Part shown: positions 1 to 64,000 of the stretch, piece after piece
Position numbering within the stretch: position 1 is the first letter of the stretch
Layout: the number at the start of each line of letters is the position of its first letter
Assembly: GCF_020405205.1 (NCBI RefSeq)
Contig: NZ_CP084469.1
Location: 3,348,001 to 3,412,000, forward strand
From: Natrinema salinisoli
GTDB taxonomy: Archaea > Halobacteriota > Halobacteria > Halobacteriales > Natrialbaceae
Reading direction: 5' to 3'
DNA: 64,000 bases
Position numbers and translations under genes: made by a program
The notes under the pieces: model-generated
What the model was told of the DNA's origin: nothing
The model's input: only the letters and a program-made list of their open reading frames with translations
Database searches by the model: none

Positions 1-320
1 TCGTCAGGAGGTTGAGCGACAGGAACCCGACCGCACCGCCCGCGAACCACTGGAGCACTCGTCCGTACCGGTTGGCCTCGATCTCGCTGTGCTCGAGTCG
101 GTACCCGCCCCAGATCAGACCCAGCGCGGGTCCGCCGATCGTGACGATACTGAGCAGGAAGCCGGTGAGCCCGATTACCGCCGCGAACGCGATCCCCCAG
201 GCGGCGAGGAACGCAACGGAGAGGGCACCGAACCCGCTTACGAGCCGGGGGCTGTGTGCCCGCTGGAGCCACGAAACGGACGGGAAGGGGCGGACCTGGT
301 CCGACGCGTCGAGGCTCATT
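1..320 (-). CDS. Membrane sensor protein, N-terminus only (probable histidine kinase)
   Basis: This is the first ~106 residues of a gene that runs out of the window on its left side. It starts at the ATG read from 320. After a soluble start with a WLQRAHSP stretch come two hydrophobic spans (roughly residues 35-50 and 52-68), a basic/acidic break (GGYRLEHSEIEANRYGR) and a third span ending at the window edge. This pattern, with a GYRLE-type loop between hydrophobic segments, is common in the membrane input domain of haloarchaeal sensor histidine kinases. That assignment is inference: no kinase domain is visible. It is divergent from the MBL hydrolase gene at 467. Confidence 0.5.
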
Positions 321-436
321 TCGGCTCGAGCGACAGTTGTGATTTGCGGACGATACGGAGCATCTACCGTATCCATGAGAGTAGGCCGTAAAGTCTGTAA
401 CGGCTCCCGACTCGCCTCGAGTCGCTGCGACGGGAG

Positions 437-442
437 TTTTAA
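437..442 (+). promoter_or_regulatory. TATA-like box of the MBL hydrolase gene
   Basis: A TTTTAA core lies 25-30 nt before the ATG at 467, so the transcript would be leaderless. This supports the chosen start. Confidence 0.45.
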
Positions 443-466
443 CCTGCCCGATGACGGGGTACCGAT

Positions 467-1387
467 ATGGGAATCGGAGACGTCCGCGAAGTCACGACCG
501 GCGACTGTTCGGATCTCTACTGCCTCGATACGGGAATGTACGACACGAGCGAGTACGGAGCCGTCTATATCCTCGACGACGACCGCCCCGCCGTCGTCGA
601 CACCGGGATCGGAACCAACTACGACCGCCTCCGGGAGGCGCTCGCGGCGGTCGGGGTCGGGCTGGACGACCTCGAGGTCATCGCGCTCACGCACGTCCAC
701 CTCGATCACGCCGGTGGGGCTGGTTTCCTCGCCGCCGACTGTCCGAACGCCGAGGTCTACGTCCCCGCGCTCGGAGCCGATCACGTGGTCGATCCCTCGC
801 GGCTGGTCGCGGGGACGAAAAACGCCGTCGGCGACCAGTGGACCCACTACGTCGAACCGGAACCCGTCCCCGAGGAGCGGGTCGTCGCGATCGAGGACGG
901 CGACGTCATCGATCTCGGAACGCACGAACTGCGCGTCCACGCGGCTCCCGGTCACGCACCCCATCAGGTGGTCTTCGAGGATCCCGCGAACGACGCGGTC
1001 TTCGTCGCCGACGCCGCCGGCATCTGGGTCCCCGAAACCGAGGCGATCAGGGAGACGTCACCGCCGTCGAACTTCGACCTCGAGCAGTGCCTCGCGGACC
1101 TCGAGACGCTGGCCGAGATCGATCCGGACGTGTTCTGCTATCCGCACTTCGGGCCGCGCTCCGTCGGGGACAACGTCGAGGGGGCGCTCGCGGCGTACGC
1201 GACGGTCCTCGAGGAGTGGGTCGACGCCGTCGCGGAGAAACGAGCGGAACTCGATGACGACGAGGCGGTCGTCGAACACTTCGCCGAGGTCACCGAGATG
1301 AGTGACGTCTGGGGCGAGGAGAAATCGAGCGCGGAGGCGAAGTTAAATACGCGCGGCGTGCTCGGCTATCTCGACCACCGGGAGTGA
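467..1387 (+). CDS. MBL-fold metallo-hydrolase
   Basis: A 306-residue metallo-beta-lactamase-fold hydrolase. The zinc signature THVHLDHAGG is at about residues 75-84. Other metal ligands are likely His in the APGHAPHQ stretch (about 165), Asp in VFVADAAG (about 180) and His in the PHFGP motif (about 224). The order and spacing match glyoxalase II/MBL-type hydrolases. The substrate is unknown; haloarchaeal genomes hold many such paralogues and they are probably thioester or ester hydrolases. A second MBL protein is at 27981. The gene stands alone with its own TATA box and is followed by the acyl-CoA ligase at 1577, also on its own promoter. Confidence 0.85.
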   Translation: MGIGDVREVTTGDCSDLYCLDTGMYDTSEYGAVYILDDDRPAVVDTGIGTNYDRLREALAAVGVGLDDLEVIALTHVHLDHAGGAGFLAADCPNAEVYVPALGADHVVDPSRLVAGTKNAVGDQWTHYVEPEPVPEERVVAIEDGDVIDLGTHELRVHAAPGHAPHQVVFEDPANDAVFVADAAGIWVPETEAIRETSPPSNFDLEQCLADLETLAEIDPDVFCYPHFGPRSVGDNVEGALAAYATVLEEWVDAVAEKRAELDDDEAVVEHFAEVTEMSDVWGEEKSSAEAKLNTRGVLGYLDHRE

Positions 1388-1543
1388 GTCGCTGATCACT
1401 CACGAGCGGCCCCGGTCCTCGACGCGTCCACAACCAACGTTCGGTTCTTTTCCGTGGAGCGGGCGAACGCTGCCATCTGAGCCCCGTTCGCCGGCTCGAG
1501 TGTGGTTGATAAACTCTGTCACATACTAAATTAGTTTCATCAC

Positions 1544-1550
1544 GTTTTAT
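1544..1550 (+). promoter_or_regulatory. TATA-like box of the acyl-CoA ligase gene
   Basis: GTTTTAT is centred about 30 nt before the ATG at 1577, in an AT-rich stretch (1505-1550) that breaks the surrounding GC-rich sequence. A leaderless mRNA is likely. Confidence 0.45.
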
Positions 1551-1576
1551 CGCACGGGGGTGTCTCTCACAGGAAT

Positions 1577-3523
1577 ATGGACTGGCGGGATGCAGAACGA
1601 GAGTACGAGGACGAGGTAATCGGGGAAACGACGCTCGCGCGGATGTTCGAGGACTCGGCCGAGCGCAATTCCAACCGGCCGGCACAGAAGTACAAGGGCG
1701 GGATCTACGAGCGATCGCTGGCCGATTCGGTCGTTCCCGCCGCGGCAGCCGGCGAGTACCGGACGCTCTCCTACGCGGAGATGCGCGACATCGTCCGGAC
1801 GCTGTCGGCGGGGTTCCGGGAATTGGGCGTCGATACCGGGGATCGGGTCGGCCTCTTCTCGAACACCCGAATGGAGTGGGCGCAGTGTGACTTCGCCCTG
1901 CTGGGTGCCGGGGCGGTCATCACGACCGTCTACACGAGCTCCTCGCCCGATCAGGTTCGGTACCTGCTCGACGACCCCGACGCCGACGGCGTCGTCGTCG
2001 AGAACGAGGAACTGCTCGAGAACGTCCTCGAAGTCGAGGACGACCTCGACCTCGAGTTCATCGTCTCGATGGACGAAATCGAGGGCTACGACGACCGCGA
2101 CGACATCTTGACCCTCGGCGAGGTCTACGCGCTCGGCGACGAGGAGTTCGACCTCGAGGCCTACGAGGAGCGGATCGACGCGACCGAGCTGGACGACCTC
2201 GCGAGCCTGATCTACACCAGCGGGACGACCGGCCAGCCGAAGGGAGTCCAGTTGACCCACCGGAACTTCCGGTCGAACGTCAACGGCGTCCGAAAGCGCG
2301 TCGGTCCCCGTCCGGACAAACCCGACGACGTACCCGTACTGGACGACCAATCGCTGGCGATGTCGTACCTACCACTGGCACACGTCTTCGAGCGGACGGC
2401 GGGACACTTCGTACTCTTCGCGAGCGGTGCGTGCGTCGCCTACGCCGAGAGTCCGGACACCCTTCAGGAGGACTTCAGTACCGTCAGTCCGACGGCGGCC
2501 ACGAGCGTCCCGCGGGTCTACGAGAAGATCTACGACGGCATCCGCGAGCAGGCCAGCGAGTCGGGCGCGAAAGAGCGGATCTTCGAGTGGGCGACCGACG
2601 TCGGCGTCGAGTACTACGAGGCCGACTCGCCGGGACCGCTTCTGAAAGCGAAGCAGGCCCTGGCCGACAAACTCGTCTTCTCGACGGTCCGCGAGGCGCT
2701 GGGTGGCGAGATCGAATTCCTCATCAGCGGCGGCGGGAGCCTCTCGCCGGAGCTCTGTCGGCTCTACCACGCGATGGGACTCCCCATCTACGAGGGGTAC
2801 GGACTGACCGAGACCGCACCGGTCGTCACGAGCAACCCGCCCGAGGAAGTGAAGGTCGGCACGATCGGGCCGGCGCTGTCGAACGTCGACCTGCAGATCG
2901 ACGAAACGGTCGCCGATCAGGAGGCGTTCGAAGACGACCCCGGCGAGGTCGGCGAACTCCTCGTCAAGGGCCCCAACGTCACCCAGGGCTACTGGAACAA
3001 GCCCGGCGCGACCGAAGGGGCGTTCACCGAAGACGGCTGGTTCCGCACCGGCGACATCGTCCACATGCGACCCGACGGCTACCTCGAGTTCCGCGACCGC
3101 GCGAAGCAGATCATCGTCCTCTCGACGGGGAAGAACGTCGCCCCGGGACCGATCGAGGACGGCTTCGCCGCGAGCGAAGTGGTCGAGCAGGCCATGGTCG
3201 TCGGTGACGGCGAGAAGTTCATCGGCGCACTCCTGGTCCCCAACATGGCACACGTCCGTCAGTGGGCCGACGACGAGGGGATCGACCTGCCGGACGACCC
3301 CGAGGCCCTCTGTGACGACGATCGGGTCCGCGAGTACGTCCAGCAGGAAGTCGACCGCGTCAACCGCGACTTCGAGAAACACGAGACGATCAAGCAGTTC
3401 GAACTCGTGCCCCTGGAGTTCACCGAAGAAAACGACATGCTGACGCCGACGATGAAGAAGAAACGGCGCGTCATCCTCGAGCAGTTCGAGGATCGCGTCG
3501 AGCGGCTCTACGGGGACGAGTAG
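1577..3523 (+). CDS. Long-chain fatty-acid--CoA ligase (AMP-forming)
   Basis: A 648-residue ANL-superfamily enzyme that activates fatty acids to acyl-CoA through an acyl-AMP. The ATP/AMP P-loop YTSGTTGQPKGVQLTH is at about residues 213-228, the adenine-binding motif YEGYGLTET at about 405, and the hinge motif GWFRTGDI at about 488, followed by the C-terminal domain with the catalytic Lys region near KKKRR. The length of about 650 and the N-terminal insertion resemble the bacterial/eukaryotic long-chain FadD15/ACSL type rather than the ~530-residue medium-chain type seen elsewhere in this window. It stands alone; chain length is not readable from the sequence. Confidence 0.88.
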   Translation: MDWRDAEREYEDEVIGETTLARMFEDSAERNSNRPAQKYKGGIYERSLADSVVPAAAAGEYRTLSYAEMRDIVRTLSAGFRELGVDTGDRVGLFSNTRMEWAQCDFALLGAGAVITTVYTSSSPDQVRYLLDDPDADGVVVENEELLENVLEVEDDLDLEFIVSMDEIEGYDDRDDILTLGEVYALGDEEFDLEAYEERIDATELDDLASLIYTSGTTGQPKGVQLTHRNFRSNVNGVRKRVGPRPDKPDDVPVLDDQSLAMSYLPLAHVFERTAGHFVLFASGACVAYAESPDTLQEDFSTVSPTAATSVPRVYEKIYDGIREQASESGAKERIFEWATDVGVEYYEADSPGPLLKAKQALADKLVFSTVREALGGEIEFLISGGGSLSPELCRLYHAMGLPIYEGYGLTETAPVVTSNPPEEVKVGTIGPALSNVDLQIDETVADQEAFEDDPGEVGELLVKGPNVTQGYWNKPGATEGAFTEDGWFRTGDIVHMRPDGYLEFRDRAKQIIVLSTGKNVAPGPIEDGFAASEVVEQAMVVGDGEKFIGALLVPNMAHVRQWADDEGIDLPDDPEALCDDDRVREYVQQEVDRVNRDFEKHETIKQFELVPLEFTEENDMLTPTMKKKRRVILEQFEDRVERLYGDE

Positions 3524-3646
3524 CGAGGCGCTGCTGGTGTGGCAGCCGCGGGTCGGCGTCGACCGCCTGCGGACGGTTGCGGCCGACGGCGACGAGGACG
3601 CAGTCGATAGGTCGGACGTCCCGCATTCATCTCCGGGAGGGTCGTC

Positions 3647-4156
3647 TCATTCGTCGGGAGCGTCGCCGGGAATCCGTCGCGGAATCGCGACGACATAGTC
3701 GGAGCCGTCCGCTGAAACGACCGATATACTCCCCTCGACGGCGATCGTCGAACCGGTGCGCGTCTGGATTTCGTTTTCCAGTTGGACGCCGTTTTCCTCA
3801 CGCACGTTCTGGACGAACTGCTGCCACGCATCGGGCTCCGAAAACGTCCGCTGACAATCGAAGATCGTCATGTCCAGCACCGCTTCTCTCTCGTACCCGA
3901 GCCAGTCGCAAACGGTCTGATTGGCTCCCCGAATCTCGCCCGTTTCCGGATCGAGAACGAACAGTCCGTCGTTCGCGCCATCGATCAGTGAACGGAGCAG
4001 GGCGTCTCCGATCCCGCGATCCGTCTCTTCTGGCTGATACGTCATCGTGTACGACGATACCGGGTCGTCGACAAACGTCTTCTGATACGGTACTCCGCTC
4101 CACTGAACGCGAAATTCCATCCGATTCCGGCGAGACGGGCGTGTGACCGACTCCAT
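3647..4156 (-). CDS. Stand-alone PAS-domain protein
   Basis: A protein of about 169 residues (157 if started at the ATG read from 4120) that consists almost only of a PAS sensor domain. The stretch NDGLFVLDPETGEIRGANQ and the WLGYEREAVLDM element are typical PAS/PAC, with a beta-rich end (EGSISVVSADGSDYVVAIPR). No histidine-kinase, ATPase or output domain follows before the stop, so it may act as a partner of a kinase or as an oxygen/redox/ligand sensor. It follows the EamA gene on the same strand with a 17-nt gap, so the two may be cotranscribed. The start is uncertain: ATG 4156, 4120 or one inside the PAS lead-in are all possible. Confidence 0.65.
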   Translation of the reverse strand: MESVTRPSRRNRMEFRVQWSGVPYQKTFVDDPVSSYTMTYQPEETDRGIGDALLRSLIDGANDGLFVLDPETGEIRGANQTVCDWLGYEREAVLDMTIFDCQRTFSEPDAWQQFVQNVREENGVQLENEIQTRTGSTIAVEGSISVVSADGSDYVVAIPRRIPGDAPDE

Positions 4157-4173
4157 TCGAGGAACGCCGCCAC

Positions 4174-4587
4174 TCAGGTCGCGACGAGGCCGACGGCGAC
4201 GACGGCGAGCGCCAGCCCGACCACGTTCGTCGCGGAAAGCTGTGCGTCGAAGTAGAAGACGCCGACGACGGCCGGGATGACGAAGTACAGCGCGGCGATC
4301 GCCGAGACGATCGCCATGTTCCCGCGCGCGAGACCGGCGTAGAAGCTGATGGAGGCGGCCGCGAGGAACGCACCGGAGACGAGCGCGAACGCGACGTCGA
4401 CGCGCGTCCCGGCGATCGGGCGACGGAGCGTGAGCACGTAGCCGCCGACGATCACGAGGCTCGCGACGTAGGAGAGAAACACCGCGTTCACGGGCGAGAG
4501 CGATCGCGTCGCGACGCCGCCGGTCACCGCCCAGCCGCCGTACAGCAACAACGCACCGAGTGCGAACAGGATCGCCGTGTTGACCAT
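4174..4587 (-). CDS. EamA-type half-length transporter (DMT superfamily)
   Basis: A 137-residue, very hydrophobic protein with about four to five membrane spans. It covers a single EamA repeat: AILFALGALLLYGGWA at the start, then VFLSYVASLVIVGGYVL, SISFYAGLARGNMAIVS and the final VVGLALAVVAVGLVAT. Full DMT exporters have two such repeats (about 300 residues), so this one must act as a dimer, like small multidrug-resistance proteins, if it is functional. The GLARGNMAIVSAIAAL element is the usual conserved helix of the family. Upstream of the PAS gene; substrate unknown. Confidence 0.75.
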   Translation of the reverse strand: MVNTAILFALGALLLYGGWAVTGGVATRSLSPVNAVFLSYVASLVIVGGYVLTLRRPIAGTRVDVAFALVSGAFLAAASISFYAGLARGNMAIVSAIAALYFVIPAVVGVFYFDAQLSATNVVGLALAVVAVGLVAT

Positions 4588-4663
4588 GGATGGCGCTTTT
4601 TCGTGACTCGGAAAAACGTTCCGTCATGTCGACCGGTTCCCCCTCGATTCCGACACCTCGCGT

Positions 4664-5257
4664 TCAGGCGTCGCCGACGGGTCGGTGTTCGTGTTCGCCG
4701 GGCAGGATATCCCCCAGCGAACCGCCGAGCGCCATCGCCGTGAAGACGACCGAAACCTGACAGAAGTTGAGCCACGGCTCGTCCCAGGTTATCCGGCCCC
4801 ACAGGGTCATCAAGCCCGCGGCGGTCGCGTACGCGATCAGCAACACCCAGACCGGACGGCGCGGAATCAGGCCGAAGTAGGGGTTCTTGATATGGACTTC
4901 GCGGAAATCGGCGACGTAGAGGATCCCGACGACCAGCCCGACCGTGAACAGGAAGTTCACCAGCAAGAGGATCGGGCGGGCCGCGAGGAACGCCCCGATA
5001 CTGAACACGCCGTCCTCGACTAACATCGGTAAGCCGATGACGACGCTCCCCACGAACGCCTCCGCCTTGTCCTTCCGGGTGAACCCGGTGATCACCCTCC
5101 CCACCGTCCCGTTGTGCGAGAGCCGGCTGACCAGCCGCATCGTCCGGTGTACCTCCGTCCGCTCGTGCGACGTGTCGACCGTCTCCTCGAGCGCCTCGAG
5201 TTGCTCGTAGACGTCGTCGATCGTCGTCTCTTCGTGTGGCTCCTCCGGCCGCGACAT
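4664..5257 (-). CDS. DUF2391-like integral membrane protein
   Basis: A 197-residue protein with an acidic coiled-coil-like N-terminus (DDVYEQLEALEETVD, about residues 10-25), a basic amphipathic stretch, and four membrane helices from about residue 65 to 185 (VGSVVIGLPMLVEDGVF, ILLLVNFLFTVGLVVGILYV, VWVLLIAYATAAGLMTLWG, and a last one before LGDILPGEHEH). The arrangement matches the DUF2391/TIGR02587 family known mainly from haloarchaea and cyanobacteria; function unknown. The start at 5257 (MSRPEEP) is preferred over the in-frame ATG at 5296 because a TTTATC box lies about 27 nt upstream. Confidence 0.6.
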   Translation of the reverse strand: MSRPEEPHEETTIDDVYEQLEALEETVDTSHERTEVHRTMRLVSRLSHNGTVGRVITGFTRKDKAEAFVGSVVIGLPMLVEDGVFSIGAFLAARPILLLVNFLFTVGLVVGILYVADFREVHIKNPYFGLIPRRPVWVLLIAYATAAGLMTLWGRITWDEPWLNFCQVSVVFTAMALGGSLGDILPGEHEHRPVGDA

Positions 5258-5412
5258 GCACTCGACCAGACACCGCGGGTAGATAAAGACGGCCAACCAC
5301 GACCGATGCGGTCGACAACCCTCGCCCGCGTCGTGTCAAACGGAAACTATTACCGGCGACTCTGCCCGAAAAACCGGTACCATTTTGCGGTCGTACCCCC
5401 CATTGTAGTAGT

Positions 5413-7101
5413 ATGAAACACGTACGGGGACCGCTGTGTTCGATCGACGTCGGGGAGCGAACGGCCGAAACCGAGGACATCGACGACATCCTCGAGTCGT
5501 ATATCGGTGGACGCGCTCTGGGAACGAAGCTCGCACACGAACGGATCCCGTTCGACGCCGATCCGCTGGGTGCGGATAACCGGCTGTACTTCGCGACGGG
5601 GCCGATGCAGCACTCGACGATGAGCTTCACCGGTCGGATGTCGGCGACCGGTCTCTCGCCGCTGACCGACGGCCTGCTGTCCTCGAACGCCGGCGGCTTC
5701 CTCTCGCGGAACTTCACCGGAACGGGCCACAGCGCCGTCGAGATCACCGGTGCCAGCGACGAACTCGTGATCGTCCACGTCACCGACGAAGGCATCGAGT
5801 TCGAGGAGGTCCCGGAACTCGAGGAGGCCACCGTCTTCGAGACCTGCGACTACATCGAGGAAGAACACGATCTCGGTCCGGAACACACCGCGGTCGTCGG
5901 CCCGGCCGGTGAGAACCAGGTCCGCTTCGCGTCGATCATGACGTCCAAGGAGCGAGCCTTCGGCCGCGGCGGACTCGGTGCACTCCTCGGCTCGAAGAAC
6001 GTCAAGGCGATCACCTTCGACGGCGATTCGACCAACGAGGTCGAGATCCCGGCGCTGCAGATGGAGATCCACGGCGAGGCTGCCCAGGCCGAGCATCCGA
6101 TGAAAGCACAGGGGACCACCTCGGTCGCGGAGTACGCGAACATGGTCGAGGCCCTCTCGAGTTACTACTTCTCGGAACTCTCTTTCGAGGGCATCGACGG
6201 GATCAGCGGCGATCGCGTCGAGGAGAAAAAGTACAAGAAAGGCACCTGCTCGTCGTGTGCCTTCGCCTGCAAACTGCCGACTCGAGACGAGGAGTCCGGC
6301 CTCGAGACGGAAGGTCCCGAGTACGAGACGCTGATGGCGTTCGGATCGAACTCCGGCGTCGACGACATCGTCGACGTGATGAAGTCCAACAGGCTGTGTG
6401 ACGAGCTCGGACTGGACACCATCTCCTGTGGCGACACCGTCGCGGCCTATCTCGCGAGCGAGGACGAGTTCGGCAACGTCGACCTCATCCACGACCTCGT
6501 CGAGAAGATCGCGTACCGAGACGGTATCGGCGACCAGCTCGCGGAGGGCATCGACCGGGTCCACGACGAGCTCGGCGTCGAGAACTGGTCCGTCAAGGGC
6601 ATGGAGTTCTCCGCCCACGACGGCCGCACACTGAACGGACAGGGACTCGCCTTCGCTACCTCGAACCGCGGCGCCGACCACATGTACGCCGAGTTCTACC
6701 CCTACGAGTACCCGCTCGTCGACGCCGACGACGCCTTCGACAAGTCCGGCCTCGAGGGGAAACCGCCGAAGGTCGTCGAACTCGAGAACATCAACGCGAT
6801 CAAGGACAGCGCCGTCCTCTGCAAGTTCTCGCGGGACTTCGTGACCGAGGAGCGCATGGAGACGCTGCTCGACGCCGACATTGACGACCTGCTCGAACTC
6901 GGCGGCGAGGTCGTCGCGATGGAACGGCACTTCAACAACCAGCGCGGCTTCGACCGGGGCGACGACCGACTGCCCTACGAGATCCCCGGCTTCGATCAGG
7001 GGCTCGACGAGTACTACGCCGAGCGCGGCTGGAACGAGGACGGGACGGTCCCCGACGCGCAGTTCGAGGGCGGCAGCGCCGCGACGCCGGCCGACGACTG
7101 A
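5413..7101 (+). CDS. aor: Aldehyde:ferredoxin oxidoreductase family protein (tungstopterin enzyme)
   Basis: A 562-residue enzyme of the AOR family, which oxidises aldehydes to carboxylic acids with ferredoxin as acceptor, using a tungsten bis-pterin cofactor and one [4Fe-4S] cluster. The N-terminal AOR domain has YIGGRALGTKLA and the pterin-binding stretch AFGRGGLGALLGSKNVKAI at about residues 180-198. The cluster ligands are the CSSCAFAC motif (C279, C282, C286) and the distal Cys in AVLCKFSRDF (about 470). SNRGADHMYAEFYP is also family-typical. The length is slightly below the ~600 of hyperthermophile enzymes. It is a single gene; which aldehyde is used cannot be told. Confidence 0.9.
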   Translation: MKHVRGPLCSIDVGERTAETEDIDDILESYIGGRALGTKLAHERIPFDADPLGADNRLYFATGPMQHSTMSFTGRMSATGLSPLTDGLLSSNAGGFLSRNFTGTGHSAVEITGASDELVIVHVTDEGIEFEEVPELEEATVFETCDYIEEEHDLGPEHTAVVGPAGENQVRFASIMTSKERAFGRGGLGALLGSKNVKAITFDGDSTNEVEIPALQMEIHGEAAQAEHPMKAQGTTSVAEYANMVEALSSYYFSELSFEGIDGISGDRVEEKKYKKGTCSSCAFACKLPTRDEESGLETEGPEYETLMAFGSNSGVDDIVDVMKSNRLCDELGLDTISCGDTVAAYLASEDEFGNVDLIHDLVEKIAYRDGIGDQLAEGIDRVHDELGVENWSVKGMEFSAHDGRTLNGQGLAFATSNRGADHMYAEFYPYEYPLVDADDAFDKSGLEGKPPKVVELENINAIKDSAVLCKFSRDFVTEERMETLLDADIDDLLELGGEVVAMERHFNNQRGFDRGDDRLPYEIPGFDQGLDEYYAERGWNEDGTVPDAQFEGGSAATPADD

Positions 7102-7140
7102 TCGCGACGGCGACGCGTCCCCGCGACGAACTGCCGGTTC

Positions 7141-7893
7141 TCACTCGATCGGAATCCGCGTGACCGTCCGATCGGTCGATCTGATCGGAACGCTCGGCTG
7201 TTCTTCGCCGTTGCGCGCCTCGAGTTCGTCGAGCCGCCGCTGAACGCCGTTGTGGTGGCCTGCGCCGATAACCGCGACCACGTCGTGCCCCTCGCTCCGA
7301 AGCGCGTGGAGCCGCGCTGCCATGGCTCGATCGCGCCGGTCGATCATCACCGCCGCGACTTCGGGAAACAGCCGCCGCAGGTGGTCGATCGCCGGCTGCA
7401 CGTCGTCGCCGCTCGTGATCTCGTCGAACGGCAGCGACAGCATCTCGATCTGGTCGGCGTACTCCTCGGGTCCCATCGACTGCATCCGGAGCATCGTTTT
7501 CGGGATCGTCAGCGGCCCGAGGCGACGCGAGAGGGCGGCCATGATCTCGTCGATCGGCTCGTCGATGAGCGCGATATCGGTATTCCGTTCGGCGGCAGTT
7601 TCGATAGCCGCCTCCATGTCGGTCTGCTCGGGATCGAGGCCGTACAGTCGGACGACCGTCCGCTGGAGCGTCTGCAGTATGCTGTAGGCGGCCGCCATCG
7701 GCGGCGGCAGTTCACGGGTCAGTTCGTCGAGATTCCCGCTGTCGTTTCCCTCGAGTCGATCGAAGCGCGACTCGTCGAGTTCGACGGCGACGAGATCCGG
7801 CTCCGCCTCCCGGATCGTTTCCCGAACCCGGCGGCGGTGCGTCGGCGAGAAGTGAACGCTGGGAACGAGGGTGATGGTGCCGTGGTCGGACAT
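7141..7893 (-). CDS. TraB/GumN-like domain protein
   Basis: A 250-residue protein of the TraB/PrgY family. The N-terminal GTITLVPSVHFSPTHRRRVRETI strand-helix element (written here in part), the PDLVAVELDESRFDRL element at about residues 31-46 and the C-terminal IGAGHHNGV motif (His at about 219-221) give the conserved E...GxGH pattern of the TraB fold, which is related to Tiki/EreA-type metallo-hydrolases. Haloarchaeal TraB proteins are often longer with C-terminal membrane helices; here those are absent, so this is a soluble short form. A TATA-like box about 27 nt upstream (near 7920) supports the start. Confidence 0.7.
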   Translation of the reverse strand: MSDHGTITLVPSVHFSPTHRRRVRETIREAEPDLVAVELDESRFDRLEGNDSGNLDELTRELPPPMAAAYSILQTLQRTVVRLYGLDPEQTDMEAAIETAAERNTDIALIDEPIDEIMAALSRRLGPLTIPKTMLRMQSMGPEEYADQIEMLSLPFDEITSGDDVQPAIDHLRRLFPEVAAVMIDRRDRAMAARLHALRSEGHDVVAVIGAGHHNGVQRRLDELEARNGEEQPSVPIRSTDRTVTRIPIE

Positions 7894-7982
7894 CCCCGTA
7901 TCCTTCGTCCGCCAGCGGCTTGAAACTACGACCGGGATTCGACTGGCTCCTTGAGCCCGCGTATCCGATCACCGCTCGAGAC

Positions 7983-8297
7983 TCACTCGTCGTCTCCCTC
8001 GTCGGTCAGCGAGAGCCGGTCGTCACCACGGGACGGCAGCGGGCTGTCGTCGGCCCGCGAAGGATGGATGTTGAAGTTGTTGTCCCGATAGGGATCGCTC
8101 TCCGGATCGTAGGAGAGCTCGCTGCGCTCGAAGAGGTAGATGAAGAAGCCGATCAGCGGGATGCAGAAGGTGATCGCCGCCCACTTCTTCGGTGGCTCGA
8201 GGCCCACTTTCCCGGCGTCGTAGTAGGCGATCGCCGTCAGCCCGAGATGCCAGGCGAGCGGGATCCCGACGAGTATCGCGAGGAGGCCCACGTTCAT
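7983..8297 (-). CDS. Small membrane protein of unknown function
   Basis: A 104-residue protein with two membrane helices (LLAILVGIPLAWHLGLTAIAYY, about residues 4-25 in part, and WAAITFCIPLIGFFIYLF, about 39-56) and an acidic, probably disordered C-terminus. The PPKKWAAITF...PLIGFFIYLFERSE pattern resembles the PLDc_N-type two-helix domain seen in short haloarchaeal proteins. No enzymatic residues are visible. The upstream region is shared, divergently, with the structured RNA candidate at 8418. Confidence 0.6.
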   Translation of the reverse strand: MNVGLLAILVGIPLAWHLGLTAIAYYDAGKVGLEPPKKWAAITFCIPLIGFFIYLFERSELSYDPESDPYRDNNFNIHPSRADDSPLPSRGDDRLSLTDEGDDE

Positions 8298-8390
8298 ACG
8301 TGAGCGTAGAACTCGAGACTACTAAACGACCAGCCAAATAACGGGGGCTCTCGGGCGAGAAAGACATCCATTCGTGACACAGAATAGTAG

Positions 8391-8397
8391 TTATAAG
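8391..8397 (+). promoter_or_regulatory. TATA-like box before the structured RNA candidate
   Basis: TTATAAG lies about 25 nt before the first base of the outer RNA stem (8419). A second TATA-like box, ATATAAA at 8538-8544, follows the RNA and would serve the zinc-finger gene at 8618, leaving the RNA as a unit of its own. Confidence 0.4.
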
Positions 8398-8417
8398 TGA
8401 TGGAAAGGTGAATAGTA

Positions 8418-8538
8418 ATCCGGAGGCCGCGTCTCCAGCGGGGCGTACGCAAATGCCCCAGGTGATGGCACACCCGAGGCGTGGCTTCCAAACCCTCACC
8501 GGGGTTTCGGAAGCATGATTCCGTACATTCCTCCGGGA
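8418..8538 (+). ncRNA. Candidate structured non-coding RNA, about 120 nt
   Basis: No ORF is convincing here, but the bases fold into one closed structure. An outer 7-bp stem joins 8420-8426 with 8530-8536. Inside, a 9-bp stem joins 8427-8435 with 8476-8484 (two G-U pairs) and encloses two hairpins (GGGGC 8440-8444 with GCCCC 8455-8459; GGTG 8461-8464 with CACC 8471-8474). A third arm runs from 8485 to 8513 (CTTCC-AAACC with GGTTT-C-GGAAG). The whole has a TATA box 25 nt upstream. It does not match 5S, SRP, RNase P, tRNA, THI or cobalamin consensus that I know. An ACA at 8525-8527 follows a small stem, so an H/ACA guide is possible. The strand is inferred from the promoter. Confidence 0.4.
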
Positions 8539-8617
8539 TATAAACGTCCCGCACGACAGCCAAATCGCCAGACACGATCAGTATCGACTGCACTACGGCG
8601 CTCGAGGCGCGATCGCC

Positions 8618-8830
8618 ATGTGTGACGACGCGAACGACGACGGCCCGAACGACGACGGCAGCGAGGACCGCCCGTCGTCGCGTCCCGACTGTCCAAATTG
8701 CGGCGAACCCGTCAGCATCCTGACCTCGAGCAGGCTGTACAGGGGCACCGCCTACCCCTGTGGTTGCTCGGTCAATCCGGTCTTGCTCACGTGCGATCCC
8801 GCCGACCGCGGACTGGGGACGGGCGAGTGA
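8618..8830 (+). CDS. Small zinc-finger protein (CPxCG type), first of a pair
   Basis: A 70-residue acidic protein. After a disordered D/E/S-rich start it has CPNCGEP (about residues 25-31) and a second pair CGCS (about 48-51), with one more Cys in LLTCDPAD. The CPxCG knuckle is the hallmark of the many haloarchaeal small zinc-binding proteins; some affect motility, biofilm or translation, most are uncharacterised. Its TGA overlaps the ATG of the next gene by one base (TGATG at 8828-8832), so the two should be translationally coupled. Confidence 0.65.
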   Translation: MCDDANDDGPNDDGSEDRPSSRPDCPNCGEPVSILTSSRLYRGTAYPCGCSVNPVLLTCDPADRGLGTGE

Positions 8831-8970
8831 TGTGCGTGCCTCGAGTCACGGAGTCCAAGCGCTGTCCCGACTGTGGTGCAGTGCTTCCACTCCGCGATCC
8901 GATCGTCGGCTGGTGGCTCTGTGACGACTGCGAATGCGCGGTCGACGAGAACGGCGAACGGGTCACGTAA
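8830..8970 (+). CDS. Small zinc-finger protein, second of a pair
   Basis: A 46-residue protein with two clean zinc knuckles: CPDCGAVLP (about residues 12-20) and CDDCECAVD (about 31-39), a complete C2-C2 zinc-ribbon. W28 and W29 in the linker are usual in this type of domain. The start overlaps the stop of the upstream gene by one base, and the frame is open and codon-biased throughout, which argues that it is real despite its size. It is likely a nucleic-acid or protein adaptor; the two products may work together. It ends 33 nt before repeat copy A. Confidence 0.6.
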   Translation: MCVPRVTESKRCPDCGAVLPLRDPIVGWWLCDDCECAVDENGERVT

Positions 8971-9003
8971 CCGGTCGATAGTCGCTGCATTGTGTCGCTA
9001 GCG

Positions 9004-9147
9004 GCGGTGGCGCGCGCTGTCGGCTGGCTGAACGACAGTGAGGCCAGCCGACGATATTGCGCGAGGGATGAGCGAGGGAGCGGAGCGACCGAGCGAATCG
9101 GCTGGGGAGGGTGCGGCCATTCCCTGCTGCCAGCATGAGCAGGGCAC
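9004..9147 (+). repeat. Dispersed hairpin element, copy A
   Basis: A 144-bp intergenic element. It opens with GCGGTGGCGCGCGCTGT, continues with a perfect 10-bp hairpin (9019-9028 with 9043-9052), then the block GCGCGAGGGATGAGCGAG (9059-9076), then GCGAATCGGCTGGGGAGG, and ends with CTGCTGCCAGCATGAGCAG, which is itself a short inverted repeat. The same order is found at 35685-35802, 60092-60226 and 60281-60420. Possible roles are a REP-like element, a MITE or an RNA; see findings. Confidence 0.75.
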
Positions 9148-9197
9148 TTGTCTCCGTTGGGATCCCACCCTCGCTCACTTCTATTCGTGTGGACTGC

Positions 9198-9440
9198 TCA
9201 GTCTGTGGGCATCGCACCTATCATAATGAACAGTCCAATCGGAATCAAAATCGCTAGAAATGCCCACCGATGCTCGTTCGTCCATTTCCGCACCCCTGTG
9301 GAAGTAAGCCGCAAGACCGCTATCGTACTGAGTAATAGAAGCCCGATTGCACTTATCGGATTACCAGCGATCCCCATCCAGAGGGCAACTGGGAGGAGGA
9401 GAACTGCAGTAACGATATCTGCCGATCTCTCACCAGTCAT
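9198..9440 (-). CDS. Small hydrophobic membrane protein, atypical base composition
   Basis: An 80-residue protein (start MTGERSADIV; an in-frame ATG at 9467 would add nine residues) with two to three membrane spans: IVTAVLLLPVALWMGIAG, AIGLLLLSTIAVLRL and WAFLAILIPIGLFIMIGA. Codon use is clearly less GC-rich than that of neighbours, with A/T at many third positions. It lies between repeat copy A and the duplicated thiolase end, so it may have arrived by transfer. Not recognised; it could be an orphan or part of an integrated element. Confidence 0.45.
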   Translation of the reverse strand: MTGERSADIVTAVLLLPVALWMGIAGNPISAIGLLLLSTIAVLRLTSTGVRKWTNEHRWAFLAILIPIGLFIMIGAMPTD

Positions 9441-9533
9441 ACTTTCGGCTATCGAATTACAGATCAAATGCGTTCCGAAATAAAAGCGAGAAATCGTTCA
9501 CTACAGGTGGCCAGAAGGCCCAGATCAACCGTC

Positions 9534-9568
9534 TCAGTTAACGTCGAACTCGATCGCCGCACCCTGAC
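9534..9568 (-). repeat. Direct repeat: extra copy of the thiolase 3' end
   Basis: These 35 bp are identical to 9800-9834, which hold the last ten codons and the TGA of the thiolase gene. The identity stops sharply on both sides. It reads as a leftover of a recombination or duplication that involved the gene end. Confidence 0.75.
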
Positions 9569-9799
9569 GCGACCACCTTTTGTCTCGGTCGTCGACCGCG
9601 GTTCTTGCTCACTTCGTTCGCTCCGAACCGCACTCTCCTCCCTCGCAAAATCTGTCTGGCGAGAGCAAAGCTCTCGCTGACCTTCGCTCACTTCGTTCGC
9701 GAAGAGACCAAAAAGCTCAGACCAACCGTCTGCTCGCGGGTCATTACATTCCCCGCTCGCGATCCCGCGGTTCTCGGCCGTTGGCCTCCGAACCGCGCT
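9569..9799. other. Non-coding spacer between the two copies of the thiolase 3' end
   Basis: No gene is seen. It holds several short palindromes of the kind CTCACTTCGTTCGC and one perfect hairpin, GCGAGAGC at 9659-9666 with GCTCTCGC at 9670-9677, which could slow or end transcription from either side. Such low-complexity palindromes are frequent in spacers of this group. Confidence 0.4.
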
Positions 9800-10936
9800 T
9801 CAGTTAACGTCGAACTCGATCGCCGCACCCTGACCGAAGCCGACGCACAGCGTCGCCAGGCCGAGGCCGCCGCCGCGCTTTTGCAGCTCGTTGATCAGCG
9901 TCACCGGGAGGCGAGCGCCCGAGGCACCCAGCGGGTGACCCAGCGCGATCGCGCCGCCGTTGACGTTGAAGATCTCGGGGTCGATACCGAGTTCGTCCCG
10001 GGAGTAGATCGACTGGCTCGCGAAGGCCTCGTTGAGCTCCACCAGATCGTAGTCGTCGATGTCGCGGCCGTTGCGCTCGAGCAGGCCCCGCGTCGCCGGG
10101 ACCGGGCCGATACCCATGACGGTGGGGTCGACGCCGGCGACGTTGTTCCGGCCGACTTCGGCCATGATCTCGAGGTCGTGTTCCTCGGCGAAGGCCTCGC
10201 TGGTGACCAGTAGGGCGGATGCGCCGTCGGAGATCTGGGAAGCGTTGCCGGGCGTGACGGTGCCGTCCTCCTTGAAGACGGTGGGGAGTTCGGCGAGCTT
10301 CTCCGGGGTCGTGCCGGGGCGGATGCCCTCGTCTTCCTCGACGGTGCCGTCCTCGGTCTCGATCGGGACGATCTCGTCGTCGAAGCGGCCCGACTCGGTC
10401 GCCTCGGTGGCGCGCTGCTGGCTACGGGCGGCGTACTCGTCCTGCTCCTCGCGGCTGACGCCGTACTCCTCGGCGACTTTCTCGGCGGTCATCCCCATCT
10501 GGAGGTCCCCGAGGTCGTACAGCTCGGAGATCTTCGGGTGGATGTGGCCGTAGCTCTCGCCCATCGCGACGCGGCTCATGCTCTCGACGCCGCCGGCGAT
10601 GACGGCGTCGCGGTTGCCGGCCGCGATGGCGTCGGAAGCGGAGATGACCGACTGCATCGAGGAGGCACACCAGCGGTTGATGGTCGTCGCCGGCACCGAC
10701 TCGCCGAGTTCCGAGAGCAGGGCGATGACGCGGGCGAGGTTGTTGTCCTGCTCCTCGCGCTGCTGGGCACAGCCCCACATCAGATCGTCGATCTCCTCAC
10801 CGGAGAGGCCGGTTTCGGCCAGAATCTCGTCGATCAGCGGGACCGAGAGATCTTCACTGCGAACGTCGGCGTATACGCCGTCTTCTTTCCCCTGCGGGGT
10901 CCGAACTGCCTTAACTACGACTGGCGTCTGTGACAT
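9800..10936 (-). CDS. Acetyl-CoA C-acyltransferase (thiolase)
   Basis: A 378-residue catalytic thiolase that cleaves 3-ketoacyl-CoA with CoA (last step of beta-oxidation) or condenses acetyl-CoA. The nucleophilic Cys is in NRWCASSMQSV (about residue 89), the GHPLGASGAR motif supplies the His (about 337), and the second Cys is in LCVGFGQGAA (about 368). Start and length are as usual for the family. A TATA-like TTTAA lies 25-30 nt upstream. The gene is not in an operon with other beta-oxidation genes; it resembles but is not identical to the thiolase at 48697. Its last 35 bp are duplicated downstream (see repeat). Confidence 0.92.
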   Translation of the reverse strand: MSQTPVVVKAVRTPQGKEDGVYADVRSEDLSVPLIDEILAETGLSGEEIDDLMWGCAQQREEQDNNLARVIALLSELGESVPATTINRWCASSMQSVISASDAIAAGNRDAVIAGGVESMSRVAMGESYGHIHPKISELYDLGDLQMGMTAEKVAEEYGVSREEQDEYAARSQQRATEATESGRFDDEIVPIETEDGTVEEDEGIRPGTTPEKLAELPTVFKEDGTVTPGNASQISDGASALLVTSEAFAEEHDLEIMAEVGRNNVAGVDPTVMGIGPVPATRGLLERNGRDIDDYDLVELNEAFASQSIYSRDELGIDPEIFNVNGGAIALGHPLGASGARLPVTLINELQKRGGGLGLATLCVGFGQGAAIEFDVN

Positions 10937-11108
10937 ATACTACCGAATGCCCCTCACGAACTTAAATCCGGTCGAACTCTCGAGGGCGGGAAAACCGTTT
11001 ACGCGACCCGGACGGCGCTGCTCGGCGTTCTTTCCGTGATCGCTGTGCCACCCCTCGCGTGATAGCTGGGTGAAAGTGACGTTTCACCTAGCGCTGACTC
11101 CTTACTGT

Positions 11109-11132
11109 ATGCCCCGGTTTGCAAGCGTATGA
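11109..11132 (+). CDS. Upstream mini-ORF (7 codons) overlapping the next start
   Basis: ATG CCC CGG TTT GCA AGC GTA TGA. The TGA overlaps the ATG of the beta-propeller gene as ATGA at 11129-11132. The TATA signal upstream is weak (GTTTCA near 11081-11086), so this is the least certain of the six similar cases. Confidence 0.25.
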   Translation: MPRFASV

Positions 11133-13093
11133 ACGGTCGAACGAGACTGATCGCGGTCGCCCTCGCGGCGTTGCTCGTGGGCTCGGTCGTCGGGGCCGGT
11201 TTCACGGGCGTGTTCGGCGAGCGGCGGCCCGCCGCTGCAGCCCTCGAGCAGGAGAACAGTTCGCTCGCCGGTGAGAACGATGCCGAATTGACGACGTTCG
11301 CGTCGGCGGACGAGTTCTCCGAGTACTTCGACGACCCATCGGGAGCCGGGTATCTGGCGGGCTCCCCGACGATCGCTCGGACGGGAGGCGACAACCTCTC
11401 GTTCGAGGAACAAGCGGACGCCGAGATGGCCGGGGACGACGGAGCCGCCGTCGAGGCGGATTCGGCGTCGGGATCGTCGTCCGGCGGGCCCGGTGGTGCC
11501 GAGCCGCGCCACTCCGAGACGAACGTTCAGGAGGCGGCCCTCGACGAACCCGATGTGCTGAAGACCGACGGCGAGTCGGTCTACTACGCCGATTACCGGT
11601 ACACGTCGCGGTGGGCCGAAACGTCGGTCGTCGACGTGAGCGACCCCGCCGAGCCCGAGTCCATCGGGTCGATTCCGCTCTCCGGCGAGTTGCTCCTCGC
11701 GGGCGACACGCTCGTCGTGCTCGGCGACGAGGAAGCCGCCGGGTACGACGTGAGCGACCCCGACGATCCCGAGGAGCAGTGGCGAAAGGACCTCGAGGCA
11801 CACATCGATACGGCCCGCCTGTACGACGGCGACCTCTACCTCGTCCTCGCCGACCGGCCGGACGACGATCCGTGTCCGATCGAGCCGTACGGCGACCGAA
11901 CCATCGAGTGTACCGACGTCGTTCGCCCGAGCGGGGACGCCGACGCGGACGCCGTCTACACTGCCGCCCGCGTCGACCCCGAGACGGGGAGTCTCGAGAG
12001 CGAGGCGAGCGTCGTCGGCTCGCAGTCGCTGTCCGCGACGTACGTCTCCGAGAACGGGATCTACCTCTCCTACACCCGATCGACCGACGAGTACGACCTG
12101 CAGCGGTCGTTCCTCGGGACCGAGAACGGCTCCGCGCTGCTCGACGCCCCGGCACGCGAGCGCGTCGCGGCCCTGGACGACCTCGAGATCTCCCGGCGCG
12201 CCAAGACCGTCGAACTGCGGGAGATCCTCGCGGACCGCTACGATCGGCTGGACGACGAGGAGCGTCGCGAGGTCCGTGAGTCGTTCCGGGACGGGCTGCG
12301 CGACTACGCCGCGGCACATCATCGCGACCTGACGACGACCGGGATCGTCAGGATCGACATCGACGGCGAGCTGACCGCCGAGGCCAGCGGTGAAGTCCCC
12401 GGAACGCCGCTCGACCAGTTCTCGATGGACGAACACGACGGCCACCTCCGGATCGCGACGACGATCCCCAGGACGCACGGCGTCGACTCCGAGAACGACG
12501 TCTACGTCCTCGATTCCGACCTCGAGACGGTCGGCTCCGTGACGGGACTGGGCGAGGGCCAGCGCATCTACTCGGTCCGCTTCGAAGGCGACGAGGGCCA
12601 CGTCGTCACCTACCGCCAGATCGACCCCTTCTACACGCTCGATCTCTCGGACCCGACGGACCCCGTCGTCGAGGGCGAACTCAAGCTGCCGGGCTTTTCG
12701 GAGTACATGCACCCCCTCGAGGACGACCTCGTGCTCGGGGTGGGACAGGAAGAGCGGCAGCCGAAAGTCACCCTCTTCGACGTGAGCGATCGCGAGGACC
12801 CGGTCGAACTCGACTCGGAGATCCTCACCGACGAGCGCTACAGCGACGTCAGTCGAACCCACACGGCCTTCCTGCAGGACGAGGCCCACGGCGTGTTCTT
12901 CGTCCCCGGCAGCGAGCACAGCTACGTGTTCGACTACCGGGACGGCGAACTCGAGGAAGTCGCCCGCGTCGACCTCGGCGGTCCCGGAACCCGTGCGATG
13001 TACGTCGACGACTACCTCTACGTCTTCGGGCAGGACGAGGCGATCGTCCTCGACGAGACGACCTGGGAGGAAACGACCCGAATCGAGCTGTAA
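11129..13093 (+). CDS. Secreted beta-propeller domain protein (C-terminal beta-propeller family)
   Basis: A 654-residue protein with an N-terminal export signal (basic MNGRTR, then hydrophobic LIAVALAALLVGSVVGAGFT, about residues 7-26), an acidic, glycine/serine-rich spacer to about residue 130, and then repeated beta-blade segments. Recurrent VDVSDPxxP motifs (VVDVSDPAEPE, YDVSDPDDPE, LSDPTDPVVE, FDVSDREDPVE) mark the blades; the family is known as 'beta-propeller domain containing, C-terminal' in archaea and bacteria. The motif NVQEAALDEPDVLKTDG is its usual entry to the propeller. It is probably anchored or released outside the cell. The function is unknown. It is preceded by the mini-ORF at 11109. 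Confidence 0.8.
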   Translation: MNGRTRLIAVALAALLVGSVVGAGFTGVFGERRPAAAALEQENSSLAGENDAELTTFASADEFSEYFDDPSGAGYLAGSPTIARTGGDNLSFEEQADAEMAGDDGAAVEADSASGSSSGGPGGAEPRHSETNVQEAALDEPDVLKTDGESVYYADYRYTSRWAETSVVDVSDPAEPESIGSIPLSGELLLAGDTLVVLGDEEAAGYDVSDPDDPEEQWRKDLEAHIDTARLYDGDLYLVLADRPDDDPCPIEPYGDRTIECTDVVRPSGDADADAVYTAARVDPETGSLESEASVVGSQSLSATYVSENGIYLSYTRSTDEYDLQRSFLGTENGSALLDAPARERVAALDDLEISRRAKTVELREILADRYDRLDDEERREVRESFRDGLRDYAAAHHRDLTTTGIVRIDIDGELTAEASGEVPGTPLDQFSMDEHDGHLRIATTIPRTHGVDSENDVYVLDSDLETVGSVTGLGEGQRIYSVRFEGDEGHVVTYRQIDPFYTLDLSDPTDPVVEGELKLPGFSEYMHPLEDDLVLGVGQEERQPKVTLFDVSDREDPVELDSEILTDERYSDVSRTHTAFLQDEAHGVFFVPGSEHSYVFDYRDGELEEVARVDLGGPGTRAMYVDDYLYVFGQDEAIVLDETTWEETTRIEL

Positions 13094-13180
13094 CGTGGCG
13101 GAGCGATTTTCCGGCGCTGTCGTCGCACTCCCCCGGGAGGGAGGGGAACTCTTTTGCCCGCCGTTTGGTAATGCCACGCC

Positions 13181-13975
13181 ATGGACGGCAACGAGACGGT
13201 CGAGCGTTCCGACGCCGGTTCCCCGGAACGGACCGACCAGTCGGCGGAGACGGACGACGGCTCGAGCGGCGAAGATGGCGGCGGCGGAGACGTCGCGACG
13301 GACGCGGGACCCGCGACGAACGGTGACAAGCCATCGACGGATAGCGACGAGGGAGTCTCCTCGAGCGATGACGAACAGGCGGCGGACACGGGCGAGGACG
13401 AGCGGGCGGCAAATACGGGCGACGATACACCGACGCCGGGCGTGCCGGACCCCGAGCCACAGGACAACGACGTCCCCGAAGACGTCCAGAAGTACGCCCG
13501 ATTCACGAAGATGGACGGTGCGCAGTACGACCGGGTCAACGAGTTCCTGCGGGACCGCACCTACATCACCGCCCGCGAGTGGGCGATCGCACGCCTCTGC
13601 TCGGACTTCCGGACCGAAACCGGCGTGGAGATGACGAAGATCGGGGAGAACCTGCCCGAACTGGTCCCCTTCATGACCGACACCTACACGCCGCAGGCGG
13701 TCAATCAGGCCCGCTCCTCCTTCGAAGACAAGGTCCGCACGGCCGGCGCGACCTTCCTCTACGGCGCGATGTGCGACTTCTTCACCGCCGAGGAGCTCGA
13801 CGACGTGATGTACGAGGCCACCGAGGTCGCCAAGTTCCTGCTCGAGGTCGAGGGCGTCGACCTCTCCGTCGAGGACGAACTCGAGGCCGAGGAGCGCATC
13901 TCCAGTGTCATGCGGGAGGTGCGGGAAGCCAGCGAGGAGCTCCGGGCGGAGGACATCGCTGAATCCGAGGAGTAG
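13181..13975 (+). CDS. DUF5806-like protein of unknown function
   Basis: A 264-residue protein. The first ~100 residues are disordered and extremely acidic (D, E, S, T, G). The conserved part starts at about 105 with KYARFTKMDGAQYDRVN and contains RTYITAREWAIARLCSDFR, IGENLPELVPFMTDTYTPQ and a helical region rich in charged residues up to the end. The family, as far as I know, is restricted to haloarchaea (DUF5806). The EWAIARLCSDFRT and YTPQAVNQAR elements look like a helical DNA- or RNA-binding unit, but this is not established. It stands alone after the beta-propeller gene. Confidence 0.6.
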   Translation: MDGNETVERSDAGSPERTDQSAETDDGSSGEDGGGGDVATDAGPATNGDKPSTDSDEGVSSSDDEQAADTGEDERAANTGDDTPTPGVPDPEPQDNDVPEDVQKYARFTKMDGAQYDRVNEFLRDRTYITAREWAIARLCSDFRTETGVEMTKIGENLPELVPFMTDTYTPQAVNQARSSFEDKVRTAGATFLYGAMCDFFTAEELDDVMYEATEVAKFLLEVEGVDLSVEDELEAEERISSVMREVREASEELRAEDIAESEE

Positions 13976-14045
13976 ACTCCGGTCCCGTCCCACGGGGCGT
14001 GACAGCGAACTATATTATGCCTGAAGCGACTCCCTCGACATATCG

Positions 14046-14477
14046 ATGACCGACTCCCGCGATGCCACGTCGAACTCGAGCGATGACGGACAGCTCTCAC
14101 CCGACCTGATCGCTGCGGTCGCCGGGGTGGTCGACGTGCCGGTGTTCGCGTATCTCGGGCTCCTGTTGTTCGACGACCTCGCGTTCGGGGCCGTCGTCGG
14201 AGTGCTGGTCGGCCTCGGCACCTACCTGTTCCTTCCCGCTGCGATCGCGGACGACGAGGACCGCGGACCCGACGAGACGCCCCCGGTGGACGCGACACAT
14301 CCGCTTCGCGGCTTCCACCGAACGGCGGCCGGACTCGCGCTTCCGCCGACCGGAATCCTCCTGTTCGCCTGGCGGCTCGTCTCCGACGCGCTCCTCGTCG
14401 GCGTCCTCGCCACGCTCGTCGTCGTGGCGGTAATCTACGTCTCCCTCGCGGTCTTGCTTCCACCCCGGCTCGCGTGA
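14046..14477 (+). CDS. Haloarchaeal four-helix membrane protein, unknown function
   Basis: A 143-residue protein with four predicted membrane helices (LIAAVAGVVDVPVFAYLGLLLF and AFGAVVGVLVGLGTYLFLPAAI in the first half; TAAGLALPPTGILLFAWRLV and LLVGVLATLVVVAVIYVSLAVL in the second; all given in part) separated by an acidic loop with PDETPPVDATHP. No catalytic motif is recognised. An AT-rich stretch CTATATTATG about 30 nt before the ATG is a good leaderless promoter. Confidence 0.55.
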   Translation: MTDSRDATSNSSDDGQLSPDLIAAVAGVVDVPVFAYLGLLLFDDLAFGAVVGVLVGLGTYLFLPAAIADDEDRGPDETPPVDATHPLRGFHRTAAGLALPPTGILLFAWRLVSDALLVGVLATLVVVAVIYVSLAVLLPPRLA

Positions 14478-14596
14478 GGTCACCGACTGGCAATTCGGGA
14501 CGACCCGTCACCGTTCGATCGACGGGGTAGCCGGCGGTCCGCGGGTTGCGACTGCCAGTCCGCTCCTTTTCCCCGCTCGAGGGATAGTGCGCCCGC

Positions 14597-16069
14597 ATGA
14601 GTGACCTTCCTCTGGAACCCGACGGCGGCTGGGAGTCGCTGTATCTCGCGGGCGACTGGACCGATACCGGTGAACGAGACGCGATCACCGACGAGAATCC
14701 CTTTACGCGCGAGGAGATCGCGACCGTCCCCGCGGGCACCGAAGACGACGTCGACCGGGCCTACGAGGCCGCCGCCGAGGCACAGGACGCCTGGAGTCAG
14801 CAGCCGCCACAGGCTCGAGCCGGCGTACTCAACGCCGCCATCGAGTTCGTCGGCGACCACCGCGAGGAGATCGCCGAACTGCTGGCCCGCGAATCCGGCA
14901 GCACGCAGGTCAAGTGCGAGGCCGAATTGCAGACCGCACGGGGGATGATGCAGCAGGCCGCCAGCTACCCCTTCCGGATGGACGGCCAGCACATGGACTC
15001 GATCACCCCGGGGAAGGAGAACATCGCCGAGCGCGTGCCGGTCGGCGTCGTCGGGGTGATCTCCCCGTGGAACTTCCCGCTGCACCTCTCGATGCGGGCG
15101 GTCGCACCGGCGATCGCGGCCGGAAACGCGGTCGTCCTCAAACCGGCCTCGAACACGCCGATCACGGGCGGGCTCTTGCTCGCACGGATCTTCGAGGAAG
15201 CCGGCGTTCCCGAGGGCGTCCTCAGCGTCGTTCCCGGGCGCGGTTCCGAGATCGGCGACGCGGTCGCTGGCCACGAGATTCCCCGAGTCCTCGCCTTTAC
15301 CGGCTCGACCGAGATCGGCCAGCGCGTGGCCGAGAAAGCGGCCGGCAACTGTGCGCTCCCCGCGCTCGAGCTCGGTGGGAACAACGTCCACGTGGTCACG
15401 GACGGAGCCGACCTCGAGCGGGCCGTCGACGGCGGCGTCTTCGGCTCGTTCCTCCATCAGGGCCAGATCTGTATCTCGACGAACCGCCATCTCGTCCACG
15501 AGTCGATCTACGACGACTACGTGGACGCGCTCGCCGACCGGGCCGCCTCGCTGCCGACCGGCGATCCGACGGACGGCGATACGGTCATCGGCCCCATCAT
15601 CGACGAGAGCCAGCGCGATCAGATCCTCGACTACGTCGAGCAGTCCGTCGACGAGGGAGCGACCCTCGAGACCGGCGGCGACGCGGACGGGCTGGTCGTC
15701 GAACCGACCGTGCTCTCGGACGCCGACAACGACATGGCCGCGGCGTGCAACGAACACTTCGGCCCCGTCGCGCCGGTTATCCCGTACTCGAGCGACGAGG
15801 AGGCGATCGAGCTGGCGAACGATACGATCCACGGGCTGTCGGGCTCGGTTCACAGCGAAGACGTGGAGCAGGCCCGCCGGATCGCGGACGGGATCGAGAC
15901 GGGGATGATCCACATCAACGACCAGCCGATCAACGACGAGCCCCACGTCCCCTTCGGCGGGATGAAGCAGTCCGGGATGGGCCGGTACAACGGCGAGCAG
16001 ATCCTGGACGAGCTGACGACGACCAAGTGGATCTCGGTGCAACACGAGCCGCGAGAGTATCCGTTCTGA
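14597..16069 (+). CDS. Aldehyde dehydrogenase, NAD(P)-dependent
   Basis: A 490-residue member of the ALDH superfamily that oxidises aldehydes to acids. Residues seen: the catalytic base in ALELGGNNVHVV (Glu at about 256), the nucleophilic Cys in HQGQICISTNR (about 290), the oxyanion Asn in VISPWNFPLHL (about 157), the nucleotide-binding KPASNTPITG and FTGSTEIG. The C-terminal MKQSGMGRYNGEQ is usual for salicylaldehyde/benzaldehyde-type and related ALDHs, but substrate cannot be fixed. It is a single gene followed directly by a MITE-like palindrome at 16076. Confidence 0.92.
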   Translation: MSDLPLEPDGGWESLYLAGDWTDTGERDAITDENPFTREEIATVPAGTEDDVDRAYEAAAEAQDAWSQQPPQARAGVLNAAIEFVGDHREEIAELLARESGSTQVKCEAELQTARGMMQQAASYPFRMDGQHMDSITPGKENIAERVPVGVVGVISPWNFPLHLSMRAVAPAIAAGNAVVLKPASNTPITGGLLLARIFEEAGVPEGVLSVVPGRGSEIGDAVAGHEIPRVLAFTGSTEIGQRVAEKAAGNCALPALELGGNNVHVVTDGADLERAVDGGVFGSFLHQGQICISTNRHLVHESIYDDYVDALADRAASLPTGDPTDGDTVIGPIIDESQRDQILDYVEQSVDEGATLETGGDADGLVVEPTVLSDADNDMAAACNEHFGPVAPVIPYSSDEEAIELANDTIHGLSGSVHSEDVEQARRIADGIETGMIHINDQPINDEPHVPFGGMKQSGMGRYNGEQILDELTTTKWISVQHEPREYPF

Positions 16070-16075
16070 GGCGAT

Positions 16076-16156
16076 ATAGTAGCCGCTGAAACGATTTAAC
16101 ACTACTCGCAACGCAGTCGTGCGAGTAGGTTTGCATCGACTTTCAGTGGCTACTAT
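16076..16156. mobile_element. MITE-like palindromic element, 81 bp
   Basis: Terminal inverted repeats ATAGTAGCCGCTGAAA (16076-16091) and its complement at 16141-16156 match at 15 of 16 positions. An inner perfect 9-bp hairpin, CTACTCGCA (16102-16110) with TGCGAGTAG (16120-16128), is nested in the centre. No coding sequence and no clear target-site duplication is seen. It looks like a non-autonomous transposon end pair. A diverged relative of the terminal sequence may be at 17634-17656. Confidence 0.6.
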
Positions 16157-16265
16157 CGGGGATTCGCTGCGGCGATGACTCCTCCTCGCAGGCCGGAGTG
16201 CGAACGCCGCTACGCGTGCGATTTCGTTTCGGAATGCTTGAGGTTCGCTGTCGGAAACAACGACT

Positions 16266-17423
16266 ATGTCTCGTTCCCGACTCTTCGGGTCCCTCTGCGG
16301 ACTCGTCTTCTTGATCAATCTCGCCAGAATCGTTTTCGCGCCGCTGTTAGACGTCTTTATCGCCGAGTTCGCGATCGGCGAGGCGACCGCCGGGCTCATC
16401 GTGACGCTCGTGTGGGTCGGCAGCGCGTCCCTGCGGATGCCGACCGGGTGGCTCCTCACGAAGGTCCCGAGACACCACGTCGTGATCGCGTCCGGCGTCG
16501 TTCTCGCGGTTTCCTCCGGACTCGCCGCGACCGCGACGACGGTCCGATACCTCATGATCGGGGCCTTTCTCATGGGCATCGCCTCCGGCATCTACTTCGT
16601 CTCCGCGAACCCGCTCGTGAGCGAACTGTTCCCGTCGCGCGTCGGGCGCGTCATGGGGATCCACGGGGCGGCCAGCCAGATCGCCGCGGTGATCGCCGCG
16701 CCGTTCGTCGCGCTCACGCTGATCGTCGACTGGCGACTCTCGTTGTGGGCTATCGCGATCGGTGCGGCGGCGGTAACCGGCTACACGTGGTTTGCCGCAC
16801 GAAACACCGAGATGCCGGCGGCGGGGCGGGCCGACCGCAACTTCCTCCGGAGTGCGCTCTCGGAGTGGCGGATCATCGCCACGGCGCTCGCCATCGTCGG
16901 CGCGGCGGTGTTCGTCTGGCAGGGCGTCTTCAACTTCTACGAGCTGTACATGCAGTCGAAGGGGCTCTCCGACGGAGAAGCGGGCGCGATGCTCACGGTC
17001 GTCTTCGCGGCGGGCGTGCCCGCGTTCTTCGTCGGCGGTGATTTGGCCGACAGACTGCCCAAGGTTCCGTACTTGCTCGGTATCGTCGGCGCGTTCTGTG
17101 CGTGCCTGCTCGCACTGACGCTCGTCGAGGGGCTGCTCGCGATCGGCGTCATCACCGTGCTCCTCGGCTTCGTCATGCACATGCTGTTCCCGGCGACGGA
17201 CACCTACCTCCTCGACACGCTCCCGGATTCGACGCGCGGCAGCGCCTACGCCGCGTTCAGCTCCGCCTGGATGCTGACCCAGGCGCTCGGTTCGTCCGCT
17301 CTCGGACTGTTCATCGAACGCGGGTACACCTACGACACGGTGTTCGCCAGCGCCGCCCTCGCCCTCGCCGGTACGATCGCCGTTTTCGCCGTTCTCGAGT
17401 GGCGGGGATGGCTCCCGAGTTGA
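16266..17423 (+). CDS. MFS transporter
   Basis: A 385-residue, 12-helix protein of the major facilitator superfamily. It starts directly with a membrane helix (SLCGLVFLINLARIVFAPLL in part). The usual loop-2/3 motif A is represented by RMPTGWLLTKVPRHHVVI (about residues 58-75), and a matching motif in the second half by GGDLADRLPKVPYLLGI. The substrate is unknown. It is not closely similar to the MFS carrier at 38450. Possible export of a small organic compound or uptake of a nutrient; no neighbour gives a clue. Confidence 0.85.
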   Translation: MSRSRLFGSLCGLVFLINLARIVFAPLLDVFIAEFAIGEATAGLIVTLVWVGSASLRMPTGWLLTKVPRHHVVIASGVVLAVSSGLAATATTVRYLMIGAFLMGIASGIYFVSANPLVSELFPSRVGRVMGIHGAASQIAAVIAAPFVALTLIVDWRLSLWAIAIGAAAVTGYTWFAARNTEMPAAGRADRNFLRSALSEWRIIATALAIVGAAVFVWQGVFNFYELYMQSKGLSDGEAGAMLTVVFAAGVPAFFVGGDLADRLPKVPYLLGIVGAFCACLLALTLVEGLLAIGVITVLLGFVMHMLFPATDTYLLDTLPDSTRGSAYAAFSSAWMLTQALGSSALGLFIERGYTYDTVFASAALALAGTIAVFAVLEWRGWLPS

Positions 17424-17448
17424 ACCGTCCCGAAGCAATCGTCCGCAT

Positions 17449-17507
17449 TCACCGCTCACGATATGTTCGCAGCGGCAATGCGAAGGAACGGGATTCGAAC
17501 CACGCCC
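17449..17507. repeat. tRNA-Leu 3'-end fragment, outer diverged copy
   Basis: The stretch from 17479 (TGCGAAGGAACGGGATTCGA, continuing to ACCACGCCC) resembles the 3' end of the tRNA-Leu at 18858, with two changes and one inserted base. The preceding ~30 bp (TCACCGCTCACGA and onward) are also shared with the fragment at 18647-18700. It may be an old attachment-site scar; with the copies at 18559-18700 it brackets the RNase HI gene. Confidence 0.5.
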
Positions 17508-17633
17508 AGCCGTTTCGGGTTACTCGCATCGCTCGTTTTCCGAGCTGCGACTGGTCTACTCGATTTTGCTGAATCGTCCAGAAACTGCTGTGAAGGCCTG
17601 TTGAACGCGGAGAGTGTAGTCCGCACGGGCTTC

Positions 17634-17656
17634 TAGTAGCTTCTGAAGATTTCAAC
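17634..17656. repeat. Possible remnant of a MITE terminus
   Basis: TAGTAGCTTCTGAAGATTTC resembles the left terminus of the element at 16076 (TAGTAGCCGCTGAAACGATTT) with two changes and a small gap. No second terminus is found nearby. It could be a relic or chance. Confidence 0.2.
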
Positions 17657-17694
17657 GGAGCCGGAGGTTCCGAATCGGAAGCGGCGTACCGTTC

Positions 17695-18426
17695 CTATCC
17701 GGGTCCGAAGGCCGCGATATCGGCTCCCACTGTCGCCAGTGCGTCGGCGGGATTCGGGTCGCTATCCGCCAGATGCGTGTACTGGTGGTCCGGGATGCTC
17801 GACAGGGCCGCCGCGACGGCCTCGCTGTACGTCTCGACGCCCGGTTCCGTCGGGTCATTGCCTCCCCAGACGTCTCGAATGACCGTCATCGAATCGATGC
17901 GGACCTCCAGCTCGCGTGGCTCGTAGCGAGCCAGCAGTTCGGAGAGCCCGAGCTGGAGGGCGACGTACTCGGCGGTGTTGTTTCCCGTCCGGGAGCCGAC
18001 GGGTCGGCCGAGGCGGGCGAGTTGGTCCTCCGCAGCGTCCATGATGACAGCGCCCGCACCTGCGGGGCCGGGGTTGCCGCGTGAACTGCCGTCGACGTAG
18101 AGGACGAACGCGTCGCTGGTGGGCTCGGGGACGGGTGGTCGGGCGAGTCCCGACGCTAGCAGGTTCTCGAGCGCGCGACGCAACTCGGCCGGGGTGGTAT
18201 CGGGGTCGAAGAGACCGCCGTAGCCGGGGACTGCGTCGTCGATGGCGTCGGTGGCGGCCGCCACCTCGTAGCCGACGCCCGCGAGTACCTCGTCGACGAG
18301 CGCGGCGAGGTCCGAGAGGTGTTCGGCCGGGAGCGGGTCGTCGCTCACGTCACGTCCCCCTTTGGGCTTCGCTTCCGGACCCTCACACCCTCGCTCCCGG
18401 ATGATCTCGTTGGCTGGTCGTACCAC
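17695..18426 (-). CDS. rnhA: Ribonuclease HI
   Basis: An enzyme that degrades the RNA strand of RNA-DNA hybrids (primer removal, R-loop clearance). The four acidic catalytic residues are visible in order: Asp in YVDGSSRGNPGPAG (about residue 110), Glu in NTAEYVALQLG (about 150), Asp in VRIDSMTVI (about 174), and Asp in HLADSDPNPADALA (about 218). The RNase H domain follows an N-terminal part of about 100 residues with no recognised fold. The ATG at 18426 gives 243 residues, but the GTG near 18347 (VSDDPLPAEH) after a G-rich stretch is an attractive alternative. It sits between tRNA-Leu-derived repeats. Confidence 0.85.
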   Translation of the reverse strand: MVRPANEIIRERGCEGPEAKPKGGRDVSDDPLPAEHLSDLAALVDEVLAGVGYEVAAATDAIDDAVPGYGGLFDPDTTPAELRRALENLLASGLARPPVPEPTSDAFVLYVDGSSRGNPGPAGAGAVIMDAAEDQLARLGRPVGSRTGNNTAEYVALQLGLSELLARYEPRELEVRIDSMTVIRDVWGGNDPTEPGVETYSEAVAAALSSIPDHQYTHLADSDPNPADALATVGADIAAFGPG

Positions 18427-18558
18427 TGCATATCGGTCCTCGGGGGTCGAGCGGGATAATCCCTTCAGGTGGCAGCGGTAGTGGACTGCTTTGAATCAGT
18501 CGGCCCTTCGGACTCCGTCGTTAGATTCCCACTGCTCGCGGGTTGCTCGCAGCGAAAC

Positions 18559-18645
18559 TGCGAGGGAAGGGATTTGAACCACGCCCGAGAATCTGCTCGC
18601 TCCGCTCGCAGAACCTCGGTCTGATTCGAATCCCTCCGTTTCGCA
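18559..18645. repeat. tRNA-Leu 3'-end fragments, inner pair in opposite orientation
   Basis: 18559-18584 are 26 bp identical with 18675-18700, and the first 22 bp are identical with the 3' end of tRNA-Leu at 18858-18879. At 18623-18645 a related copy runs in the opposite orientation (GATTCGAATCCCTCCGTTTC and GCA). The T-stem partner and the rest of the tRNA are absent, so these are not tRNA genes. Confidence 0.65.
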
Positions 18646-18646
18646 G

Positions 18647-18828
18647 TCACCGCTCACGAGTGTTCGCGGCGACATGCGAGGGAAGGGATTTGAACCACGC
18701 GAAGACGGTCGCCTCGCGTCGCTCGGCGCTGTCGTTCGAGACGGCGAAGCCGTCTCGGGATGACGAAAGGTGCCTCCGGCACCTTTCGAACCACGACTTC
18801 TCTCGTTCAAACCCTTCCGTTTCGCATA
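18647..18828. repeat. tRNA-Leu 3'-end fragments, second pair
   Basis: The direct copy is at 18675-18700, preceded by the same ~28 bp found at 17449. The inverted related copy is at 18805-18828 (GTTCAAACCCTTCCGTTTCG and CATA). The segment between contains a diverged sequence unlike the first pair. Repeated integration and loss of elements at the tRNA gene would produce such a pattern. Confidence 0.6.
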
Positions 18829-18857
18829 CACGACTCTTACTATCGTTCGAGTCGGTA

Positions 18858-18941
18858 TGCGAGGGAAGGGATTTGAACCCTCGGACCCCTACGGGAGCGG
18901 GTCTTAAGCCCACCGCCGTTGGCCTGCTTGGCTACCCTCGC
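18858..18941 (-). tRNA. tRNA-Leu (anticodon UAA)
   Basis: On the minus strand the 84-nt sequence starts GCGAGGGTAGCCAAGCAGG and ends with CCCTTCCCTCGC plus the discriminator A at 18858. The 7-bp acceptor stem is GCGAGGG with CCCTCGC. The anticodon loop reads CTTAAGA, giving anticodon TAA for UUA codons. A long variable arm (CTCCCGTAGGGGTCC region) is typical of class II tRNA-Leu. No intron and no encoded CCA. It is the source of the flanking 3'-end fragments. Confidence 0.95.
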
Positions 18942-18996
18942 ACAGAAGCGAGTGAAAATTGACCCGGAGTCGGGATGTGCGTTTCGATTCGAGCCC

Positions 18997-19335
18997 TTAC
19001 CAGTCGACGCTGAGCGTGCCGTCGCCGTGGGGATCGGGCGCGATCTCCTCGTCGGTCCGGCGGTCGACGACGTGGATACAGCCGTCGTCTTTCTTCGCCG
19101 GGCAGACCTCCGCGGCGCGGACGTTGTGCTCGAGGTCCTCCTCGCCGAAGAAGTACTCGTTCGGTTGGGCCATGCCCGAGGCGATGGACATCTCCCAGTT
19201 GGCGCTGACTTCCGCACACCTGCCCGCGCCGAAGCACTTGTTCGCCTCAAAGATGATCTTGTAGGGCTTTTCCTCGACCGGCGGCGCGTTCGAGGAGCCG
19301 ACATCGCTGGCGCGCTGAATACCGTCGTCGCTCAT
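18997..19335 (-). CDS. Small ferredoxin, single Fe-S cluster type
   Basis: A 112-residue acidic protein with the cluster motif CFGAGRC (about residues 34-40) and the distal CPAK (about 77), plus a further Cys in DDGCIHV (about 85). The CxGAxxC...CP arrangement is that of monocluster [3Fe-4S]/[4Fe-4S] ferredoxins, often partners of cytochrome P450 or other oxidases. An extension after the last Cys carries DPHGDGTLSVDW. The start MSDDGIQ is chosen because further upstream the reading frame becomes basic and non-haloarchaeal in character. Its electron partner is not in the window. Confidence 0.75.
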   Translation of the reverse strand: MSDDGIQRASDVGSSNAPPVEEKPYKIIFEANKCFGAGRCAEVSANWEMSIASGMAQPNEYFFGEEDLEHNVRAAEVCPAKKDDGCIHVVDRRTDEEIAPDPHGDGTLSVDW

Positions 19336-19396
19336 TGTGTAGTCGTTCGGCCGCGTGGTCTTTCGCGTTACGGTTGCCGCCGGTGGTGGCGACCGG

Positions 19397-20347
19397 CTAC
19401 GCCGGGAGTTCGGCGGTCGGCTCCGGCAAGTCGTAGGTGACGCCGGTGAGATCGCTCGAGACGTCCCACAATCGACGAGCCGTCTCCTCGTCGTACGATC
19501 GGTCCGAGGAGGCCTGCCGCTCGGGCGCACCGCGCATGTTCATGAGGCCGCCGGGGCCGTAGTACGCGCCGCCCTCGGCGTCGGGCGCGGTCGCGGCGTA
19601 CAGGGTCGGGAGGGCGCCCATTTCGGCCGATTGCGCGACGATCGCGTTCAATACCTTCATCGCCGCCTTCCGGAGGCGGCTGCCGCTCGCTTCGGGGCCG
19701 CGGAACTGTAACTGCGTGTTCGCATAGCCCGGATGGACGGCCATGCTCTCGGCGTTCGCGTCGGCGGTGAGGAACCGTCGCTCGAGTTCGTACGCGAACA
19801 GCACGTTCGCCAGCTTCGATTGGGCGTAGGCACCCCACTTGTCGTAGGAGTCCTCGCCCTGGAGGTCGTCGAAGTCGATCTCCCCGCGCTCGTGGACGCC
19901 GCTCGAGACGGTGACGACCCGCGCCGGGTCGTCCCCGTCGGTCGCGAGCGCCGCGAGTAACTGCCCGGTGAGCGCGAAGTGACCGAGGTGGTTAACGCCG
20001 AACTGGGTCTCGAAGCCGTCTTCGGTCTCGGATCGGGGAATCGCCATGACCCCGGCGTTGTTGATCAGGACGTCGATTTCCTCGCCCTCGAGTCGATCCG
20101 CGAACGACCGAACCGACTCGAGGTCCCCCAGATCACACTCCTCGACGCGCAGGTCGGCGTCGGGAACGTCCTCCCGAACGTCGTCGGCCGCGTTCTCGCC
20201 GCGGTCGACGCTCCGACAGGTCATGATCACCGTCGCGCCGTTGCGCGCGAGTTCGCGGGTGGCCTCGAGGCCGATGCCGCTGTTCGCGCCCGTGATCACG
20301 ACCGTTCGGTCTCCCTGATCGGGAATATCGTCGGCTGTCCAGCTCAT
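19397..20347 (-). CDS. SDR oxidoreductase, retinol-dehydrogenase-like
   Basis: A 316-residue short-chain dehydrogenase with the classical Rossmann motif TGANSGIGLEATREL (about residues 19-33), the structural NNAGVMAIP (about 95-103) and the active-site YAQSKLANVLFAYE (Tyr and Lys near 175-179), with Ser near 150 in VTVSSGVHERGEID. Length and the insertion before the Tyr are usual for retinol dehydrogenase/WW-oxidoreductase-type SDRs, which are numerous in haloarchaea. The true substrate is unknown. It is upstream of the ferredoxin on the same strand with a 61-nt gap. Confidence 0.85.
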   Translation of the reverse strand: MSWTADDIPDQGDRTVVITGANSGIGLEATRELARNGATVIMTCRSVDRGENAADDVREDVPDADLRVEECDLGDLESVRSFADRLEGEEIDVLINNAGVMAIPRSETEDGFETQFGVNHLGHFALTGQLLAALATDGDDPARVVTVSSGVHERGEIDFDDLQGEDSYDKWGAYAQSKLANVLFAYELERRFLTADANAESMAVHPGYANTQLQFRGPEASGSRLRKAAMKVLNAIVAQSAEMGALPTLYAATAPDAEGGAYYGPGGLMNMRGAPERQASSDRSYDEETARRLWDVSSDLTGVTYDLPEPTAELPA

Positions 20348-20476
20348 GTACGCCTCGTAGGTGTGGACGCCCTAAATGGGTTCCCGACGGGTGTCCGATC
20401 ACGTCGCGTCGCACTCAGTACGGAGAGCGTACCGGAACGCGGTCGCAAAAACGTGCTCGATCGGCCGCTCGACGAC

Positions 20477-20995
20477 TTACTCGTAGTCGACGTCGACGGA
20501 CTCGAGGACGACGTCCTCTTTGGGCTGGTCGTTGGCGTTCGTGTCGACGTCACCGATCTCGTGGACGACGTCCATCCCGTCGGTGACTTTGCCGAAGACG
20601 GCGTGGCGGTCGTCGAGGTGGGGCTGGGGCGCGAGGGTGATGAAGAACTGCGAGCCGTTGGTGTCGGGCCCGGAGTTGGCCATGCTGAGGATTCCCTCGT
20701 CGTCGTGGCGCAGGTCGTCGTGGAACTCGTCGTCGAACTGGTAGCCGGGGCCGCCGCGGCCGGTCTCGGTCGGGTCGCCGCCCTGAATCATGAAGTCCTC
20801 GATGACGCGGTGGAACGCGACGTCGTCGTACAGCGGCTCGCCCTCGACCTCCTCGCCCGTTTCGGGGTCCTCCCACGTCTTGCCGCCGGTCGCGAGCCCG
20901 ACGAAGTTGTCGACGGTTCGCGGCGCGCGTTCGTCGTACAGTTCGACCTCGATGTCGCCCTTGTTGGTGTGCAGCGTCGCAGTAACGTCTCCCAT
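20477..20995 (-). CDS. Peptidyl-prolyl cis-trans isomerase, cyclophilin type
   Basis: A 172-residue cyclophilin that speeds proline isomerisation during protein folding. Family residues: [25 protein letters not shown] (Arg/Phe/Gln catalytic patch; given in part [14 protein letters not shown], about 62-75), [20 protein letters not shown] with [17 protein letters not shown] (about 106-121), and [14 protein letters not shown]. Cytosolic; no signal sequence. A TATA-like GTTTTCA is about 27 nt before the start, so the mRNA is probably leaderless. Confidence 0.93.
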
Positions 20996-21152
20996 ACTCT
21001 TCCGGAGGACAGGACGAGTGAAAACGGTAGTGGTCTCGAGCCGCGAGCGATCGCCGGGTGTTCGTTCGTCTCCGATTCATTTCAACCCGCGACGGAAGCC
21101 GCCATCGAGAGTCGGCCGCAGCTACATACCACCGGACGTGGAACGACCGTCC

Positions 21153-22124
21153 ATGAGCGACGGCACGCATACAGCGGAGGAGGTGGCCCTCGCCCGGCTG
21201 CCGTCGGGCGTGGAACTGACGACGACGGTCCACACCTACCGCGGCGACGAACCCGGACCGACGCTGTACGTGCAGGCGGCCCAGCACGGCCGCGAGGTCA
21301 ACGGGACGGAGGTCCTCCGACGGTTTCACGACCGGCTACCGCTCGAGTCGCTGTCGGGAACCGTGATCGCCGTCCCGGTCGCGAACCCGCTGACCTTCGA
21401 TCGCGTCTCCTACACGACGCCGGAGCAACTCGACAGCGTCAATCCCAACATGAACCGGATCTGGCCGGGGGACGGTGAGGGGACCCTCCACCAGCGCATG
21501 GCTGCCCGACTCTGGGAGTACGTCGCGGCCGCCGACGCCCTCGTCGATCTCCACACGGGGAGTCCCGACATGCTCCCCCACGTCGTCTACCGCGAGGGCG
21601 ACGAGCGCTCGCGGGCCCTCGCCGACGCGTTCGGGACCGACCTCTTACTCGCCGAGCAGGCCCACGAGGACGCCACCGACGAGTGGCATCGCCGCGGGTT
21701 CGCGGGCAAGCTCCGCGTCGCCGCCGCGTCGGAGGGAATTCCGTCGATCACGCCCGAACTCGCCCACAACAAACAGATCCTCGAGGAGGTCGTCACCGAA
21801 GGCGTCGAGGGCCTCCTCGACGTCTGCCGGTATCTCGACTTGCTCCCCGGCGACGTGCCCGACCGCGATAGGATCCTCGTGAGAAACCATCTCGGACAGG
21901 TCACCGCCGCCGACGCCGGGCTCTTTCGACCGAACCCGTCGCTCGAGGTCGGCGACTCGATCGCGGTGGGCGCAGCGATCGGGACGATCTACCATCCGAC
22001 GACCTACGAACCGCTCCAGGAGGCCCGCACCGATCAAGAGGGAGTCCTCTACGCGCTCACCCGCGAGGCGACCGTGACGGCGGGTGATCGACTCGCGAGC
22101 GTGGCGTTACCCGTCGAGCAGTGA
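21153..22124 (+). CDS. Succinylglutamate desuccinylase/aspartoacylase family protein
   Basis: A 323-residue zinc-dependent M14-like deacylase. The metal-binding H-x2-E is seen in AAQHGREVNGTEVL (about residues 39-52), with the third ligand in VDLHTGSPDMLPH (about 134-146), and the Arg/Asn substrate motif NPNMNRIWPG (about 96-105). The C-terminal beta domain includes DAGLFRPNPSLEVGDSIAVG. Members cleave N-acyl groups from amino acids or related amides. Haloarchaeal copies are often near amino-acid metabolism; nothing adjacent identifies the substrate. The start at 21153 (MSDGTH) is preferred; the frame is open upstream only in non-typical sequence. Confidence 0.82.
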   Translation: MSDGTHTAEEVALARLPSGVELTTTVHTYRGDEPGPTLYVQAAQHGREVNGTEVLRRFHDRLPLESLSGTVIAVPVANPLTFDRVSYTTPEQLDSVNPNMNRIWPGDGEGTLHQRMAARLWEYVAAADALVDLHTGSPDMLPHVVYREGDERSRALADAFGTDLLLAEQAHEDATDEWHRRGFAGKLRVAAASEGIPSITPELAHNKQILEEVVTEGVEGLLDVCRYLDLLPGDVPDRDRILVRNHLGQVTAADAGLFRPNPSLEVGDSIAVGAAIGTIYHPTTYEPLQEARTDQEGVLYALTREATVTAGDRLASVALPVEQ

Positions 22125-22136
22125 TCGACTCGGCGT

Positions 22137-22799
22137 TTACTCCTCCACGATATCCGGGAGCGCCGATAGCGTCTCGATATCGTAGGTCGGCGCGACCGAG
22201 AGCACATCGTCGCGACAGTGCCGGCGACGGACGAACGCGGAATCGATTCCGGCGCGGTGGGCTGCGACCACGTCGCTTTCGCTGTCGCCGACGAAGAGCG
22301 CCGAGTCGGCCTCGAGGTCGGCGAGCGCTCGCTCGAGGAAGTGGGGATCCGGCTTTTTCACTCGGAGGCTCTCGATCGTCTTCGGGCGACCGTAGTAGGT
22401 GTCGAACAGCGACTCGAGATCGAACGCGTCCAGGACGAATTCGATCGTACTGTGGTGGTTGTTGCTCACGACGCCACGGTTCTGGGAAAGGTCCGCGATC
22501 GTCGTCACGTCGTCGTATCGGTCTCGAGTCCCGTCCCTGAACCGCTCGAACTGGGATCGTTCGTCGTGTCGCTCACGGGCATCCCAGAACGTCGTCGGCT
22601 CGAGGTCGTAGTCGGTACAGACCTCGTGTAGCTGCGCGACGGTCACGCCGTTCACGATGGCGTCGACGTGCTGTTGGGCGACGTCGTCGACGCCAACGTC
22701 CCGAAACGCGGCCCGCGTCGCGGCGGCCTGGGTTTCGGCGGCCGGCGGCTCGACCAGTACGCCGTCGCTGTCGAACAGCACTGCGTCGTACCCTGTCAC
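22137..22799 (-). CDS. HAD-superfamily hydrolase, phosphoglycolate-phosphatase-like
   Basis: A 220-residue phosphatase with the HAD motifs I FDSDGVLVEP (about residues 8-17; Asp nucleophile 9 and general acid 11), II VVSNNHHS (about 113-120), III Lys in RVKKPDPHF (about 150) and IV FVGDSESDVVAA (about 171-182). The cap is the small helical type of subfamily IA. Starts with GTG at 22799. It is convergent with the desuccinylase gene (12-nt gap). The substrate is not identifiable; such enzymes dephosphorylate sugar or glycolate phosphates. Confidence 0.85.
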   Translation of the reverse strand: MTGYDAVLFDSDGVLVEPPAAETQAAATRAAFRDVGVDDVAQQHVDAIVNGVTVAQLHEVCTDYDLEPTTFWDARERHDERSQFERFRDGTRDRYDDVTTIADLSQNRGVVSNNHHSTIEFVLDAFDLESLFDTYYGRPKTIESLRVKKPDPHFLERALADLEADSALFVGDSESDVVAAHRAGIDSAFVRRRHCRDDVLSVAPTYDIETLSALPDIVEE

Positions 22800-22896
22800 G
22801 TTCCCAACCAGTCAGAACGAGTAATTGATCGTTTCGATTCGGCGGCCCTCGACGGGTCCGAACGACGACGCGAAGTCGTCGCGATCTTCGATTCCG

Positions 22897-23658
22897 TTAG
22901 CAGGTCGAGAACGCGCCGTCGACGACCAGCCCGTGGCCGCTGACGAACGACGCCTCGTCGCTCGCGAGGAAGAGGATCGCGTTCGCGATCTCCTCGGGTT
23001 TCCCGAGCCGCTTGAGCGGGTAGTCCTCCGCCATCTCCTCTCTCGCGACTTCCGGATCCTCCTGCTGTTCGAGGTAGCCCTCGAGCATCTGCGTCTCGGT
23101 GAAGCCCGGACAGACGGCGTTGGCACGGACGCCGTAGGGTCCCGCTTCGGCGGCGACGGTTCGCGTCATGTTCAACACGGCGGCCTTGGTCGTCGAGTAG
23201 GCGGCCTGTTTGGGGAGGCCGAGAATGCTCGCCAGCGAGCCGACGTTGACGATGGAACCCGAGCCCTGCTCTTTCATGTGCGGGAGCGCCGCGTCGCAGC
23301 CGTTCCAGACGCCCTTGATGTTGATATCGATGACGAAGTCCCGGATGTCCTCGTCCAGGTCCTCGAGGTTGCCGCCGGGGTGGCCGGTGCCGGCGTTGTT
23401 GACCATTACGTCCAGACCGTAATCCTCGGCGACCGCATCGACGACCGCGTGAAACTGCTCGCTGTCGGTGACGTCGAGTTCGTGGAACTCGGCGTCGCCG
23501 CCGTCTTCCTCGATGGCCTCGGCGACGGCCTGCCCGCCCTCGGTATCGATGTCCGTGACGATGACGCGTGCGCCCTCCTCGGCGCAGCGTTCGGCCGTCG
23601 CCTGCCCGATTCCCGACGCCGCGCCCGTGATAACTACTGTCTTGTTGTCAAGTCGCAT
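22897..23658 (-). CDS. SDR family oxidoreductase (3-oxoacyl-ACP reductase/glucose dehydrogenase type)
   Basis: A 253-residue classical SDR. It has TGAASGIGQATAERC (about residues 12-26), NNAGTGHPGG (about 88), catalytic Ser in IVNVGSLASILGLP (about 142) and Tyr-Lys in AAYSTTKAAVLNMTR (about 155-159), and PGFTETQM. It reduces or oxidises a hydroxyl/keto group with NAD(P)H; the substrate is unknown. It is a stand-alone gene between the HAD phosphatase (same strand) and the MATE pump (divergent, 216-nt spacer). Confidence 0.88.
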   Translation of the reverse strand: MRLDNKTVVITGAASGIGQATAERCAEEGARVIVTDIDTEGGQAVAEAIEEDGGDAEFHELDVTDSEQFHAVVDAVAEDYGLDVMVNNAGTGHPGGNLEDLDEDIRDFVIDINIKGVWNGCDAALPHMKEQGSGSIVNVGSLASILGLPKQAAYSTTKAAVLNMTRTVAAEAGPYGVRANAVCPGFTETQMLEGYLEQQEDPEVAREEMAEDYPLKRLGKPEEIANAILFLASDEASFVSGHGLVVDGAFSTC

Positions 23659-23874
23659 AGATTCGGTATCGGACGGCTCCTACATAAATTCGTTCATAAT
23701 TTCCGATCTCGTTGATGGGGCCGTTTACGAAATTACCGCTACGAGCGAACACTGGTAAATCCTCCATCGAAGGAGGTCGATTGTCCCCCCGGATCGGTCA
23801 GCCGTTCGGACGCCTCCCAGCCGCCTGCCCGGAACAATACGTTGATCCGATGGATGCCCGTTACCGAACGATGT

Positions 23875-25248
23875 ATGGCCGAGTTCGGCGGCCGCGTTCG
23901 GAGCGTGTGGCGGCGGACGCTGTCGCTCTCGTGGCCGATCGCGATCCAGCAGACGTTCAATACGCTGATGCGGACGGTCGACATCATCGTCACCGGACTG
24001 TTCTCGCCGGCGGCCGTCGCCGCCGTCGGGCTCGCGGACCTGTACGCACAGCTCCCGCTGCGAATCGGACTCGGACTCGGCACCGGTGCGATCGCCCTCT
24101 CGAGCCAGGACACGGGCCGCGGTGCGGAAGCCACTCGCGACCGGGCGATCACGCAGGCACTCCTCATCGGATTCGTCGCTGGAATTCCGCTAACGATCGT
24201 CGGCCTGACGCTGTCGGAGCCGCTGATCGCCCTGCTCGGTGCCGAACCCGGTGTCGTCGAGATGAGCGGGCGCTACCTCACGCTGGTCTTCGCCGCCGCG
24301 CCGATGCGTATCGTCGGGCTCGTCGGCGCGCGATCGTTACAGGGAACTGGCGATACGCGGACGCCGATGCTCGTCAACGTGGGCGCGAATGCCATCAACA
24401 TCGCGGCGACGATCGGCTTGGGACTCGGGCTCGGTGTCCTCCCCGAGCTGGGCATCGTCGGCGTCGGGCTGGGGACGGCGATCAGTCGGACGGTCGAGGG
24501 CGGCGCGATTACGGCCGCGATCGCGACCGAGCGGACGGACCTCTCCTTCGCTCGCCCGCGGAGTCTCACGATCACGCGCCAGCTCGTGGCGGTGAGTCTC
24601 CCGAACTTCGCCGAGGGAATGAGCACGTCCCTCGCGAACTTTCCGTTCAACGCGCTCTTGCTCACGTTCGGGACCGACGTGACGGCGGCCTACCACATCG
24701 GTCGACGCAGCTATCAGCAGGTCAGCGGGCCGCTCTACCGCTCCTACAGCGTCGCCGCGAGCATCGTCGTCGGACAGGAACTCGGCGACGGCCGCCCCGA
24801 CGATGCGCGGTTTTCCGGACTCGCCATGACGGCGCTCAGCGTCCTGACGCTCAGTCTCGCCGGCGGCGTCCTCATCGTCGGCGCATCCCCGATCGCGGGA
24901 CTGTTCACGGACGATCCGGCCACCCTCGAGTACGCCGCGACCTTCACTCGCGTGTTCGGCGTCTCGATGTTCTGGTTCGGATTCTTCTTTCCGCTGTCGG
25001 GGAGTCTCCGCGGTGCGGGCGACACGCGGACGCCCTTCTACGCCCGGTTGACGGGAACCGTCGGCTTTCTGCTCGGCTGTTCGTATCTCGTCGGAGTCAC
25101 GTTCGGCTACGCCCTCCCCGGCGTGTACGCCGGGATCGTGCTTAACTACGCGTGGTGGACGGTCGTCGTGGGGGCGGGATTCCTGTGGGGCGACTGGGCC
25201 GACACGGCGGCGACGATGCTGTCCGAGCGTGCGAGCGAGACTGGCTGA
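23875..25248 (+). CDS. MATE-family multidrug/organic cation efflux protein
   Basis: A 457-residue, 12-helix membrane protein of the MATE (multi-antimicrobial extrusion) family: two homologous halves of six helices. LSWPIAIQQTFNTLMRTVDI (about residues 18-37) and GARSLQGTGDTRTPMLVN (about 148-165), with GSLRGAGDTRTPFYARL repeating the motif in the second half (about 380-396), are the usual MATE signatures. It exports cationic drugs or metabolites in exchange for Na+ or H+. The ATG at 23875 (MAEFGG) is chosen over the in-frame 23842 since the intervening residues lack family similarity. Confidence 0.88.
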   Translation: MAEFGGRVRSVWRRTLSLSWPIAIQQTFNTLMRTVDIIVTGLFSPAAVAAVGLADLYAQLPLRIGLGLGTGAIALSSQDTGRGAEATRDRAITQALLIGFVAGIPLTIVGLTLSEPLIALLGAEPGVVEMSGRYLTLVFAAAPMRIVGLVGARSLQGTGDTRTPMLVNVGANAINIAATIGLGLGLGVLPELGIVGVGLGTAISRTVEGGAITAAIATERTDLSFARPRSLTITRQLVAVSLPNFAEGMSTSLANFPFNALLLTFGTDVTAAYHIGRRSYQQVSGPLYRSYSVAASIVVGQELGDGRPDDARFSGLAMTALSVLTLSLAGGVLIVGASPIAGLFTDDPATLEYAATFTRVFGVSMFWFGFFFPLSGSLRGAGDTRTPFYARLTGTVGFLLGCSYLVGVTFGYALPGVYAGIVLNYAWWTVVVGAGFLWGDWADTAATMLSERASETG

Positions 25249-25806
25249 CCCCTGTTCGATCGTGATCGTGCGCTGGATCAGTAACCCACTTTGGGACACA
25301 TTATATATTATGGATGATAGTTTGTACTAATTTTCAGGTATACTATGTTTTTTGATTCAATCTCAAAGAGCCGCAGTGTACAAGCTATTGCCCGGTAAAG
25401 GCCGGAAGTACGGTAGATAATGCGAAACTTCCACGAAACACTGTGCGACCCCTTCCACGAGTGCTAATAAGGCAAATAATTGCTCTTTGAGTCCTCTATG
25501 CCGCGGAAGAGGGGGTTCATTCTGCGAACAGTGCGATCCCGTTATTATAGTATATTATATCATAAAGTCACTATTACATTATTTGCCGGTCCGGATCGAA
25601 ATCCCGGCCCGTCCGACCCCCGTTCGAGCGCTCGAGGGACCGACCGGGACCTTCATCCCGATCACGACGAGCGTCCATTGCGTTACGACCATATGGCTGT
25701 AATATTAGTCTACAGTCGGATTGCGGAGGGCCGGTCCCCTACTGAACCACCGCCGCGCCGGGTCCCGATCGTGGCGTCCCAAGTAGCGTTCACTCCGGTT
25801 GAACGG
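25249..25806. other. AT-rich spacer between convergent genes
   Basis: 558 bp without a convincing gene. The part 25290-25590 is strikingly AT-rich (ACATTATATATTATGG, TATTATAGTATATTATATC) against GC-rich surroundings, while 25600-25806 returns to normal composition. No tRNA, inverted repeat or transposase fragment was recognised. It ends the MATE gene and the IclR gene, which converge here. It could be the relic of an insertion or a replication/termination zone. Confidence 0.35.
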
Positions 25807-26580
25807 CTACGAGAACATCATGTTCACTTCGATCGTGTTCGCCGTCGACAGCAACTGGGTGCGAAGGTCGTGTTCCTCCCACTCGTTCTCGAGTCGATGG
25901 TGGGGTCCGGCGACGGTGACCGCCCCGAAGACGGTTCCGTCGTTGCCCAGGATCGGTGCGCCGATGGCGCTGATTCCGGGCAGGTACTCCCCGCGGCTGT
26001 ACGCGACTCCCTCGTCGCGAATCGCCGCGAGTTCGTCGAAGAGGGCGTCTCGATCGGTGATCGTCTCGTCGGTAAACGCGGGCAGTCCCCACTGGTCGAT
26101 GACCTCGTCGACTCGCTCCTCGGAGAGGTGGGCGAGCATCGCTTTGCCGCCGCCGGAGCTGTGGAGGTAGGTGTGCGTCCCGACGTCGATGTCGCTGGTG
26201 AACGAGCGGGTCCCCTCGCTGACGTTGAGCACCGTTCCGAGCCCGTTCTGGTGTGTCGAACAGAGCACTCGTTCGCCGACTCGCTCCGACAGGTCGGCGA
26301 TGGGCGCGTCGGAGGCCGCGTACAGCGGCTCGGCGTGCTTGACGTGTTCGCCGAAGGAGAGGAGCCGAAGGCTCAACCGGTATTCGTCGCCGTCCTGCAC
26401 CACGTACCCCTTCGATCGCAGCGTCGTCAGGTGGGCGTGAACCGTGCTCTTGGCGAGCCCGGTCCGCTCGGTGAGCTCGGTGACGCCGGCCCCCTCGGCC
26501 TGCCAGAGCGCCTCGAGGATATCCAGCGCTTTCACCACCGCTTCGATCCGATTCCCTCCGTCCCCGCCTGTTGTTCCCAT
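25807..26580 (-). CDS. IclR-family transcriptional regulator
   Basis: A 257-residue regulator. The N-terminal winged helix-turn-helix covers about residues 10-70 (VVKALDILEALWQAEGAGVT in part, LTERTGLAKSTVHAHLTTL as recognition helix region), and the C-terminal effector domain has GERVLCSTHQNGLGTVL and the GAPILGNDGTVFGAVTVAGP element typical of IclR GAF-like domains. IclR regulators bind small carboxylic or aromatic acids and often control nearby catabolic genes. It is divergent from the acyl-CoA dehydrogenase gene with 194 bp between starts, which suggests it controls that operon and its own synthesis. Confidence 0.9.
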   Translation of the reverse strand: MGTTGGDGGNRIEAVVKALDILEALWQAEGAGVTELTERTGLAKSTVHAHLTTLRSKGYVVQDGDEYRLSLRLLSFGEHVKHAEPLYAASDAPIADLSERVGERVLCSTHQNGLGTVLNVSEGTRSFTSDIDVGTHTYLHSSGGGKAMLAHLSEERVDEVIDQWGLPAFTDETITDRDALFDELAAIRDEGVAYSRGEYLPGISAIGAPILGNDGTVFGAVTVAGPHHRLENEWEEHDLRTQLLSTANTIEVNMMFS

Positions 26581-26744
26581 ACATCACGTTCAACGAAACG
26601 AACTAAAACTGTTCCGCTCTGCTGAACGCCGCTCGTCCTCGAAAAAATGGATCCGGATCGCGAACGACCGTTTCCGACGGTTATTCGTCGGATATCGTTG
26701 ATCTGGGCGTTTCTGTGGTGGTTGAAAGATCGTCACACGGTAAC

Positions 26745-26751
26745 GTTTAAG
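26745..26751 (+). promoter_or_regulatory. TATA-like box of the acyl-CoA dehydrogenase operon
   Basis: GTTTAAG lies about 27 nt before the ATG at 26775, placing the transcript start at or next to the ATG. This fixes the start at 26775 rather than the in-frame ATG at 26751. Confidence 0.5.
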
Positions 26752-26774
26752 TGGGACGTTATGTAAGACGAATT

Positions 26775-27971
26775 ATGGACTTCAGCGAACCGTCCGAAGC
26801 CGTGCAGATCAAGAAAGCTCTCGACGACTTCATCAAACAGGAGGTCGCTCCGCTCGAGAACGAGTACGATCGGTTCCTCGGCGCGGACTACGAGAAGGAG
26901 ATCGTCGACGACGAGCACCGACAGGTCCCGGAGTACCGCAATATCATCGAGAAGATCCGGAAGAAGTCCGTCGAGGCAGGCTTCTACGGCATGACGATGC
27001 CCGAGGAGGTCGGCGGCGGCGACGTCGGCATCCTCACGCGAGCCATCGTGGGCGAGCACATAGCAAACCGGCCACCGGGGTTCGCCAGCGCCATTTTCGG
27101 CGGTGCCGGCGGCCCAACGCCCATCCTGCTGAACTGCGACGAGCGCCAGCGCGAGGAGTACCTCGAGCCGCTGATGGACGGGGAGATCACGACCTGCTTC
27201 GCGCTGACCGAACCGGGCCACGGCAGCGATGCCCATCACATGGACACCAAGGCCGAGAAAGACGGCGACGAGTGGGTGATCAGCGGCCAGAAGTGTTACA
27301 TCACGAACGGCCCGTACGCCGACTTCGCGATGGTGTTCGCTCGGACGAGCGGGGAGGACGGTGATCTGGGCGGGATCACTTGCTTCCTCGTCGACAAGGA
27401 CAACCCCGGCTTCGAGGTCGGAAAGATCCACCGCGCGATGGGGATGACCCCCGGGACGCACTCCGAACTGTACTTCAACGACTGCCGCGTCGGCGAAGAA
27501 CAGGTGCTGGGCGAAGTCGACAAGGGCTTCCAGTCCGCGATGGACTGGATCGGCGGCGGTCGGATCAACATCGCCGCCGGCTCCGTCGGAACGGCTCAGT
27601 TCTTGCTCGATATGTCGGTCGAGTACGCCCGCGAGCGGAAGACGTTCGACAAACCGATCGGTCACCGACAGGGAATCTCGTTCCAGCTGGCCGAACTCGC
27701 GACGGACATCGAGCAGGTCCGTCAGCTCTACCGCTACGCCGCCTGGAAGATGGACGAGGGCGAGCGAGCCCGCAAGGAGGAGTCGATGGCGAAGCTCCGC
27801 GGGGCGAAGCTCGCGAACGACGCGGCTGACATCGCGATGCAGGTCCACGGCGGAGCCGGTTTCATGAAGGACCTCCCCATCGAGCGCAACTATCGATCGG
27901 CTCGCGTGTTCCGGATCTTCGAGGGGACGGACGAGATCATGAAACGGACGATCGCCCGCGAACTCATCTGA
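26775..27971 (+). CDS. Acyl-CoA dehydrogenase
   Basis: A 398-residue flavoenzyme that introduces the alpha-beta double bond in acyl-CoA, passing electrons to ETF. The helical N-terminal domain is followed by the FAD-binding ACFALTEPGHGSD (about residues 142-153) and WVISGQKCYITNG (about 167-179). The catalytic Glu is in RIFEGTDEIMKRT (about 383). The C-terminal helical domain starts at about 240. The GEVDKGFQSAMDWIGGGR stretch (about 250-266) is usual for the family. First gene of a short operon with the MBL hydrolase 9 nt downstream; probably regulated by the divergent IclR gene. Confidence 0.92.
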   Translation: MDFSEPSEAVQIKKALDDFIKQEVAPLENEYDRFLGADYEKEIVDDEHRQVPEYRNIIEKIRKKSVEAGFYGMTMPEEVGGGDVGILTRAIVGEHIANRPPGFASAIFGGAGGPTPILLNCDERQREEYLEPLMDGEITTCFALTEPGHGSDAHHMDTKAEKDGDEWVISGQKCYITNGPYADFAMVFARTSGEDGDLGGITCFLVDKDNPGFEVGKIHRAMGMTPGTHSELYFNDCRVGEEQVLGEVDKGFQSAMDWIGGGRINIAAGSVGTAQFLLDMSVEYARERKTFDKPIGHRQGISFQLAELATDIEQVRQLYRYAAWKMDEGERARKEESMAKLRGAKLANDAADIAMQVHGGAGFMKDLPIERNYRSARVFRIFEGTDEIMKRTIARELI

Positions 27972-27980
27972 TCGTCCACG

Positions 27981-28979
27981 ATGGACGACTCGACGCAACG
28001 GGACCCCGTCGCAGTCGGCTCGCAGGTCTCCCGGCTGGACTTCGACATCGAGTGGCCGCCGAAACACGCCGCGGCGTACCTGATCGAGGAGCCCGCGCCG
28101 ATCCTGATCGACACCGGCGATCCGGGGGACCGCGCCGAAACGACGATCCGCGAGGGACTCGCTGCGAGCGGGTACGACCCGGCCGATATCGAGGCGGTCG
28201 TCGTCACCCACCCCCACAGCGACCACATCGGACAGGTACCGCTCCTGCGCGAGGCCGGGGCTGCGGTGTACGCGCCGCGGACGGTCCTCGAGCAACTCGA
28301 GCGTAACCCCGACGACCTCGCCGACGGGGTTCGCGAGATCGGCCGCTCGACGGGCTACCACGGCGAGGCGATCGATCGCGCGGTCGAACAGGCCCAGTCG
28401 TCCCTGCGACGCAATCGGCGCTTGCTCGCCCCCGAAGCGGCCGTCCCCTTCGAGTTCGGCGAGCCGTTTTCCGTCGCGGGTCGCGAATTCGACCCGATCC
28501 ACACGCCCGGCCACCAGATTCACCATGCGAGCGTGGCAACAGACCTGAACGGTGAGCGCGTCCTATTCAGCGGCGACGCGCTCATCGAGTCGTTTCGGCC
28601 CGGTGCGATCCACGTCGGCATCGATTACGGAGCCTACGACGCCGTCGAGGCCTTCCACCGTGCGATGGACCGACTCGAAGAACGAGAGTTCCACCGCGTC
28701 TTCCCCGGCCACGGCCCGGTCTTCACCGATTACCGGGGAGCTATCGAGAACACTCGGTCGTCACTCGAGACGCTCACCGGGGAGACGCTCGAGGCGGTGA
28801 CGGCCGTCGGTCCCGCACCGCCGACGGAACTCACCCGCCACCGCGTCGGCGAGACGAGACATCCGGCGCAGTTGCTCGACACGCTGGGCGCGCTCGGCAC
28901 GCTCGAGGAACGGGGGCGAGTCGAGTACGAGGATCGCGACGGCGTCCGCTACTACTCGTTCAGGAAGGCCTCGCCGTGA
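27981..28979 (+). CDS. MBL-fold hydrolase with C-terminal winged-helix-like tail
   Basis: A 332-residue metallo-beta-lactamase-fold protein. Zinc motif VVVTHPHSDHIGQVPLL (about residues 73-89), later ligands in HTPGHQIHH (about 174-182), Asp in LFSGDALIE (about 195) and His in FPGHGPVF (about 244). After about 265 a C-terminal helical domain (PPTELTRHRVGETRHPAQLL, TLGALGTLEERGRVEYEDRD) resembles the wHTH tail of LACTB2/'beta-lactamase-like protein 2' hydrolases. It follows the acyl-CoA dehydrogenase by 9 nt, so it probably hydrolyses a CoA thioester or lactone made in that pathway. Its 3' end overlaps the convergent LLM gene by 28 bp. Confidence 0.85.
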   Translation: MDDSTQRDPVAVGSQVSRLDFDIEWPPKHAAAYLIEEPAPILIDTGDPGDRAETTIREGLAASGYDPADIEAVVVTHPHSDHIGQVPLLREAGAAVYAPRTVLEQLERNPDDLADGVREIGRSTGYHGEAIDRAVEQAQSSLRRNRRLLAPEAAVPFEFGEPFSVAGREFDPIHTPGHQIHHASVATDLNGERVLFSGDALIESFRPGAIHVGIDYGAYDAVEAFHRAMDRLEEREFHRVFPGHGPVFTDYRGAIENTRSSLETLTGETLEAVTAVGPAPPTELTRHRVGETRHPAQLLDTLGALGTLEERGRVEYEDRDGVRYYSFRKASP

Positions 28980-29941
28980 TCGAGGGGGAGGACGACGCGA
29001 TCCGCGATGCCGCCGTAGGTGTCCCGGGCCGCCGCGAGCAGTTCCTCCGGCGGCGCTTCGATCGCGAACGTCGACAGCATCTCGTCGGTGATCAGGTCGG
29101 CCATGTCGTCCCAGCGCTGTTCTCTCGAGAGGTCGTGTAACTCCTCGCCGACGTCCCGCCAGCCGTGATGCTCGAGGACGTCGTGGTAGGTGCGCGTGCT
29201 GCCGTAGAAGGCGATGCGCCGGCGCACTTCGTCCCGCGATCGCTCGCGCTCTTCGTCCGTCTCCCCGGTCACGACGAACGGGCTCGCGGAGAGGGCGACG
29301 TCCTCGAGCGAGCGATCGCCGCGATCGGCTCCCTCCGCGACGGTTGGAGCGATGACCTCGTCGGTGTACCCGGGCGTGTTGAACGGGTGCATCGCCAGCC
29401 CGTCGCATAGCTCGCCCGCGAGCCGGATGTTGTACTCGTTGACCCCCGCGATGTAGATCGGGACGTCGGGGTGGTCGATCGGTCCGGGATCGAACGTCTC
29501 GGTCATGAGCGAGAACGAGTAGTGGTCGCCCTCGTAGTCGAGCTCCGCGCCTCCCTGAAACACGTCGAAGATGTGCCGGAGCGACTCGACGACCTCGCGC
29601 AGCCGCGGTCCCGGCGACTCCCAGTCGACGCTGAACCGGCGCTCGTTGTGGCCTTTGACCTGCGTGCCGAGTCCGAGCACGAACCGGCCGTCGGTGTGCC
29701 GCGCGAGATCCCAGGCGGTGTAGGCGAGTGCCATCGGGCTGCGAGTGAAGGCGAGCGCGATGCGCGTTCCCTGCCGGATCTCGTCGGTCCGATCCGCGAT
29801 GAGCGGATGCGGGAGGAACGCGTCGTTGTCCGTCTCGGGCGTCCAGACGCCGTCGAAGCCCAGTTCTTCGGCGCGTGCGGCGGCTCCGCCGGCGTCGCCT
29901 GACAGTCCCGGCACCATCGCGTCAATGCGAAGGTCTGACAT
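28952..29941 (-). CDS. LLM-class F420-dependent oxidoreductase
   Basis: A 329-residue luciferase-like monooxygenase-fold enzyme; archaeal members use coenzyme F420 in place of FMN. GFDGVWTPETDNDAFLPHPL (about residues 28-47) and the substrate/cofactor-binding RFVLGLGTQVKGHNERRFS (about 87-105), PDVPIYIAGVNEYNIRLAGE (about 157-176) are family marks (TIGR03617-like). The Trp-Thr-Pro-Glu block lines the F420 site. It lies next to an MBL hydrolase and hydroxyacid dehydrogenase; the substrate is unknown. The last 28 bp overlap the convergent MBL gene. Confidence 0.85.
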   Translation of the reverse strand: MSDLRIDAMVPGLSGDAGGAAARAEELGFDGVWTPETDNDAFLPHPLIADRTDEIRQGTRIALAFTRSPMALAYTAWDLARHTDGRFVLGLGTQVKGHNERRFSVDWESPGPRLREVVESLRHIFDVFQGGAELDYEGDHYSFSLMTETFDPGPIDHPDVPIYIAGVNEYNIRLAGELCDGLAMHPFNTPGYTDEVIAPTVAEGADRGDRSLEDVALSASPFVVTGETDEERERSRDEVRRRIAFYGSTRTYHDVLEHHGWRDVGEELHDLSREQRWDDMADLITDEMLSTFAIEAPPEELLAAARDTYGGIADRVVLPLDHGEAFLNE

Positions 29942-30022
29942 ACACGGTGGTCGACGAGGTGACCCTTCAATCTATGGACGCGTTTCGGGTCGCGGATAGA
30001 ACGCGAGCGCGACCCACTGCAC

Positions 30023-30961
30023 TCAGACGACGCGGTTCTCGAGGGCCTCGCCCTCGCGAAACCGCTCGTAGTTCCGGACGAAGACGTCAGCACACCGTTC
30101 CCAGTAATGGGGCGTGCTCCCGGCCACGTGCGGCGTCACGAGCACGTCGTCGCGGTCCCAGAGCGGCGACTCCTCGGGCAGCGGTTCCTCCTCGAAGACG
30201 TCCAGCGCGGCGCCGCCGAGTTCGTCGGCCTCGAGGGCCTCGACCAGCGCGGGTTGATCGACGACCGCGCCGCGGGCGATATTGACGAGGATCGCGTCGT
30301 CGCCCAGCGTCGCGAGGGCGTCCGCGTCGATCAGCCCCCGCGTCTCGTCGGTCAGCGGACAGGCGAGCACGAGGTAGTCGCTCTCGGCGAGCACCGTCTC
30401 GAGACCGTCCGGATCGAAAATCTCGTCGACGGCGTCGAGTACGTCGCTCGGATCTCGTTTGGTCCCGATCACGCGGACGTCGAACGGCTGGCAGTAGTCG
30501 GCGACCTGCGACCCGATCGCGCCGACGCCGACGATGCCGACCGTTCGATCCCCCAGCTCGCCGCCCGTGTAGCGGTCCCACTCCCGGCGCTGCTGCTGGG
30601 CGACCGCGCGGTCGAAGCGCCGCTCGAAGTGCAGCAGGTAGCCCAGCACCTGCTGCCCGATCGGTTTCGCGTGGATCCCCGAGACGGTCGTCAACGCGAT
30701 GTCGCGGTCGGTCAGCGCGTCGTAATCGTAGAAGTCCGTGCCCGCGCTGAGCGCCTGGATCCACTCGAGGTCGTCGGCCGCCTCGGGCACGCCCTCGGGA
30801 AGCCGATGGGTGACGAGGACGTCCGCGTCGGCGACGAGTTCGCGGAACTCGTCCTCGCTCTCGGCGTGCTCGAGGTCGATGTTCGGTCGCCGCGCACGGA
30901 TCTCCTCGGTGACGATCGGCCCGCCGCCCGCCAGGACGTAGGGGGTGACGACGACTGTCAC
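30023..30961 (-). CDS. D-2-hydroxyacid dehydrogenase
   Basis: A 312-residue NAD(P)-dependent enzyme that interconverts 2-oxoacids and D-2-hydroxyacids. The dinucleotide motif VGIVGVGAIGSQVADYC is at about residues 140-156; catalytic Arg in VNIARGAVVDQPALVEAL (about 231), Glu in LDVFEEEPLPEES (about 260) and His in VLVTPHVAGSTPHYW (about 279). The N-terminal part VTHRLPEGVPEAADDLEWIQALSAGTDFYDY (given here by its ends) is as usual. It starts with GTG three bases after the stop of the acyl-CoA synthetase gene, so the two form an operon; the haloarchaeal family of this type is DdhX-like but the substrate is not fixed. Confidence 0.9.
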   Translation of the reverse strand: MTVVVTPYVLAGGGPIVTEEIRARRPNIDLEHAESEDEFRELVADADVLVTHRLPEGVPEAADDLEWIQALSAGTDFYDYDALTDRDIALTTVSGIHAKPIGQQVLGYLLHFERRFDRAVAQQQRREWDRYTGGELGDRTVGIVGVGAIGSQVADYCQPFDVRVIGTKRDPSDVLDAVDEIFDPDGLETVLAESDYLVLACPLTDETRGLIDADALATLGDDAILVNIARGAVVDQPALVEALEADELGGAALDVFEEEPLPEESPLWDRDDVLVTPHVAGSTPHYWERCADVFVRNYERFREGEALENRVV

Positions 30962-30964
30962 GCT

Positions 30965-32551
30965 CTAGTCGTCCTCCGGCTCGTCGCCGTCCTCGAGCTT
31001 GTACTTCTGGATCTTCCCCGAGGTCGTCCGCGGGAGTTCGTCGATGAACTCGACCTCGCGGGGGTGCTTGTAGGAGGCGACGTTGTCGAGGAAGAACTCC
31101 TTGATCTCCTCGGTCGTGACGTCGACACCGGGTTCGATGTTCGGCCGGGTAACGACGTAGGCCTTCGGCACCTCGTTGCGCCGCTCGTCGGGGATTCCCA
31201 CCACCGCGCCCTCGGCGACGGCCTCGTGTTCGGCGAGGAGCTCCTCGAGTTCGCTGGGGTAGATGTTGTAGCCGGCGGAGTTGATCATGTGCTTCTTCCG
31301 GTCGACGATCTCGTAGTAGTTGTCCGCGTCGCGGCGGGCGATATCCCCGGTGCGGAACCAGCCGTCCTCGGTAAAGGCCTGTTCAGTCGCCTCGGGCATC
31401 CCGTGGTAGCCCTTCATCACCTGCGGCCCGCGGACGAGGAGTTCCCCCTCCTCGCCGACGGCGACCGTCTCGCCGCTCGAGTCGACGATCTTGGCCTCCG
31501 TCATCCGGGTCGGCTGGCCGATCGTCCCGTGACGCAGGCCGAACGTCGAGCCGCTCTGGGAGTGGGTCGCGCCGTTCGTTTCGGTCAGTCCGTACCCCTC
31601 CGCCATGTCGACGCCGGCGACCGCCTCGAACTCCTCTTGAACGGCGACGGACATCTTCGCACCGCCCTCGCCGGCGGACTCGAGGCTGGTGAGGTCGTAC
31701 TCGCCGAACTCCTCGCTGTTGATCATGTCGACGTACATCGCGGTGACGCCGACGTAGTGGGTGATCCCCTCCTCCTCGATCAGTTCCATCGCGGCGTCGC
31801 CGTCCCAGTTGGCCGCACTCCGCAGGTAGACGCTCCCGCCGCGGACCAGCGGCTGCCACGCGGTGTGGGTGAAGCCGGTGATGTGATACAGCGGCAGCCA
31901 GACGAGGCTGCGGACGTCCTCGTCGTCGATCGCACCCTCCTGAGAGAGCACCGAGAAGGTCTGGGCGCGGAAGTTACGGTGGGTGAGCTGGACGCCCTTG
32001 GGCTTGCCCGTCGTTCCGGAGGTGTAAGGTAACAGCGCGACGTCGTCGTCGGCCCGTTCGACGAACGTCTCCTCCCCCCGGACGTCCTCGAAGGCGTGGA
32101 CGTCGGTATCGTCGCCGTCGGCGTCCGTCCCGACCGAGATGACGATCGGTTCCCAGTCGATTTCCGCGAGCGCCTCCTCGAGAAACGGCTCCAACGCCTC
32201 GTGGGTGAGCACTGCCGTCGCCTCGGTGTCCTCGAGCTGGTAGGTCAGCTCCCGCTTGCGGTACTGGGGGTTGACCGGCGAGACGATCGCGCCGGCCTTG
32301 AACGCGCCGAGCGCGCCGATCAGGTAGGGCGGACAGTTCGGGAGGTACTGCAACATGACGTCGCCGGGTTCGATTCCGAGATCGGCCAGCCCGCCGGCGA
32401 ACCGCGAGCTTTCGGCCTGCAGCTCCGCGTGGGTCAGCGTCCGGCCGTGGTACTCGATCGCCTGTGCATCGCCGTGGTGTCGGGTCGTTTCGTCGTGTAA
32501 CCGCGCGACGTTCCCTTCTCTCGAATTCTCGCTAACGCTTGCCAAATCCAT
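30965..32551 (-). CDS. Acyl-CoA synthetase (AMP-forming)
   Basis: A 528-residue acid--CoA ligase of the ANL superfamily. Core motifs: YTSGTTGKPKGVQLTHRN at about residue 175, the A5 element AEGYGLTETNGATHS (about 310), the A7 hinge GWFRTGDIARRDADNYYEI (about 390-408) and the A10 catalytic Lys in PRTTSGKIQKYKLE (about 512). It activates a carboxylic acid, probably a fatty or aryl acid, to enter the neighbouring beta-oxidation steps. The start at 32551 (MDLASV) is supported by a TATTTTATATT box about 26 nt upstream. It overlaps no gene and is cotranscribed with the hydroxyacid dehydrogenase. Confidence 0.92.
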   Translation of the reverse strand: MDLASVSENSREGNVARLHDETTRHHGDAQAIEYHGRTLTHAELQAESSRFAGGLADLGIEPGDVMLQYLPNCPPYLIGALGAFKAGAIVSPVNPQYRKRELTYQLEDTEATAVLTHEALEPFLEEALAEIDWEPIVISVGTDADGDDTDVHAFEDVRGEETFVERADDDVALLPYTSGTTGKPKGVQLTHRNFRAQTFSVLSQEGAIDDEDVRSLVWLPLYHITGFTHTAWQPLVRGGSVYLRSAANWDGDAAMELIEEEGITHYVGVTAMYVDMINSEEFGEYDLTSLESAGEGGAKMSVAVQEEFEAVAGVDMAEGYGLTETNGATHSQSGSTFGLRHGTIGQPTRMTEAKIVDSSGETVAVGEEGELLVRGPQVMKGYHGMPEATEQAFTEDGWFRTGDIARRDADNYYEIVDRKKHMINSAGYNIYPSELEELLAEHEAVAEGAVVGIPDERRNEVPKAYVVTRPNIEPGVDVTTEEIKEFFLDNVASYKHPREVEFIDELPRTTSGKIQKYKLEDGDEPEDD

Positions 32552-32568
32552 GGCCCATGATATCACGC

Positions 32569-32583
32569 AGTAATATAAAATAG
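32569..32583 (-). promoter_or_regulatory. TATA-like box of the acyl-CoA synthetase operon
   Basis: On the minus strand TATTTTATATTA lies about 25-30 nt before the ATG at 32551. The spacer 32552-32865 (314 bp) is a divergent promoter region for this operon and the thiolase operon; no other gene is seen in it. Confidence 0.45.
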
Positions 32584-32800
32584 TACCCCTGACCGATGGG
32601 AAACGGCGTCTGAACCGCCGTTCGGTCGCCCGGTATCGATTTCCTCCGCACCGAAACGGGTGCTCGAGTCCGCCGCTGGGCGGGCCGTATACGGGGCCAC
32701 ACGTCTCGGTTAGCAGTACGCGCGACACACCGGCAGCGCCGCGCGGTCCGATAACGGACGACGCGGCCGGGAGCCGAATGGTGTGACGTCACTTCCCACA

Positions 32801-32807
32801 ACTTATT
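32801..32807 (+). promoter_or_regulatory. TATA-like box of the thiolase-like/DUF35 operon
   Basis: ACTTATT lies about 31 nt before the ATG of the 12-codon mini-ORF at 32835, not at leaderless distance from the main GTG start at 32866. Confidence 0.4.
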
Positions 32808-32834
32808 TGGACCCGGTCGGGATATCGGACGCGC

Positions 32835-32873
32835 ATGGTACGATCCGCTGGACGGAGGAATACCCGTGGCTGA
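32835..32873 (+). CDS. Upstream mini-ORF (12 codons) overlapping the thiolase-like gene
   Basis: It encodes MVRSAGRRNTRG and stops at 32873, overlapping the GTG start at 32866 by eight bases. It contains the Shine-Dalgarno sequence GGAGG (32854-32858) of the main gene. A TATA-like box about 31 nt upstream would make its ATG the first base or nearly so of the transcript. Confidence 0.35.
   Translation: MVRSAGRRNTRG
32854..32858 (+). promoter_or_regulatory. Shine-Dalgarno sequence deciding a GTG start
   Basis: GGAGG seven bases before the GTG at 32866. It supports GTG as the start of the thiolase-like gene. Confidence 0.55.
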
Positions 32874-34014
32874 ACCGATCGTCGCCGGCGTCGCCGAGAG
32901 CGACCTCGGCGAGACGCCCGACCGAAACTGGCTCGATAACGCGGCGATCGCGACCGTTCGCGCCCTCGAGGACGCCGGTTGCTCCCTCTCGGACGTCGAC
33001 GGCGTCGCGGTCGCCGGCGGCGACGACTACATGCCGGCGCTGGTGCTCTCGGAGTACCTCGATCTCGACGACCCCTCGTTTCTCGAGGGGACCGAGATCG
33101 GCGGATCGTCGTTCGAACACTTCTGCGGTCACGTCGGCGATGCGATGGCCCGCGGCGAGGCAGACGTCGTGGTTATCGCCTACGGTTCGACGCGCAAGAC
33201 GGGGCCCGGCAGCGAGCAGTCGCTCGAGGAGACGCACCCGATCGACGGCTTCGTCCGTCCGACGGGGCTCTTTCGACCGCCGGGGGCGTACGCGATGGCC
33301 GCCCGCCGACACATGCACGAGTACGGGACGACCGAGGAACAGCTCGCGGAGATCGCCGTCTCGACCCGCGAGTGGGCGTCGATGAATCCCAAGGCGGCCC
33401 ACCAAGACCCGATTGCGGTAGAAGACGTCCTCGAGTCCCGGCGGATCGCCGAGCCGTTCAACTTGCTCGACTGCTGTCTGGTTTCCGACGGCGGCGGCGC
33501 GGTCGTGCTCGTGAGCGAGGAGAAGGCCGGCGAACTCGACGTCCCCCGCGTCTCGGTGGCCGGCGTCGCCTCCACGAGCACGCACCGGCAGGACATCAGC
33601 GAGATGCCGGACATGACGACGACCGGCGCGGCGGTAACGGGGCCGAAGGCCTTCGAGCAAGCGGGGATTGCCCACGACGACGTCGACGTCGCCCAGATAT
33701 ACGACTCGTTTACCTACACCGCGCTGGTCACGCTCGAGGATCTGGGCTTCTGCGAGAAGGGCGAGGGCGGCGCGTTCGTCGAGGGCGGTACCACCGCGCC
33801 GGGCGGCGAGCTCCCGATGAACACGCAGGGCGGCGGGCTCTCCTATTGCCACCCCGGACACTTCGGCGTCTTCGTCCTCATCGAGGCCGTCCGCCAGCTC
33901 CGGGGCGACTACACCGGCGAGCGGCAGGTCGACGACGCCGAGGTCGCGGTCGCCCACGGCACCGGTGGACTACTGTCCTCGAGTAGCACCGTCGTCTTAC
34001 GGAGGGAAGCATGA
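32866..34014 (+). CDS. Thiolase-fold protein lacking the nucleophilic Cys (Ltp2/DitF-like, probable retro-aldolase)
   Basis: A 382-residue protein of the SCP2-thiolase/lipid-transfer subfamily (VAGVAESDLGETPDRNWLDN at the N-terminus). The place of the catalytic Cys reads EIGGSSFEHF (about residues 78-86), without a Cys in the nucleophile position; C87 is five to seven residues late. The usual GHPxGxxG is replaced by YCHPGHFG (about 327-334), and Y284 lies in YDSFTYTAL. These traits match Ltp2/DitF-type proteins, which act with a DUF35 partner as aldolases in steroid side-chain breakdown. The gene overlaps the DUF35 gene by ATGA, strengthening this. The reaction itself is inference. Start is GTG with GGAGG seven bases upstream. 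Confidence 0.75.
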   Translation: MAEPIVAGVAESDLGETPDRNWLDNAAIATVRALEDAGCSLSDVDGVAVAGGDDYMPALVLSEYLDLDDPSFLEGTEIGGSSFEHFCGHVGDAMARGEADVVVIAYGSTRKTGPGSEQSLEETHPIDGFVRPTGLFRPPGAYAMAARRHMHEYGTTEEQLAEIAVSTREWASMNPKAAHQDPIAVEDVLESRRIAEPFNLLDCCLVSDGGGAVVLVSEEKAGELDVPRVSVAGVASTSTHRQDISEMPDMTTTGAAVTGPKAFEQAGIAHDDVDVAQIYDSFTYTALVTLEDLGFCEKGEGGAFVEGGTTAPGGELPMNTQGGGLSYCHPGHFGVFVLIEAVRQLRGDYTGERQVDDAEVAVAHGTGGLLSSSSTVVLRREA

Positions 34015-34436
34015 GCGCCCCGGTCGAAGACCGTCGCGAGGAATGGGACGGGCCGGTTCCCGTCCCGACCGGCGCGACGGCCCCGTTCTGGGCGGCGACG
34101 CTCGAGGGCGAGCTTCGCTATCAGCAGTGTGACTGCGGGAACCGCCAGCTGTACCCGCGGGCGGTCTGCACCGCGTGCGGGGCCGAGGACCCGCCGTTCG
34201 CGGCGAGCGAGGGCGTCGGGACGATCTACACCTACACCGTCTGCCACGTCCCCGGCGAGCCCGGATTCGCCGAGCGGACGCCCTACGTCGTCGGTGCGGT
34301 CGAGCTGGCCGAGGGGCCGCGGCTGCTCGCGCTGATCGACGCCGATCCCGAGTCCCTCGAGGTCGGTGCGCCGGTCGCGGTCACGTTCTGGCAGGTCTCC
34401 GACGACGCTGCGATCCCGGTGTTCGTCCCGGCGTAA
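34011..34436 (+). CDS. DUF35 protein: zinc-ribbon plus OB-fold
   Basis: A 141-residue partner protein. The N-terminal helix/strand region contains a rubredoxin-like zinc ribbon with QQCDCGNRQLYPRAVCTACG (Cys at about 42, 44, 55, 58), then an OB-fold with GVGTIYTYTVCHVPGEPGF (about 68-86). DUF35 proteins bind acyl-CoA and form complexes with thiolase-like enzymes or HMG-CoA synthase, and in actinobacterial steroid catabolism with an aldolase (Ltp2-ChsH2). The start ATG overlaps the TGA of the thiolase-like gene by four bases, so the two are produced in equal amounts. Confidence 0.9.
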   Translation: MSAPVEDRREEWDGPVPVPTGATAPFWAATLEGELRYQQCDCGNRQLYPRAVCTACGAEDPPFAASEGVGTIYTYTVCHVPGEPGFAERTPYVVGAVELAEGPRLLALIDADPESLEVGAPVAVTFWQVSDDAAIPVFVPA

Positions 34437-34452
34437 CCGCGTCGGGCCGATC

Positions 34453-35478
34453 TCACTCGAGATCGGCCGTCGCCGTCCCGGTCAGCAGCGTCTCGCCGTC
34501 GGTCGTCCGCGCCTCGAGTTCCGTCTCGACCGTCCCCGAGTCGCGATCGACCTCGACGACGTCGCCGGTCGCGACGACGGTGTCGCCGGGGAAGACGCGC
34601 GACTGGAACCGCAGGCCGAAACTCGCGACGTCGGCGAGATCGAACCAGTCCGTGACGACCCGCGAGGTGATCCCGGCGGTGAACATCCCCTGACCGAAGA
34701 CGCTCTCGTTGCCCGCGGCCGTCGCGTAGGGCTCGTCGTAGTGGATCGGGTTGAAATCGCCGCTGGCACCCGCGTACTTGACGAAGTGCTGGCGCTCGAG
34801 GTCCGCGACGACGACCGTCGGGCCGGTGTCGCCGACCGCGAGGTCGTCGACCGTGCGGACGCGGTCGAACTCGTCGGTCGTGTCCGAGGGCGCTGTCGAC
34901 TCGGCGCCGGCGGCTCCGCCGTTCGTCGCTGCGTCGGTGTCGTCGTTCTCGGGTTCGTCACTGCCGTCGCCCGCATCACCGTCGCCGTCGTCGACCGCCC
35001 CCTCGGTTTCGATCGCGGTCGACCGGTCAGTCAGGACGAGGTCGCCGTCCTGCGTCCGATACTCGGTCTCGAAGACGGCGAAGGTCATCGTCCCCGCACG
35101 GCCGCCCTCGCGCTGGAAGACGTCCGCGAGGGTGGTCGTTCCCTCGAGGACGTCGCCGACGTAGATCGGGCGCTCGTACTCGTGGGCCTGCTCCCCGTGG
35201 AGGACGTACTCCGGCTGAAAGCCGAGGTCGAACCCCTTGCCCTCCACATCGGCTGGCGTGTACCGCGGGAACCGGGCGACCTGCGTGTAGGTGAGCGGCG
35301 CGGGCACGCGGTCGTGACCCCGTTCGGCGGCGGCCGTTTCGTCGCGGAAGACCGGGTCGTCCGAGGTGATCGCTCGAGCGAACTCCTCGACCTTACCGGG
35401 TTCGATGCGGAACCCCTCGGCGGTGACCCGGGAGTCGCCGACCATCGCCTCGAGCTCCGCGAGTGACTTATTCGGCAT
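34453..35478 (-). CDS. Two-domain MaoC-like enoyl-CoA hydratase (double hotdog)
   Basis: A 341-residue protein with an N-terminal hotdog domain (about residues 5-150; FRIEPGKVEEFARAITSDDP, ending VFETEYRTQDGDLVL) and a C-terminal catalytic hotdog (about 225-341). The hydratase-2 motif YAGASGDFNPIHYDEPYA (about 240-257) keeps the Asp and His that hydrate the double bond. The two are joined by an acidic, alanine/glycine-rich linker of about 50 residues. Steroid-type hydratases have the same pairing of a degenerate and an active hotdog. It is convergent to the DUF35 gene (16-nt gap). The start MPNKSLAE is preferred with GGAGG (35485-35489) upstream; a mini-ORF overlaps it. Confidence 0.85.
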   Translation of the reverse strand: MPNKSLAELEAMVGDSRVTAEGFRIEPGKVEEFARAITSDDPVFRDETAAAERGHDRVPAPLTYTQVARFPRYTPADVEGKGFDLGFQPEYVLHGEQAHEYERPIYVGDVLEGTTTLADVFQREGGRAGTMTFAVFETEYRTQDGDLVLTDRSTAIETEGAVDDGDGDAGDGSDEPENDDTDAATNGGAAGAESTAPSDTTDEFDRVRTVDDLAVGDTGPTVVVADLERQHFVKYAGASGDFNPIHYDEPYATAAGNESVFGQGMFTAGITSRVVTDWFDLADVASFGLRFQSRVFPGDTVVATGDVVEVDRDSGTVETELEARTTDGETLLTGTATADLE

Positions 35479-35566
35479 CGGTGTCCTCCGTGGCTCGAGC
35501 GGTCGTCGTCGGCTGTTCGGTCGGTGCGTCGCCGCGGTCTGCGAGTCCGTGGTGGCCGCGTTCCAT
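35468..35566 (-). CDS. Upstream mini-ORF (32 codons) overlapping the MaoC start
   Basis: A frame from the ATG at 35566 to TAA at 35468-35470, overlapping the MaoC ATG (35478) by eleven bases in another frame. It contains the MaoC Shine-Dalgarno sequence at 35485-35489. A TATA-like TGTTATG (about 35594-35600, minus strand) lies 28-34 nt upstream of its ATG. The predicted product is Thr- and acid-rich with no known fold. Confidence 0.35.
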   Translation of the reverse strand: MERGHHGLADRGDAPTEQPTTTARATEDTDAE

Positions 35567-35684
35567 TGCCACCACGGTTTACGTACGACTGACATAACAG
35601 TACCCCTCTTGGATGTCAATTGATTGGGGACGCTCGAGCGGGGTAGATTTGCCAGCCGGGTTACTAGCGTCGGAACGGAACCGA

Positions 35685-35802
35685 GTGTTCTGCTATCGTG
35701 GCAACAGTGAATAGCCACGCCCTCCCCAACCGACTCGCTCGCGTGATTTCGAACCGCGATGCGGCCAGCGAGGCCGCACCGCGGTACAGCACGCGCCACC
35801 GC
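35685..35802 (-). repeat. Dispersed hairpin element, copy B (shortened)
   Basis: Read on the minus strand, it opens with GCGGTGGCGCGTGCTGT and closes with TTGCCACGATAGCAG, as copy D does. The central hairpin is 14 bp (35753-35766 with 35772-35785) with one mismatch, and its sequence differs from copy A. The block GCGCGAGGGATGAGCGAG of the other copies is missing, replaced by a short link to GCGAGTCGGTTGGGGAGGG. It sits in the 448-bp spacer between the MaoC and SDR genes. Confidence 0.7.
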
Positions 35803-35821
35803 ACGCCGGATGGTCGAATAG

Positions 35822-35829
35822 CTTATATC
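35822..35829 (+). promoter_or_regulatory. TATA-like box before the mini-ORF/SDR pair
   Basis: CTTATATC lies about 30 nt before the ATG of the mini-ORF at 35856. The main SDR start is about 100 nt from the box, so a leaderless transcript would begin at the mini-ORF. Confidence 0.45.
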
Positions 35830-35855
35830 GGCGGTCGATGAACCCGTAGACGCTC

Positions 35856-35930
35856 ATGGCAGTGACTATCACACTCGGCTCGAGCGAACGGTCAGTCGAA
35901 CGCGCTGCGACCGCGGAGGGACGGCGATGA
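35856..35930 (+). CDS. Upstream mini-ORF (24 codons) overlapping the SDR start
   Basis: It begins MAVTITLGSSERSVER and ends at TGA 35928-35930, which overlaps the SDR ATG as ATGA. The Shine-Dalgarno sequence GGAGG of the SDR (35915-35919) lies inside it. A leaderless start at its own ATG is likely from the TATA-like box. Confidence 0.4.
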   Translation: MAVTITLGSSERSVERAATAEGRR

Positions 35931-36700
35931 CGACCGACCAGTTCAGCGTCGACGGGGAGACCGCGATCGTCACCGGCTCCTCGAGCGGGATCGGGAAGAC
36001 GATCGTCGAGCGGTTCGCCGCCGACGGTGCGAACGTCGTCGTCACCTCGCGGGACATCGACAACGTCGAGCCGGTCGCCGAGGCGATCAACGAGAGCGAG
36101 CGACCGGGAGAGGCGATCGCGATCGAGTGCGACGTGACGGATCGCGGTGCGGTTCAGGACCTCGTGGACGAAACCGTCGCGGAATTCGGCGGCCTCGACA
36201 TCCTGATCAACAACGCGGGGGCGAGCTTTCAGGCCCCGCCCTCGGAGATCAGCGAGAACGGGTGGAAGACCATCGTCGACATCAACCTCCACGGCACGTT
36301 CCACTGCTCGCAGATCGCCGTCGAGTACATGCGCGACAACGGCGGCGGCCGGATCGTCAACTTCGCCAGCGTCGCGGGTACCCGGGGCTCGCGGTCGATG
36401 AGCCACTACGGCGCGGCCAAGGCCGGCGTCGTCAACTTCACCACCTCCGTCGCGGCCGACTGGGCCGAAGACGGTATCTGGATTAACTGCATCGCACCCG
36501 GGCTCGTCGCGACCGAGGGCGTCCGCACCCAGATGGGTGTCGACGACGACGCCGACGAGATCGCCCGCACCACGCCGGACCGGACGATCGGCAAACCCGA
36601 GGAGGTCGCCGACCTCGCGCAGTTCCTCGCCAGCCCGGCCTCCTCGTACATGGTGGGCGAGACGGTCACGATCAAGGGGATACCACGCCTCGAGGAGTAA
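35927..36700 (+). CDS. SDR family oxidoreductase (3-hydroxyacyl-CoA or related)
   Basis: A 257-residue classical SDR with TGSSSGIGKTIVERF (about residues 13-27), NNAGASFQAPP (about 92-102), catalytic Ser in IVNFASVAGTRGS (about 145) and Tyr-Lys in MSHYGAAKAGVVNFT (about 158-162), plus PGLVATEG. The start is fixed by GGAGG at 35915-35919 and the ATGA overlap with the mini-ORF. It sits between a MaoC hydratase and an acyl-CoA ligase, so oxidation of a 3-hydroxyacyl-CoA made by the hydratase is plausible. That role is inference from context. Confidence 0.88.
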   Translation: MTTDQFSVDGETAIVTGSSSGIGKTIVERFAADGANVVVTSRDIDNVEPVAEAINESERPGEAIAIECDVTDRGAVQDLVDETVAEFGGLDILINNAGASFQAPPSEISENGWKTIVDINLHGTFHCSQIAVEYMRDNGGGRIVNFASVAGTRGSRSMSHYGAAKAGVVNFTTSVAADWAEDGIWINCIAPGLVATEGVRTQMGVDDDADEIARTTPDRTIGKPEEVADLAQFLASPASSYMVGETVTIKGIPRLEE

Positions 36701-36829
36701 CGCGCCACCCGTTCGCTTCGAGAATCTCGTCCCGAGTCTTCGTCCGCGCCGACGGGACGAGCGCCGGAACCTGTTCCCTGCTACCAGTACCCATATACTT
36801 TTCAGGTCGAACGACAAATCACTGGCAAC

Positions 36830-38407
36830 ATGGAACTCGATATCGTCTCCGCGGAGACGCTTTTGGAGCCACCCTACGACGGCAACGTCGCCAACTTGCT
36901 CGAGCGAGCGATCGCGGAACAGCCCGACGCGGTCGCGATCGAACACGCCGGCGAGACGATCACCTACCGGGAGTTCGGGGATCGCGCCGCGCGGTTCGCG
37001 AACGGGCTCCGGGAACTCGGTCTCGAGGCCGGCGATCGGGTCGGCGTCTACATGCCCAACGGAATCCCCTTCTGTACCGTCATCTGGGCCTGCTGCCGCG
37101 CCGGCGTGATCGCGAGCCCGCTGAACCCCGAATACCGCCGCCGCGAGATCGAATACCAACTGGACCACGCCGATGCCGAGGCGGTGCTGATCGAGGGCGA
37201 CGCCAACGACTACGTCGTCGAGGCAGTGGCCGGCCTCGAGACGGCGATCGTCAGCGCCACGCCGGACAGCGACCACGCGTCCCTGCCGGAACTCGCTAGC
37301 GACGCGACCGCGGCGGTCGCCGATCGCGAGGACGACGACGTCCTGCTTCAGCCGTACACCTCGGGAACCACCGGCAAGCCGAAGGGCGTCCTGCTGACCC
37401 ACCGCAACTTCCGGGTCCAGATCGCACAGGCCGTCTCGAGTTACAGCGCCGGGCCGATCGAGGGGGACGGCATCATCGTCCTGCCGATGTACCACATCAC
37501 GGGGATGATCCAGATGATGGCGTCGCTCTGTGCCGGTCGGACGCTGCACCTGCTTCGCCCCGATCAGTGGGACCCCGAGCGGGTGCTCGCAAAGCTCGAC
37601 GAGCACGATATCCCGGCCTTTACCGGCGTCGCCGCGATGTTCGTCGATCTGCTCGAGGCCTACGACCCGGACGAGCACGACCTCTCGACGCTGATCAAGG
37701 CGGGGCAGGGCGGGGACAAGCTCCCGAAGCCGACCCAGGAGCGCTTCGAGGAGGCGTTCGGCGTCCCGCTCTCGGAGGGGTACGGGCTGACGGAGACGAC
37801 CGCGACGTCCCACACGATCCGGTGGTCCTCGCTCGGAAACAGGCCCGGCAGCGTCGGGCAACCCGTCGGCCACACGCGCTCGAAGGTCGTCGACGAGGAC
37901 GGGAACGAGGTCGGCCCCGGCGAGGAGGGCGAGATCCTCATCGCCGGCCCGCAGGTGATGAAGGGCTACTACGAGAACCCCGAGGCGAACGAGGCGGTCT
38001 TCACCGAGGACGGCTACCTGCGAACCGGCGACATCGGGACGCGGGACGCGGACAACTACTACTACATCAAGGGCCGGGAGAAGGAGATGATCCTGACCGC
38101 GGGGTACAACGTCTACCCGCGGGAGATCGAAGACTTGCTCTACGAACACCCGGACATCCACGAGGCGGCGGTCTTCGGCCTCCCCGACGACCGGCGGGGT
38201 GAGACCGTCGCCGCCGCGATCACGCCGAAAGCGGGCGCGGACCTGACCGAAGACGACGTCGAGGCGTACGTGCTCGACGAACTCGCGCCCTACAAACACC
38301 CGCGGGTCGTCGAGATCCGTCCCGAGCTCCCGAAGACGGGGAGCGGGAAGATCCGCAAGACGGCGTTACGGGACGAACTCCTCGAGGAACGCGGCATCGA
38401 ATCGTGA
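36830..38407 (+). CDS. Acyl-CoA synthetase (AMP-forming)
   Basis: A 525-residue ANL-superfamily ligase. YTSGTTGKPKGVLLTHRN is at about residues 176-193, EGYGLTETTATSHT at about 316, the hinge GYLRTGDIGTRDADNYYYI at about 395-413 and the A10 Lys in PKTGSGKIRKTALRDELLEE at about 511. It is similar in length and motifs to the synthetase at 30965, which suggests an old duplication within this catabolic region, though the two have distinct substrate-pocket sequences. A TATA-like ATATAC at 36793-36798 supports a leaderless start at 36830. Confidence 0.92.
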   Translation: MELDIVSAETLLEPPYDGNVANLLERAIAEQPDAVAIEHAGETITYREFGDRAARFANGLRELGLEAGDRVGVYMPNGIPFCTVIWACCRAGVIASPLNPEYRRREIEYQLDHADAEAVLIEGDANDYVVEAVAGLETAIVSATPDSDHASLPELASDATAAVADREDDDVLLQPYTSGTTGKPKGVLLTHRNFRVQIAQAVSSYSAGPIEGDGIIVLPMYHITGMIQMMASLCAGRTLHLLRPDQWDPERVLAKLDEHDIPAFTGVAAMFVDLLEAYDPDEHDLSTLIKAGQGGDKLPKPTQERFEEAFGVPLSEGYGLTETTATSHTIRWSSLGNRPGSVGQPVGHTRSKVVDEDGNEVGPGEEGEILIAGPQVMKGYYENPEANEAVFTEDGYLRTGDIGTRDADNYYYIKGREKEMILTAGYNVYPREIEDLLYEHPDIHEAAVFGLPDDRRGETVAAAITPKAGADLTEDDVEAYVLDELAPYKHPRVVEIRPELPKTGSGKIRKTALRDELLEERGIES

Positions 38408-38449
38408 GCCACTTGTACGCGAGCCCTCGAATCGGTGACTATCGCTCGA

Positions 38450-39742
38450 ATGTCTGACCAGCCCTCCTATTCGACGTCCGAGATACGGACGATCGCGCTC
38501 GCAGTCATCGCCGGCGTCTTCTTCGGCGGGGTGGCGACGGGCGTCGCCTTTCCGACGCTGCCGCTGCTCGACGAGAAACTCGTGATCAGCGCCGTCATGC
38601 TGAGCGTGATCCTCTCGGCCAATCGGATCGCGCGATTGTTCATGAACACGCCGGCCGGGACGATCATCGACCGGGTGGGCGCGCGGAAACCGATGATCTT
38701 CGGGCTGTTCACCCAGGCGTTGGCTCCCTTCGGGTACGTCGTCGGCCTCCACACGCCGCCGACCGATCTCGGCACGGTGCCGCTGCTGGGCGACGTGTCG
38801 CTCCCGGGCGTCGTCTTCGTCCTGGCCCGGCTGTTCTGGGGCGTCGGCAGCGCGTTCGTCTTCATCGGCGCGTTCGCGACGATCACGTACGTCACGACGT
38901 CGGACAACCGCGGCCGGTGGGTCGGCTACATGCGCGGCGGCCAGTCGCTCGGCTTCCCGACGGGCCTCGTCGTCGGCGGGCTCCTGACCGACCTCGCCAG
39001 CATGCAGACCGCGTTTCTCGTTGCCGGCGTGCTCGCGCTGATCGCCGGCACCGTCGCCACCCTCGTCCTCCCGGACGTCCACGCCGGGGCCGACGGTCGA
39101 GGCGCGAAGCTTCGGGAAGTCCCCTCGCTGCTCGCGAGCAATCCGACCGTCGTCCTGATCGGCTACGGCAACTTCACCGTTCGGCTCCTGTGGGGCGGCA
39201 TCATCCTCTCGACGCTGGCCCGCTACGCCAGCGACTCCGGCCTCGAGCTCTCGGCTCTGGGTGCGGCGGGCATCAGCGGCATCGTGATGGGACTCGGCGT
39301 GCTCACCGCGGGGTCGATGACGGTCGTCACCGGCTGGGTGTCGGACATGGTCGACGATCGGACGCTGCTGACGGTGCCCGCGTTCCTGGCGATGGGCGGG
39401 GGCTTCCTGATCATCGCCTACGTGCCGACCATCGAGGCGTTGCTCGGGGCGATCGTGCTCGTCGGGGGCGGCATGGGCGCGGCCGCGCCCGCGATGCTCG
39501 CGATCATGGGTGATCTCACGCCCGGCGACGAACTCGGGCGGATGGGCGGCGTTTACCAGGTGATGGGCGACGTCGGACTCAGCCTCGGTCCGCTCGTCGC
39601 GATTCCGGCGGTCGATCTCTGGTTCGGCTACCAGACGACGTACGTGCTCTGTGCCGCGCTCGTGTTGAGCTGCCTGACGATCGTCTCGCTCCCGCTGTTG
39701 CGGAACCCCGAGGTCTCGAGAGCGGGAGTGAAAGCGGACTAG
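38450..39742 (+). CDS. MFS transporter
   Basis: A 430-residue, 12-helix major facilitator superfamily carrier. After a short hydrophilic start, AVIAGVFFGGVATGVAFPTL begins helix 1; the motif A loop is GTIIDRVGARKPMIFGLFTQ (about residues 67-86) and its second-half counterpart WVSDMVDDRTLLTVPAFLAM (about 299-318). The start MSDQPS at 38450 is preferred over the in-frame ATG at 38435, because the five extra residues add nothing of the family. It may carry a compound degraded by the acyl-CoA genes just upstream (43-nt gap), perhaps in one transcript. Confidence 0.85.
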   Translation: MSDQPSYSTSEIRTIALAVIAGVFFGGVATGVAFPTLPLLDEKLVISAVMLSVILSANRIARLFMNTPAGTIIDRVGARKPMIFGLFTQALAPFGYVVGLHTPPTDLGTVPLLGDVSLPGVVFVLARLFWGVGSAFVFIGAFATITYVTTSDNRGRWVGYMRGGQSLGFPTGLVVGGLLTDLASMQTAFLVAGVLALIAGTVATLVLPDVHAGADGRGAKLREVPSLLASNPTVVLIGYGNFTVRLLWGGIILSTLARYASDSGLELSALGAAGISGIVMGLGVLTAGSMTVVTGWVSDMVDDRTLLTVPAFLAMGGGFLIIAYVPTIEALLGAIVLVGGGMGAAAPAMLAIMGDLTPGDELGRMGGVYQVMGDVGLSLGPLVAIPAVDLWFGYQTTYVLCAALVLSCLTIVSLPLLRNPEVSRAGVKAD

Positions 39743-39860
39743 CGGTCGGAGGGGGTTCCGTCGACTGACGCGCTGATGCGATCGCCGTCGAAGTAACACG
39801 GGGCACGACCGAGCGGCGTTTGGGGAAGCTTTGATAGCCGACGACGCCTATTGTCACACA

Positions 39861-41399
39861 ATGACTCGCACACGGGAAACGGCGGCCCGCATCCGTCCGT
39901 GGCTCCCCGCGGTCGTCGTGGCGCTGGCCGCGGGACTCGCCGCCGTGGGGGGATCGTACCTCTCCGTCGGCCGACGGCCGGCCTTCGTCGCGACGCCGAT
40001 CGACAGAGTCGTCGTCACGGTCAGTCCCGAGGCGCTCGTGACGTTCGCGATCACCGAGCTCGGGACGTTCGGTCACCGGCTGGCGTTCCTGACGGCCATC
40101 GCGCTCACGTGCGTCCTTTTCGGACTGGTCGCGTTGCCCGGCGTGGTACTCCTCTGGGGCCGCGGCCCGGTTCCCGCCGTGTCGTCTCTCCGAGGCGGCA
40201 GGCCCGTCGCCGGCGCGGTCGCGGGGGCGGCGCTGCCGGGTGCGGTCGCGTACGGGTTAACGGGGTCGCCAGTGTCGAGTGCCGGCACCGCCGCGGGGGC
40301 CGGTTTCGTCCTGCTGGCAACGGCCGGAGCGGCCGAATTCGTCGCCGGTGAGGACGCCGCGCTCGGCTCGCTCGGCCGGCGGCGCGTCCTCGGAGCCGTC
40401 GGATCGGCGATCGGCGTGACCGTGCTCGGCCTCCTCGTTCGCGGCTCCGGCGAGGAACCGTTCCCGTCGGGCCTCGAGATCCCCGAGGACGCTCGACCCG
40501 AGGTTCGAGAGTTACTCACACAGGCGGAAGACCGGTCGCTCGCCGTCGACGGGCTCGAGCCGCTGGTGAGCACGGACTTCTACGAAGTCGACATCGCCAA
40601 CGTGAATCCCGACGTCGACCGCGCGGAGTGGACGCTCTCGATCACGGGGGCCGTCGAGGAGGAGGCGGAGTACGACGTCGCGGATATCGAGGCCATGGCG
40701 CTCGAGGACCGGTTCGTCACGCTGCGGTGCGTCGGCGACCAGCTCAACGGCCGGCAGATGGACACCGCCCTCTGGGGCGGCGTGCCGGTCCGACAGCTTC
40801 TCGAGGCGGCGAATCCCGGCGGTGACCGCGTCGTCCTGCACGGTGCCGACGGCTACTACAACGAGTTCCCGCTCGAGGCGCTGTGGCCGGGGCTGTTGGC
40901 GTACCGAATGAACGGTCGTCCGCTGCCGCGAGCCCACGGGGCCCCGCTTCGCGCGCTCGTCCCGGGCCACTGGGGCGAGATCAACGTGAAGTGGCTCACT
41001 GAGATCGAGGTTCGCGACGAGGACACCATGGGCTACTGGGAGTACCGCGGCTGGCACGGCACGGGTCCGGTCGAGACGGTGGCGAAGCTCTGGCAGGACA
41101 ACCGTCTCGGCGGCGGCCGCTTCGAGGTCGCCGGCCACGCGTACGCCGGTACCAGGGGTATCGAGGCGGTCGAGGTCTCGACCGACGGCGGCGACACTTG
41201 GGTCGAAGCCGAACTGTCCGAGCCACTTCCGGGCGAGGACGTCTGGCGGCAGTGGCGCCACGAATACGGGGCGACTGGGACGCACGAGGTGATCGTCCGG
41301 GCCCGCGACGGCAACGGGGACCTCCAGATCCCCGAGGAGGACGGTCCGAAACCCGACGGCGCGACGGGCTGGGTTTCGAAAACTGTCGGATCACAGTGA
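39861..41399 (+). CDS. Membrane-anchored sulfite-oxidase-family molybdoenzyme
   Basis: A 512-residue fusion. Residues about 12-165 form four to five membrane helices (WLPAVVVALAAGLAAVGGSYL, LAFLTAIALTCVLFGLVALPG, further ones in part), and after a linker the molybdopterin domain of the sulfite oxidase/SorA/YedY superfamily begins at about 225. The Mo-ligating Cys is in FVTLRCVGDQLNGRQMD (about 283), with HGADGYYNEFPLE and LPRAHGAPLRALVPGHWG as family motifs; the C-terminal dimerisation domain has EVSTDGGDTWVEAEL. The N-terminal helices may hold a cytochrome-free anchor or a heme-less electron port. Substrate unknown. Confidence 0.85.
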   Translation: MTRTRETAARIRPWLPAVVVALAAGLAAVGGSYLSVGRRPAFVATPIDRVVVTVSPEALVTFAITELGTFGHRLAFLTAIALTCVLFGLVALPGVVLLWGRGPVPAVSSLRGGRPVAGAVAGAALPGAVAYGLTGSPVSSAGTAAGAGFVLLATAGAAEFVAGEDAALGSLGRRRVLGAVGSAIGVTVLGLLVRGSGEEPFPSGLEIPEDARPEVRELLTQAEDRSLAVDGLEPLVSTDFYEVDIANVNPDVDRAEWTLSITGAVEEEAEYDVADIEAMALEDRFVTLRCVGDQLNGRQMDTALWGGVPVRQLLEAANPGGDRVVLHGADGYYNEFPLEALWPGLLAYRMNGRPLPRAHGAPLRALVPGHWGEINVKWLTEIEVRDEDTMGYWEYRGWHGTGPVETVAKLWQDNRLGGGRFEVAGHAYAGTRGIEAVEVSTDGGDTWVEAELSEPLPGEDVWRQWRHEYGATGTHEVIVRARDGNGDLQIPEEDGPKPDGATGWVSKTVGSQ

Positions 41400-41604
41400 G
41401 TGTCGGGCCGTCCCCGAGGGACGTCCCTATGCGGACCAAGGACGGCCGTTCTGCCGCGGTCGAGCCTCCGCTCTCTTTCCGTCCGATCGCGTCTCCAAAT
41501 GTGGCCGTATCCACATGACTAACAAAAATGGCTGTTGGAGCTATCTGTTGACTATCCACATCTCCCGAAAAAAACGCCGACATCCATATGGAAAAAACAT
41601 GAAC

Positions 41605-41612
41605 GTTTATAT
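41605..41612 (+). promoter_or_regulatory. TATA-like box of the ABC importer operon
   Basis: GTTTATAT lies about 26 nt before the ATG of a 5-codon mini-ORF at 41634. The region 41500-41660 is AT-rich and holds repeats of ATATGGAAAAAA type that could be operator sites. Confidence 0.5.
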
Positions 41613-41633
41613 GGGTCTGTCCGGATGTTATCA

Positions 41634-41651
41634 ATGGACAATAGTCCTTGA
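41634..41651 (+). CDS. Upstream mini-ORF (5 codons) before the binding-protein gene
   Basis: ATG GAC AAT AGT CCT TGA encodes MDNSP. It begins where a transcript from the TATA-like box should start and ends six bases before the main ATG at 41658. Confidence 0.3.
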   Translation: MDNSP

Positions 41652-41657
41652 GTACAG

Positions 41658-43076
41658 ATGACACGGGACACTATCGATAGGCGTCGGGTGCTTACAGGTG
41701 CTGGTGTAGGAATCGCTTCAGCGATGGCAGGCTGCTTGGGTGGTGGTGGCGGCGACGAGGGTGACGGTGAGGTCCACTTCATCACCGACTACTACAACGA
41801 CTCCTGGGAACCCCTCTGGGGCGACCTCGAGTCGGACTTCGAAGAGCAGACTGACATCCAGATGAACATCGAGGAGGGCGGAATGTCCGGTACGCAGGAG
41901 GGCCGGCTGGCCCAGCTGATCCAGTCGGGCAACCCGCCGGACGCGAACACCTCCACGTTCGACCAGGTGGCCGACATCTGGGCGACTGACCAGCTCGAGC
42001 CGGTCAACGACGTGGTTTCGGCGATCGAGGAGGTCAACGGGGAAGTGATGACCGGCGGAGCGTTCCTCGGCGGCGACGACTTCTATCAGGTCCCACACGG
42101 CCAGTACATCTCGAACTTCCAGTACCGGGCGGACATCTACGACGACCTCGGGCTGGAGGAACCGGAGACGTTCCAGGACGTCCTTGACAACGCCCGAGCG
42201 ATCGACGAGTCGGACGAACACGACGCGCGCGGCTACGGCCTGGCCGGGATGCCGACCGGCAAGAGCCAGGACGAGTTCCAGGTCCTCCTGGCGAGCGCCG
42301 GTGTCTCCGGGCTCGGAATCCGCTGGAGCGACCCCGAGGCGAGAGACGAACTCGAGGTATACTTCCCCGAAGAGGAGGTGACGATGGTCCTGCAGTACAT
42401 GAAGGACCTCGCGCAGTACTCGCCGGACCCGACCAGCATCGGCTGGGCCGAGTCGCTCGGCGGGTGGGTTCAGGGCCAGTACGCTCAGTGTTACCACCTC
42501 AACGCCTGGCCGGTCGGTGTCACCGCACTCACGGCCGAAGCCCAGGACAGCGACGCCCTGCGCGGGCTGGCCGAGGCCACCCAGATCATCCCGTACCCGA
42601 CCTGGAGCGAAATCGACACGGAGGAGAACTGGCTCTCCTCTCCGGCCCCCGACGGCTACCACCTCTTCGCGAGCGCCGAGAACACGTCGGAGGCCAAGGA
42701 GTGGTTCGAGTGGCTCTACGCCGACAGCATGGAGCAGACGGTGAGCTTCTACGAGGCGGATCCGGGCCGGTTCTTGCCGACCTACGCCGACGTACTGGAC
42801 TCAGACGCGTTCCAGAACCAGGGTATCATGCAGGCCCATCCGCACCTGCTCGAGAAGCTCCAGTACGTCCAGGACGAGATCTGGGGCAACCACTACGCGA
42901 ACGTCGACGAAGCCGACGTCTCCTCGCCCGAGGCGCTGTACATGCAGCGCCAGTGGTTCTACGGCGAGATGGTCAACCGTGTGGTCACCGAGTCCAATAC
43001 CGTTCAGGAAACCTACGAGTGGGGCCGCAGCCAACTCGAGGAGGCTCTCACGGAGGCCAAGGAGCAGTTCTCGTAG
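41658..43076 (+). CDS. ABC transporter substrate-binding protein (lipoprotein), carbohydrate type
   Basis: A 472-residue extracellular binding protein of the family-1 type (maltose/trehalose group). The signal is twin-arginine-like (TIDRRRVLTGAG, about residues 5-16) and ends at a lipobox MAGC with Cys at about 26, so it is exported folded by Tat and lipid-anchored. A Gly-rich linker follows, then the bilobal domain starting at VHFITDYYNDSWEPLWGDL. Other family marks are the YGLAGMPTGKSQDEFQVLLA core and AGSPGRF-like C-lobe. First gene of the importer operon. The sugar or solute is not identifiable. Confidence 0.9.
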   Translation: MTRDTIDRRRVLTGAGVGIASAMAGCLGGGGGDEGDGEVHFITDYYNDSWEPLWGDLESDFEEQTDIQMNIEEGGMSGTQEGRLAQLIQSGNPPDANTSTFDQVADIWATDQLEPVNDVVSAIEEVNGEVMTGGAFLGGDDFYQVPHGQYISNFQYRADIYDDLGLEEPETFQDVLDNARAIDESDEHDARGYGLAGMPTGKSQDEFQVLLASAGVSGLGIRWSDPEARDELEVYFPEEEVTMVLQYMKDLAQYSPDPTSIGWAESLGGWVQGQYAQCYHLNAWPVGVTALTAEAQDSDALRGLAEATQIIPYPTWSEIDTEENWLSSPAPDGYHLFASAENTSEAKEWFEWLYADSMEQTVSFYEADPGRFLPTYADVLDSDAFQNQGIMQAHPHLLEKLQYVQDEIWGNHYANVDEADVSSPEALYMQRQWFYGEMVNRVVTESNTVQETYEWGRSQLEEALTEAKEQFS

Positions 43077-43181
43077 TCGGTCTCGGACGGGTCGGCTCTT
43101 CGTTTGATCGCGTTCGTGCGGGGCGAATCGTGTATGAATAACCGTGAGATTAACAAGCATAGATGCAGAGGAGACGTATAT

Positions 43182-44135
43182 ATGGCTGGTGAGACTGGAG
43201 AAACGATTCGACCTCGCAGGGAGTTCATCCCGTGGGACGATCTCCCCGTGGAGCGGGAGACCGTCGTCGGGATCGGGACGGTACTCCCCGTCGTCGTACT
43301 GTACTTACTCATCGCGGTGCTTCCGATCGCATTCGCGTTCTGGGCATCGTTACACAACGTTCACACGCTGAACCCGGTGTGGGAGTGGGCCGGCCTCGAT
43401 AACTACCGCGAGGTCATGAACATTTCCACGTTCTGGGGCTCGCTGTGGCGCGGAATCGTCTACATGGTCGGCAGCACGCTCCTACAGCTGGCCGTCGGCC
43501 TCTGGATGGCGCTCGTGTTGAATCGCGTCACGCGCGGGCAGAAGCTTCTGACCGCGGTGGTCTTCACGGCGTATCTGATTCCGACGATCATCGTCTCGCT
43601 GATCGCGCTTCGGGTGTTCGATCCGCAGGGAGGCGTGTTCCAGATGATCGGCGCCGAGTGGCTCAGTCTGTGGGAGGCCCGGGAAGCCCCGTTAGGATCA
43701 CAGACGTGGGCGATGCCGCTTTTGATCCTCATCGGCAGCTGGAAGTTCTCCGTCTTCATCACGATCTTCACGCTCGCGCAGCTGCGGGCGATTCCCAACC
43801 GCTTCTACGAAGCGGCGAAGGTCTGCGGCGCGAACCGGTGGCAGATGTTCCGGGACATCACGTTCCCGCGCATCATGGGGATCATCCTGGTCGTCGTCCT
43901 GCTCCGGTCGATCTTCATGTTCAACAAGTTCGACATCATCTGGCAACTCACGCAGGGCGGCCCCGGTAACGCGACGACCACACTCCCCGTGCTCGCCTAC
44001 AAGACCGTCTACACCGATCAGGCGTACGGACTCGCGAACGCGATCTCCGTCGTCATGTTCCTCTTCCTGTTCGTGGCGGCGGTCGCCTACTTCAAACTCT
44101 TCAACCCGAGCGACGAGGTGGAAACGACCACATGA
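43182..44135 (+). CDS. ABC transporter permease, MalF/UgpA type
   Basis: A 317-residue permease with six membrane helices (VLPVVVLYLLIAVLPIAFAF as helix 1) and the EAA loop EAAKVCGANRWQMFRDITF at about residues 210-228 that contacts the ATPase. A Shine-Dalgarno-like GAGGAG lies before the start at 43182 (MAGETG); the in-frame ATG at 43134 would add 16 residues without a helix. It is 105 nt after the binding-protein gene and overlaps the next permease by ATGA, so the two permeases are translationally coupled. Confidence 0.92.
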   Translation: MAGETGETIRPRREFIPWDDLPVERETVVGIGTVLPVVVLYLLIAVLPIAFAFWASLHNVHTLNPVWEWAGLDNYREVMNISTFWGSLWRGIVYMVGSTLLQLAVGLWMALVLNRVTRGQKLLTAVVFTAYLIPTIIVSLIALRVFDPQGGVFQMIGAEWLSLWEAREAPLGSQTWAMPLLILIGSWKFSVFITIFTLAQLRAIPNRFYEAAKVCGANRWQMFRDITFPRIMGIILVVVLLRSIFMFNKFDIIWQLTQGGPGNATTTLPVLAYKTVYTDQAYGLANAISVVMFLFLFVAAVAYFKLFNPSDEVETTT

Positions 44136-45004
44136 GTCAGAGCGAACCACCGGGAGGCATCTTCGGCCTCTCATACGACGGCGAGACCAGCATCTTCGAA
44201 ACACTGAAGCTCATCAGCACGGCGATAATCGTGCTCGTCGGGGCCTGGCCGATCTACTGGGTCACCCAGCTCGCGTTCACCGAGTACGAGACCGTCGAAG
44301 AGGCCGTCACGTACTTCCCTACCCCCGACATCTTCACGCTCGGCAATTTCGTGGTCCTGACGCAGCCGAGGATGTACACCTACATCTTCAACACGGTCGT
44401 CGTGGCCATCGGGACTATCGTCACCGTCGTTCTCGTCTCGCTGATCGCCGGCTACGGTCTGGCGCGCCTGGAGTTCCCGCAGAAGGAGAACTTCGCGCGG
44501 ATCCTCCTGATCGGCTACCTCTTCAGTCCCATCGTCATCGGCATCCCGCTCTACCAGATCTGGCGGAGCATCGGGCTGCTCGGCACCCGAATCGGGCTCA
44601 TCATCGCCCTGTCGGCGATCTCGATGCCCTTCGCGGTGTGGCTGATGTGGAAGTACATCATGACGATCCCGGAGGCTCACGAGGAGGCGGCGTGGGTCGA
44701 CGGCGCGTCGCGGTGGCGGGGCTTCCGCGACGTCGTCGTCCCCCAGTGCCGACCGGCGATCATCGCCGCGGCCCTGTTCGCCTTCGCGCTCGCCTGGAAC
44801 GACTTCACGTTCGCGCAGATCCTCCTGCCCCAGACCGACACCACGACGTTCGCACCCGGCATCCTCCGGGCGATGGGACAGGCGCAGTTCCTGCCGGACG
44901 CCTACCTCATGGCGATCTCGCTCGCCATGACGCTGCCACCGCTGCTGTTCGCCTACTTCATGCAGAGCTACCTGCTGAAGGGGTTCCAGGTCAGAGCGCT
45001 CTGA
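44132..45004 (+). CDS. ABC transporter permease, MalG/UgpE type
   Basis: A 290-residue permease with six membrane helices, the first being ISTAIIVLVGAWPIYWVT, and the EAA loop EAAWVDGASRWRGFRDVVV (about residues 187-205). The last residues VRAL after FMQSYLLKGFQ are the usual end of MalG-type permeases. It overlaps the first permease by four bases (ATGA). Together they form the channel of a carbohydrate-type importer. Confidence 0.92.
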   Translation: MSQSEPPGGIFGLSYDGETSIFETLKLISTAIIVLVGAWPIYWVTQLAFTEYETVEEAVTYFPTPDIFTLGNFVVLTQPRMYTYIFNTVVVAIGTIVTVVLVSLIAGYGLARLEFPQKENFARILLIGYLFSPIVIGIPLYQIWRSIGLLGTRIGLIIALSAISMPFAVWLMWKYIMTIPEAHEEAAWVDGASRWRGFRDVVVPQCRPAIIAAALFAFALAWNDFTFAQILLPQTDTTTFAPGILRAMGQAQFLPDAYLMAISLAMTLPPLLFAYFMQSYLLKGFQVRAL

Positions 45005-45014
45005 CCGTGCACCG

Positions 45015-45023
45015 TATTTATAA
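45015..45023 (+). promoter_or_regulatory. TATA-like box of the ATPase gene
   Basis: TATTTATAA lies about 26-34 nt before the ATG at 45049. The ATPase gene thus appears to have its own leaderless promoter in addition to read-through from the permeases. Confidence 0.5.
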
Positions 45024-45048
45024 CTAACACCACGAGGTATACCAACAT

Positions 45049-46134
45049 ATGCCAGACATCGAAATTCGGAATCTGACGAAAGTGTACGAGGAATCGGGCA
45101 ACAGAATCGTCGCGGTGGACGACGTCGACTTGACCATCGAGGACGGCGAGTTCGTGACGCTCGTCGGTCCCTCGGGCTGTGGCAAGACCACCACGCTGCG
45201 TTGCGTCGCAGGGCTGAACAAGCCCACGAGCGGCACGATCAAATTCGGCGACCGCGACGTGACGGACAAGCCGGTCCAGGAGCGCAACATCGCGTTGCTC
45301 TTCCAGGACATCGCGCTCTACCCGCACATGAGCGTCCAGGAGAACATGGCCTACGGGCTCAAGATCACGGGCTTCTCGCGGGAAGAGCGCATCGCCCGCG
45401 TTCAGGAGGCCGCCGAGTTGCTCCAGATCACCGACCAGCTCGAGAAGATGCCCGCGGACCTCTCGGGCGGCCAGCAACAGCGCGTCGCGCTCGGCCGGTC
45501 GCTCGTGCGCGATCCGGAGGTCTTCCTGTTCGACGAGCCGATGTCGGACTTAGACGCCAAGCTCAAGGCCGAGCTGCGGCCGGTCATCGAGAAAGTGACC
45601 GACGAGATCGGCTGTCCGACGCTGTACGTCACTCACGATCAGGAGGAGGCGATGACGATGTCCGACCGCGTTGCCGTCATCAACGACGGGAAACTCGAGC
45701 AGGTCGCCCCGCCGAAGGAGGTGTACGACGAACCCAACTCGCAGTTCGTCAGCCAGTTCATCGGCCAGCCGTCGACCCAGTTCTTCGAGGGCAGCGTCAC
45801 GTCCGTCAACGGGACCGCCGAGCTGGTGGTCGGCGGCTACGAGTACGACCTCGCCCGCGACGGCCTCGAGGGGTGGGCCGGCGACGACGTCCGGGTCGGC
45901 CTCAGACCGCAGTACATTCAGGTGAGCGACGATCCCGAGGCCGGCATCCCGGCGACGCACCTGCTGGACGAGCCCCTGGGGGATGCGACGCACAGCTTCT
46001 TCGACACCGAGTTCGGCGAGATCGTCGTCGTCACCGACCCGGACTTCGAGGGCAACGGCGAGGAGTACGGGCTCGTCTTCCAGTCGGATTCCATCCAGCT
46101 GTTCGACAGCGAGTCCGGCGTCCGGATCGCCTGA
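45049..46134 (+). CDS. ABC transporter ATP-binding protein, MalK/UgpC type
   Basis: A 361-residue ATPase. Walker A GPSGCGKTT is at about residues 38-46, Q-loop in ALLFQDIALYPHMSVQEN (about 83-100), signature LSGGQQQRVALGRS (about 138-151), Walker B VFLFDEPMSDLD (about 157-168), H-loop VTHDQEEAMTMSDR (about 191-204). The C-terminal TOBE domain starts at about 240 and covers regulatory folds typical of MalK-like proteins. The ATPase completes a full importer with 41658, 43182 and 44132. MalK-type ATPases are sometimes shared by several importers; the separate TATA box fits this. Confidence 0.94.
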   Translation: MPDIEIRNLTKVYEESGNRIVAVDDVDLTIEDGEFVTLVGPSGCGKTTTLRCVAGLNKPTSGTIKFGDRDVTDKPVQERNIALLFQDIALYPHMSVQENMAYGLKITGFSREERIARVQEAAELLQITDQLEKMPADLSGGQQQRVALGRSLVRDPEVFLFDEPMSDLDAKLKAELRPVIEKVTDEIGCPTLYVTHDQEEAMTMSDRVAVINDGKLEQVAPPKEVYDEPNSQFVSQFIGQPSTQFFEGSVTSVNGTAELVVGGYEYDLARDGLEGWAGDDVRVGLRPQYIQVSDDPEAGIPATHLLDEPLGDATHSFFDTEFGEIVVVTDPDFEGNGEEYGLVFQSDSIQLFDSESGVRIA

Positions 46135-46164
46135 GACGGGCGGCTGCCTCACCGATCGTTGCGG

Positions 46165-46740
46165 TCAGTTCTTCCGTGTGTCGTCCGCTCGAGCGGCTGC
46201 ACTCGCGTCTACGTCGCTCGAGGCCGCCACGTCCCGATCCGTCGGCGCCGTCGAGCGGACGACGATCGTTCCGGCGGCGAGGTCGCCGAGGCGACGGCCG
46301 TCGGTCACCAGCGCCGACAGCAGGCCGATCACGAGCGGCGGGACGCCGAGTAGATCGACGTACAGGAAGAGGTTCCGCACGGCGCTGGCGCGGTAGGTGC
46401 ACGGCCGGCCGTCCGCCGTGACGACGAGCAGACCGCGATTTACCTTCCCCGGCGTCCGACCGTAGCGCCACTCGAGGACGAACGAGTAGCTGGCGTAAAT
46501 CGGTACGAGGAGGACGAGCGACAGCGCGATCGCGAACCCGCCGAGGGCCTCGTACGGTCCGCTGAACACCACGCTGAAGCCGTATATCAACGGTAGTTCG
46601 ATCAAAACGTAACAGACGAACAGATCGATCGCCGCCGCGCCGCCGCGGGCGAGCAACACGTCGCGGTCGTCCGCAGTCTCCAGTACCGGTTCCGGTTGCC
46701 GCTGGGTCGGCAGGAATCCGTCCAGTTTCCAGTCGATCAC
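46165..46740 (-). CDS. RDD-family membrane protein
   Basis: A 191-residue protein with the RDD domain, named for conserved Arg and Asp residues: RGGAAAIDLFVCYVLIELPL (about residues 32-51, Arg and Asp in helix 1), then membrane helices GFAIALSLVLLVPIYASYSFV and VDLLGVPPLVIGLLSALVTD, with WRYGRTPGKVNRGLLVV and RNLFLYVDLLG as the usual loop motifs. The gene starts at GTG 46740. The C-terminus is hydrophilic. The function of RDD proteins is poorly known; some are cation/proton antiporters. A mini-ORF overlaps the GTG start. Confidence 0.82.
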   Translation of the reverse strand: MIDWKLDGFLPTQRQPEPVLETADDRDVLLARGGAAAIDLFVCYVLIELPLIYGFSVVFSGPYEALGGFAIALSLVLLVPIYASYSFVLEWRYGRTPGKVNRGLLVVTADGRPCTYRASAVRNLFLYVDLLGVPPLVIGLLSALVTDGRRLGDLAAGTIVVRSTAPTDRDVAASSDVDASAAARADDTRKN

Positions 46741-46763
46741 GGTGCTATCGTCCCGCCGTTCAT
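46737..46763 (-). CDS. Upstream mini-ORF (8 codons) overlapping the RDD start
   Basis: Encodes MNGGTIAP. Its TGA (46737-46739) overlaps the GTG start of the RDD gene (46738-46740) as GTGA. A TATA-like TATTTTGT at 46787-46794 lies 25-30 nt upstream of its ATG, so a leaderless transcript would begin here. Confidence 0.35.
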   Translation of the reverse strand: MNGGTIAP

Positions 46764-46835
46764 GGTCGAATCATTCGGCAGGACGTACAAAATACCTCCT
46801 CCTCGACCGGCCTCGGGAACCGACGTCGGCCACCG

Positions 46836-47117
46836 TCACTCCATGCTGATGTCCGTTCGGAGCGTCGCGAGGAAGTAAATCAGCAGGAGGAGCGTGATCC
46901 CGGCGAACACTTGCGAGTCGATCGACAGGTGGCCGTCGACCCGGTACAGCAGGACGCTGGTAACCGCCAGCACGAGAATGGCACCGCCGGTTCGCCACCG
47001 TTCGTAAATCTTCTCGACGGTTATCGACAGCGTGGACTGTTCCACCGCGTCCGACGCCTCGCGGATGTTTTCCAGCCCGCCGCCCTCCGATCGCTGTCGC
47101 ATGGTATCTCCACTCAT
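46836..47117 (-). CDS. Small two-helix membrane protein
   Basis: A 93-residue protein with a soluble charged N-terminus (MSGDTMRQRSEGG...) and two membrane helices near the C-terminus, GGAILVLAVTSVLLYRV and VFAGITLLLLIYFLATLR (about residues 47-63 and 70-87). There are no known motifs. It is upstream of the RDD gene on the same strand, with about 95 nt and the RDD promoter between them. Not recognised. Confidence 0.45.
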   Translation of the reverse strand: MSGDTMRQRSEGGGLENIREASDAVEQSTLSITVEKIYERWRTGGAILVLAVTSVLLYRVDGHLSIDSQVFAGITLLLLIYFLATLRTDISME

Positions 47118-47298
47118 ATAGTCGCGATATTCCCATCCGGGCGTAAATAACTATGGGTGTAAGTGTCACGGGGGACGCCGCCCCACCCTTCGCAGTGCCG
47201 CGTCTCGCCCGACCAGTCCTCGAACCGAGCCCGTGATCCGCCCTCGACCGGCGGTAGGCCGTAGAGAGAAATGGAGATCCGGAGCGATAGGCTCGTGA

Positions 47299-48549
47299 TC
47301 AGTCGTCGAGTGCGTCGATGCGCAGGTCCTCGTCGAACTGGAGGGTGTTCTCGATCTCGGCCTCGTCGACGTCCTCGAAGGCCCAGCGGGCGATCGAGCG
47401 GCGGTGGACCTCGTCGGCCCCGTCGACGATGCGGAACGCGCGGACGTTCTCGTAGAAGTGCGCGATCGGGATGTCCTTCCCGATCCCGTTGCCGCCACAG
47501 CACTGCAGCGCGAGGTCGATCGTATCGTTGGTGACGTTCGCGGTGAACATCTTCGACATCGCGACCTCGATGCGGGCGTCGCTGCGGTCGAGTTCGCGCG
47601 CGGCGTGGCGGACCATACAGCGGGCGGCGTGCAGGCGGGTTTCGGCGTCGGCGATGCGGTGGCGCAGCGCCTGCTTGTCCTCGAGTTTCGAGCCGAAGGC
47701 CTCGCGCTCTTGCAGGTAGGCCTTCGCGATGTCGAGCGAGCGCTCGGCCATCCCGGAGTACCGCATGCAGTGGGTGAGTCGACCGCCGCCGAGTCGCATC
47801 TGAGCGATCCGGAAGCCTTCCCCTTCCTCGCCGAGCGTGTTCTCGACGGGGACGCGAACGTTGTCGAATTTCACCTCGGCGTGGCCGCCCTCGCGCTCGG
47901 TGATGCCGTGCCCGCCGAGGTGGGGGATGTTTCGCTGGACTTCGACGCCGTCGGCGTCCCGCGGCACCATGATGATCGACGTGCCCTCGTAGGGATGGGC
48001 GTCGGGGTCGGTTCGGAGCATCGCCAGATAGTAGTCGGCACCGAGCCCGTCGGAGGTCCACCACTTGTGGCCGTTGATGACCCACTCGTCGCCGTCCTTG
48101 ACGGCGGAGCTCTGGAGCATCTTCGGGTCGGAGCCGGCACCGACCTTGGGCTCGGTCATCGCGAACGCCGTCTGAATGTCACCCTGCACGAGCGGGCGGA
48201 GCCACTCTTCTTTCTGCTCTTCCGTGCCGACCATCTCGAGGGTGTGCATGTTCCCCTCCTGGGGTGCGTTCGCACGAATGGCGAGCGCGCCGATCAGCGA
48301 GCGGCCGACCTGTTCGAACGACGGTAGCATGTCGCTGAAGTCCAGCCCCTGGCCGCCGTACTCCTCGGGCACCTGCGGTGCGAACAGGTCCCGCTCCTTG
48401 GCCATCTCCCACATCTCGTGGATCTCGTCCATGGTGATCTCCTCGCCCGTGGCGAGCGCCTCGCGCTCGCGCGGGATCACGACCTCGTCCATGAACGCCT
48501 CTACGCGGCCCGCAACTTCCTTCGCCTTCTCGGAGTCGTGGTACTCCAT
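47299..48549 (-). CDS. Acyl-CoA dehydrogenase, ACAD10/11-like
   Basis: A 416-residue flavoenzyme. FAMTEPKVGAGSDPKMLQSS (about residues 138-157) and WVINGHKWWTSDGLGADYYLA are FAD/substrate-binding stretches. The usual catalytic YEGTxEI is replaced by FRIVDGADEVHRRSIARW near the C-terminus, as in the ACAD10/11 group that handles longer, branched or hydroxylated acyl-CoA. The start MEYHDSE at 48549 is backed by a TTTACA box about 27 nt upstream; the in-frame upstream ATG at 48573 would add eight residues. It is followed on the same strand by no other gene of the pathway; the thiolase at 48697 is upstream. Confidence 0.92.
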   Translation of the reverse strand: MEYHDSEKAKEVAGRVEAFMDEVVIPREREALATGEEITMDEIHEMWEMAKERDLFAPQVPEEYGGQGLDFSDMLPSFEQVGRSLIGALAIRANAPQEGNMHTLEMVGTEEQKEEWLRPLVQGDIQTAFAMTEPKVGAGSDPKMLQSSAVKDGDEWVINGHKWWTSDGLGADYYLAMLRTDPDAHPYEGTSIIMVPRDADGVEVQRNIPHLGGHGITEREGGHAEVKFDNVRVPVENTLGEEGEGFRIAQMRLGGGRLTHCMRYSGMAERSLDIAKAYLQEREAFGSKLEDKQALRHRIADAETRLHAARCMVRHAARELDRSDARIEVAMSKMFTANVTNDTIDLALQCCGGNGIGKDIPIAHFYENVRAFRIVDGADEVHRRSIARWAFEDVDEAEIENTLQFDEDLRIDALDD

Positions 48550-48696
48550 ACCATTTATGATTGGATACAGCATTGTAAAGCTATAGGTAACTGATCGCAT
48601 ACAATGGCAACCGATGGGGCTGGCCGCGGCTACGGAATCGGGGCTCGACCGGCCCCTCCGGAGCCCGTCCGCGTCCGCTACGGACGGTTTATCGGC

Positions 48697-49866
48697 TCAG
48701 ACCCGCTCGAGGATCGTCGCGACGCCCTGCCCGAAGCCGATGCACATCGCCGACAGCGCGGTGTCCTGGCCGGTGCGCTCGAGCTCGTGGACCAGTTTCG
48801 TCAGGAGCATCGCGCCGGTCGCGCCCAGCGGGTGGCCGTGGGCGATCGCGCCGCCGTTGACGTTGACGTCCTCCCAGGACGCGCCGGTCTCCTCGAGCCA
48901 GGCCGCGACGACCGACGCGAACGCCTCGTTGACCTCGAAGAGGTCGACGTCGCCGACGGTCATGTCGGCCTTCTCGAGGACGTTCTCGGTGGCCGGAATC
49001 GGCCCCTTCAGCATCGTGATCGGGTCGACGCCGACGACTTCCGTCTGGCGGATGCGGGCCATGGGTTCCCAGCCGTGTTCCGCGGCCGCTTCCTCGCTCG
49101 TAATGAGCATCGCACAGGAGCCGTCGACGATCCCCGAGGAGTTCCCGGGGTGGTGGAAGCCGTTGCCCTCCTCGCGGAACGACAGCGGCAGTTCCGACAG
49201 CGTCTCGACGTCGGTCCCCGGTCGGGGATGTTCGTCCTGCTCGACGACGACTTCTTCACCGTCGAGTTCGGTTTCGACCGGGACGATCTGATCGTCGTAG
49301 CGGCCCTCGTCCCAGGCGTCCTTCCAGCGCCGTTGGGAGTCGGCGGCGATCTCGTCGAGCTCCGAGCGCGCGAAGCCGTACTCCTCGGCGATCCGTTCGG
49401 CTCCCTCGCCCTGGTGAGTCACCTCGTCGAAGTGCTCGAAGTACGTGTCAGTGAGGGACCCGTTCCCGTCGGCACCGTCGGCCCCGTCCGAGCCCATCGG
49501 GACGCGGGTCATGTGCTCGACCCCGCCCGCGACGAGCACGTCGTGCTGGCCGGCCATGACGTTCGCGGCGGCGAAGTTGGCCGCCTGCTGGCCGGAACCG
49601 CACATCCGGTTGAGCTGTACCCCGGGAACGATATCGCCCCAGCCGGCGATCATCGGCGCGAGCCGGGCGATGTTCAGGCCCTGCTCGTCGACCGGCGTGA
49701 CACAGCCGTAGATCACGTCCTCGATCGTCTCCGGCTCGAACCCGTTGCGCTCCCGGAGCGCCTCGAGCGGTTTCGCGGCGAGATCCTGCGGGTGCGTGTC
49801 CCTGAACGAACCGTCGCGCTTCCCGAACGGCGTCCGGACGGCGTCGACGATGACTGCGGAGTTCAT
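48697..49866 (-). CDS. Acetyl-CoA C-acyltransferase (FadA-like thiolase)
   Basis: A 389-residue catalytic thiolase. The N-terminus MNSAVIVDAVRTPFGKRDG is family-typical. The nucleophilic Cys is in QLNRMCGSGQQAANFA (about residue 89), the GHPLGATGAMLL motif holds the His (about 346), and the second Cys lies in LSAMCIGFGQGVA (about 377). All catalytic residues of true thiolases are present, in contrast to the protein at 32866. It probably cleaves 3-ketoacyl-CoA from the neighbouring acyl-CoA dehydrogenase (147 nt downstream, same strand). An in-frame upstream ATG at 49914 (MHNIYDG) is less likely. Confidence 0.94.
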   Translation of the reverse strand: MNSAVIVDAVRTPFGKRDGSFRDTHPQDLAAKPLEALRERNGFEPETIEDVIYGCVTPVDEQGLNIARLAPMIAGWGDIVPGVQLNRMCGSGQQAANFAAANVMAGQHDVLVAGGVEHMTRVPMGSDGADGADGNGSLTDTYFEHFDEVTHQGEGAERIAEEYGFARSELDEIAADSQRRWKDAWDEGRYDDQIVPVETELDGEEVVVEQDEHPRPGTDVETLSELPLSFREEGNGFHHPGNSSGIVDGSCAMLITSEEAAAEHGWEPMARIRQTEVVGVDPITMLKGPIPATENVLEKADMTVGDVDLFEVNEAFASVVAAWLEETGASWEDVNVNGGAIAHGHPLGATGAMLLTKLVHELERTGQDTALSAMCIGFGQGVATILERV

Positions 49867-50027
49867 GACGTGTCTCTGAGTATTTCGCGATCCATCATAG
49901 ATGTTGTGCATATATTCGTCAGTGTCCTCGTTGGACTCTTTCAGGCCCGATTGGCTCGCTACTCGGTCGTGGGGTCTGGTAGCTCTCCACAATAATTAAG
50001 TCAGATACCATAGTATTCGCTCGGGAA

Positions 50028-50813
50028 ATGGATCTCGGAATCCAGGACAGGACCGCCGTGGTCACTGGCGGCGCCGGACGCATCGGAAGCGCAGACTGCC
50101 GACTCCTCGCGAACGAGGGCGCGAACGTCGTCGTCCTCGACGTCGACGCGGACGGCGCAGCGGAGACCGCTGCGGAAATCAACGAGACGGCCGATAGCGG
50201 CGAGGCGATGGCCCTCGAGTGCGACCTCACGGACCGCGAGGACGTCGCCGATTCGATGGCCGAGGTTCGAGACGCCTTCGGCGGCGTCGATATCCTCGTC
50301 AACAACGCCGCAATGGTCGACGCGCGCTCGCGCGTCGGCGACTACGACGACGAAATCTGGGACCGCGACGTCGAGATCAACCTGACGGGTACCTACAACA
50401 TCAGCAAGGAACTGTTCCCGCGAATGTGCGAGCGTGGCTGGGGCCGGATCGTCAACATGTCCTCGATGGCCGGCTGGTACGGCGGCTTCGGCCAGTTTTC
50501 GTACTCGGCGACCAAGGCCGCCATGATCGGCGTCGGTCGGACGATGGCGCTCGAGGGTGCCCAGTCCGGAGTAACGTCGAACGTCATCGCACCGAACATC
50601 GTCGTCGGCGACTGGGCAGACATGAGCCCCGACGAACTCCGGGAGAACGTCGACGAGTACTACGCCCGAATCGCCGAGGCGACGCCGATGCGCCACCTCG
50701 GCACGGAGGAGGACGTCGCCAACATGGTGACCTACCTCTGCTCGGAGCAGGCCTCCTACGTCACCGGACAGGTGGTCGGCGTCACGGGCGGGATCGACCT
50801 CTTCAGTTTCTAA
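50028..50813 (+). CDS. SDR family oxidoreductase
   Basis: A 261-residue classical SDR, TGGAGRIGSADCRLL (about residues 13-27; an unusual GGAGRIGS in place of GASxGIG), NNAAMVDARSR (about 91), Ser in IVNMSSMAGWYGG (about 143) and Tyr-Lys in FSYSATKAAMIGVGR (about 158-162). It is divergent from the thiolase gene. A TATA-like AATAATTAA at 49990-49998 precedes it. A 3-hydroxyacyl-CoA or related alcohol is a likely substrate, by context only. Confidence 0.88.
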   Translation: MDLGIQDRTAVVTGGAGRIGSADCRLLANEGANVVVLDVDADGAAETAAEINETADSGEAMALECDLTDREDVADSMAEVRDAFGGVDILVNNAAMVDARSRVGDYDDEIWDRDVEINLTGTYNISKELFPRMCERGWGRIVNMSSMAGWYGGFGQFSYSATKAAMIGVGRTMALEGAQSGVTSNVIAPNIVVGDWADMSPDELRENVDEYYARIAEATPMRHLGTEEDVANMVTYLCSEQASYVTGQVVGVTGGIDLFSF

Positions 50814-50829
50814 TCCTACCGCTCGCCCG

Positions 50830-52266
50830 TTACTCGGGATACTCGCCGTGCCACGGCCGCTGGCGTTCGAACGCGGCGCTGGCGGCGATGACGTCGTCGT
50901 CGGCGTGTCGCTCGCCCGCGATCTGCATCCCGACGGGGAGCCCGTCGACGAAGCCGGCCGGAATCGAGGCCGCGGGATGGCCGGTGAGGTTGTACGGCTG
51001 CGTGAGTACCCACCCGCGGTACGGCTCGATGTCGACGCCGTCGATTTCCACGGGCTCCTCGCCGTGTGGGAACGCCGTCGTCCCGAGCGTCGCCGTCACG
51101 AGGAGGTCGTACTCCGCGAACAGGTCCGCAAACCCGTCGAGTACCCGCGTCCGGACGACGTCGGCGCGCTTGTACTCCCGCGTCGTCGGCTCGTCGGCGT
51201 CCATGATGAGGTCGACCAGATACGGCCGCAGGCGGTCGCGGTCGTCGGCTCGCGGATCGAACCCCTCGTCCTCGAGGTTGTCCAGCAGCGACTGCCACCG
51301 AACCGTCGCCATCGTGTAGTAAGCGTCCAGTATCTCCTCGTTGGTGTGGCCCAAATCTGGGTCGACGCGGTCGACGGTCGCGCCGGCGCGCTCGAGCGCC
51401 GAGACGGCGTCCTCGAGAACCGCACGCACGTCGGGATCGACGGGATAGACGCCCATGTCCGGACTGTAGGCGATCGTCATCCCGTCGATGGGACGGTTGA
51501 CTGCATCGCGGTACTCCGTTCGCTTCGGGACCGAGAACGGATCGCGCGGATGGGTGCCCGCCATCACGTCCAGTGAGACCGCGGCGTCTTCGACCGTCCG
51601 GGCCATCGGCCCCTTCGTCGAGAACGGCGTGTGACTCGCGAACCCGTTCGGTCGACTGACGTTCGGGATCACTCCCTGCGTGGGCTTCAGCCCGTACACG
51701 CCGCAAAAGCTCGCCGGGATCCGAACCGACCCGCCGGCGTCCGAACCCGGCGCGAGCGGCACGAGCCGGTCGCCCAGCGCTGCGCCGGCTCCGCCGGAGG
51801 AGCCCCCGGAGACGCGATCGGGATCGAACGGCGTCCCCGTCGGCCCGGCGACGCGGTTGTCGGTCGTCGTGCCGAGCCCGAACTCCGGCGTGTTCGTCTT
51901 CCCGACGACGATGGCACCCGCCGCCTTCAGCCGGGCGACGAACGGCGAGTCGGACTCGGCGACGCGGTCCTCGAAGAGCAGCGAGCCCGACGTCGTTCGG
52001 ACGCCCGCCACGTCGTCGAGGTCCTTGATCGCGACGGGGACGCCGTGCAGCGGCCCGAGCACCTCGCCGTCCGCGATCGCGCGCTCGGCCTCCGCGGCCA
52101 TCTCGCGGGCCAAGTCGTCCGTGACGGTGACGAACGCGTTCGTTCGCTCGTTTCGTTCGTGAATGCGCTCGAGGACGGCGTCGACGACCTCGGTCGGCGA
52201 GTACTCGCCGTCGCGGATCGCCCTCGCGAGGCCGGCAGCGGTCGTGTGTGTCGGTGATGCGACCAT
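50830..52266 (-). CDS. Amidase (amidase signature family)
   Basis: A 478-residue hydrolase of the amidase signature family. The Ser-Ser-Lys triad is complete: Lys in VAIKDLDDVAGVRTT (about residue 75), Ser in RVSGGSSGGAGAALG (about 152), Ser in GSDAGGSVRIPASF (about 176). It hydrolyses amides to acid and ammonia. It has no GatA companions (gatB, gatC) nearby, so it is a catabolic amidase rather than an aminoacyl-tRNA amidotransferase. It is the last gene of the minus-strand run from 57405, six bases behind the acyl-CoA dehydrogenase, so it would supply an acid from an amide for CoA activation. Confidence 0.9.
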   Translation of the reverse strand: MVASPTHTTAAGLARAIRDGEYSPTEVVDAVLERIHERNERTNAFVTVTDDLAREMAAEAERAIADGEVLGPLHGVPVAIKDLDDVAGVRTTSGSLLFEDRVAESDSPFVARLKAAGAIVVGKTNTPEFGLGTTTDNRVAGPTGTPFDPDRVSGGSSGGAGAALGDRLVPLAPGSDAGGSVRIPASFCGVYGLKPTQGVIPNVSRPNGFASHTPFSTKGPMARTVEDAAVSLDVMAGTHPRDPFSVPKRTEYRDAVNRPIDGMTIAYSPDMGVYPVDPDVRAVLEDAVSALERAGATVDRVDPDLGHTNEEILDAYYTMATVRWQSLLDNLEDEGFDPRADDRDRLRPYLVDLIMDADEPTTREYKRADVVRTRVLDGFADLFAEYDLLVTATLGTTAFPHGEEPVEIDGVDIEPYRGWVLTQPYNLTGHPAASIPAGFVDGLPVGMQIAGERHADDDVIAASAAFERQRPWHGEYPE

Positions 52267-52272
52267 CGACGA

Positions 52273-53493
52273 TCAGTCCGTGACCCCCATCGACTTCGCG
52301 ATCGTGTTGAGCTGGATCTCGTCGGTCCCCTCGACGATCCGCAGGATACGCGCCTGGTGGACGATATCCATATACGGATTCTCCTCGGCCAGTCCGTTGG
52401 CCCCGTGGACCTGGACGGCCGCGTCGGCGACCTCCCACAGCACGTTCGTCGCGAACCACTTCAGTATCGAGGAGTCCATCACCGTCCGCTCGCCTTCGGC
52501 CATCTTCCAGGCGAGTTTGAGCCCCGCCGCGTCCGCGGCGTAGGTCTTCGCCCGCCCCTCCGCGAGCTTGGTCGAGACCTGCTGGAAGTTCCCGATCGAT
52601 CGCCCGAACGCCTCGCGCTCGGTGACGTACTCGGTCGCGTCCTCGAGCAGGAACTCTGCGTACCCGACGGCTTCGGCCCCTAACTCGAGGCGCCCCAGCG
52701 AGAGGAACTCCATCGCGGCGTAGAACGCCTCGTCGACCTCGCCGAGCACGCGATCGTCGGGAACCCGGACGTCGTCCAGTATAATTTCGGCCTGCGACCC
52801 CTCGGCACCCACGGCGTTGTTGTACGACCCCAGTTCGTACTCGTCGCGCTCGACGATGAAGCACGTGATGCCGCCGTAGCGGCCGGCCTCCTCCTGTGGG
52901 GTCGTCCGGGCGAACAACTGGACGAAGTCGGCGTAGGGCGCGTTGGTGATCCACTGTTTGCGCCCGTTGATGACCCACTCGTCGCCGTCCCTCTCCGCCG
53001 TCGTCTCCATGTTCGGCGAGTCCGACCCGTAGCCCGGCTCGGTCTGGGCGAACGCCGTCGACTTCTCGGCCCGCACGGTCGGCTCGAGGTAGCGTTCTAC
53101 CTGCTCGCCCTCGGCCTGCAACAGGAGCGGCTTCGGCCCCTCCGGCCCGGCGAGGGCGTAGCGCTCGAGCCCGCCGCCGTGGGATGCGAGGTGTTTCTTC
53201 GCTCGGTACCAGGTGACCGGCGAGACGCCCTCGCCGCCCGCCACTTCGGGCAGGTTCATCGCGTAGAAGCCGCCCTCCGCCGATCGCCGCCGGATCTCCT
53301 CGCGGGCCTCGAGCACCTCGTCGGTCCAGCGCCCGTTCTCGTGGTGGCCCTTCCTGGGATTCGTGTAGACGTCTCCCAGTTCCTCGACGATCGGGTCGAC
53401 CTCGCGCTCGATGAACTCGTCCAGACTGTCGAGGATCAGTTCGGTCTCCTCGTCGGTGTCGAAACTCACGCCGCCTGTCGTGTTTGCTACCAT
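52273..53493 (-). CDS. Acyl-CoA dehydrogenase
   Basis: A 406-residue flavoenzyme. AFAQTEPGYGSDSPNMETTA (about residues 148-167), WVINGRKQWITNAPYADF (about 175-192) and the catalytic Glu in RIVEGTDEIQLNTIAKSMG (about 391) are all present. The N-terminal helical domain has a short acidic insert with TNPRKGHHENGR (about 44-55), also known in haloarchaeal homologues. It lies between a ligase (28-nt gap) and an amidase (6-nt gap) in one operon and takes electrons from the activated acyl-CoA. Third acyl-CoA dehydrogenase of the window. Confidence 0.93.
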   Translation of the reverse strand: MVANTTGGVSFDTDEETELILDSLDEFIEREVDPIVEELGDVYTNPRKGHHENGRWTDEVLEAREEIRRRSAEGGFYAMNLPEVAGGEGVSPVTWYRAKKHLASHGGGLERYALAGPEGPKPLLLQAEGEQVERYLEPTVRAEKSTAFAQTEPGYGSDSPNMETTAERDGDEWVINGRKQWITNAPYADFVQLFARTTPQEEAGRYGGITCFIVERDEYELGSYNNAVGAEGSQAEIILDDVRVPDDRVLGEVDEAFYAAMEFLSLGRLELGAEAVGYAEFLLEDATEYVTEREAFGRSIGNFQQVSTKLAEGRAKTYAADAAGLKLAWKMAEGERTVMDSSILKWFATNVLWEVADAAVQVHGANGLAEENPYMDIVHQARILRIVEGTDEIQLNTIAKSMGVTD

Positions 53494-53521
53494 AGTGAAA
53501 TCTGTCTATCGCCGGAACCGC

Positions 53522-55162
53522 TCACTGCTGGGGCGCCGGTTCGTCGTCTTCGGCCTCGAGGACCACGTCGAACTGGTCGCGAAGCGTCTTCTTGTCGAAC
53601 TTTCCGGTCGACGTCTTCGGTATCTCGTCGACGAACTCGTAGACGTCCGGCAGCCACCACGAGGGGAACGTCTCCGCGAGGTGGGCCTCGAGGTCGTCTG
53701 CGTCGATCGTCGCCCCGTCTCGCGGCACCACGACCGCCATCGGCCGCTCCTGCCAGCGCTCGTGCTCGACCGCGATGACGGTGGCCTCGGTGACGTCCTC
53801 GTGGCCGATCAATTCGTTCTCGAGTTGCACCGACGAGATCCACTCGCCCCCGGACTTGATGACGTCCTTGTCGCGGTCGACGACGTCGACGTAGCCCAGT
53901 TCGTCCCGCGTGGCGATGTCGCCGGTCCGCAGGAATCCGTCGTCGGTAAAGGCCTGCTCGTTCTCCTCGGGCCGGTCGTGATAGCCGTCGGTCACCCAGG
54001 GACTGCGGACCTGCAACTCGCCCATCGTCTCCCCGTCGGCGGGAATTTCCTCGCCGTCGTCGTCCACGATACGGGTCTGCATCCCCGGAACGGGCAACCC
54101 TGCCTTGGTCCGGTACTCGTATTGTTCGTCGCTCGGGAGGTCCGCGGCCTCCTTGCGAAGCGTGCTGAGCGTCCCCAGCGGCGAGGTCTCGGTCATTCCC
54201 CAGCCCTGGATGATCGGCGCGTCGTACTCCTCGTCGTAGCGGCGAATGAGCGACTCGGGCGGCGCGGAGCCGCCGACCGTCAGCCGGTCGATGTTCGAGA
54301 TGTCGACCTCGGGGTTCTCGTCTAAGAACTCGGCCATCTCGAGCCAGATCGTCGGCACCGCCGCTGAGAACGTCACGTCCTCCTCGGCGATGAGGCGCGC
54401 GATCGACTCCGGATCGGTGTGGACCGACGGGAAGACCTGCTTGGCCCCGACGAACGTCGCGGCGTAGGGGATCCCCCAGCCGTTCGCGTGGAACATCGGC
54501 ACGACCGGCAGGACGACGTCGCTCTCCCCGACACCGTTGGCGTCCGTGTGGCCGCACATGATGCTGTGCAAGTACATCGCCCGGTGCGAGTAGGACACAC
54601 CCTTGGGAAGCCCCGTCGTCCCCGACGTGTGGCACATGCCGTACTCCGCGTCCTCGTCGATGTCGGGCCAGTCGTACTCCGCGGGCTGGTCCTCGAGCAG
54701 GGACTCGTAGTCCGTGACCGGCTCGAGACTCGTGTCCGGGACCTCGTCGTCGAGGACGACGTACTGCTCGACCGTCTCGAGCTCGTCGGCGTTGGCCTCG
54801 ACCTTCTCGATGAGCCCGGGATCGACGAAGATCACCCGATCCTCGGCGTCGTCGATCGTGTGGACGAAGTGGTGATCGGGCAGCCGCATGTTGCACATGT
54901 GGATCGAGCGCCCCGAGCAGGCCGGCCCGAAGTACAGTTCGAAGTGCCGGTAGTGGTTCGTCGCGACGACGCCGACCCGCTCGCCCGCCTCGAGACCGAG
55001 GTCGTCGAGCGCGTGCGCGAGCTTATTGATTCGCTCGCCGGCGTCGGCGTACGTGTATCGATGCGTGCTCCCGTCGGGCAGTTTCGTCACGAGTTCCCGG
55101 TCCGGGAACAGGTCGATCGCCCGCTCGAGAAGCTTGTCAAGTGTTAACTCGACGCTCATCAT
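53522..55162 (-). CDS. Acyl-CoA synthetase, FadD3/long-chain-like
   Basis: A 546-residue AMP-forming ligase. The phosphate-binding motif is CHTSGTTGLPKGVSYSHRAM (about residues 175-194), followed by GWGMTETSPLGTLS (about 324-337), the hinge FLRTGDIATRDELGYVDVVDR (about 409-428) and the A10 Lys in IPKTSTGKFDKKTLRDQF (about 516-533). CHTSGTTG in place of the more common YTSGTTG, and the MTxTSP element, are usual for medium/long-chain and 'fatty-acid--CoA ligase' types with about 540 residues. It precedes the acyl-CoA dehydrogenase by 28 nt. Confidence 0.93.
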   Translation of the reverse strand: MMSVELTLDKLLERAIDLFPDRELVTKLPDGSTHRYTYADAGERINKLAHALDDLGLEAGERVGVVATNHYRHFELYFGPACSGRSIHMCNMRLPDHHFVHTIDDAEDRVIFVDPGLIEKVEANADELETVEQYVVLDDEVPDTSLEPVTDYESLLEDQPAEYDWPDIDEDAEYGMCHTSGTTGLPKGVSYSHRAMYLHSIMCGHTDANGVGESDVVLPVVPMFHANGWGIPYAATFVGAKQVFPSVHTDPESIARLIAEEDVTFSAAVPTIWLEMAEFLDENPEVDISNIDRLTVGGSAPPESLIRRYDEEYDAPIIQGWGMTETSPLGTLSTLRKEAADLPSDEQYEYRTKAGLPVPGMQTRIVDDDGEEIPADGETMGELQVRSPWVTDGYHDRPEENEQAFTDDGFLRTGDIATRDELGYVDVVDRDKDVIKSGGEWISSVQLENELIGHEDVTEATVIAVEHERWQERPMAVVVPRDGATIDADDLEAHLAETFPSWWLPDVYEFVDEIPKTSTGKFDKKTLRDQFDVVLEAEDDEPAPQQ

Positions 55163-55233
55163 AGTCGTTCTCAGTATTCTGTCCAGTACCTTATGATTTG
55201 GGACGAGGACGTTCTCGTGCGGGGGGCACGGTC

Positions 55234-56397
55234 TCAGCGGATGACGCCCGCGTCGCGAAGGGCGGCTCGGTCGTCCTCGTCGTATCCGACCGACGCGAGC
55301 AGTTCGTCGGTATGCTCACCGTGACCCGGGACCGATTCGTCGTGGCTTTCGGGCACGTTCGACCCCCTCGCGGGGAAGCCGATCCGCGGCGGTGCGTCGT
55401 CGGGCCGTTCGATCAGCCCGCGGGCCTCGAGCTGCGGGTGGTCGACGGCCTCGGCCGGCGTACACACCGGCCCGACCATCGTCTCGTCGCTCAGATCCCC
55501 GAGCCACGCGTCCCGCGACCGGGTCGCGAACAGTGCCTCGAGTTCCTCCCGAACGGCGGTCAGTTCGGCCGAGTCCTCGGTCCCGTGGAGGTCGACGAGG
55601 TCCTCGCGGCCGGCCTCCTCGCAGAAGGCCGTCCAGAACTTCGGCTCGAGCGCCGCGAGGGTCACGTACCGCCCGTCGGCGGTCTCGTACACGTCGTACC
55701 ACGGAACCCCTCCGGTGAGGGCCGTCTCGCCGGGCCGAGGATCGCCGCCCGTGAGCGCCTCGTGGGCGACGGCCTGCGAAAAGGAGGCGACCACGTCGGT
55801 CATCGACACGTCGATATATTCGCCGCCGTTGCCCAGCTCTCGCGAGAGCAGCCCGCCGATGATACTAAAGGCCGCGAACAGCCCGCCGCCGAGATCGCCG
55901 ATCTGGTAGCCCGGGATCTGGGGGGCCATCGACTCGTCTTCGCGGGTCATGTCGAGCAATCCGGCGACGCCGACGTAGTTGAGGTCGTGGCCCGCGCGTT
56001 CGGCGTACGGGCCGGTCCCCCCGTACCCCGAAAGCGAGCAGTAGACGAGGTCCTCGTTGTACTCGAGCAGCGTCTCGTAATCGATCTCGAGTCGGTCGGC
56101 GACCCCCGGTCGAAACTGCTCGAAGACGACGTCGGCTTCCTCGACGAGCCGGTAGAACGCGGTCGTCCCCGCCTCCGATTTCAGGTCGAGCGCGATGCTT
56201 CGCTTGCCGCGATTGACGCTGTCGAACAGCGCGCCGACGTCGCGATCGGTCGTCGGCGGCGTATACCGCGCGTAGTCGCCCGCATCGGTGTCCTCGACTT
56301 TGACGACGTCTGCGCCGGCGTCGGCGAGCAATTGGGTCGCGTACGGTCCCGGAAGCAAGCGCGACAGATCGAGTATCCGAACCGAATCGAGTTGCAT
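55234..56397 (-). CDS. CaiB/BaiF family CoA-transferase (class III)
   Basis: A 387-residue class III CoA-transferase that moves CoA between carboxylic acids. Starts with SVRILDLSRLLPGPYATQLLADAGADVVKVED (given in part, RLLPGPYATQLLADAGADV, about residues 12-30), has the catalytic Asp in AGHDLNYVGVAGLLDMT (about 154, DLNY), and the conserved GNGGEYIDVSMTDVVA (about 197-212). These transferases activate substrates with a CoA donor such as succinyl-CoA, or act as racemase (alpha-methylacyl-CoA racemases belong here). In the five-gene minus-strand run; may racemise or activate branched-chain acids before the dehydrogenase. Confidence 0.92.
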   Translation of the reverse strand: MQLDSVRILDLSRLLPGPYATQLLADAGADVVKVEDTDAGDYARYTPPTTDRDVGALFDSVNRGKRSIALDLKSEAGTTAFYRLVEEADVVFEQFRPGVADRLEIDYETLLEYNEDLVYCSLSGYGGTGPYAERAGHDLNYVGVAGLLDMTREDESMAPQIPGYQIGDLGGGLFAAFSIIGGLLSRELGNGGEYIDVSMTDVVASFSQAVAHEALTGGDPRPGETALTGGVPWYDVYETADGRYVTLAALEPKFWTAFCEEAGREDLVDLHGTEDSAELTAVREELEALFATRSRDAWLGDLSDETMVGPVCTPAEAVDHPQLEARGLIERPDDAPPRIGFPARGSNVPESHDESVPGHGEHTDELLASVGYDEDDRAALRDAGVIR

Positions 56398-56472
56398 GAT
56401 ACCACGTCCCTGTCGCGTTTCAAAAATCTACTGTCGCCGTTCGGATCCGTCGCGACGACCGCTGCCGGACTC

Positions 56473-57405
56473 TCAGTCGTCGCCCTCGAGGGACACTAGC
56501 TCGTCGACGTCCGGGATATCGGCCGCGGCGTCCGTGATCTGTCGCATTCGATCCGTGTGCTTCTCGACCGCGTAGGCGGCGAGCTTCCCCTCCTCGAGGC
56601 CGGCGCGCTCCCCCGGATCGTCGGGCTGGAACCGATTATCCTCGGTGATCCCCTGAACCAGGGGGACGAGCTCGTTGACGGTATCCTCGACGATCGCCGG
56701 ATCGACGCCCTCCGCGATGAGCTTCTTCAACTGGTTCATGCCGAAGCCGACGTGGCGGCCCTCGTCGCTGCGGATCTTCGTAAAGCCCTGGACGAGCCCC
56801 GGCAGATGCGGAAGCTCCTCGAAGTCGCCGCCGTAGGAGGTCTGCATCCCGTAGTAGCCCGTCTGCGCGAGGATCCCCTCGACCGTGAGGTGGTAGTGAC
56901 AGTACGCCTTCGCGCGGTTTTCGGGCGTGTCCTCCTCGAGCAGCCGGAACTGCGCCTTCCGGTTGCGGTCGAACAGTTCGACGTAGGGGTCGTTGAACCA
57001 CCGCTCGTGGCGGGGATCGGACCGCTCCCAGCCCAGTTCGTCTTCGACGGTCCAGACGACCTCCCGCCAGTAGCGGTCGAAGAAGTCCGCGTGCTTGGCT
57101 TCCTCGTACATCTGGGTCGTCAGGAACAGCTGATCGTCGATATTGTCGAGCACCGTCCCCAGCGGCGCGAGATCCTCGGTGACCGCGTCCTCCCCTGCAC
57201 CGAACTTCGCGATGCCGTTGAGCGTTCCGTACCACGATTCCCGGTCGTAGCCCTCCGCCCCGTCGATGTACGTCAGCAAGTTCTCGACGTCCCGCTCGAG
57301 GTCGATCTCGCCGGGATCCCAGTGGCGCTCGACCGCGTTGCGATAGTAGCGGTTCGACTTCGAGTCCCGGTCCATCATCGCCGCCGGTGTGTACTCCGTT
57401 GCCAT
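56473..57405 (-). CDS. R2-like ligand-binding oxidase (R2lox)
   Basis: A 310-residue ferritin-fold protein of the ribonucleotide-reductase-R2-like family that carries a Mn/Fe cofactor and does not take part in deoxynucleotide synthesis. The six metal ligands are in place: E72 (GAGEDAVTEDL), E102 and H105 (EEAKHADFF), E176 (YHLTVEGILAQTGYY), E215 and H218 (IRSDEGRHVGFG). V75, three after E72, and Y171, five before E176, are the pair that forms the Val-Tyr ether cross-link in known R2lox. Bound long-chain fatty acid is seen in known structures. It starts the minus-strand run and has a TATTTAAT-type box near 57430. Confidence 0.85.
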   Translation of the reverse strand: MATEYTPAAMMDRDSKSNRYYRNAVERHWDPGEIDLERDVENLLTYIDGAEGYDRESWYGTLNGIAKFGAGEDAVTEDLAPLGTVLDNIDDQLFLTTQMYEEAKHADFFDRYWREVVWTVEDELGWERSDPRHERWFNDPYVELFDRNRKAQFRLLEEDTPENRAKAYCHYHLTVEGILAQTGYYGMQTSYGGDFEELPHLPGLVQGFTKIRSDEGRHVGFGMNQLKKLIAEGVDPAIVEDTVNELVPLVQGITEDNRFQPDDPGERAGLEEGKLAAYAVEKHTDRMRQITDAAADIPDVDELVSLEGDD

Positions 57406-57488
57406 ACCACAATCTATGGACGGCGGCTATTAAATGTGTATCCAGTGTCGTATCCGCTCGATCCCGTCTCGAGAGCGTCCGGACGGCC

Positions 57489-58874
57489 TCAGTCGGTACT
57501 TTCGCCGGCGTCTTCGTCGATGCGTTCGTGTCGCTCGAGGGAGGTCATCGTTCGGTAGAGTTCGATCCGATCGGTCTTCCGCAGTCGGTATCGGTAGTAG
57601 ACGTACGCGACGACGAACCAGCCGACGAGAACCACGCCGACGACGGGTCGCTGGAGGAGCGTGACGATCCAGAACGCGCCCGTGACGACAGCACCGCCCA
57701 GTACCGCGAGGAGGAGGCCGCGATACCGGCGGAGTCGAAACGGCGCGTTGGCGTAGTGGTTCGGGAACTCGCGCGGCAGGTTCCAGAGGCCGATCGCACA
57801 GAAAAAGTACGCGGTGAGGCTGGCCAGCCCGATAAACACGGAGAGACCGACGATCTCGCCGGCCAGGGGGACGAGCAGGAACGGCGGAACGCCGAGGACC
57901 GCGACCGCGTAGTGGGGCGTCTCGAACCGCGGATGGATCCGCGACAGCGGTGCCGGGAGAACCCCGTCGCGGCTCGCCCGCATGAGCGTCCGCGAGAAGA
58001 CGAGCAGCGTCGTGTTCACCGTCGTGACGACCGCGAAGACGGCCCCGGCGGCGACGACGTACTCACCCCACCACGGGAGGTATCGCGAGGCGACGAGCGC
58101 GAGGTCGGCCTCGGTGCCCAGTTGCGTGTACGGAACGACGCCGACGAGGACGGCGATTAGCGCCACGTAAACCAGCGCCACGATACCGATGCCGAGCCCC
58201 AGTACGAGCGGGATCGTCCGCCCGGGATCGTCGATCTCTTCGCCGAGTTCGATCAGTAATCCGAATCCGAGAAACGGATAGAACAGTGCGACCACCGCGA
58301 GGCCGAACGCGCCGTAGTCCGGGAAGAACGGCGCGTAATTGGCGGGGTCGACCGCGCCCGCACCGGGGACGATGACCGTCAGGAGTGCGATCAGGAGGCC
58401 GACGAAGAAGACGATCTGTACCTGTGCGACGACCCTGAGTCCGATCAGGTTGACGACCAGGACGAACGCGAGCAGCACGTAGACGAGCAGCGTCGACGGT
58501 ACGTCGAAGAAGATCCGGGTGTACTCGGCGAAACCCCTTGCCGTAATGAGCAACGACGCCCACGCGACCAGCGGGATCGTGACGGGAACCAGGAACCCCC
58601 AGTAGGGGGCCGTGAGCCGAGAGATGTAGACGTACAGTCCCCCGGCGACCGGCATCGCCGATCCGAGCAAGGCGTTGTACAGGACGACGAAACTCGCCGG
58701 AATCGCCGCGAGGACGATCGCCAACACGAGCGCCGGTCCCGCACTCCCCGCCAGCGGCCCCGGCAGCACGAATATCGGGACCGAAATCGCGTTGCCGACC
58801 AGCAGTGCCAGCACGCCGACGACGCCGATACTCGAGGAGAGCGTCTCCGACGGGCCGTCGGTTGCTCCGCTCAT
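57489..58874 (-). CDS. APC-family amino acid/amine permease
   Basis: A 461-residue carrier with 12 membrane helices of the amino acid-polyamine-organocation superfamily. GVVGVLALLVGNAISVPIFVLPG (given in part, LLVGNAISVPIFVLPG, about residues 22-38) is the helix-1 unwound region; ALLGSAMPVAGGLYVYISR (about 69-87) and FGLLIELGEEIDDPGRTIP (about 204-222) are family signatures. The C-terminus has a short tail MTSLERHERIDEDAGESTD. The ATGA overlap with the 58871 gene shows joint translation. The substrate (amino acid, amine, or other) is unresolved. Confidence 0.9.
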   Translation of the reverse strand: MSGATDGPSETLSSSIGVVGVLALLVGNAISVPIFVLPGPLAGSAGPALVLAIVLAAIPASFVVLYNALLGSAMPVAGGLYVYISRLTAPYWGFLVPVTIPLVAWASLLITARGFAEYTRIFFDVPSTLLVYVLLAFVLVVNLIGLRVVAQVQIVFFVGLLIALLTVIVPGAGAVDPANYAPFFPDYGAFGLAVVALFYPFLGFGLLIELGEEIDDPGRTIPLVLGLGIGIVALVYVALIAVLVGVVPYTQLGTEADLALVASRYLPWWGEYVVAAGAVFAVVTTVNTTLLVFSRTLMRASRDGVLPAPLSRIHPRFETPHYAVAVLGVPPFLLVPLAGEIVGLSVFIGLASLTAYFFCAIGLWNLPREFPNHYANAPFRLRRYRGLLLAVLGGAVVTGAFWIVTLLQRPVVGVVLVGWFVVAYVYYRYRLRKTDRIELYRTMTSLERHERIDEDAGESTD

Positions 58875-59122
58875 TCCTCCGGGGTACGGTCGGCCCGCCG
58901 CCGCTGGATCTCGTAGTCGCGAATCCGTCGTCCGAGGGCGAACCCGACGACGCCGCCGAGGACGGGCGCGACGAGGAGGAGCGCTTGTACGGTCACCAGC
59001 GGGAGGACGACCCCGACTCCGAGGCCGACCACGAGGCAGCCCTCGGGATACTGTGCCGCGGCTACTTCGCGCTCGATATCGTCCATCTCCGCCGGGACGT
59101 CTCGATACTCTCCGATTGCCAT
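58871..59122 (-). CDS. Small glycine-rich membrane protein, partner of the permease
   Basis: An 83-residue protein: acidic N-terminus (MAIGEYRDVPAEMDDIEREV), then two membrane helices, CLVVGLGVGVVLPLVTVQALL and LVAPVLGGVVGFALGRRI (about residues 27-66 in all), and a charged tail. Its stop overlaps the permease start as ATGA (58871-58874). The start at 59122 is preferred; a TATA-like CTATTTC about 27 nt upstream supports it, while the ATG at 59254 lies in non-coding-like sequence. It may be a small subunit or a stabiliser of the permease, but this is inference. Confidence 0.6.
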   Translation of the reverse strand: MAIGEYRDVPAEMDDIEREVAAAQYPEGCLVVGLGVGVVLPLVTVQALLLVAPVLGGVVGFALGRRIRDYEIQRRRADRTPEE

Positions 59123-59298
59123 GTCATACCCCACCATATCATGGGTGAAATAGCTTCGGGATGTTGACACTCTCTGGGGGAGTTGCCCGGTCGTCGTATC
59201 CGAGCAGCCGCGGCGTACGGACCGGTGAAATCGGTCACGGATCGGCGTCTCCACGCGTGTTGATAAGAACTAAGTCAGTACCCGTGAAGGATGCTGTC

Positions 59299-60036
59299 AT
59301 GGCACAAAAGCGTGCTGCCGTCGTCGGTGGCGGCATCATGGGCGCCGGTATCGCACAGGTACTCGCACGGAACGGCTACGAGGTGGCCGTCCGCGAAATC
59401 AACGAGGAACTGGCCGAGGAGGCCCGCGAACGGGTCGTGTCGGGCAACTACGGACTCGACGATGCCGTCGAAGGGGGGTACCTCTCCGAAGACGAGAAAG
59501 CCGAGGTCCTCGAGCGGCTGTCGTTCACCACGGATCTCGACGAGGCGACGAACGGCACGGATTTCGTGATCGAGGCGGTCACGGAGGACCTCGCGATCAA
59601 GGGCCAGGTCTTCCGCGATCTGGACGAGGTGACGGACGAGCAGCCGCTGTACTCGAACACGAGCGGCTTTTCGGTGACGGCGATCGCGAACGGCGTCTCC
59701 GATCCCTCCCGCGTCGCGGTCACGCACTTCTTCAACCCGGTCCCGGTCATGTCGATGGTCGAAATCGTCCAGGCACCCCAGACCGACGAGGCCGTCGTCG
59801 AACGCGCCGAGGAGCTCGTCGACGAACTCGGGAAGACCAGCGTCACCATCGACGACGACCCCGGCTCCTACGGCTTCCTCGCTAACCGCTGTCACGCGGC
59901 GATGCGAGAGGAGGCCCAGAAGATCGTCGACGAGGGTATCGCGACCGAAGAACAGGTCGACAAAGCGCTCGAGGAGGGGTACAACCTCCCCGTCGGTCCG
60001 TTCTCGCTGCGCGGCATCGGCGAGGAGTGGGACTGA
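59299..60036 (+). CDS. 3-hydroxyacyl-CoA dehydrogenase, short at the C-terminus
   Basis: A 245-residue enzyme that oxidises 3-hydroxyacyl-CoA with NAD. The dinucleotide motif VVGGGIMGAGIAQVLARNG is at about residues 7-25; catalytic Ser/His/Glu elements are in NTSGFSVTAIAN (about 120-131) and VTHFFNPVPVMSMVEIV (about 140-156), Asn in FLANRCHAAMREEAQKIV (about 195-212). Usual family members have about 285 residues. Here the C-terminal dimerisation domain stops soon after NLPVGPFSLRG. The gene is followed by repeat copies C and D, so the missing part could have been lost by their insertion. Alternatively a natural short family. Confidence 0.8.
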   Translation: MAQKRAAVVGGGIMGAGIAQVLARNGYEVAVREINEELAEEARERVVSGNYGLDDAVEGGYLSEDEKAEVLERLSFTTDLDEATNGTDFVIEAVTEDLAIKGQVFRDLDEVTDEQPLYSNTSGFSVTAIANGVSDPSRVAVTHFFNPVPVMSMVEIVQAPQTDEAVVERAEELVDELGKTSVTIDDDPGSYGFLANRCHAAMREEAQKIVDEGIATEEQVDKALEEGYNLPVGPFSLRGIGEEWD

Positions 60037-60091
60037 TAGGTCGGTTTTGCTCCCGTACCGACTCGGTTTTACTCGGACCGACGAACCGTTT

Positions 60092-60226
60092 GCAGTGGCG
60101 TGCGCTGTCGATCGGTCGGAGCGGTAGCGACGGTCGATCGATGATCTCGCGCGAGGGATGAGCGAGTGTAACGAGCGAATCGACTGGGAGGGTGTGGGTA
60201 CTCCGTGCGGGCACGATAACAGGGCG
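60092..60226 (+). repeat. Dispersed hairpin element, copy C
   Basis: Reads GCAGTGGCGTGCGCTGT (60092-60108), a central hairpin (60107-60114 with 60135-60142, 8 bp incl. one G-T), the block GCGCGAGGGATGAGCGAG (60149-60166), and GCGAATCGACTGGGAGGG, ending at GCACGATAACAGGGC. It lies about 55 bp behind the short 3-hydroxyacyl-CoA dehydrogenase. Confidence 0.7.
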
Positions 60227-60280
60227 GACTCGCTTGTCGATTCTAACGACCGTTCACCGGATATCTTCGACCGAAACAGA

Positions 60281-60420
60281 GTGCGCTGCTATCGTGGCAA
60301 CGAGGGATTCCACGTCCTCCCCAGCCGATTCGCTCACGCCTCCCGGCGCTCGCTCATCCCTCGCGCAAAGTTGTGTCGCGGTTCGTTCGTCACTCACCGC
60401 GACACAGCGCGCGCCACCGC
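60281..60420 (-). repeat. Dispersed hairpin element, copy D
   Basis: Inverted relative to copy C, with 54 bp between them. On the minus strand it reads GCGGTGGCGCGCGCTGTGTC, an 11-bp perfect hairpin (60372-60382 with 60396-60406), the block complementary to 60349-60366, GCGAATCGGCTGGGGAGG and the terminal TTGCCACGATAGCAG. C and D together can form a large cruciform of about 330 bp. The spacer 60037-60470 holds no gene otherwise. Confidence 0.72.
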
Positions 60421-60470
60421 AGGGCAAAAAAGCGATCCGGAGTAAGACGCCGTTCGTCCGTCCTCCGCCG

Positions 60471-61268
60471 TTACTTGCCTTCGAATTCGGGCTCGCGATC
60501 CTCCGCGAACGCCGCCGCGCCTTCCGCGTGGTCCTCGGTCTGCAGGAGCCCCTCGAAAAGCGTGCGGTCGTACGCCAGCCCCTCCTCGAGCCCGGAGTGA
60601 ACCGCCATATCGGCGGACTTCTTGATCGCCTGAATCGCCAGCGGGGCCTGCCCGGCGAGGTCGGTGACGAACTCCTCGACCTCGTCTTCGAACTCGTCGT
60701 CGGGGTAGACGTGATTGACGATACCTTCCTCGCCCGCTCGCTCCGCCGAAATGTGCTCGCCGGTCATCGCCAGCTCTTTCGCGACCGCCGGGCCAGCAAG
60801 CTTGCTGACGTACTGGACCCCGCCGGCACCGGGGAGGATGCCGAGGTTCACTTCGGGGAAACCGAACGTCGAGCCCTCGCTGGCCAGCCGGAAATCACAG
60901 GCCAGCGCGGTCTCGAGCCCGCCGCCCAGACAGTAGCCGTCGATCTTCGCGATCACGGGGGTCGGGAAGTCCCGGATGACGTCGTAATGGGACCGCGCCG
61001 AGGTGTCACCCGCCGACTCGTCGGAGAAGCCGCCGATGTCCGCCCCCGCACAGAAGGCCTTCTCGCCGGCGCCCTCGAGGACCACCGCTCGCAGTGCGAC
61101 ACCGTCGGCGCCCTCGTTTTCTTCCTCGAGGGCCTCGAGACCCGCGACGATGTCGTCCCTGAGCTGGCCGTTCAGCGCGTTCAGCGCGTCCGGTCGGTTC
61201 ATCGTGAGCGTGCCGACGCCGCGGTCGTCGTCGAACTCCACCAGGACAGTCTCCAGTGATTCGTCCAT
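60471..61268 (-). CDS. Enoyl-CoA hydratase/isomerase family protein
   Basis: A 265-residue crotonase-fold enzyme that hydrates trans-2-enoyl-CoA. The oxyanion-hole sequence GAGEKAFCAGADIGGFSDES (about residues 59-78) and the second GYCLGGGLETALACDFRLAS (about 100-119) are clear. One of the two usual catalytic Glu is in FGFPEVNLGILPGAGG (Glu at about 129). It would provide the hydration step for the beta-oxidation genes in this region. The start MDESLE at 61268 is backed by a TATA-like CTTTTTG about 27 nt upstream. Alternatively a dehydrogenase-specific isomerase of the same fold. Confidence 0.92.
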   Translation of the reverse strand: MDESLETVLVEFDDDRGVGTLTMNRPDALNALNGQLRDDIVAGLEALEEENEGADGVALRAVVLEGAGEKAFCAGADIGGFSDESAGDTSARSHYDVIRDFPTPVIAKIDGYCLGGGLETALACDFRLASEGSTFGFPEVNLGILPGAGGVQYVSKLAGPAVAKELAMTGEHISAERAGEEGIVNHVYPDDEFEDEVEEFVTDLAGQAPLAIQAIKKSADMAVHSGLEEGLAYDRTLFEGLLQTEDHAEGAAAFAEDREPEFEGK

Positions 61269-61703
61269 GCGCAGTGGGTACGAGCACCAATCAAAAAGGT
61301 GTATTGTTCGGTACCCGGCTCGAGGCCCCCTCGAGGTCCCGGCGCCGATGTTGCCGTACGGGGACGTTTTATACACTCTGTGCGCGGCCGAGGGGAACGC
61401 TGTGAATACATTTGGAAAATGACTTTTTCGAATAGTATCCTAATCTCTGATATTACGAGCCGGTGTGGGTCCGCTGTTCGACCGAGTGGCACTCGTGGCG
61501 TCGAAGACGACCAACCACCTGCCGGAGCTGGTTTAGGTGCCCACTTTCGCCCGTAACGAGCGGCGATTCGGTATCGGTAGTTGATCCGGAAACGGCTATT
61601 CAGAAGGTATCGCTGGACCGTCGCCTTACGATCCGAACCCGATTACGTTCGATATCCGAAATGTATCGCTCAATATATAGTCGAGTCTGGAGTTGGTGAT
61701 GCC
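61269..61703. other. Spacer without a recognised gene
   Basis: 435 bp that hold the promoter of the hydratase gene on its left and the end of the TrpD-like gene on its right. AT-rich islands lie at 61425-61465 and 61665-61680 (CAATATATAGTC). No ORF above 60 residues with coding bias, no tRNA and no repeat family seen elsewhere in the window is present. Confidence 0.35.
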
Positions 61704-62771
61704 TCAGAACGCCTGCAGTTCCTCGAGCACCGCCTGCGCGCTGCCGTCGGCGATGACGTCGCGGGCCTGATCGAGGCCCTCCGCCAGGCTGTCGACGTCC
61801 TGGCGGGCGTACATCCGGAACGCGCCGTTGAGGGCGATGGCGTCGGCGAAGTGGTCCTCGCGCTCGCCGGCGAGAACCGCTTCGGTGATCGACGCGGAGT
61901 CGGCCGTCACGTCGTTGACTTCCAGGTCCTCGTTTTCCATCGCCATGCCGTACTCGGCGGTCTCGATCTCGTAGTCCTCGAGCTCCTCGCCGTCGTCCCA
62001 CTCCGCGACTTTCGTGTAGCCGGGCCGGATGTCGTCGTAGCCCTCCATTCCCTGGAAGAAGATGGCACGGGAGTAGTCGAGACGCTCGCTCTCGGCGATC
62101 GTATCGGTCATCTTCTTCGCGAACGCGAGGTGATAGAACGAGCCCAGATGCACGTCGGCGTTCGCGGGGTTAGCGACGGTCTCGATGGTGTTGACGAACG
62201 TGCGGACGCCCATCTGATCGCGCCGGTCGAAGAGGTCGTCGATCCCGGGATTGAACTCGGGCTGGTAGTAGAAGCCGAAGCCGGTCTCGTCGACCATGTC
62301 GGCGCTTTCCGCGGGCTCGAGGGCCGTCCGAACGCCGAGTTCGTCGAGGACGTGTTTGTACGCCGTGGCCTTCTGCGTGGGGACGCGATCGCCGGAGTGG
62401 GCGACGACGGGGGTTCCCGCGGCGGCGGCGACGATGCCGGCCCCGACGCCGAGGACGGCGGAACTGTGCTTCCCGTCGTAGTTCGCGCCGCAGTCGACCG
62501 GATCGCAGTCCGGTTCGGCGGTGACGACCGACTCCTCGCGCATGACGTCGGTGTAGGCCGCCAGCTCCTCGGGGTTGTTGCGCTTCCAGCGGTTCGCCAG
62601 CCAGAACGCGCCGAGCGTGGTCGCATCGGGCTCGCCGGCGAGAATTCGCTGGAACGCCTCGCGAGCCTGCTCGCGGCTCATATCGTCGGCTGACTTCGGG
62701 CCCGAGCCGACGACCTCCGTCATCAGGCGTTTCAACGGCCACTCGCCGAACTCCTGGGATGCCTGCGCCAT
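61704..62771 (-). CDS. TrpD-like phosphoribosyltransferase (anthranilate phosphoribosyltransferase family)
   Basis: A 355-residue protein of the nucleoside phosphorylase/anthranilate phosphoribosyltransferase fold. The N-terminal helical domain includes LTAGEPDATTLGAFWLANRW-like ILAGEPDATTLGAFWLANRW (about residues 38-57); the phosphate-binding loop is replaced by NYDGKHSSAVLGVGAG (about 99-114), and the second motif GTPVVAHSGDRVPTQKATAY (about 121-140). The GTGGD motif of true TrpD is altered, so it resembles the TrpD2/YbiB-type proteins that bind nucleic acids, rather than tryptophan synthesis. No trp genes are nearby. The start MAQASQ at 62771 is chosen. Confidence 0.75.
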   Translation of the reverse strand: MAQASQEFGEWPLKRLMTEVVGSGPKSADDMSREQAREAFQRILAGEPDATTLGAFWLANRWKRNNPEELAAYTDVMREESVVTAEPDCDPVDCGANYDGKHSSAVLGVGAGIVAAAAGTPVVAHSGDRVPTQKATAYKHVLDELGVRTALEPAESADMVDETGFGFYYQPEFNPGIDDLFDRRDQMGVRTFVNTIETVANPANADVHLGSFYHLAFAKKMTDTIAESERLDYSRAIFFQGMEGYDDIRPGYTKVAEWDDGEELEDYEIETAEYGMAMENEDLEVNDVTADSASITEAVLAGEREDHFADAIALNGAFRMYARQDVDSLAEGLDQARDVIADGSAQAVLEELQAF

Positions 62772-62882
62772 GTACGGCTTTTCGGACGGACGGCGCAAAA
62801 ACCCCGCGTTTCCGGCGTCCTCCAACGCTACCACGCGGGCGGGTCGATTCCCGAATGCGACGAGGGACGCGAGGCCGTCGCG

Positions 62883-63644
62883 TTACAGATCGATCGCCAT
62901 CATCACCTCGTCGATGTACTCGTCGTCGAGTTTGTAGTGGTCGTCGCGGACGGCCTCGATCTTCCAGTCGCGATCCTCGAAGAAGTCGATCGCGTCCTCG
63001 TTGGTCGACGGAACGCTCTGATACACTTTTTCGAGGTCGTTCCCTCGAGCCCACTCGAGCGCCCGGTCGAGCAGCTGGTTCCCGATCCCCATCCCGCGGT
63101 ACTCCTCGAGAACGCCGACGGTGAGCTCCGCGGTGTGGCCGAGTTTCTCGAGGTTCGGGAGGTGCATGTGGGCCCAGCCGACGACGTCGCCGTCGACCGA
63201 CGCGACGAAGAACAGCCGGGACTCGAACTCGTTGTGGCGAAGCAGGACGTTCTCGTGATCCAGTTCGTCCGCGACGCTCTCGGCCTCGATGTAGGTCATC
63301 TCCTCGACGACCTGTCGTATCGCACCGACGATTCCGGAGAGGTCTTCCTGTCTCGCCGGTCTGATCGTGACCTCTACGTCCCCGGTCGTGTACTCCTCGC
63401 CGGTCTCCTCGATATCGATGGCGATGCGGAGCGTGCCGTCGTCGTCCTCCTCGAGATAGCCGTCCCGTTTCAGGAGCGCGACGCTGTGCCGGAACGCTCT
63501 CGCGTGCTGTGCGTTCCCGGGGGGATCGGCCGGAAACAGCGCTTCTCGCGCTCGGTCTCGATCGACTGCGCCGTGGGTTTCGACGTACTCGTAGATCCGC
63601 TCTCGGTCGTCGCCTTCGATCTGGATCGATTCGGTCAGTATCAT
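62883..63644 (-). CDS. GNAT acetyltransferase with N-terminal winged-helix-like region
   Basis: A 253-residue protein. The C-terminal part (about residues 90-240) is a GNAT domain: VTIRPARQEDLSGIVGAI, FFVASVDGDVVGWAHMHL and the acetyl-CoA pyrophosphate-binding EEYRGMGIGNQLLDRALEWA (about 181-200). The first ~75 residues (RERIYEYVETHGAVDRDRAR, ...SVALLKRDGYLEEDDDGTLR) look like a winged helix with a beta-wing, as in transcriptional regulators. The combination suggests DNA-linked acetylation or autoregulation; such fusions occur in haloarchaea. Regulated target not known. Confidence 0.8.
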   Translation of the reverse strand: MILTESIQIEGDDRERIYEYVETHGAVDRDRAREALFPADPPGNAQHARAFRHSVALLKRDGYLEEDDDGTLRIAIDIEETGEEYTTGDVEVTIRPARQEDLSGIVGAIRQVVEEMTYIEAESVADELDHENVLLRHNEFESRLFFVASVDGDVVGWAHMHLPNLEKLGHTAELTVGVLEEYRGMGIGNQLLDRALEWARGNDLEKVYQSVPSTNEDAIDFFEDRDWKIEAVRDDHYKLDDEYIDEVMMAIDL

Positions 63645-63847
63645 GTTTTATGCTAACGATACGCACACTAATAATCGTTACAGTCCGGTGCTCGACGACC
63701 CGCTGTTGGCTCGCCAGAACGGCGAATGGAGCGTCCGACAGTGTTACTCGTTGCAGTGTCACGGCGGGGACGTCTCTCGTCGGTCGTCGTGGTGAGCGAG
63801 CGGGAAGACCCGAAAACGATACAGCCCCCTTCTCCCTAGAACGACCA

Positions 63848-64000
63848 ATGAGTACCCTGTCGGGGAACTGGCGCGAGGCCATCGACGACGTGGACGCGGC
63901 GCTGATCGACGGCTATCAGAGCGGCGTCCCGATCGAAGAGCGCCCGTTTCGCGCCGTCGGAGCCGACCTCGGGATCGACGAGTCCACGGTGATCGACCGC
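63848..64000 (+). CDS. Siroheme decarboxylase/AsnC-Lrp-type protein, N-terminus only
   Basis: The first 51 codons of a gene running off the right edge. The residues DDVDAALIDGYQSGVPIEER and PFRAVGADLGIDESTVIDR match the start of AhbA/AhbB (NirD/NirL-like) proteins, in which an AsnC-type helix-turn-helix precedes the catalytic domain that decarboxylates siroheme on the alternative heme pathway. The N-terminal region alone cannot distinguish this from an AsnC/Lrp-type regulator. Confidence 0.55.
   Translation, partial: MSTLSGNWREAIDDVDAALIDGYQSGVPIEERPFRAVGADLGIDESTVIDR

Follow-up and report, generated by a model that had tools for sequence, protein, structure and literature searches.

A structured interspersed repeat with often-replaced hairpins in haloarchaeal chromosomes

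REP and REPIN repeats, found with RAYT transposases, have many intergenic copies, hairpins, inverted pairs and stable positions. A REP is a short single hairpin with a 5′ GTAG-type tetranucleotide. BOX and ERIC are intergenic modular repeats with possible RNA folds, and structured non-coding RNA families in Rfam have covarying helices with conserved joints. The PATEs and SMRs of Haloquadratum walsbyi are transposase-free haloarchaeal repeats, and PATEs carry near-terminal palindromes, related to IS605-type ends, and make no target duplication, as described in PMC3119063. A repeat in Natrinema salinisoli resembles all of these in part: it is intergenic, modular and multicopy, it has covarying hairpins, inverted pairs and stable positions, and it is transposase-free. 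Unlike REPs and REPINs it is longer, with several helices over ~110–140 nt, its stems are replaced, its presence does not track Y1 and its 5′ border is TGCGGTGGCG. Unlike BOX and ERIC it is archaeal and order-wide, its stems are replaced as units, and a one-strand bias was measured. In the parts covered of the openly licensed literature, PMC3119063, PMC2841640, PMC2864571 and PMC7002113 included, no description of the family was recognised, and the exact core string occurs in 0 papers of that literature.

Four copies lie in the window, the whole 64,000-nucleotide stretch analysed (NZ_CP084469.1, positions 3,348,001 to 3,412,000). Window positions, strands and parts are as follows.

9004–9147, plus strand: copy A, a compact element with opening block, hairpin H1, P2/H2, GGGGAGG block and 3′ domain
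9011–9063, plus strand: outer stem P1 of copy A, 9011–9016 pairing with 9058–9063
9019–9052, plus strand: variable hairpin H1 of copy A, arms 9019–9028/9043–9052, tip GA-AC-GACA-GT-GA
9067–9099, plus strand: helix P2/H2 of copy A, GAU-GA-GC-GA-NN / NN-GA-GC-GA-AUC, with G·A steps and a variable tip
9100–9147, plus strand: conserved GGCTGGGGAGG and 3′ domain of copy A, from the conservation profile
35685–35803, minus strand: copy B (G000:C1:3383686-3383802), between divergently transcribed genes, without the GCGAGGGATGAGCGAG block
60091–60226, plus strand: copy C, left arm of a paired element
60227–60280, no strand: spacer between arms C and D
60281–60421, minus strand: copy D, right arm of the paired element
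60091–60421, no strand: whole paired (tail-to-tail) element C+D, a 331-bp inverted-repeat element

An earlier note on this DNA had described four intergenic copies with common blocks and paired, variable hairpins of 8 to 14 bp, and direct reading of the letters bears out all of these at their positions. The H1 arms of copy A, GTCGGCTGGC and GCCAGCCGAC, pair perfectly. The hairpin of copy B is 14 bp (35772–35785/35753–35766) with one G·T, that of copy C is 8 bp (60107–60114/60135–60142) with one G·T and is extendable, and that of copy D is 11 bp and perfect. GCGCGAGGGATGAGCGAG, noted earlier in three of the four, is found in A, C and D and is absent from B. The paired region is larger than had been described, since outer stem P1 is formed by the opening block together with the GCGCG block, and block 2 pairs with block 3 with intervening G·A steps. 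Four copies are present, but C and D are not separate. They form one inverted-repeat element, as the corresponding intergenic location in other species of Natrinema shows. Terminal inverted repeats, one mark of a MITE, are present in this paired form but not in A or B, which are single. The paired element is flanked by convergent genes for 3-hydroxyacyl-CoA dehydrogenase and enoyl-CoA hydratase, named via Pfam.

A covariance model built from 11 own-genome copies, which match by construction, gave 55 matches in the genome of the window at E≤0.1 (best 9.4e-35). Copy A, one of the 11, matched at G000:C1:3357004-3357146 (E 2.4e-33). The 55 matches represent ~48 elements, because seven neighbouring tandem pairs of matches (L334, L336, L337, L341, L344, L345 and L348) proved on inspection each to be one expanded element matched twice. 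Own matches starting no more than 420 bases apart comprised 5 tail-to-tail, 0 head-to-head and 7 tandem pairs. None of the 55, the four window copies included, overlaps a gene by even one base, going by our own codon-usage gene calls. No orientation bias was seen, the upstream gene being co-oriented in 28/55 cases and the downstream gene in 21/54. Two-arc strand asymmetry of own matches, with origins unlocated, gave no sign of replication direction (237/300 shuffles as high). A zinc-ribbon gene adjoining copy A was rejected as a partner, as it adjoins only 2/47 own and 3/47 G027 loci.

Matches were found in 36 of 392 genomes sampled from the phylum (own included), all in the haloarchaeal order. 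No viral or phage record matched, and 2 of 72,556 plasmid records did. Matches per genome range from 0 to at least 52 within one genus. Some species of that genus have none or almost none, so the element is dispensable.

Copies keep their intergenic positions from one species to the next. The C+D spot was placed in 20 other genomes: the pair is complete in 12, both tips are there without a core in 2, a single arm in 2, a remnant of nine or ten bases in 2, and nothing in the last 2. At the copy B spot, 16 other genomes were placed, with tip and core in 11, tip only in 1 and nothing in 4. Of the 47 own loci fetched, which include overlapping ones, 37 have both flanks in a single element-bearing G027 locus. 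The copies are not recent identical insertions, which the earlier note had named as a finding that would count against it. No target-site duplication, the other mark of a MITE considered, was seen by eye at empty or reduced sites L103, L109, L112 and L283, where remnants are kept or sequences are too diverged. A search with the L024 flanks gave no usable dated insertion with a clean empty site.

Whole hairpins are often replaced at a fixed site, and hairpins of the same types turn up again at different sites. For the C/D arms, 133 same-site pairs gave an H1 identity <0.65 in 95 cases and ≥0.9 in 18. At 24 other sites the corresponding counts were 15 and 13 of 37 pairs, in a recount leaving out a five-copy group linked by a repeated zinc-ribbon gene and not by orthology. 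Between copies at different sites, identity reaches 0.9 in 0.3% of 7,948 pairs. Among the orthologue pairs listed, L014/L305 and L022/L312 differ in one module and are otherwise almost identical, and L029/L350 differ by an insert. We read whole-hairpin replacement as exchange between copies, which would be gene conversion.

The pairing is kept despite this turnover. Of 129 distinct segments, 95 have arms that pair 8/8 with each other, whereas arms swapped between segments do so in 14.5%; a few of these anchor-picked segments may not be true copies. In the same 129 segments, P1 pair (8,1) is GC 83, GT 31, AT 11, AC 3 and other 1, and pair (9,0) is CG 112, TG 8, TA 5 and other 4. Aligned across the order, 59 copies have 92.6% of cells paired (77.3% shuffled), 191 two-sided changes (59.5 shuffled) and a covariation score of 0.455 (0.181 shuffled; slid versions at most 0.11), values reached by 0/500 shuffles each, although shuffles ignore kinship and module exchange. 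A count of how many pairs show any two-sided change stands out less (16, with 13.6 in shuffles; 22/500). Across the 59 sequences P1 is 99.4% paired, its covariation being somewhat inflated because the anchors that picked the copies tolerate few changes there. H1 has 11/11 pairs changed on both sides and 85.6% of cells paired. P2/H2 has 97.3% of cells paired, with variable pairs CG 29, UA 19, GC 10 and GC 37, AU 9, CG 7, GU 3. Covariation thus survives a larger alignment, as the earlier note had expected in taking changed arms with kept pairing for selection on structure. That view gains from the strong covariation and strand-specific mismatches, but the changing arms are not simply compensatory mutation. 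Whole hairpins are swapped at one orthologous site, so covariation counts overstate independent compensatory events.

One-sided mismatches (G·T 34, A·C 1, G·A 49, T·C 0, G·G 11, T·T 3) in 100 distinct H1 stems, defined by Watson-Crick pairing, identify one strand as the folded form. P1 wobbles in the 59 order-wide copies agree (G·U 56, A·C 0). The order-wide H1 stem has a weaker bias (G·U 53, A·C 11), with 31 of 53 G·U from one column pair. The structure is conserved, on one strand. A protein-binding site in double-stranded or cruciform DNA would fit the palindromes, the intergenic placement and the restriction to the main contig in the own genome (55/55; P about 0.002 if uniform), but a cruciform is symmetric between strands and the mismatches are not, which makes this reading very improbable. 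Quasi-palindromes can be perfected by template switching, and such a process could keep arms complementary with no function. Strand bias would not arise that way, nor would the blocks separating the arms be conserved, and we give this reading the least credence of all.

The folded strand is probably RNA. GNNA tetraloops have a pyrimidine at the third base in 20/30 cases, so the hairpin tips are not GNRA and do not favour RNA over single-stranded DNA. Single-copy fold z values (sense/antisense) are mixed: −3.11/−1.05 for A, −2.02/−2.27 for B, +0.98/+0.25 for C and −2.90/−3.01 for D. An H-type pseudoknot drawn by eye in the 3′ domain has no covariation support in 136 sequences. A hammerhead-like reading of GAUGAG...CGAA was rejected, as the hammerhead core bases are missing.

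Trans-acting small RNAs from a multi-copy gene family would account for the conserved sense-strand structure and blocks. However, no TATA-like box or other shared promoter is common to the upstream sides of 167 5′ ends, which show a weak CCG..C.ACCG preference instead. Rfam at gathering score found one tRNA in the window and matched no repeat copy; at E≤5, eight element loci gave four matches, all under gathering score and at chance level. This sets the repeat apart from known Rfam families and, with the uneven number of matches within one genus, leaves a small-RNA family improbable. A retro-element was rejected, RVT_1 (PF00078) being found in 0 of 61 genomes.

A REPIN-like single-stranded DNA element, its one-strand hairpins bound in trans by an IS200/IS605-type Y1 transposase, is unlikely, less so than the small-RNA family. 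Folding on one strand, the tail-to-tail pairs, the lack of orientation bias and the GNNA tips agree with it, but Y1 and the element do not occur together: 6 of 16 same-genus genomes with at least 23 element matches have no Y1_Tnp match, and all 4 same-genus genomes without an element match have 1–7. An extinct enzyme would escape this test. The element model gave nothing better than E 0.8 in 20 Y1 and 8 own TnpB loci, though a whole-element model could miss short shared ends of IS605 type. With the Y1_Tnp profile over 61 genomes and the search of these 28 loci both negative, an IS200/REP transposase link was rejected. The lack of significant matches in own TnpB and relatives' Y1 loci may also set the repeat apart from PATEs, with which it is compared by description. 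These searches connected the repeat with no IS200-type transposase, TnpB, reverse transcriptase or Rfam family. By eye, TnpB 3′ ends such as GGGGAGGATGTCA resemble the GGGGAGG block of the element; nothing else matches.

Of the three identities proposed earlier, a REP-like element moved by an absent enzyme best fits the distribution of the copies, which is dispersed and orientation-free. A stand-alone small-RNA gene would be without a shared promoter, and a plain double-stranded binding site is at odds with the one-strand bias. From sequence comparison we consider the family, with a probability of roughly 60%, to be an old, non-autonomous, structured interspersed repeat of haloarchaeal chromosomes, acting as folded RNA or single-stranded DNA and remodelled by cassette exchange. 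Its compact form (~110–140 nt) comprises P1, variable H1, P2/H2 with G·A steps, the GGGGAGG block and a lineage-specific 3′ domain, and expanded forms carry extra hairpins. The working molecule may be read-through RNA from the strand that happens to be transcribed or, with less likelihood, the single-stranded DNA form of a transposition intermediate. A putative host protein reading the helices would keep the fold under selection. It is possible, at slightly under even odds, that the family is a new class of modular haloarchaeal RNA, with a conserved core (P1, P2, GGGGAGG), interchangeable peripheral helices and, in rich species, about 50 copies on each chromosome. It would then be a dispersed repeat, selfish or domesticated, that trades helices between its copies by gene conversion while selection acts on the RNA.

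Repeats between genes are commonly written off as debris. Here an order-wide archaeal family keeps a one-strand fold and has its stems replaced as units, a clear case for asking if dispersed repeats act as RNA. The family also warns that covariation in repeats can arise from cassette exchange, and it gives the search for a partner protein in haloarchaea a concrete target.

The window holds four intergenic copies of a folded repeat:

9004–9147, + strand: copy A
35685–35803, − strand: copy B
60091–60226, + strand: copy C
60281–60421, − strand: copy D

The earlier note described one intergenic element whose central hairpin changes its arms and keeps its pairing, as under selection for structure. 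Its positions were confirmed by direct reading of the sequence, and the hairpin arms of all four copies pair. The element comprises an outer stem (P1), a variable hairpin (H1), a second helix with G·A steps and a variable tip (P2/H2), a GGGGAGG block and a 3′ domain.

A covariance model (R1) was built from 11 own-genome copies and run on the 4.70-Mb genome, in which the window lies at G000:C1:3348001-3412000. At E ≤ 0.1 it gives 55 matches, every one of them on the 4.19-Mb contig; the two remaining contigs have none. The 55 matches represent about 48 elements, because in seven cases two neighbouring tandem matches look like one element with an insert. Both end anchors were located in 45 elements; in 28 of these the anchors lie ≤100 nt apart, and the other 17 are expanded forms. 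No called gene is overlapped by any of the 55 matches, and the element shares the orientation of its upstream gene in 28/55 and of its downstream gene in 21/54. The element is without fixed relation to genes, and no strand asymmetry was found along the chromosome. Expanded elements L334, L336, L337, L341, L344, L345, and L348 contain extra hairpins. An insert containing GCGCGGAACC..GGTTCCGCG and CGGACG..CGTCCG immediately 5′ of AATCGG recurs in several of these seven, and in some the stretch from GCGAGG to GGATGAG holds long nested hairpins. Two small ORFs lie directly 5′ of copy A (8450–8971); the product of one has 46 residues, contains two CxxC pairs and matches nothing in Pfam. Similar DNA recurs elsewhere in the genome; the ORF for the 46-residue protein adjoins 2/47 own element loci and 3/47 in G027, the closest genome seen.

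Copies C and D are a single element, an inverted pair, with ends TGC(A/G)GTGGCG...CGCCACCGCA. With the flanking gene on either side as a guide, their spot was located in 20 other Natrinema genomes, 12 of which have the full pair. Both tips are kept and the core is absent in G012 and G015, one arm is left in G001 and G021, ten bases remain in G009 and nine in G013, and G017 and G023 have no trace of the element. The copy B spot, placed in 16 other genomes, has tip and core in 11, the tip only in G012, and no element in G003, G017, G023, and G026. For 37 of 47 own loci fetched, both flanks are found in one element-bearing G027 locus.

Covariance-model matches at E ≤ 0.01 occur in 43 of 61 genomes, own included, and range within the genus from 0 to at least 52 per genome. 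An order-wide model was used to survey 392 genomes sampled across the phylum (E ≤ 1e-4, strict filters, ≤9 matches scored per genome); all 36 genomes with matches belong to the same order as the own genome. At least 120 public genome stretches contain the exact core sequence (80/80 haloarchaeal by title among the matches listed), and no viral contig does. Sequences similar to copy D were found in 0/50,697 phage records and 2/72,556 plasmid records. Outside the window's genus, as at Halosimplex loci (L136, L139, L147, L175, and others), the same 5′ half is followed by a different long 3′ domain, CTGAAAGGGCGAG...GAGGGCTTTCA, which appears to be another large structured unit.

Located by sequence anchors, H1 arms pair at 8/8 positions in 95 of 129 distinct segments, versus 14.5% with 3′ arms dealt to other segments. 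An order-wide alignment of 59 sequences (copies A, C, and D together with 56 public haloarchaeal ones) was scored at 24 named pairs. Paired cells were 92.6% versus 77.3% shuffled, and the covariation score was 0.455 versus 0.181 (slid versions ≤0.11). Two-sided changes numbered 191 versus 59.5; because shuffles ignore kinship, they may exceed the number of independent events. Pairs with any two-sided change, a less telling measure, numbered 16 versus 13.6 (22/500 shuffles equally high). At one pair of the P2 tip, three pair types occur across 58/59 sequences. P1 is partly selected by sampling, because copies were picked with anchors tolerating few changes; this does not apply to H1 or the P2 tip. 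The element's border is sharp at the 5′ end and fades on the 3′ side, and no promoter-like box common to 167 5′ ends was found.

Pairing maintained in double-stranded DNA should give G·T and A·C mismatches in equal numbers. Mismatches were counted in 100 distinct H1 stems, which were defined only by Watson-Crick pairs: G·T 34 versus A·C 1 and G·A 49 versus T·C 0. In the 59 order-wide sequences, G·U and A·C numbered 56 and 0 in P1, 53 and 11 in H1 (31 of the G·U in one column pair), and 3 and 0 in H2. Of the two strands, the sense strand has the better fold in 219/219 core sequences, a direction that base composition alone would favour. Fold z-scores give no uniform picture for the four copies in the window: A favours sense, B and D are good on both strands, and C on neither.

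For the C and D arms, same-site H1 identity between species is <0.65 in 95/133 pairs and ≥0.9 in 18/133. At 24 other sites (37 pairs) it is <0.65 in 15 and ≥0.9 in 13 (median 0.74); replacement is thus frequent, not universal. Hairpin types are seen again in the opposite arm or at other sites, and orthologue pairs with one module altered and the remainder nearly identical were seen directly among the matches listed. We infer that hairpins are replaced by gene conversion between copies. Compensatory point changes are also present, as in copy D versus its G027 orthologue (G-C to A-U). In the right flank of locus L014, a short tandem repeat with a unit near CCCACACAGTCCCAGTAGAACCAGC starts right after the element copy and is unaligned to its G027 orthologue.

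A tie to Y1 (IS200/IS605-type) transposases or TnpB was not supported by Y1 profile comparison across genomes or by model search of Y1/TnpB loci, nor was a reverse transcriptase tie by profile search of genomes. Rfam searches of the window and of eight element loci matched the element to no known family beyond chance level. Own TnpB 3′ ends (L399, L400, L402) have a hairpin, then GGGAGGATGTCA or similar, reminiscent of the GGGGAGG block.

Given the high frequency of G·U pairs, the working form of the element is likelier to be RNA than single-stranded DNA, but the pyrimidine in third place in 20/30 GNNA tips would also fit single-stranded DNA, the less probable form. Sequence comparisons support a family of structured, putatively single-strand-acting, non-autonomous repeats that is old in the haloarchaeal order and remodelled by whole-hairpin exchange.

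Follow-up and report, generated by a model that had tools for sequence, protein, structure and literature searches.

Does a thiolase-fold protein that lacks the nucleophilic cysteine of thiolases, encoded together with a DUF35 protein and beside a MaoC hydratase, still carry out thiolysis, or does it cleave its substrate in another way? This question is raised by chromosomal DNA of the haloarchaeon Natrinema salinisoli (Natrialbaceae; NZ_CP084469.1, positions 3,348,001 to 3,412,000), a stretch of 64,000 nucleotides referred to below as the window. The initial annotation described a Cys-less thiolase-fold protein (here THL) translationally coupled to a DUF35 protein, a convergent two-hotdog MaoC hydratase, and surrounding ligase, short-chain dehydrogenase (SDR), and acyl-CoA dehydrogenase genes, and reading frames and domain searches confirmed this inventory. 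The reading frames of THL and DUF35 share 4 nt (ATGA), an overlap that is no accident, being kept along with the gene pair in 25 orthologs, while the stop codons of DUF35 and MaoC are separated by 16 nt. Pfam assigned Thiolase_C_1 (1e-62) to THL, zf-ChsH2 and OB_ChsH2_C to DUF35, and FAS1_DH_region and MaoC_dehydratas to MaoC, whose GDFNPIH site is intact. THL scored 460.8 bits against the curated cutoff of 421 for NCBIfam NF004811 (PRK06158, "acetyl-CoA acetyltransferase"). Further neighbors encode an MBL-fold hydrolase, an F420-type LLM protein, and a D-2-hydroxyacid dehydrogenase, and the window also encodes canonical Cys thiolases with Thiolase_N domains at two other places, 9800-10936 and 48697-49992.

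Table 1. Genes of the THL locus, with positions numbered from the first nucleotide of the window.
Feature	Position	Strand	Remarks
THL, thiolase-fold subunit	32866..34014	+	GTG start, 382 aa; NF004811/PRK06158 family; predicted Tyr279/His329 retro-aldolase; Gly80 at thiolase Cys position
DUF35 partner	34011..34436	+	Zinc ribbon (Cys40, 42, 53, 56) and OB fold; top PDB match is the Sal-bound Shy DUF35 domain
MaoC, double-hotdog (R)-type enoyl-CoA hydratase	34453..35478	-	GDFNPIH in C-terminal half; ATG at 35478
SDR, FabG-type short-chain dehydrogenase	35927..36700	+	Found in most orthologous loci
LIG2, AMP-forming acyl-CoA ligase	36830..38407	+	Found in most orthologous loci
MFS transporter, candidate substrate importer	38435..39742	+	25/25 orthologous loci
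LIG1, second AMP-forming acyl-CoA ligase	30965..32560	-	About two thirds of orthologous loci
Acyl-CoA dehydrogenase, candidate enoyl-CoA supplier	26751..27971	+	Missing beside the trio in several genera
IclR-type regulator, upstream part of locus	25807..26580	-	

The active site of THL was compared in alignments with 132 close homologs and with solved relatives. The homologs were chosen by a YD[SA]F motif, and the rows left out all belonged to other recognizable clades. Gly80 occupies the column of the thiolase nucleophile in all 132 homologs, and no alignment placed a cysteine in the active site. The motifs IGGSSFEHF and YCHPGHFG were present as first described; however, the residue of IGGSS that stands at the Cys column is the second glycine, Gly80, and not a serine. 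The serine beside Gly80 varies (Ser in 118, Ala in 12, Gly in 1, and Cys in 1 of the 132), and judged from these alignments it is not a nucleophile. Two candidate nucleophiles were rejected. The downstream cysteine of EHFCGH lies seven residues farther along the helix and was not conserved in multiple alignments, and a serine as in Haloferax mediterranei BktB/PhaA would have to stand where THL has glycine, next to the variable serine. The HDxF or NEAF motif of thiolases was not found; THL has YDSF in its place. Tyr279, Asp280, and Phe282 were each present in 132/132 homologs and residue 281 (Ser281 in THL) was Ser or Ala only, counts that hold partly by construction because this motif served to choose the homologs, which is not so for residues 80 and 329. 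His329, which corresponds to the histidine of the thiolase GHP motif, was present in 131 of 132.

Read across the three columns, Cys thiolases show Cys/HDxF/GHP, H. mediterranei-type BktB shows Ser/HD[MA]F/GHP, Ltp2 shows Gly/YDHF/Tyr, Sal shows Gly/YDCY/Gln, and the THL family shows Gly80/YD[SA]F/His329. Gly80 agrees with the glycine reported at the thiolase Cys position of Sal (PMC12329534). Sal-Shy of Comamonas testosteroni (9MYR) and Ltp2-ChsH2 of Thermomonospora curvata (6OK1) share with THL the glycine, a DUF35 partner, and the tyrosine aligned with Tyr279, which is Tyr302 of YDCY in Sal and Tyr294 of YDHF in Ltp2; both are essential catalytic residues (PMC12329534). They differ from THL in the rest of the site, and each forms a separate clade. 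The acid of Sal, Cys304, whose C304S and C304A variants are dead (PMC12329534), is replaced by Ser281 (Ser or Ala in the THL family) and Gln352 by His329, while His296 of Ltp2 is replaced by Ser or Ala and its catalytic acid, Tyr344, has His329 in its position. Since the general acids Cys304 and Tyr344 are both absent, THL is a member of neither clade. With the base tyrosine of the aldolases kept and the known acids gone, a thiolase-like histidine would have to act as the acid.

When solved structures were ranked by bit score against a THL family profile, 4u4e scored 565, Sal 305, Ltp2 261, an archaeal thiolase 243, BbsB 207, acetoacetyl-CoA thiolase 194, and SCP2 thiolase 181. A reverse search starting from Sal again returned 4u4e first. 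An AlphaFold model of THL (pLDDT 85) retrieved 4U4E, Sal, Ltp2, and then thiolases in Foldseek. In VIA-align, 4u4e (Z 51.3; rmsd 1.8, 351 aligned) was followed by Sal (Z 49.6; 2.2, 368), TbSLP (49.5), Ltp2 (48.5), and an archaeal thiolase (48.4), scores so nearly tied from Sal downward that the fold alone is not decisive. Loops 117-126 and 322-331 of the model were poorly predicted, and because the latter contains His329 and has a pLDDT of <50, the residue-level geometry of His329 was set aside. 4U4E, the solved structure of a putative thiolase from the bacterium Sphaerobacter thermophilus without an assigned function, is 50-52% identical to THL, belongs to the same clade, and shares its GGSS, YDSF, HP, and HGTGG motifs. 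Sal is the second-best match in both fold and sequence. Among PDB entries of known function, Sal-Shy and Ltp2-ChsH2 match both subunits best.

Unrooted trees were computed with the catalytic columns removed. PRK06158/PRK08142 (THL included), Sal, and Ltp2 were split from all HD-type thiolases with support of 100/100. On the HD side were the zebrafish SCP2 thiolase (6HSJ), BbsB, archaeal acetoacetyl-CoA thiolases, and the Ser-type haloarchaeal BktB, which places THL opposite the true SCP2-thiolases. How the three YD clades branched relative to one another differed between trees, with Sal and Ltp2 together in one (95/87) and Sal with the THL family in another (65/27). Together, the sequence comparisons support the view that THL is not a thiolase, by either active site or phylogeny.

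The DUF35 protein matched the DUF35 domains of Shy (2.2e-23), ChsH2 (2.5e-16), and a thiolase complex (1.3e-13), and its four zinc cysteines (40, 42, 53, and 56) are conserved. Sal-Shy, Ltp2-ChsH2, and Atf1 with ChsH4 are precedents for aldolase-DUF35 pairs (PMC12329534, PMC11321319, PMC10398937). In Sal-Shy and Ltp2-ChsH2, the aldolase is held by a DUF35 domain that is part of the hydratase polypeptide (PMC11321319), whereas the DUF35 partner of THL is a separate gene, as it is (at ~120-160 aa) in nearly all of 86 bacterial loci of the family. No MaoC-DUF35 (Rosetta-stone) fusion within PRK06158 was seen in these 86 loci. A closer parallel in arrangement is Atf1-ChsH4 of Mycolicibacterium neoaurum, a complex that is itself only proposed, in which a thiolase-fold aldolase would be served by a free-standing DUF35 polypeptide and a separate hydratase; Atf1 differs from THL in being Sal-type (56% identical to Sal1) and in having a steroid substrate (PMC10398937). 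The OB-fold protein that accompanies the Sal homolog of Vibrio alfacsensis is 311 aa long and in this resembles Shy.

The trio recurs in other archaea: among 25 orthologous loci (THL identity of 86-94%), THL-DUF35 was accompanied by the convergent MaoC gene in 24 and by the MFS gene in all, and the upstream genes varied between genera. GDFNPIH, with the Asp/His dyad of GDxNPxH, was invariant in the C-terminal hotdog of 25 MaoC proteins; the N-terminal hotdog has no such motif, like the inert half of double-hotdog hydratases. The Halostagnicola larsenii locus lacks MaoC, SDR, and LIG2, and MaoC is also missing beside the pair of a 66% THL relative (L071). As a small control, no MaoC gene was found within ~9 kb of seven other thiolase-fold paralogs (six loci) in the N. 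salinisoli genome. The 86 bacterial loci contained DUF35 (85 loci), SDR (38), crotonase (38), acyl-CoA dehydrogenase (36), CaiB (34), and MaoC (32) genes, and in Bacillus thermotolerans (L098) the order is SDR-MaoC-MaoC-THL-DUF35-LIG. Aldehyde dehydrogenase genes were not generally enriched nearby (6/86 bacterial loci). One lies 7 nt away in Variovorax (L092) and another 4.7 kb away at an N. salinisoli paralog locus (L076), and neighbors that are only occasional cannot serve as proof of an aldehyde product. Because MaoC is convergent, the trio is not one operon. The proposed partnership of hydratase and aldolase is therefore upheld in part: the MaoC linkage is stable and recurs near bacterial homologs, but the genes are not cotranscribed and the H. 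larsenii locus does without it.

The most likely reading is that THL-DUF35 and MaoC are a predicted retro-aldolase plus hydratase pair. THL and DUF35 would be the two subunits of a single heteromeric enzyme of the Sal/Ltp2 type, in which DUF35 would bind THL and shape the pocket as in Sal-Shy. A ligase and an acyl-CoA dehydrogenase would provide an enoyl-CoA, and MaoC and then THL would act in sequence, MaoC hydrating the enoyl-CoA to a 3-hydroxyacyl-CoA and THL-DUF35 splitting this by retro-aldol cleavage into a short acyl-CoA and an aldehyde or ketone. Tyr279 would deprotonate the 3-hydroxyl, the role of Tyr294 in Ltp2 and of Tyr302 in Sal, and His329 may supply a proton to the acyl-CoA enolate, a task that falls to Tyr344 in Ltp2 and to Cys304 in Sal. 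We consider aldolase-like C-C cleavage by THL-DUF35, with this predicted third form of the active site known from Sal and Ltp2, to be probable. The initial annotation had favored retro-aldol cleavage over thiolysis, and the nearest characterized relatives of both subunits are indeed retro-aldolase complexes in which, as in THL, the thiolase Cys is lost, but the activity itself is a prediction; nothing points to the branched acyl-CoA substrate or the side-chain removal that it also suggested.

Could THL simply be a haloarchaeal β-ketothiolase? H. mediterranei has BktB/PhaA thiolases with an OB-fold β subunit (PMC7137286), which resemble THL in haloarchaeal origin, in pairing a thiolase α subunit with an OB-fold β subunit, and in having no Cys. 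If THL had their Ser-His-His site, its missing Cys would be normal for haloarchaea, and the serine of IGGSS does resemble a Cys replacement. This assignment is nonetheless very improbable, since a BktB-type protein of H. mediterranei (L175; SSS, HDMF) and three proteins of the N. salinisoli genome show TSxS, HD[MA]F, and GHP, with Ser at the Cys column, whereas THL has Gly there, YDSF, and an adjacent Ser that is Ala in some homologs, and since the trees place the BktB type with the Cys thiolases and apart from the THL family (100/100). A different proposal is that THL-DUF35 ends an ordinary round of β-oxidation after the ligase, acyl-CoA dehydrogenase, MaoC, and SDR, cleaving a 3-ketoacyl-CoA by direct thiolysis or hydrolysis without a covalent Cys intermediate. 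The complete set of functions adjoins THL and recurs in bacteria such as B. thermotolerans, the GHP histidine is retained as His329, and the neighboring SDR in particular keeps this proposal alive. It is still unlikely, in that the histidine of the thiolase HD motif is Tyr in 132/132 homologs, the nearest characterized relatives act on hydroxyacyl-CoA, and normal Cys thiolases are encoded in the same window. We know of no thiolase that works without a nucleophile. Two points also count against a retro-aldolase: neither known general acid is kept, and an SDR beside the pair fits ordinary 3-hydroxyacyl-CoA oxidation.

The thiolase fold is plastic, as shown by PhlC, which transfers acyl groups to phenols and also has an active-site tyrosine, Tyr298 (PMC6392133), and by TbSLP, which slowly decarboxylates malonyl-CoA (PMC12329534). 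THL-DUF35 might likewise work in the synthetic direction or catalyze another acyl-CoA reaction, such as aldol- or Claisen-type joining or decarboxylation, but this is quite unlikely in a neighborhood that looks catabolic (IclR regulator, transporters, ligases, and acyl-CoA dehydrogenase), and PhlC retains Cys88 (PMC6392133). It is somewhat unlikely, too, that THL-DUF35 is a retro-aldolase with MaoC as a mere neighbor from a different pathway. The convergent transcription, the two loci without MaoC, and the bacterial counts, in which crotonase-type enoyl-CoA hydratases outnumber MaoC, agree with such a separation; against it, 24/25 orthologous loci have kept MaoC despite differences in the upstream genes.

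A genome scan yielded at least 595 confirmed relatives, the best 80 of which come from Pseudomonadota, Actinomycetota, Bacillota, and Chloroflexota. We tentatively suggest that PRK06158 and PRK08142 may make up a further large branch of thiolase-fold retro-aldolases, the third after Sal and Ltp2, that has a Tyr/His site and is not dedicated to steroids, spread over these four phyla and Halobacteria and misannotated as acetyl-CoA acetyltransferase; retro-aldol cleavage could then commonly stand in for thiolysis in CoA-based catabolism, far outside steroid breakdown. In Bacteria and Archaea, hundreds of proteins of the THL family carry the names acetyl-CoA acetyltransferase or thiolase, and if these proteins act as aldolases, many acyl-CoA pathways have been reconstructed with a wrong end product, an acyl-CoA in place of an aldehyde or ketone. 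The aldolase idea can be tested directly, given the Tyr279/His329 pair and a crystal structure, 4U4E, that is already available but still unread for function.

In the set of papers searched, there were no functional reports on PRK06158, PRK08142, or 4U4E and nothing on steroid catabolism in haloarchaea. Because the THL family is mainly bacterial, it is not an archaeal invention, and the earlier emphasis on archaeal novelty was misplaced given how widespread the family is in Bacteria in the genome scan. Transfer from bacteria is plausible. Within the class, close THL orthologs occur only in Natrialbaceae, the family of the window itself, and relatives at 43-50% identity occur in other haloarchaeal families.

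In three relatives' genomes, the orthologue of the window's thiolase-fold gene was disrupted, either by a TGA codon within its reading frame or by a frameshift (loci L063 in G055, L070 in G072 and L072 in G076). The neighbouring genes at all three loci were unbroken. These disruptions reflect either sequencing error or recent loss.

The other features are collected in the table. The PRK08142 member at L076 is likewise accompanied by DUF35, the zinc-ribbon/OB partner. About 4.7 kb from it lies an aldehyde dehydrogenase that carries the motif CGGERC. The Ltp2-like proteins, from Rhodococcus and Williamsia, lie on a very long branch and are perhaps a further active-site variant. The motifs of the L016 and L086 proteins resemble those of neither thiolases nor aldolases.

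Features outside the main gene pair (L, locus; G000:C1, the chromosome carrying the window)
Feature	Location	Remarks
PRK08142 member	G000:C1:1243816-1244970 (L076)	48% identical; second family member in this genome
Ltp2-like proteins	L090 1357-2478; L153 3464	YDPF, without GHP His
Thiolase-fold proteins paired with DUF35	L016 (G000:C1:1222096-1222518); L086 5396	GGTS and YAPF
3-Hydroxyacyl-CoA dehydrogenase	window 59161-60036	stops about halfway into C-terminal domain
Relative of R2-like ligand-binding oxidases	window 56473-57405	134.8 bits

The C-terminal domain of the 3-hydroxyacyl-CoA dehydrogenase covers profile positions 1 to 46 of 97. Since a search of the other frames revealed no continuation of this domain, the gene is possibly broken. 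The oxidase relative, which scored under the cut-off of 194 for an R2-like ligand-binding oxidase match, is possibly a divergent di-metal oxidase. Its gene sits within an acyl-CoA gene cluster.
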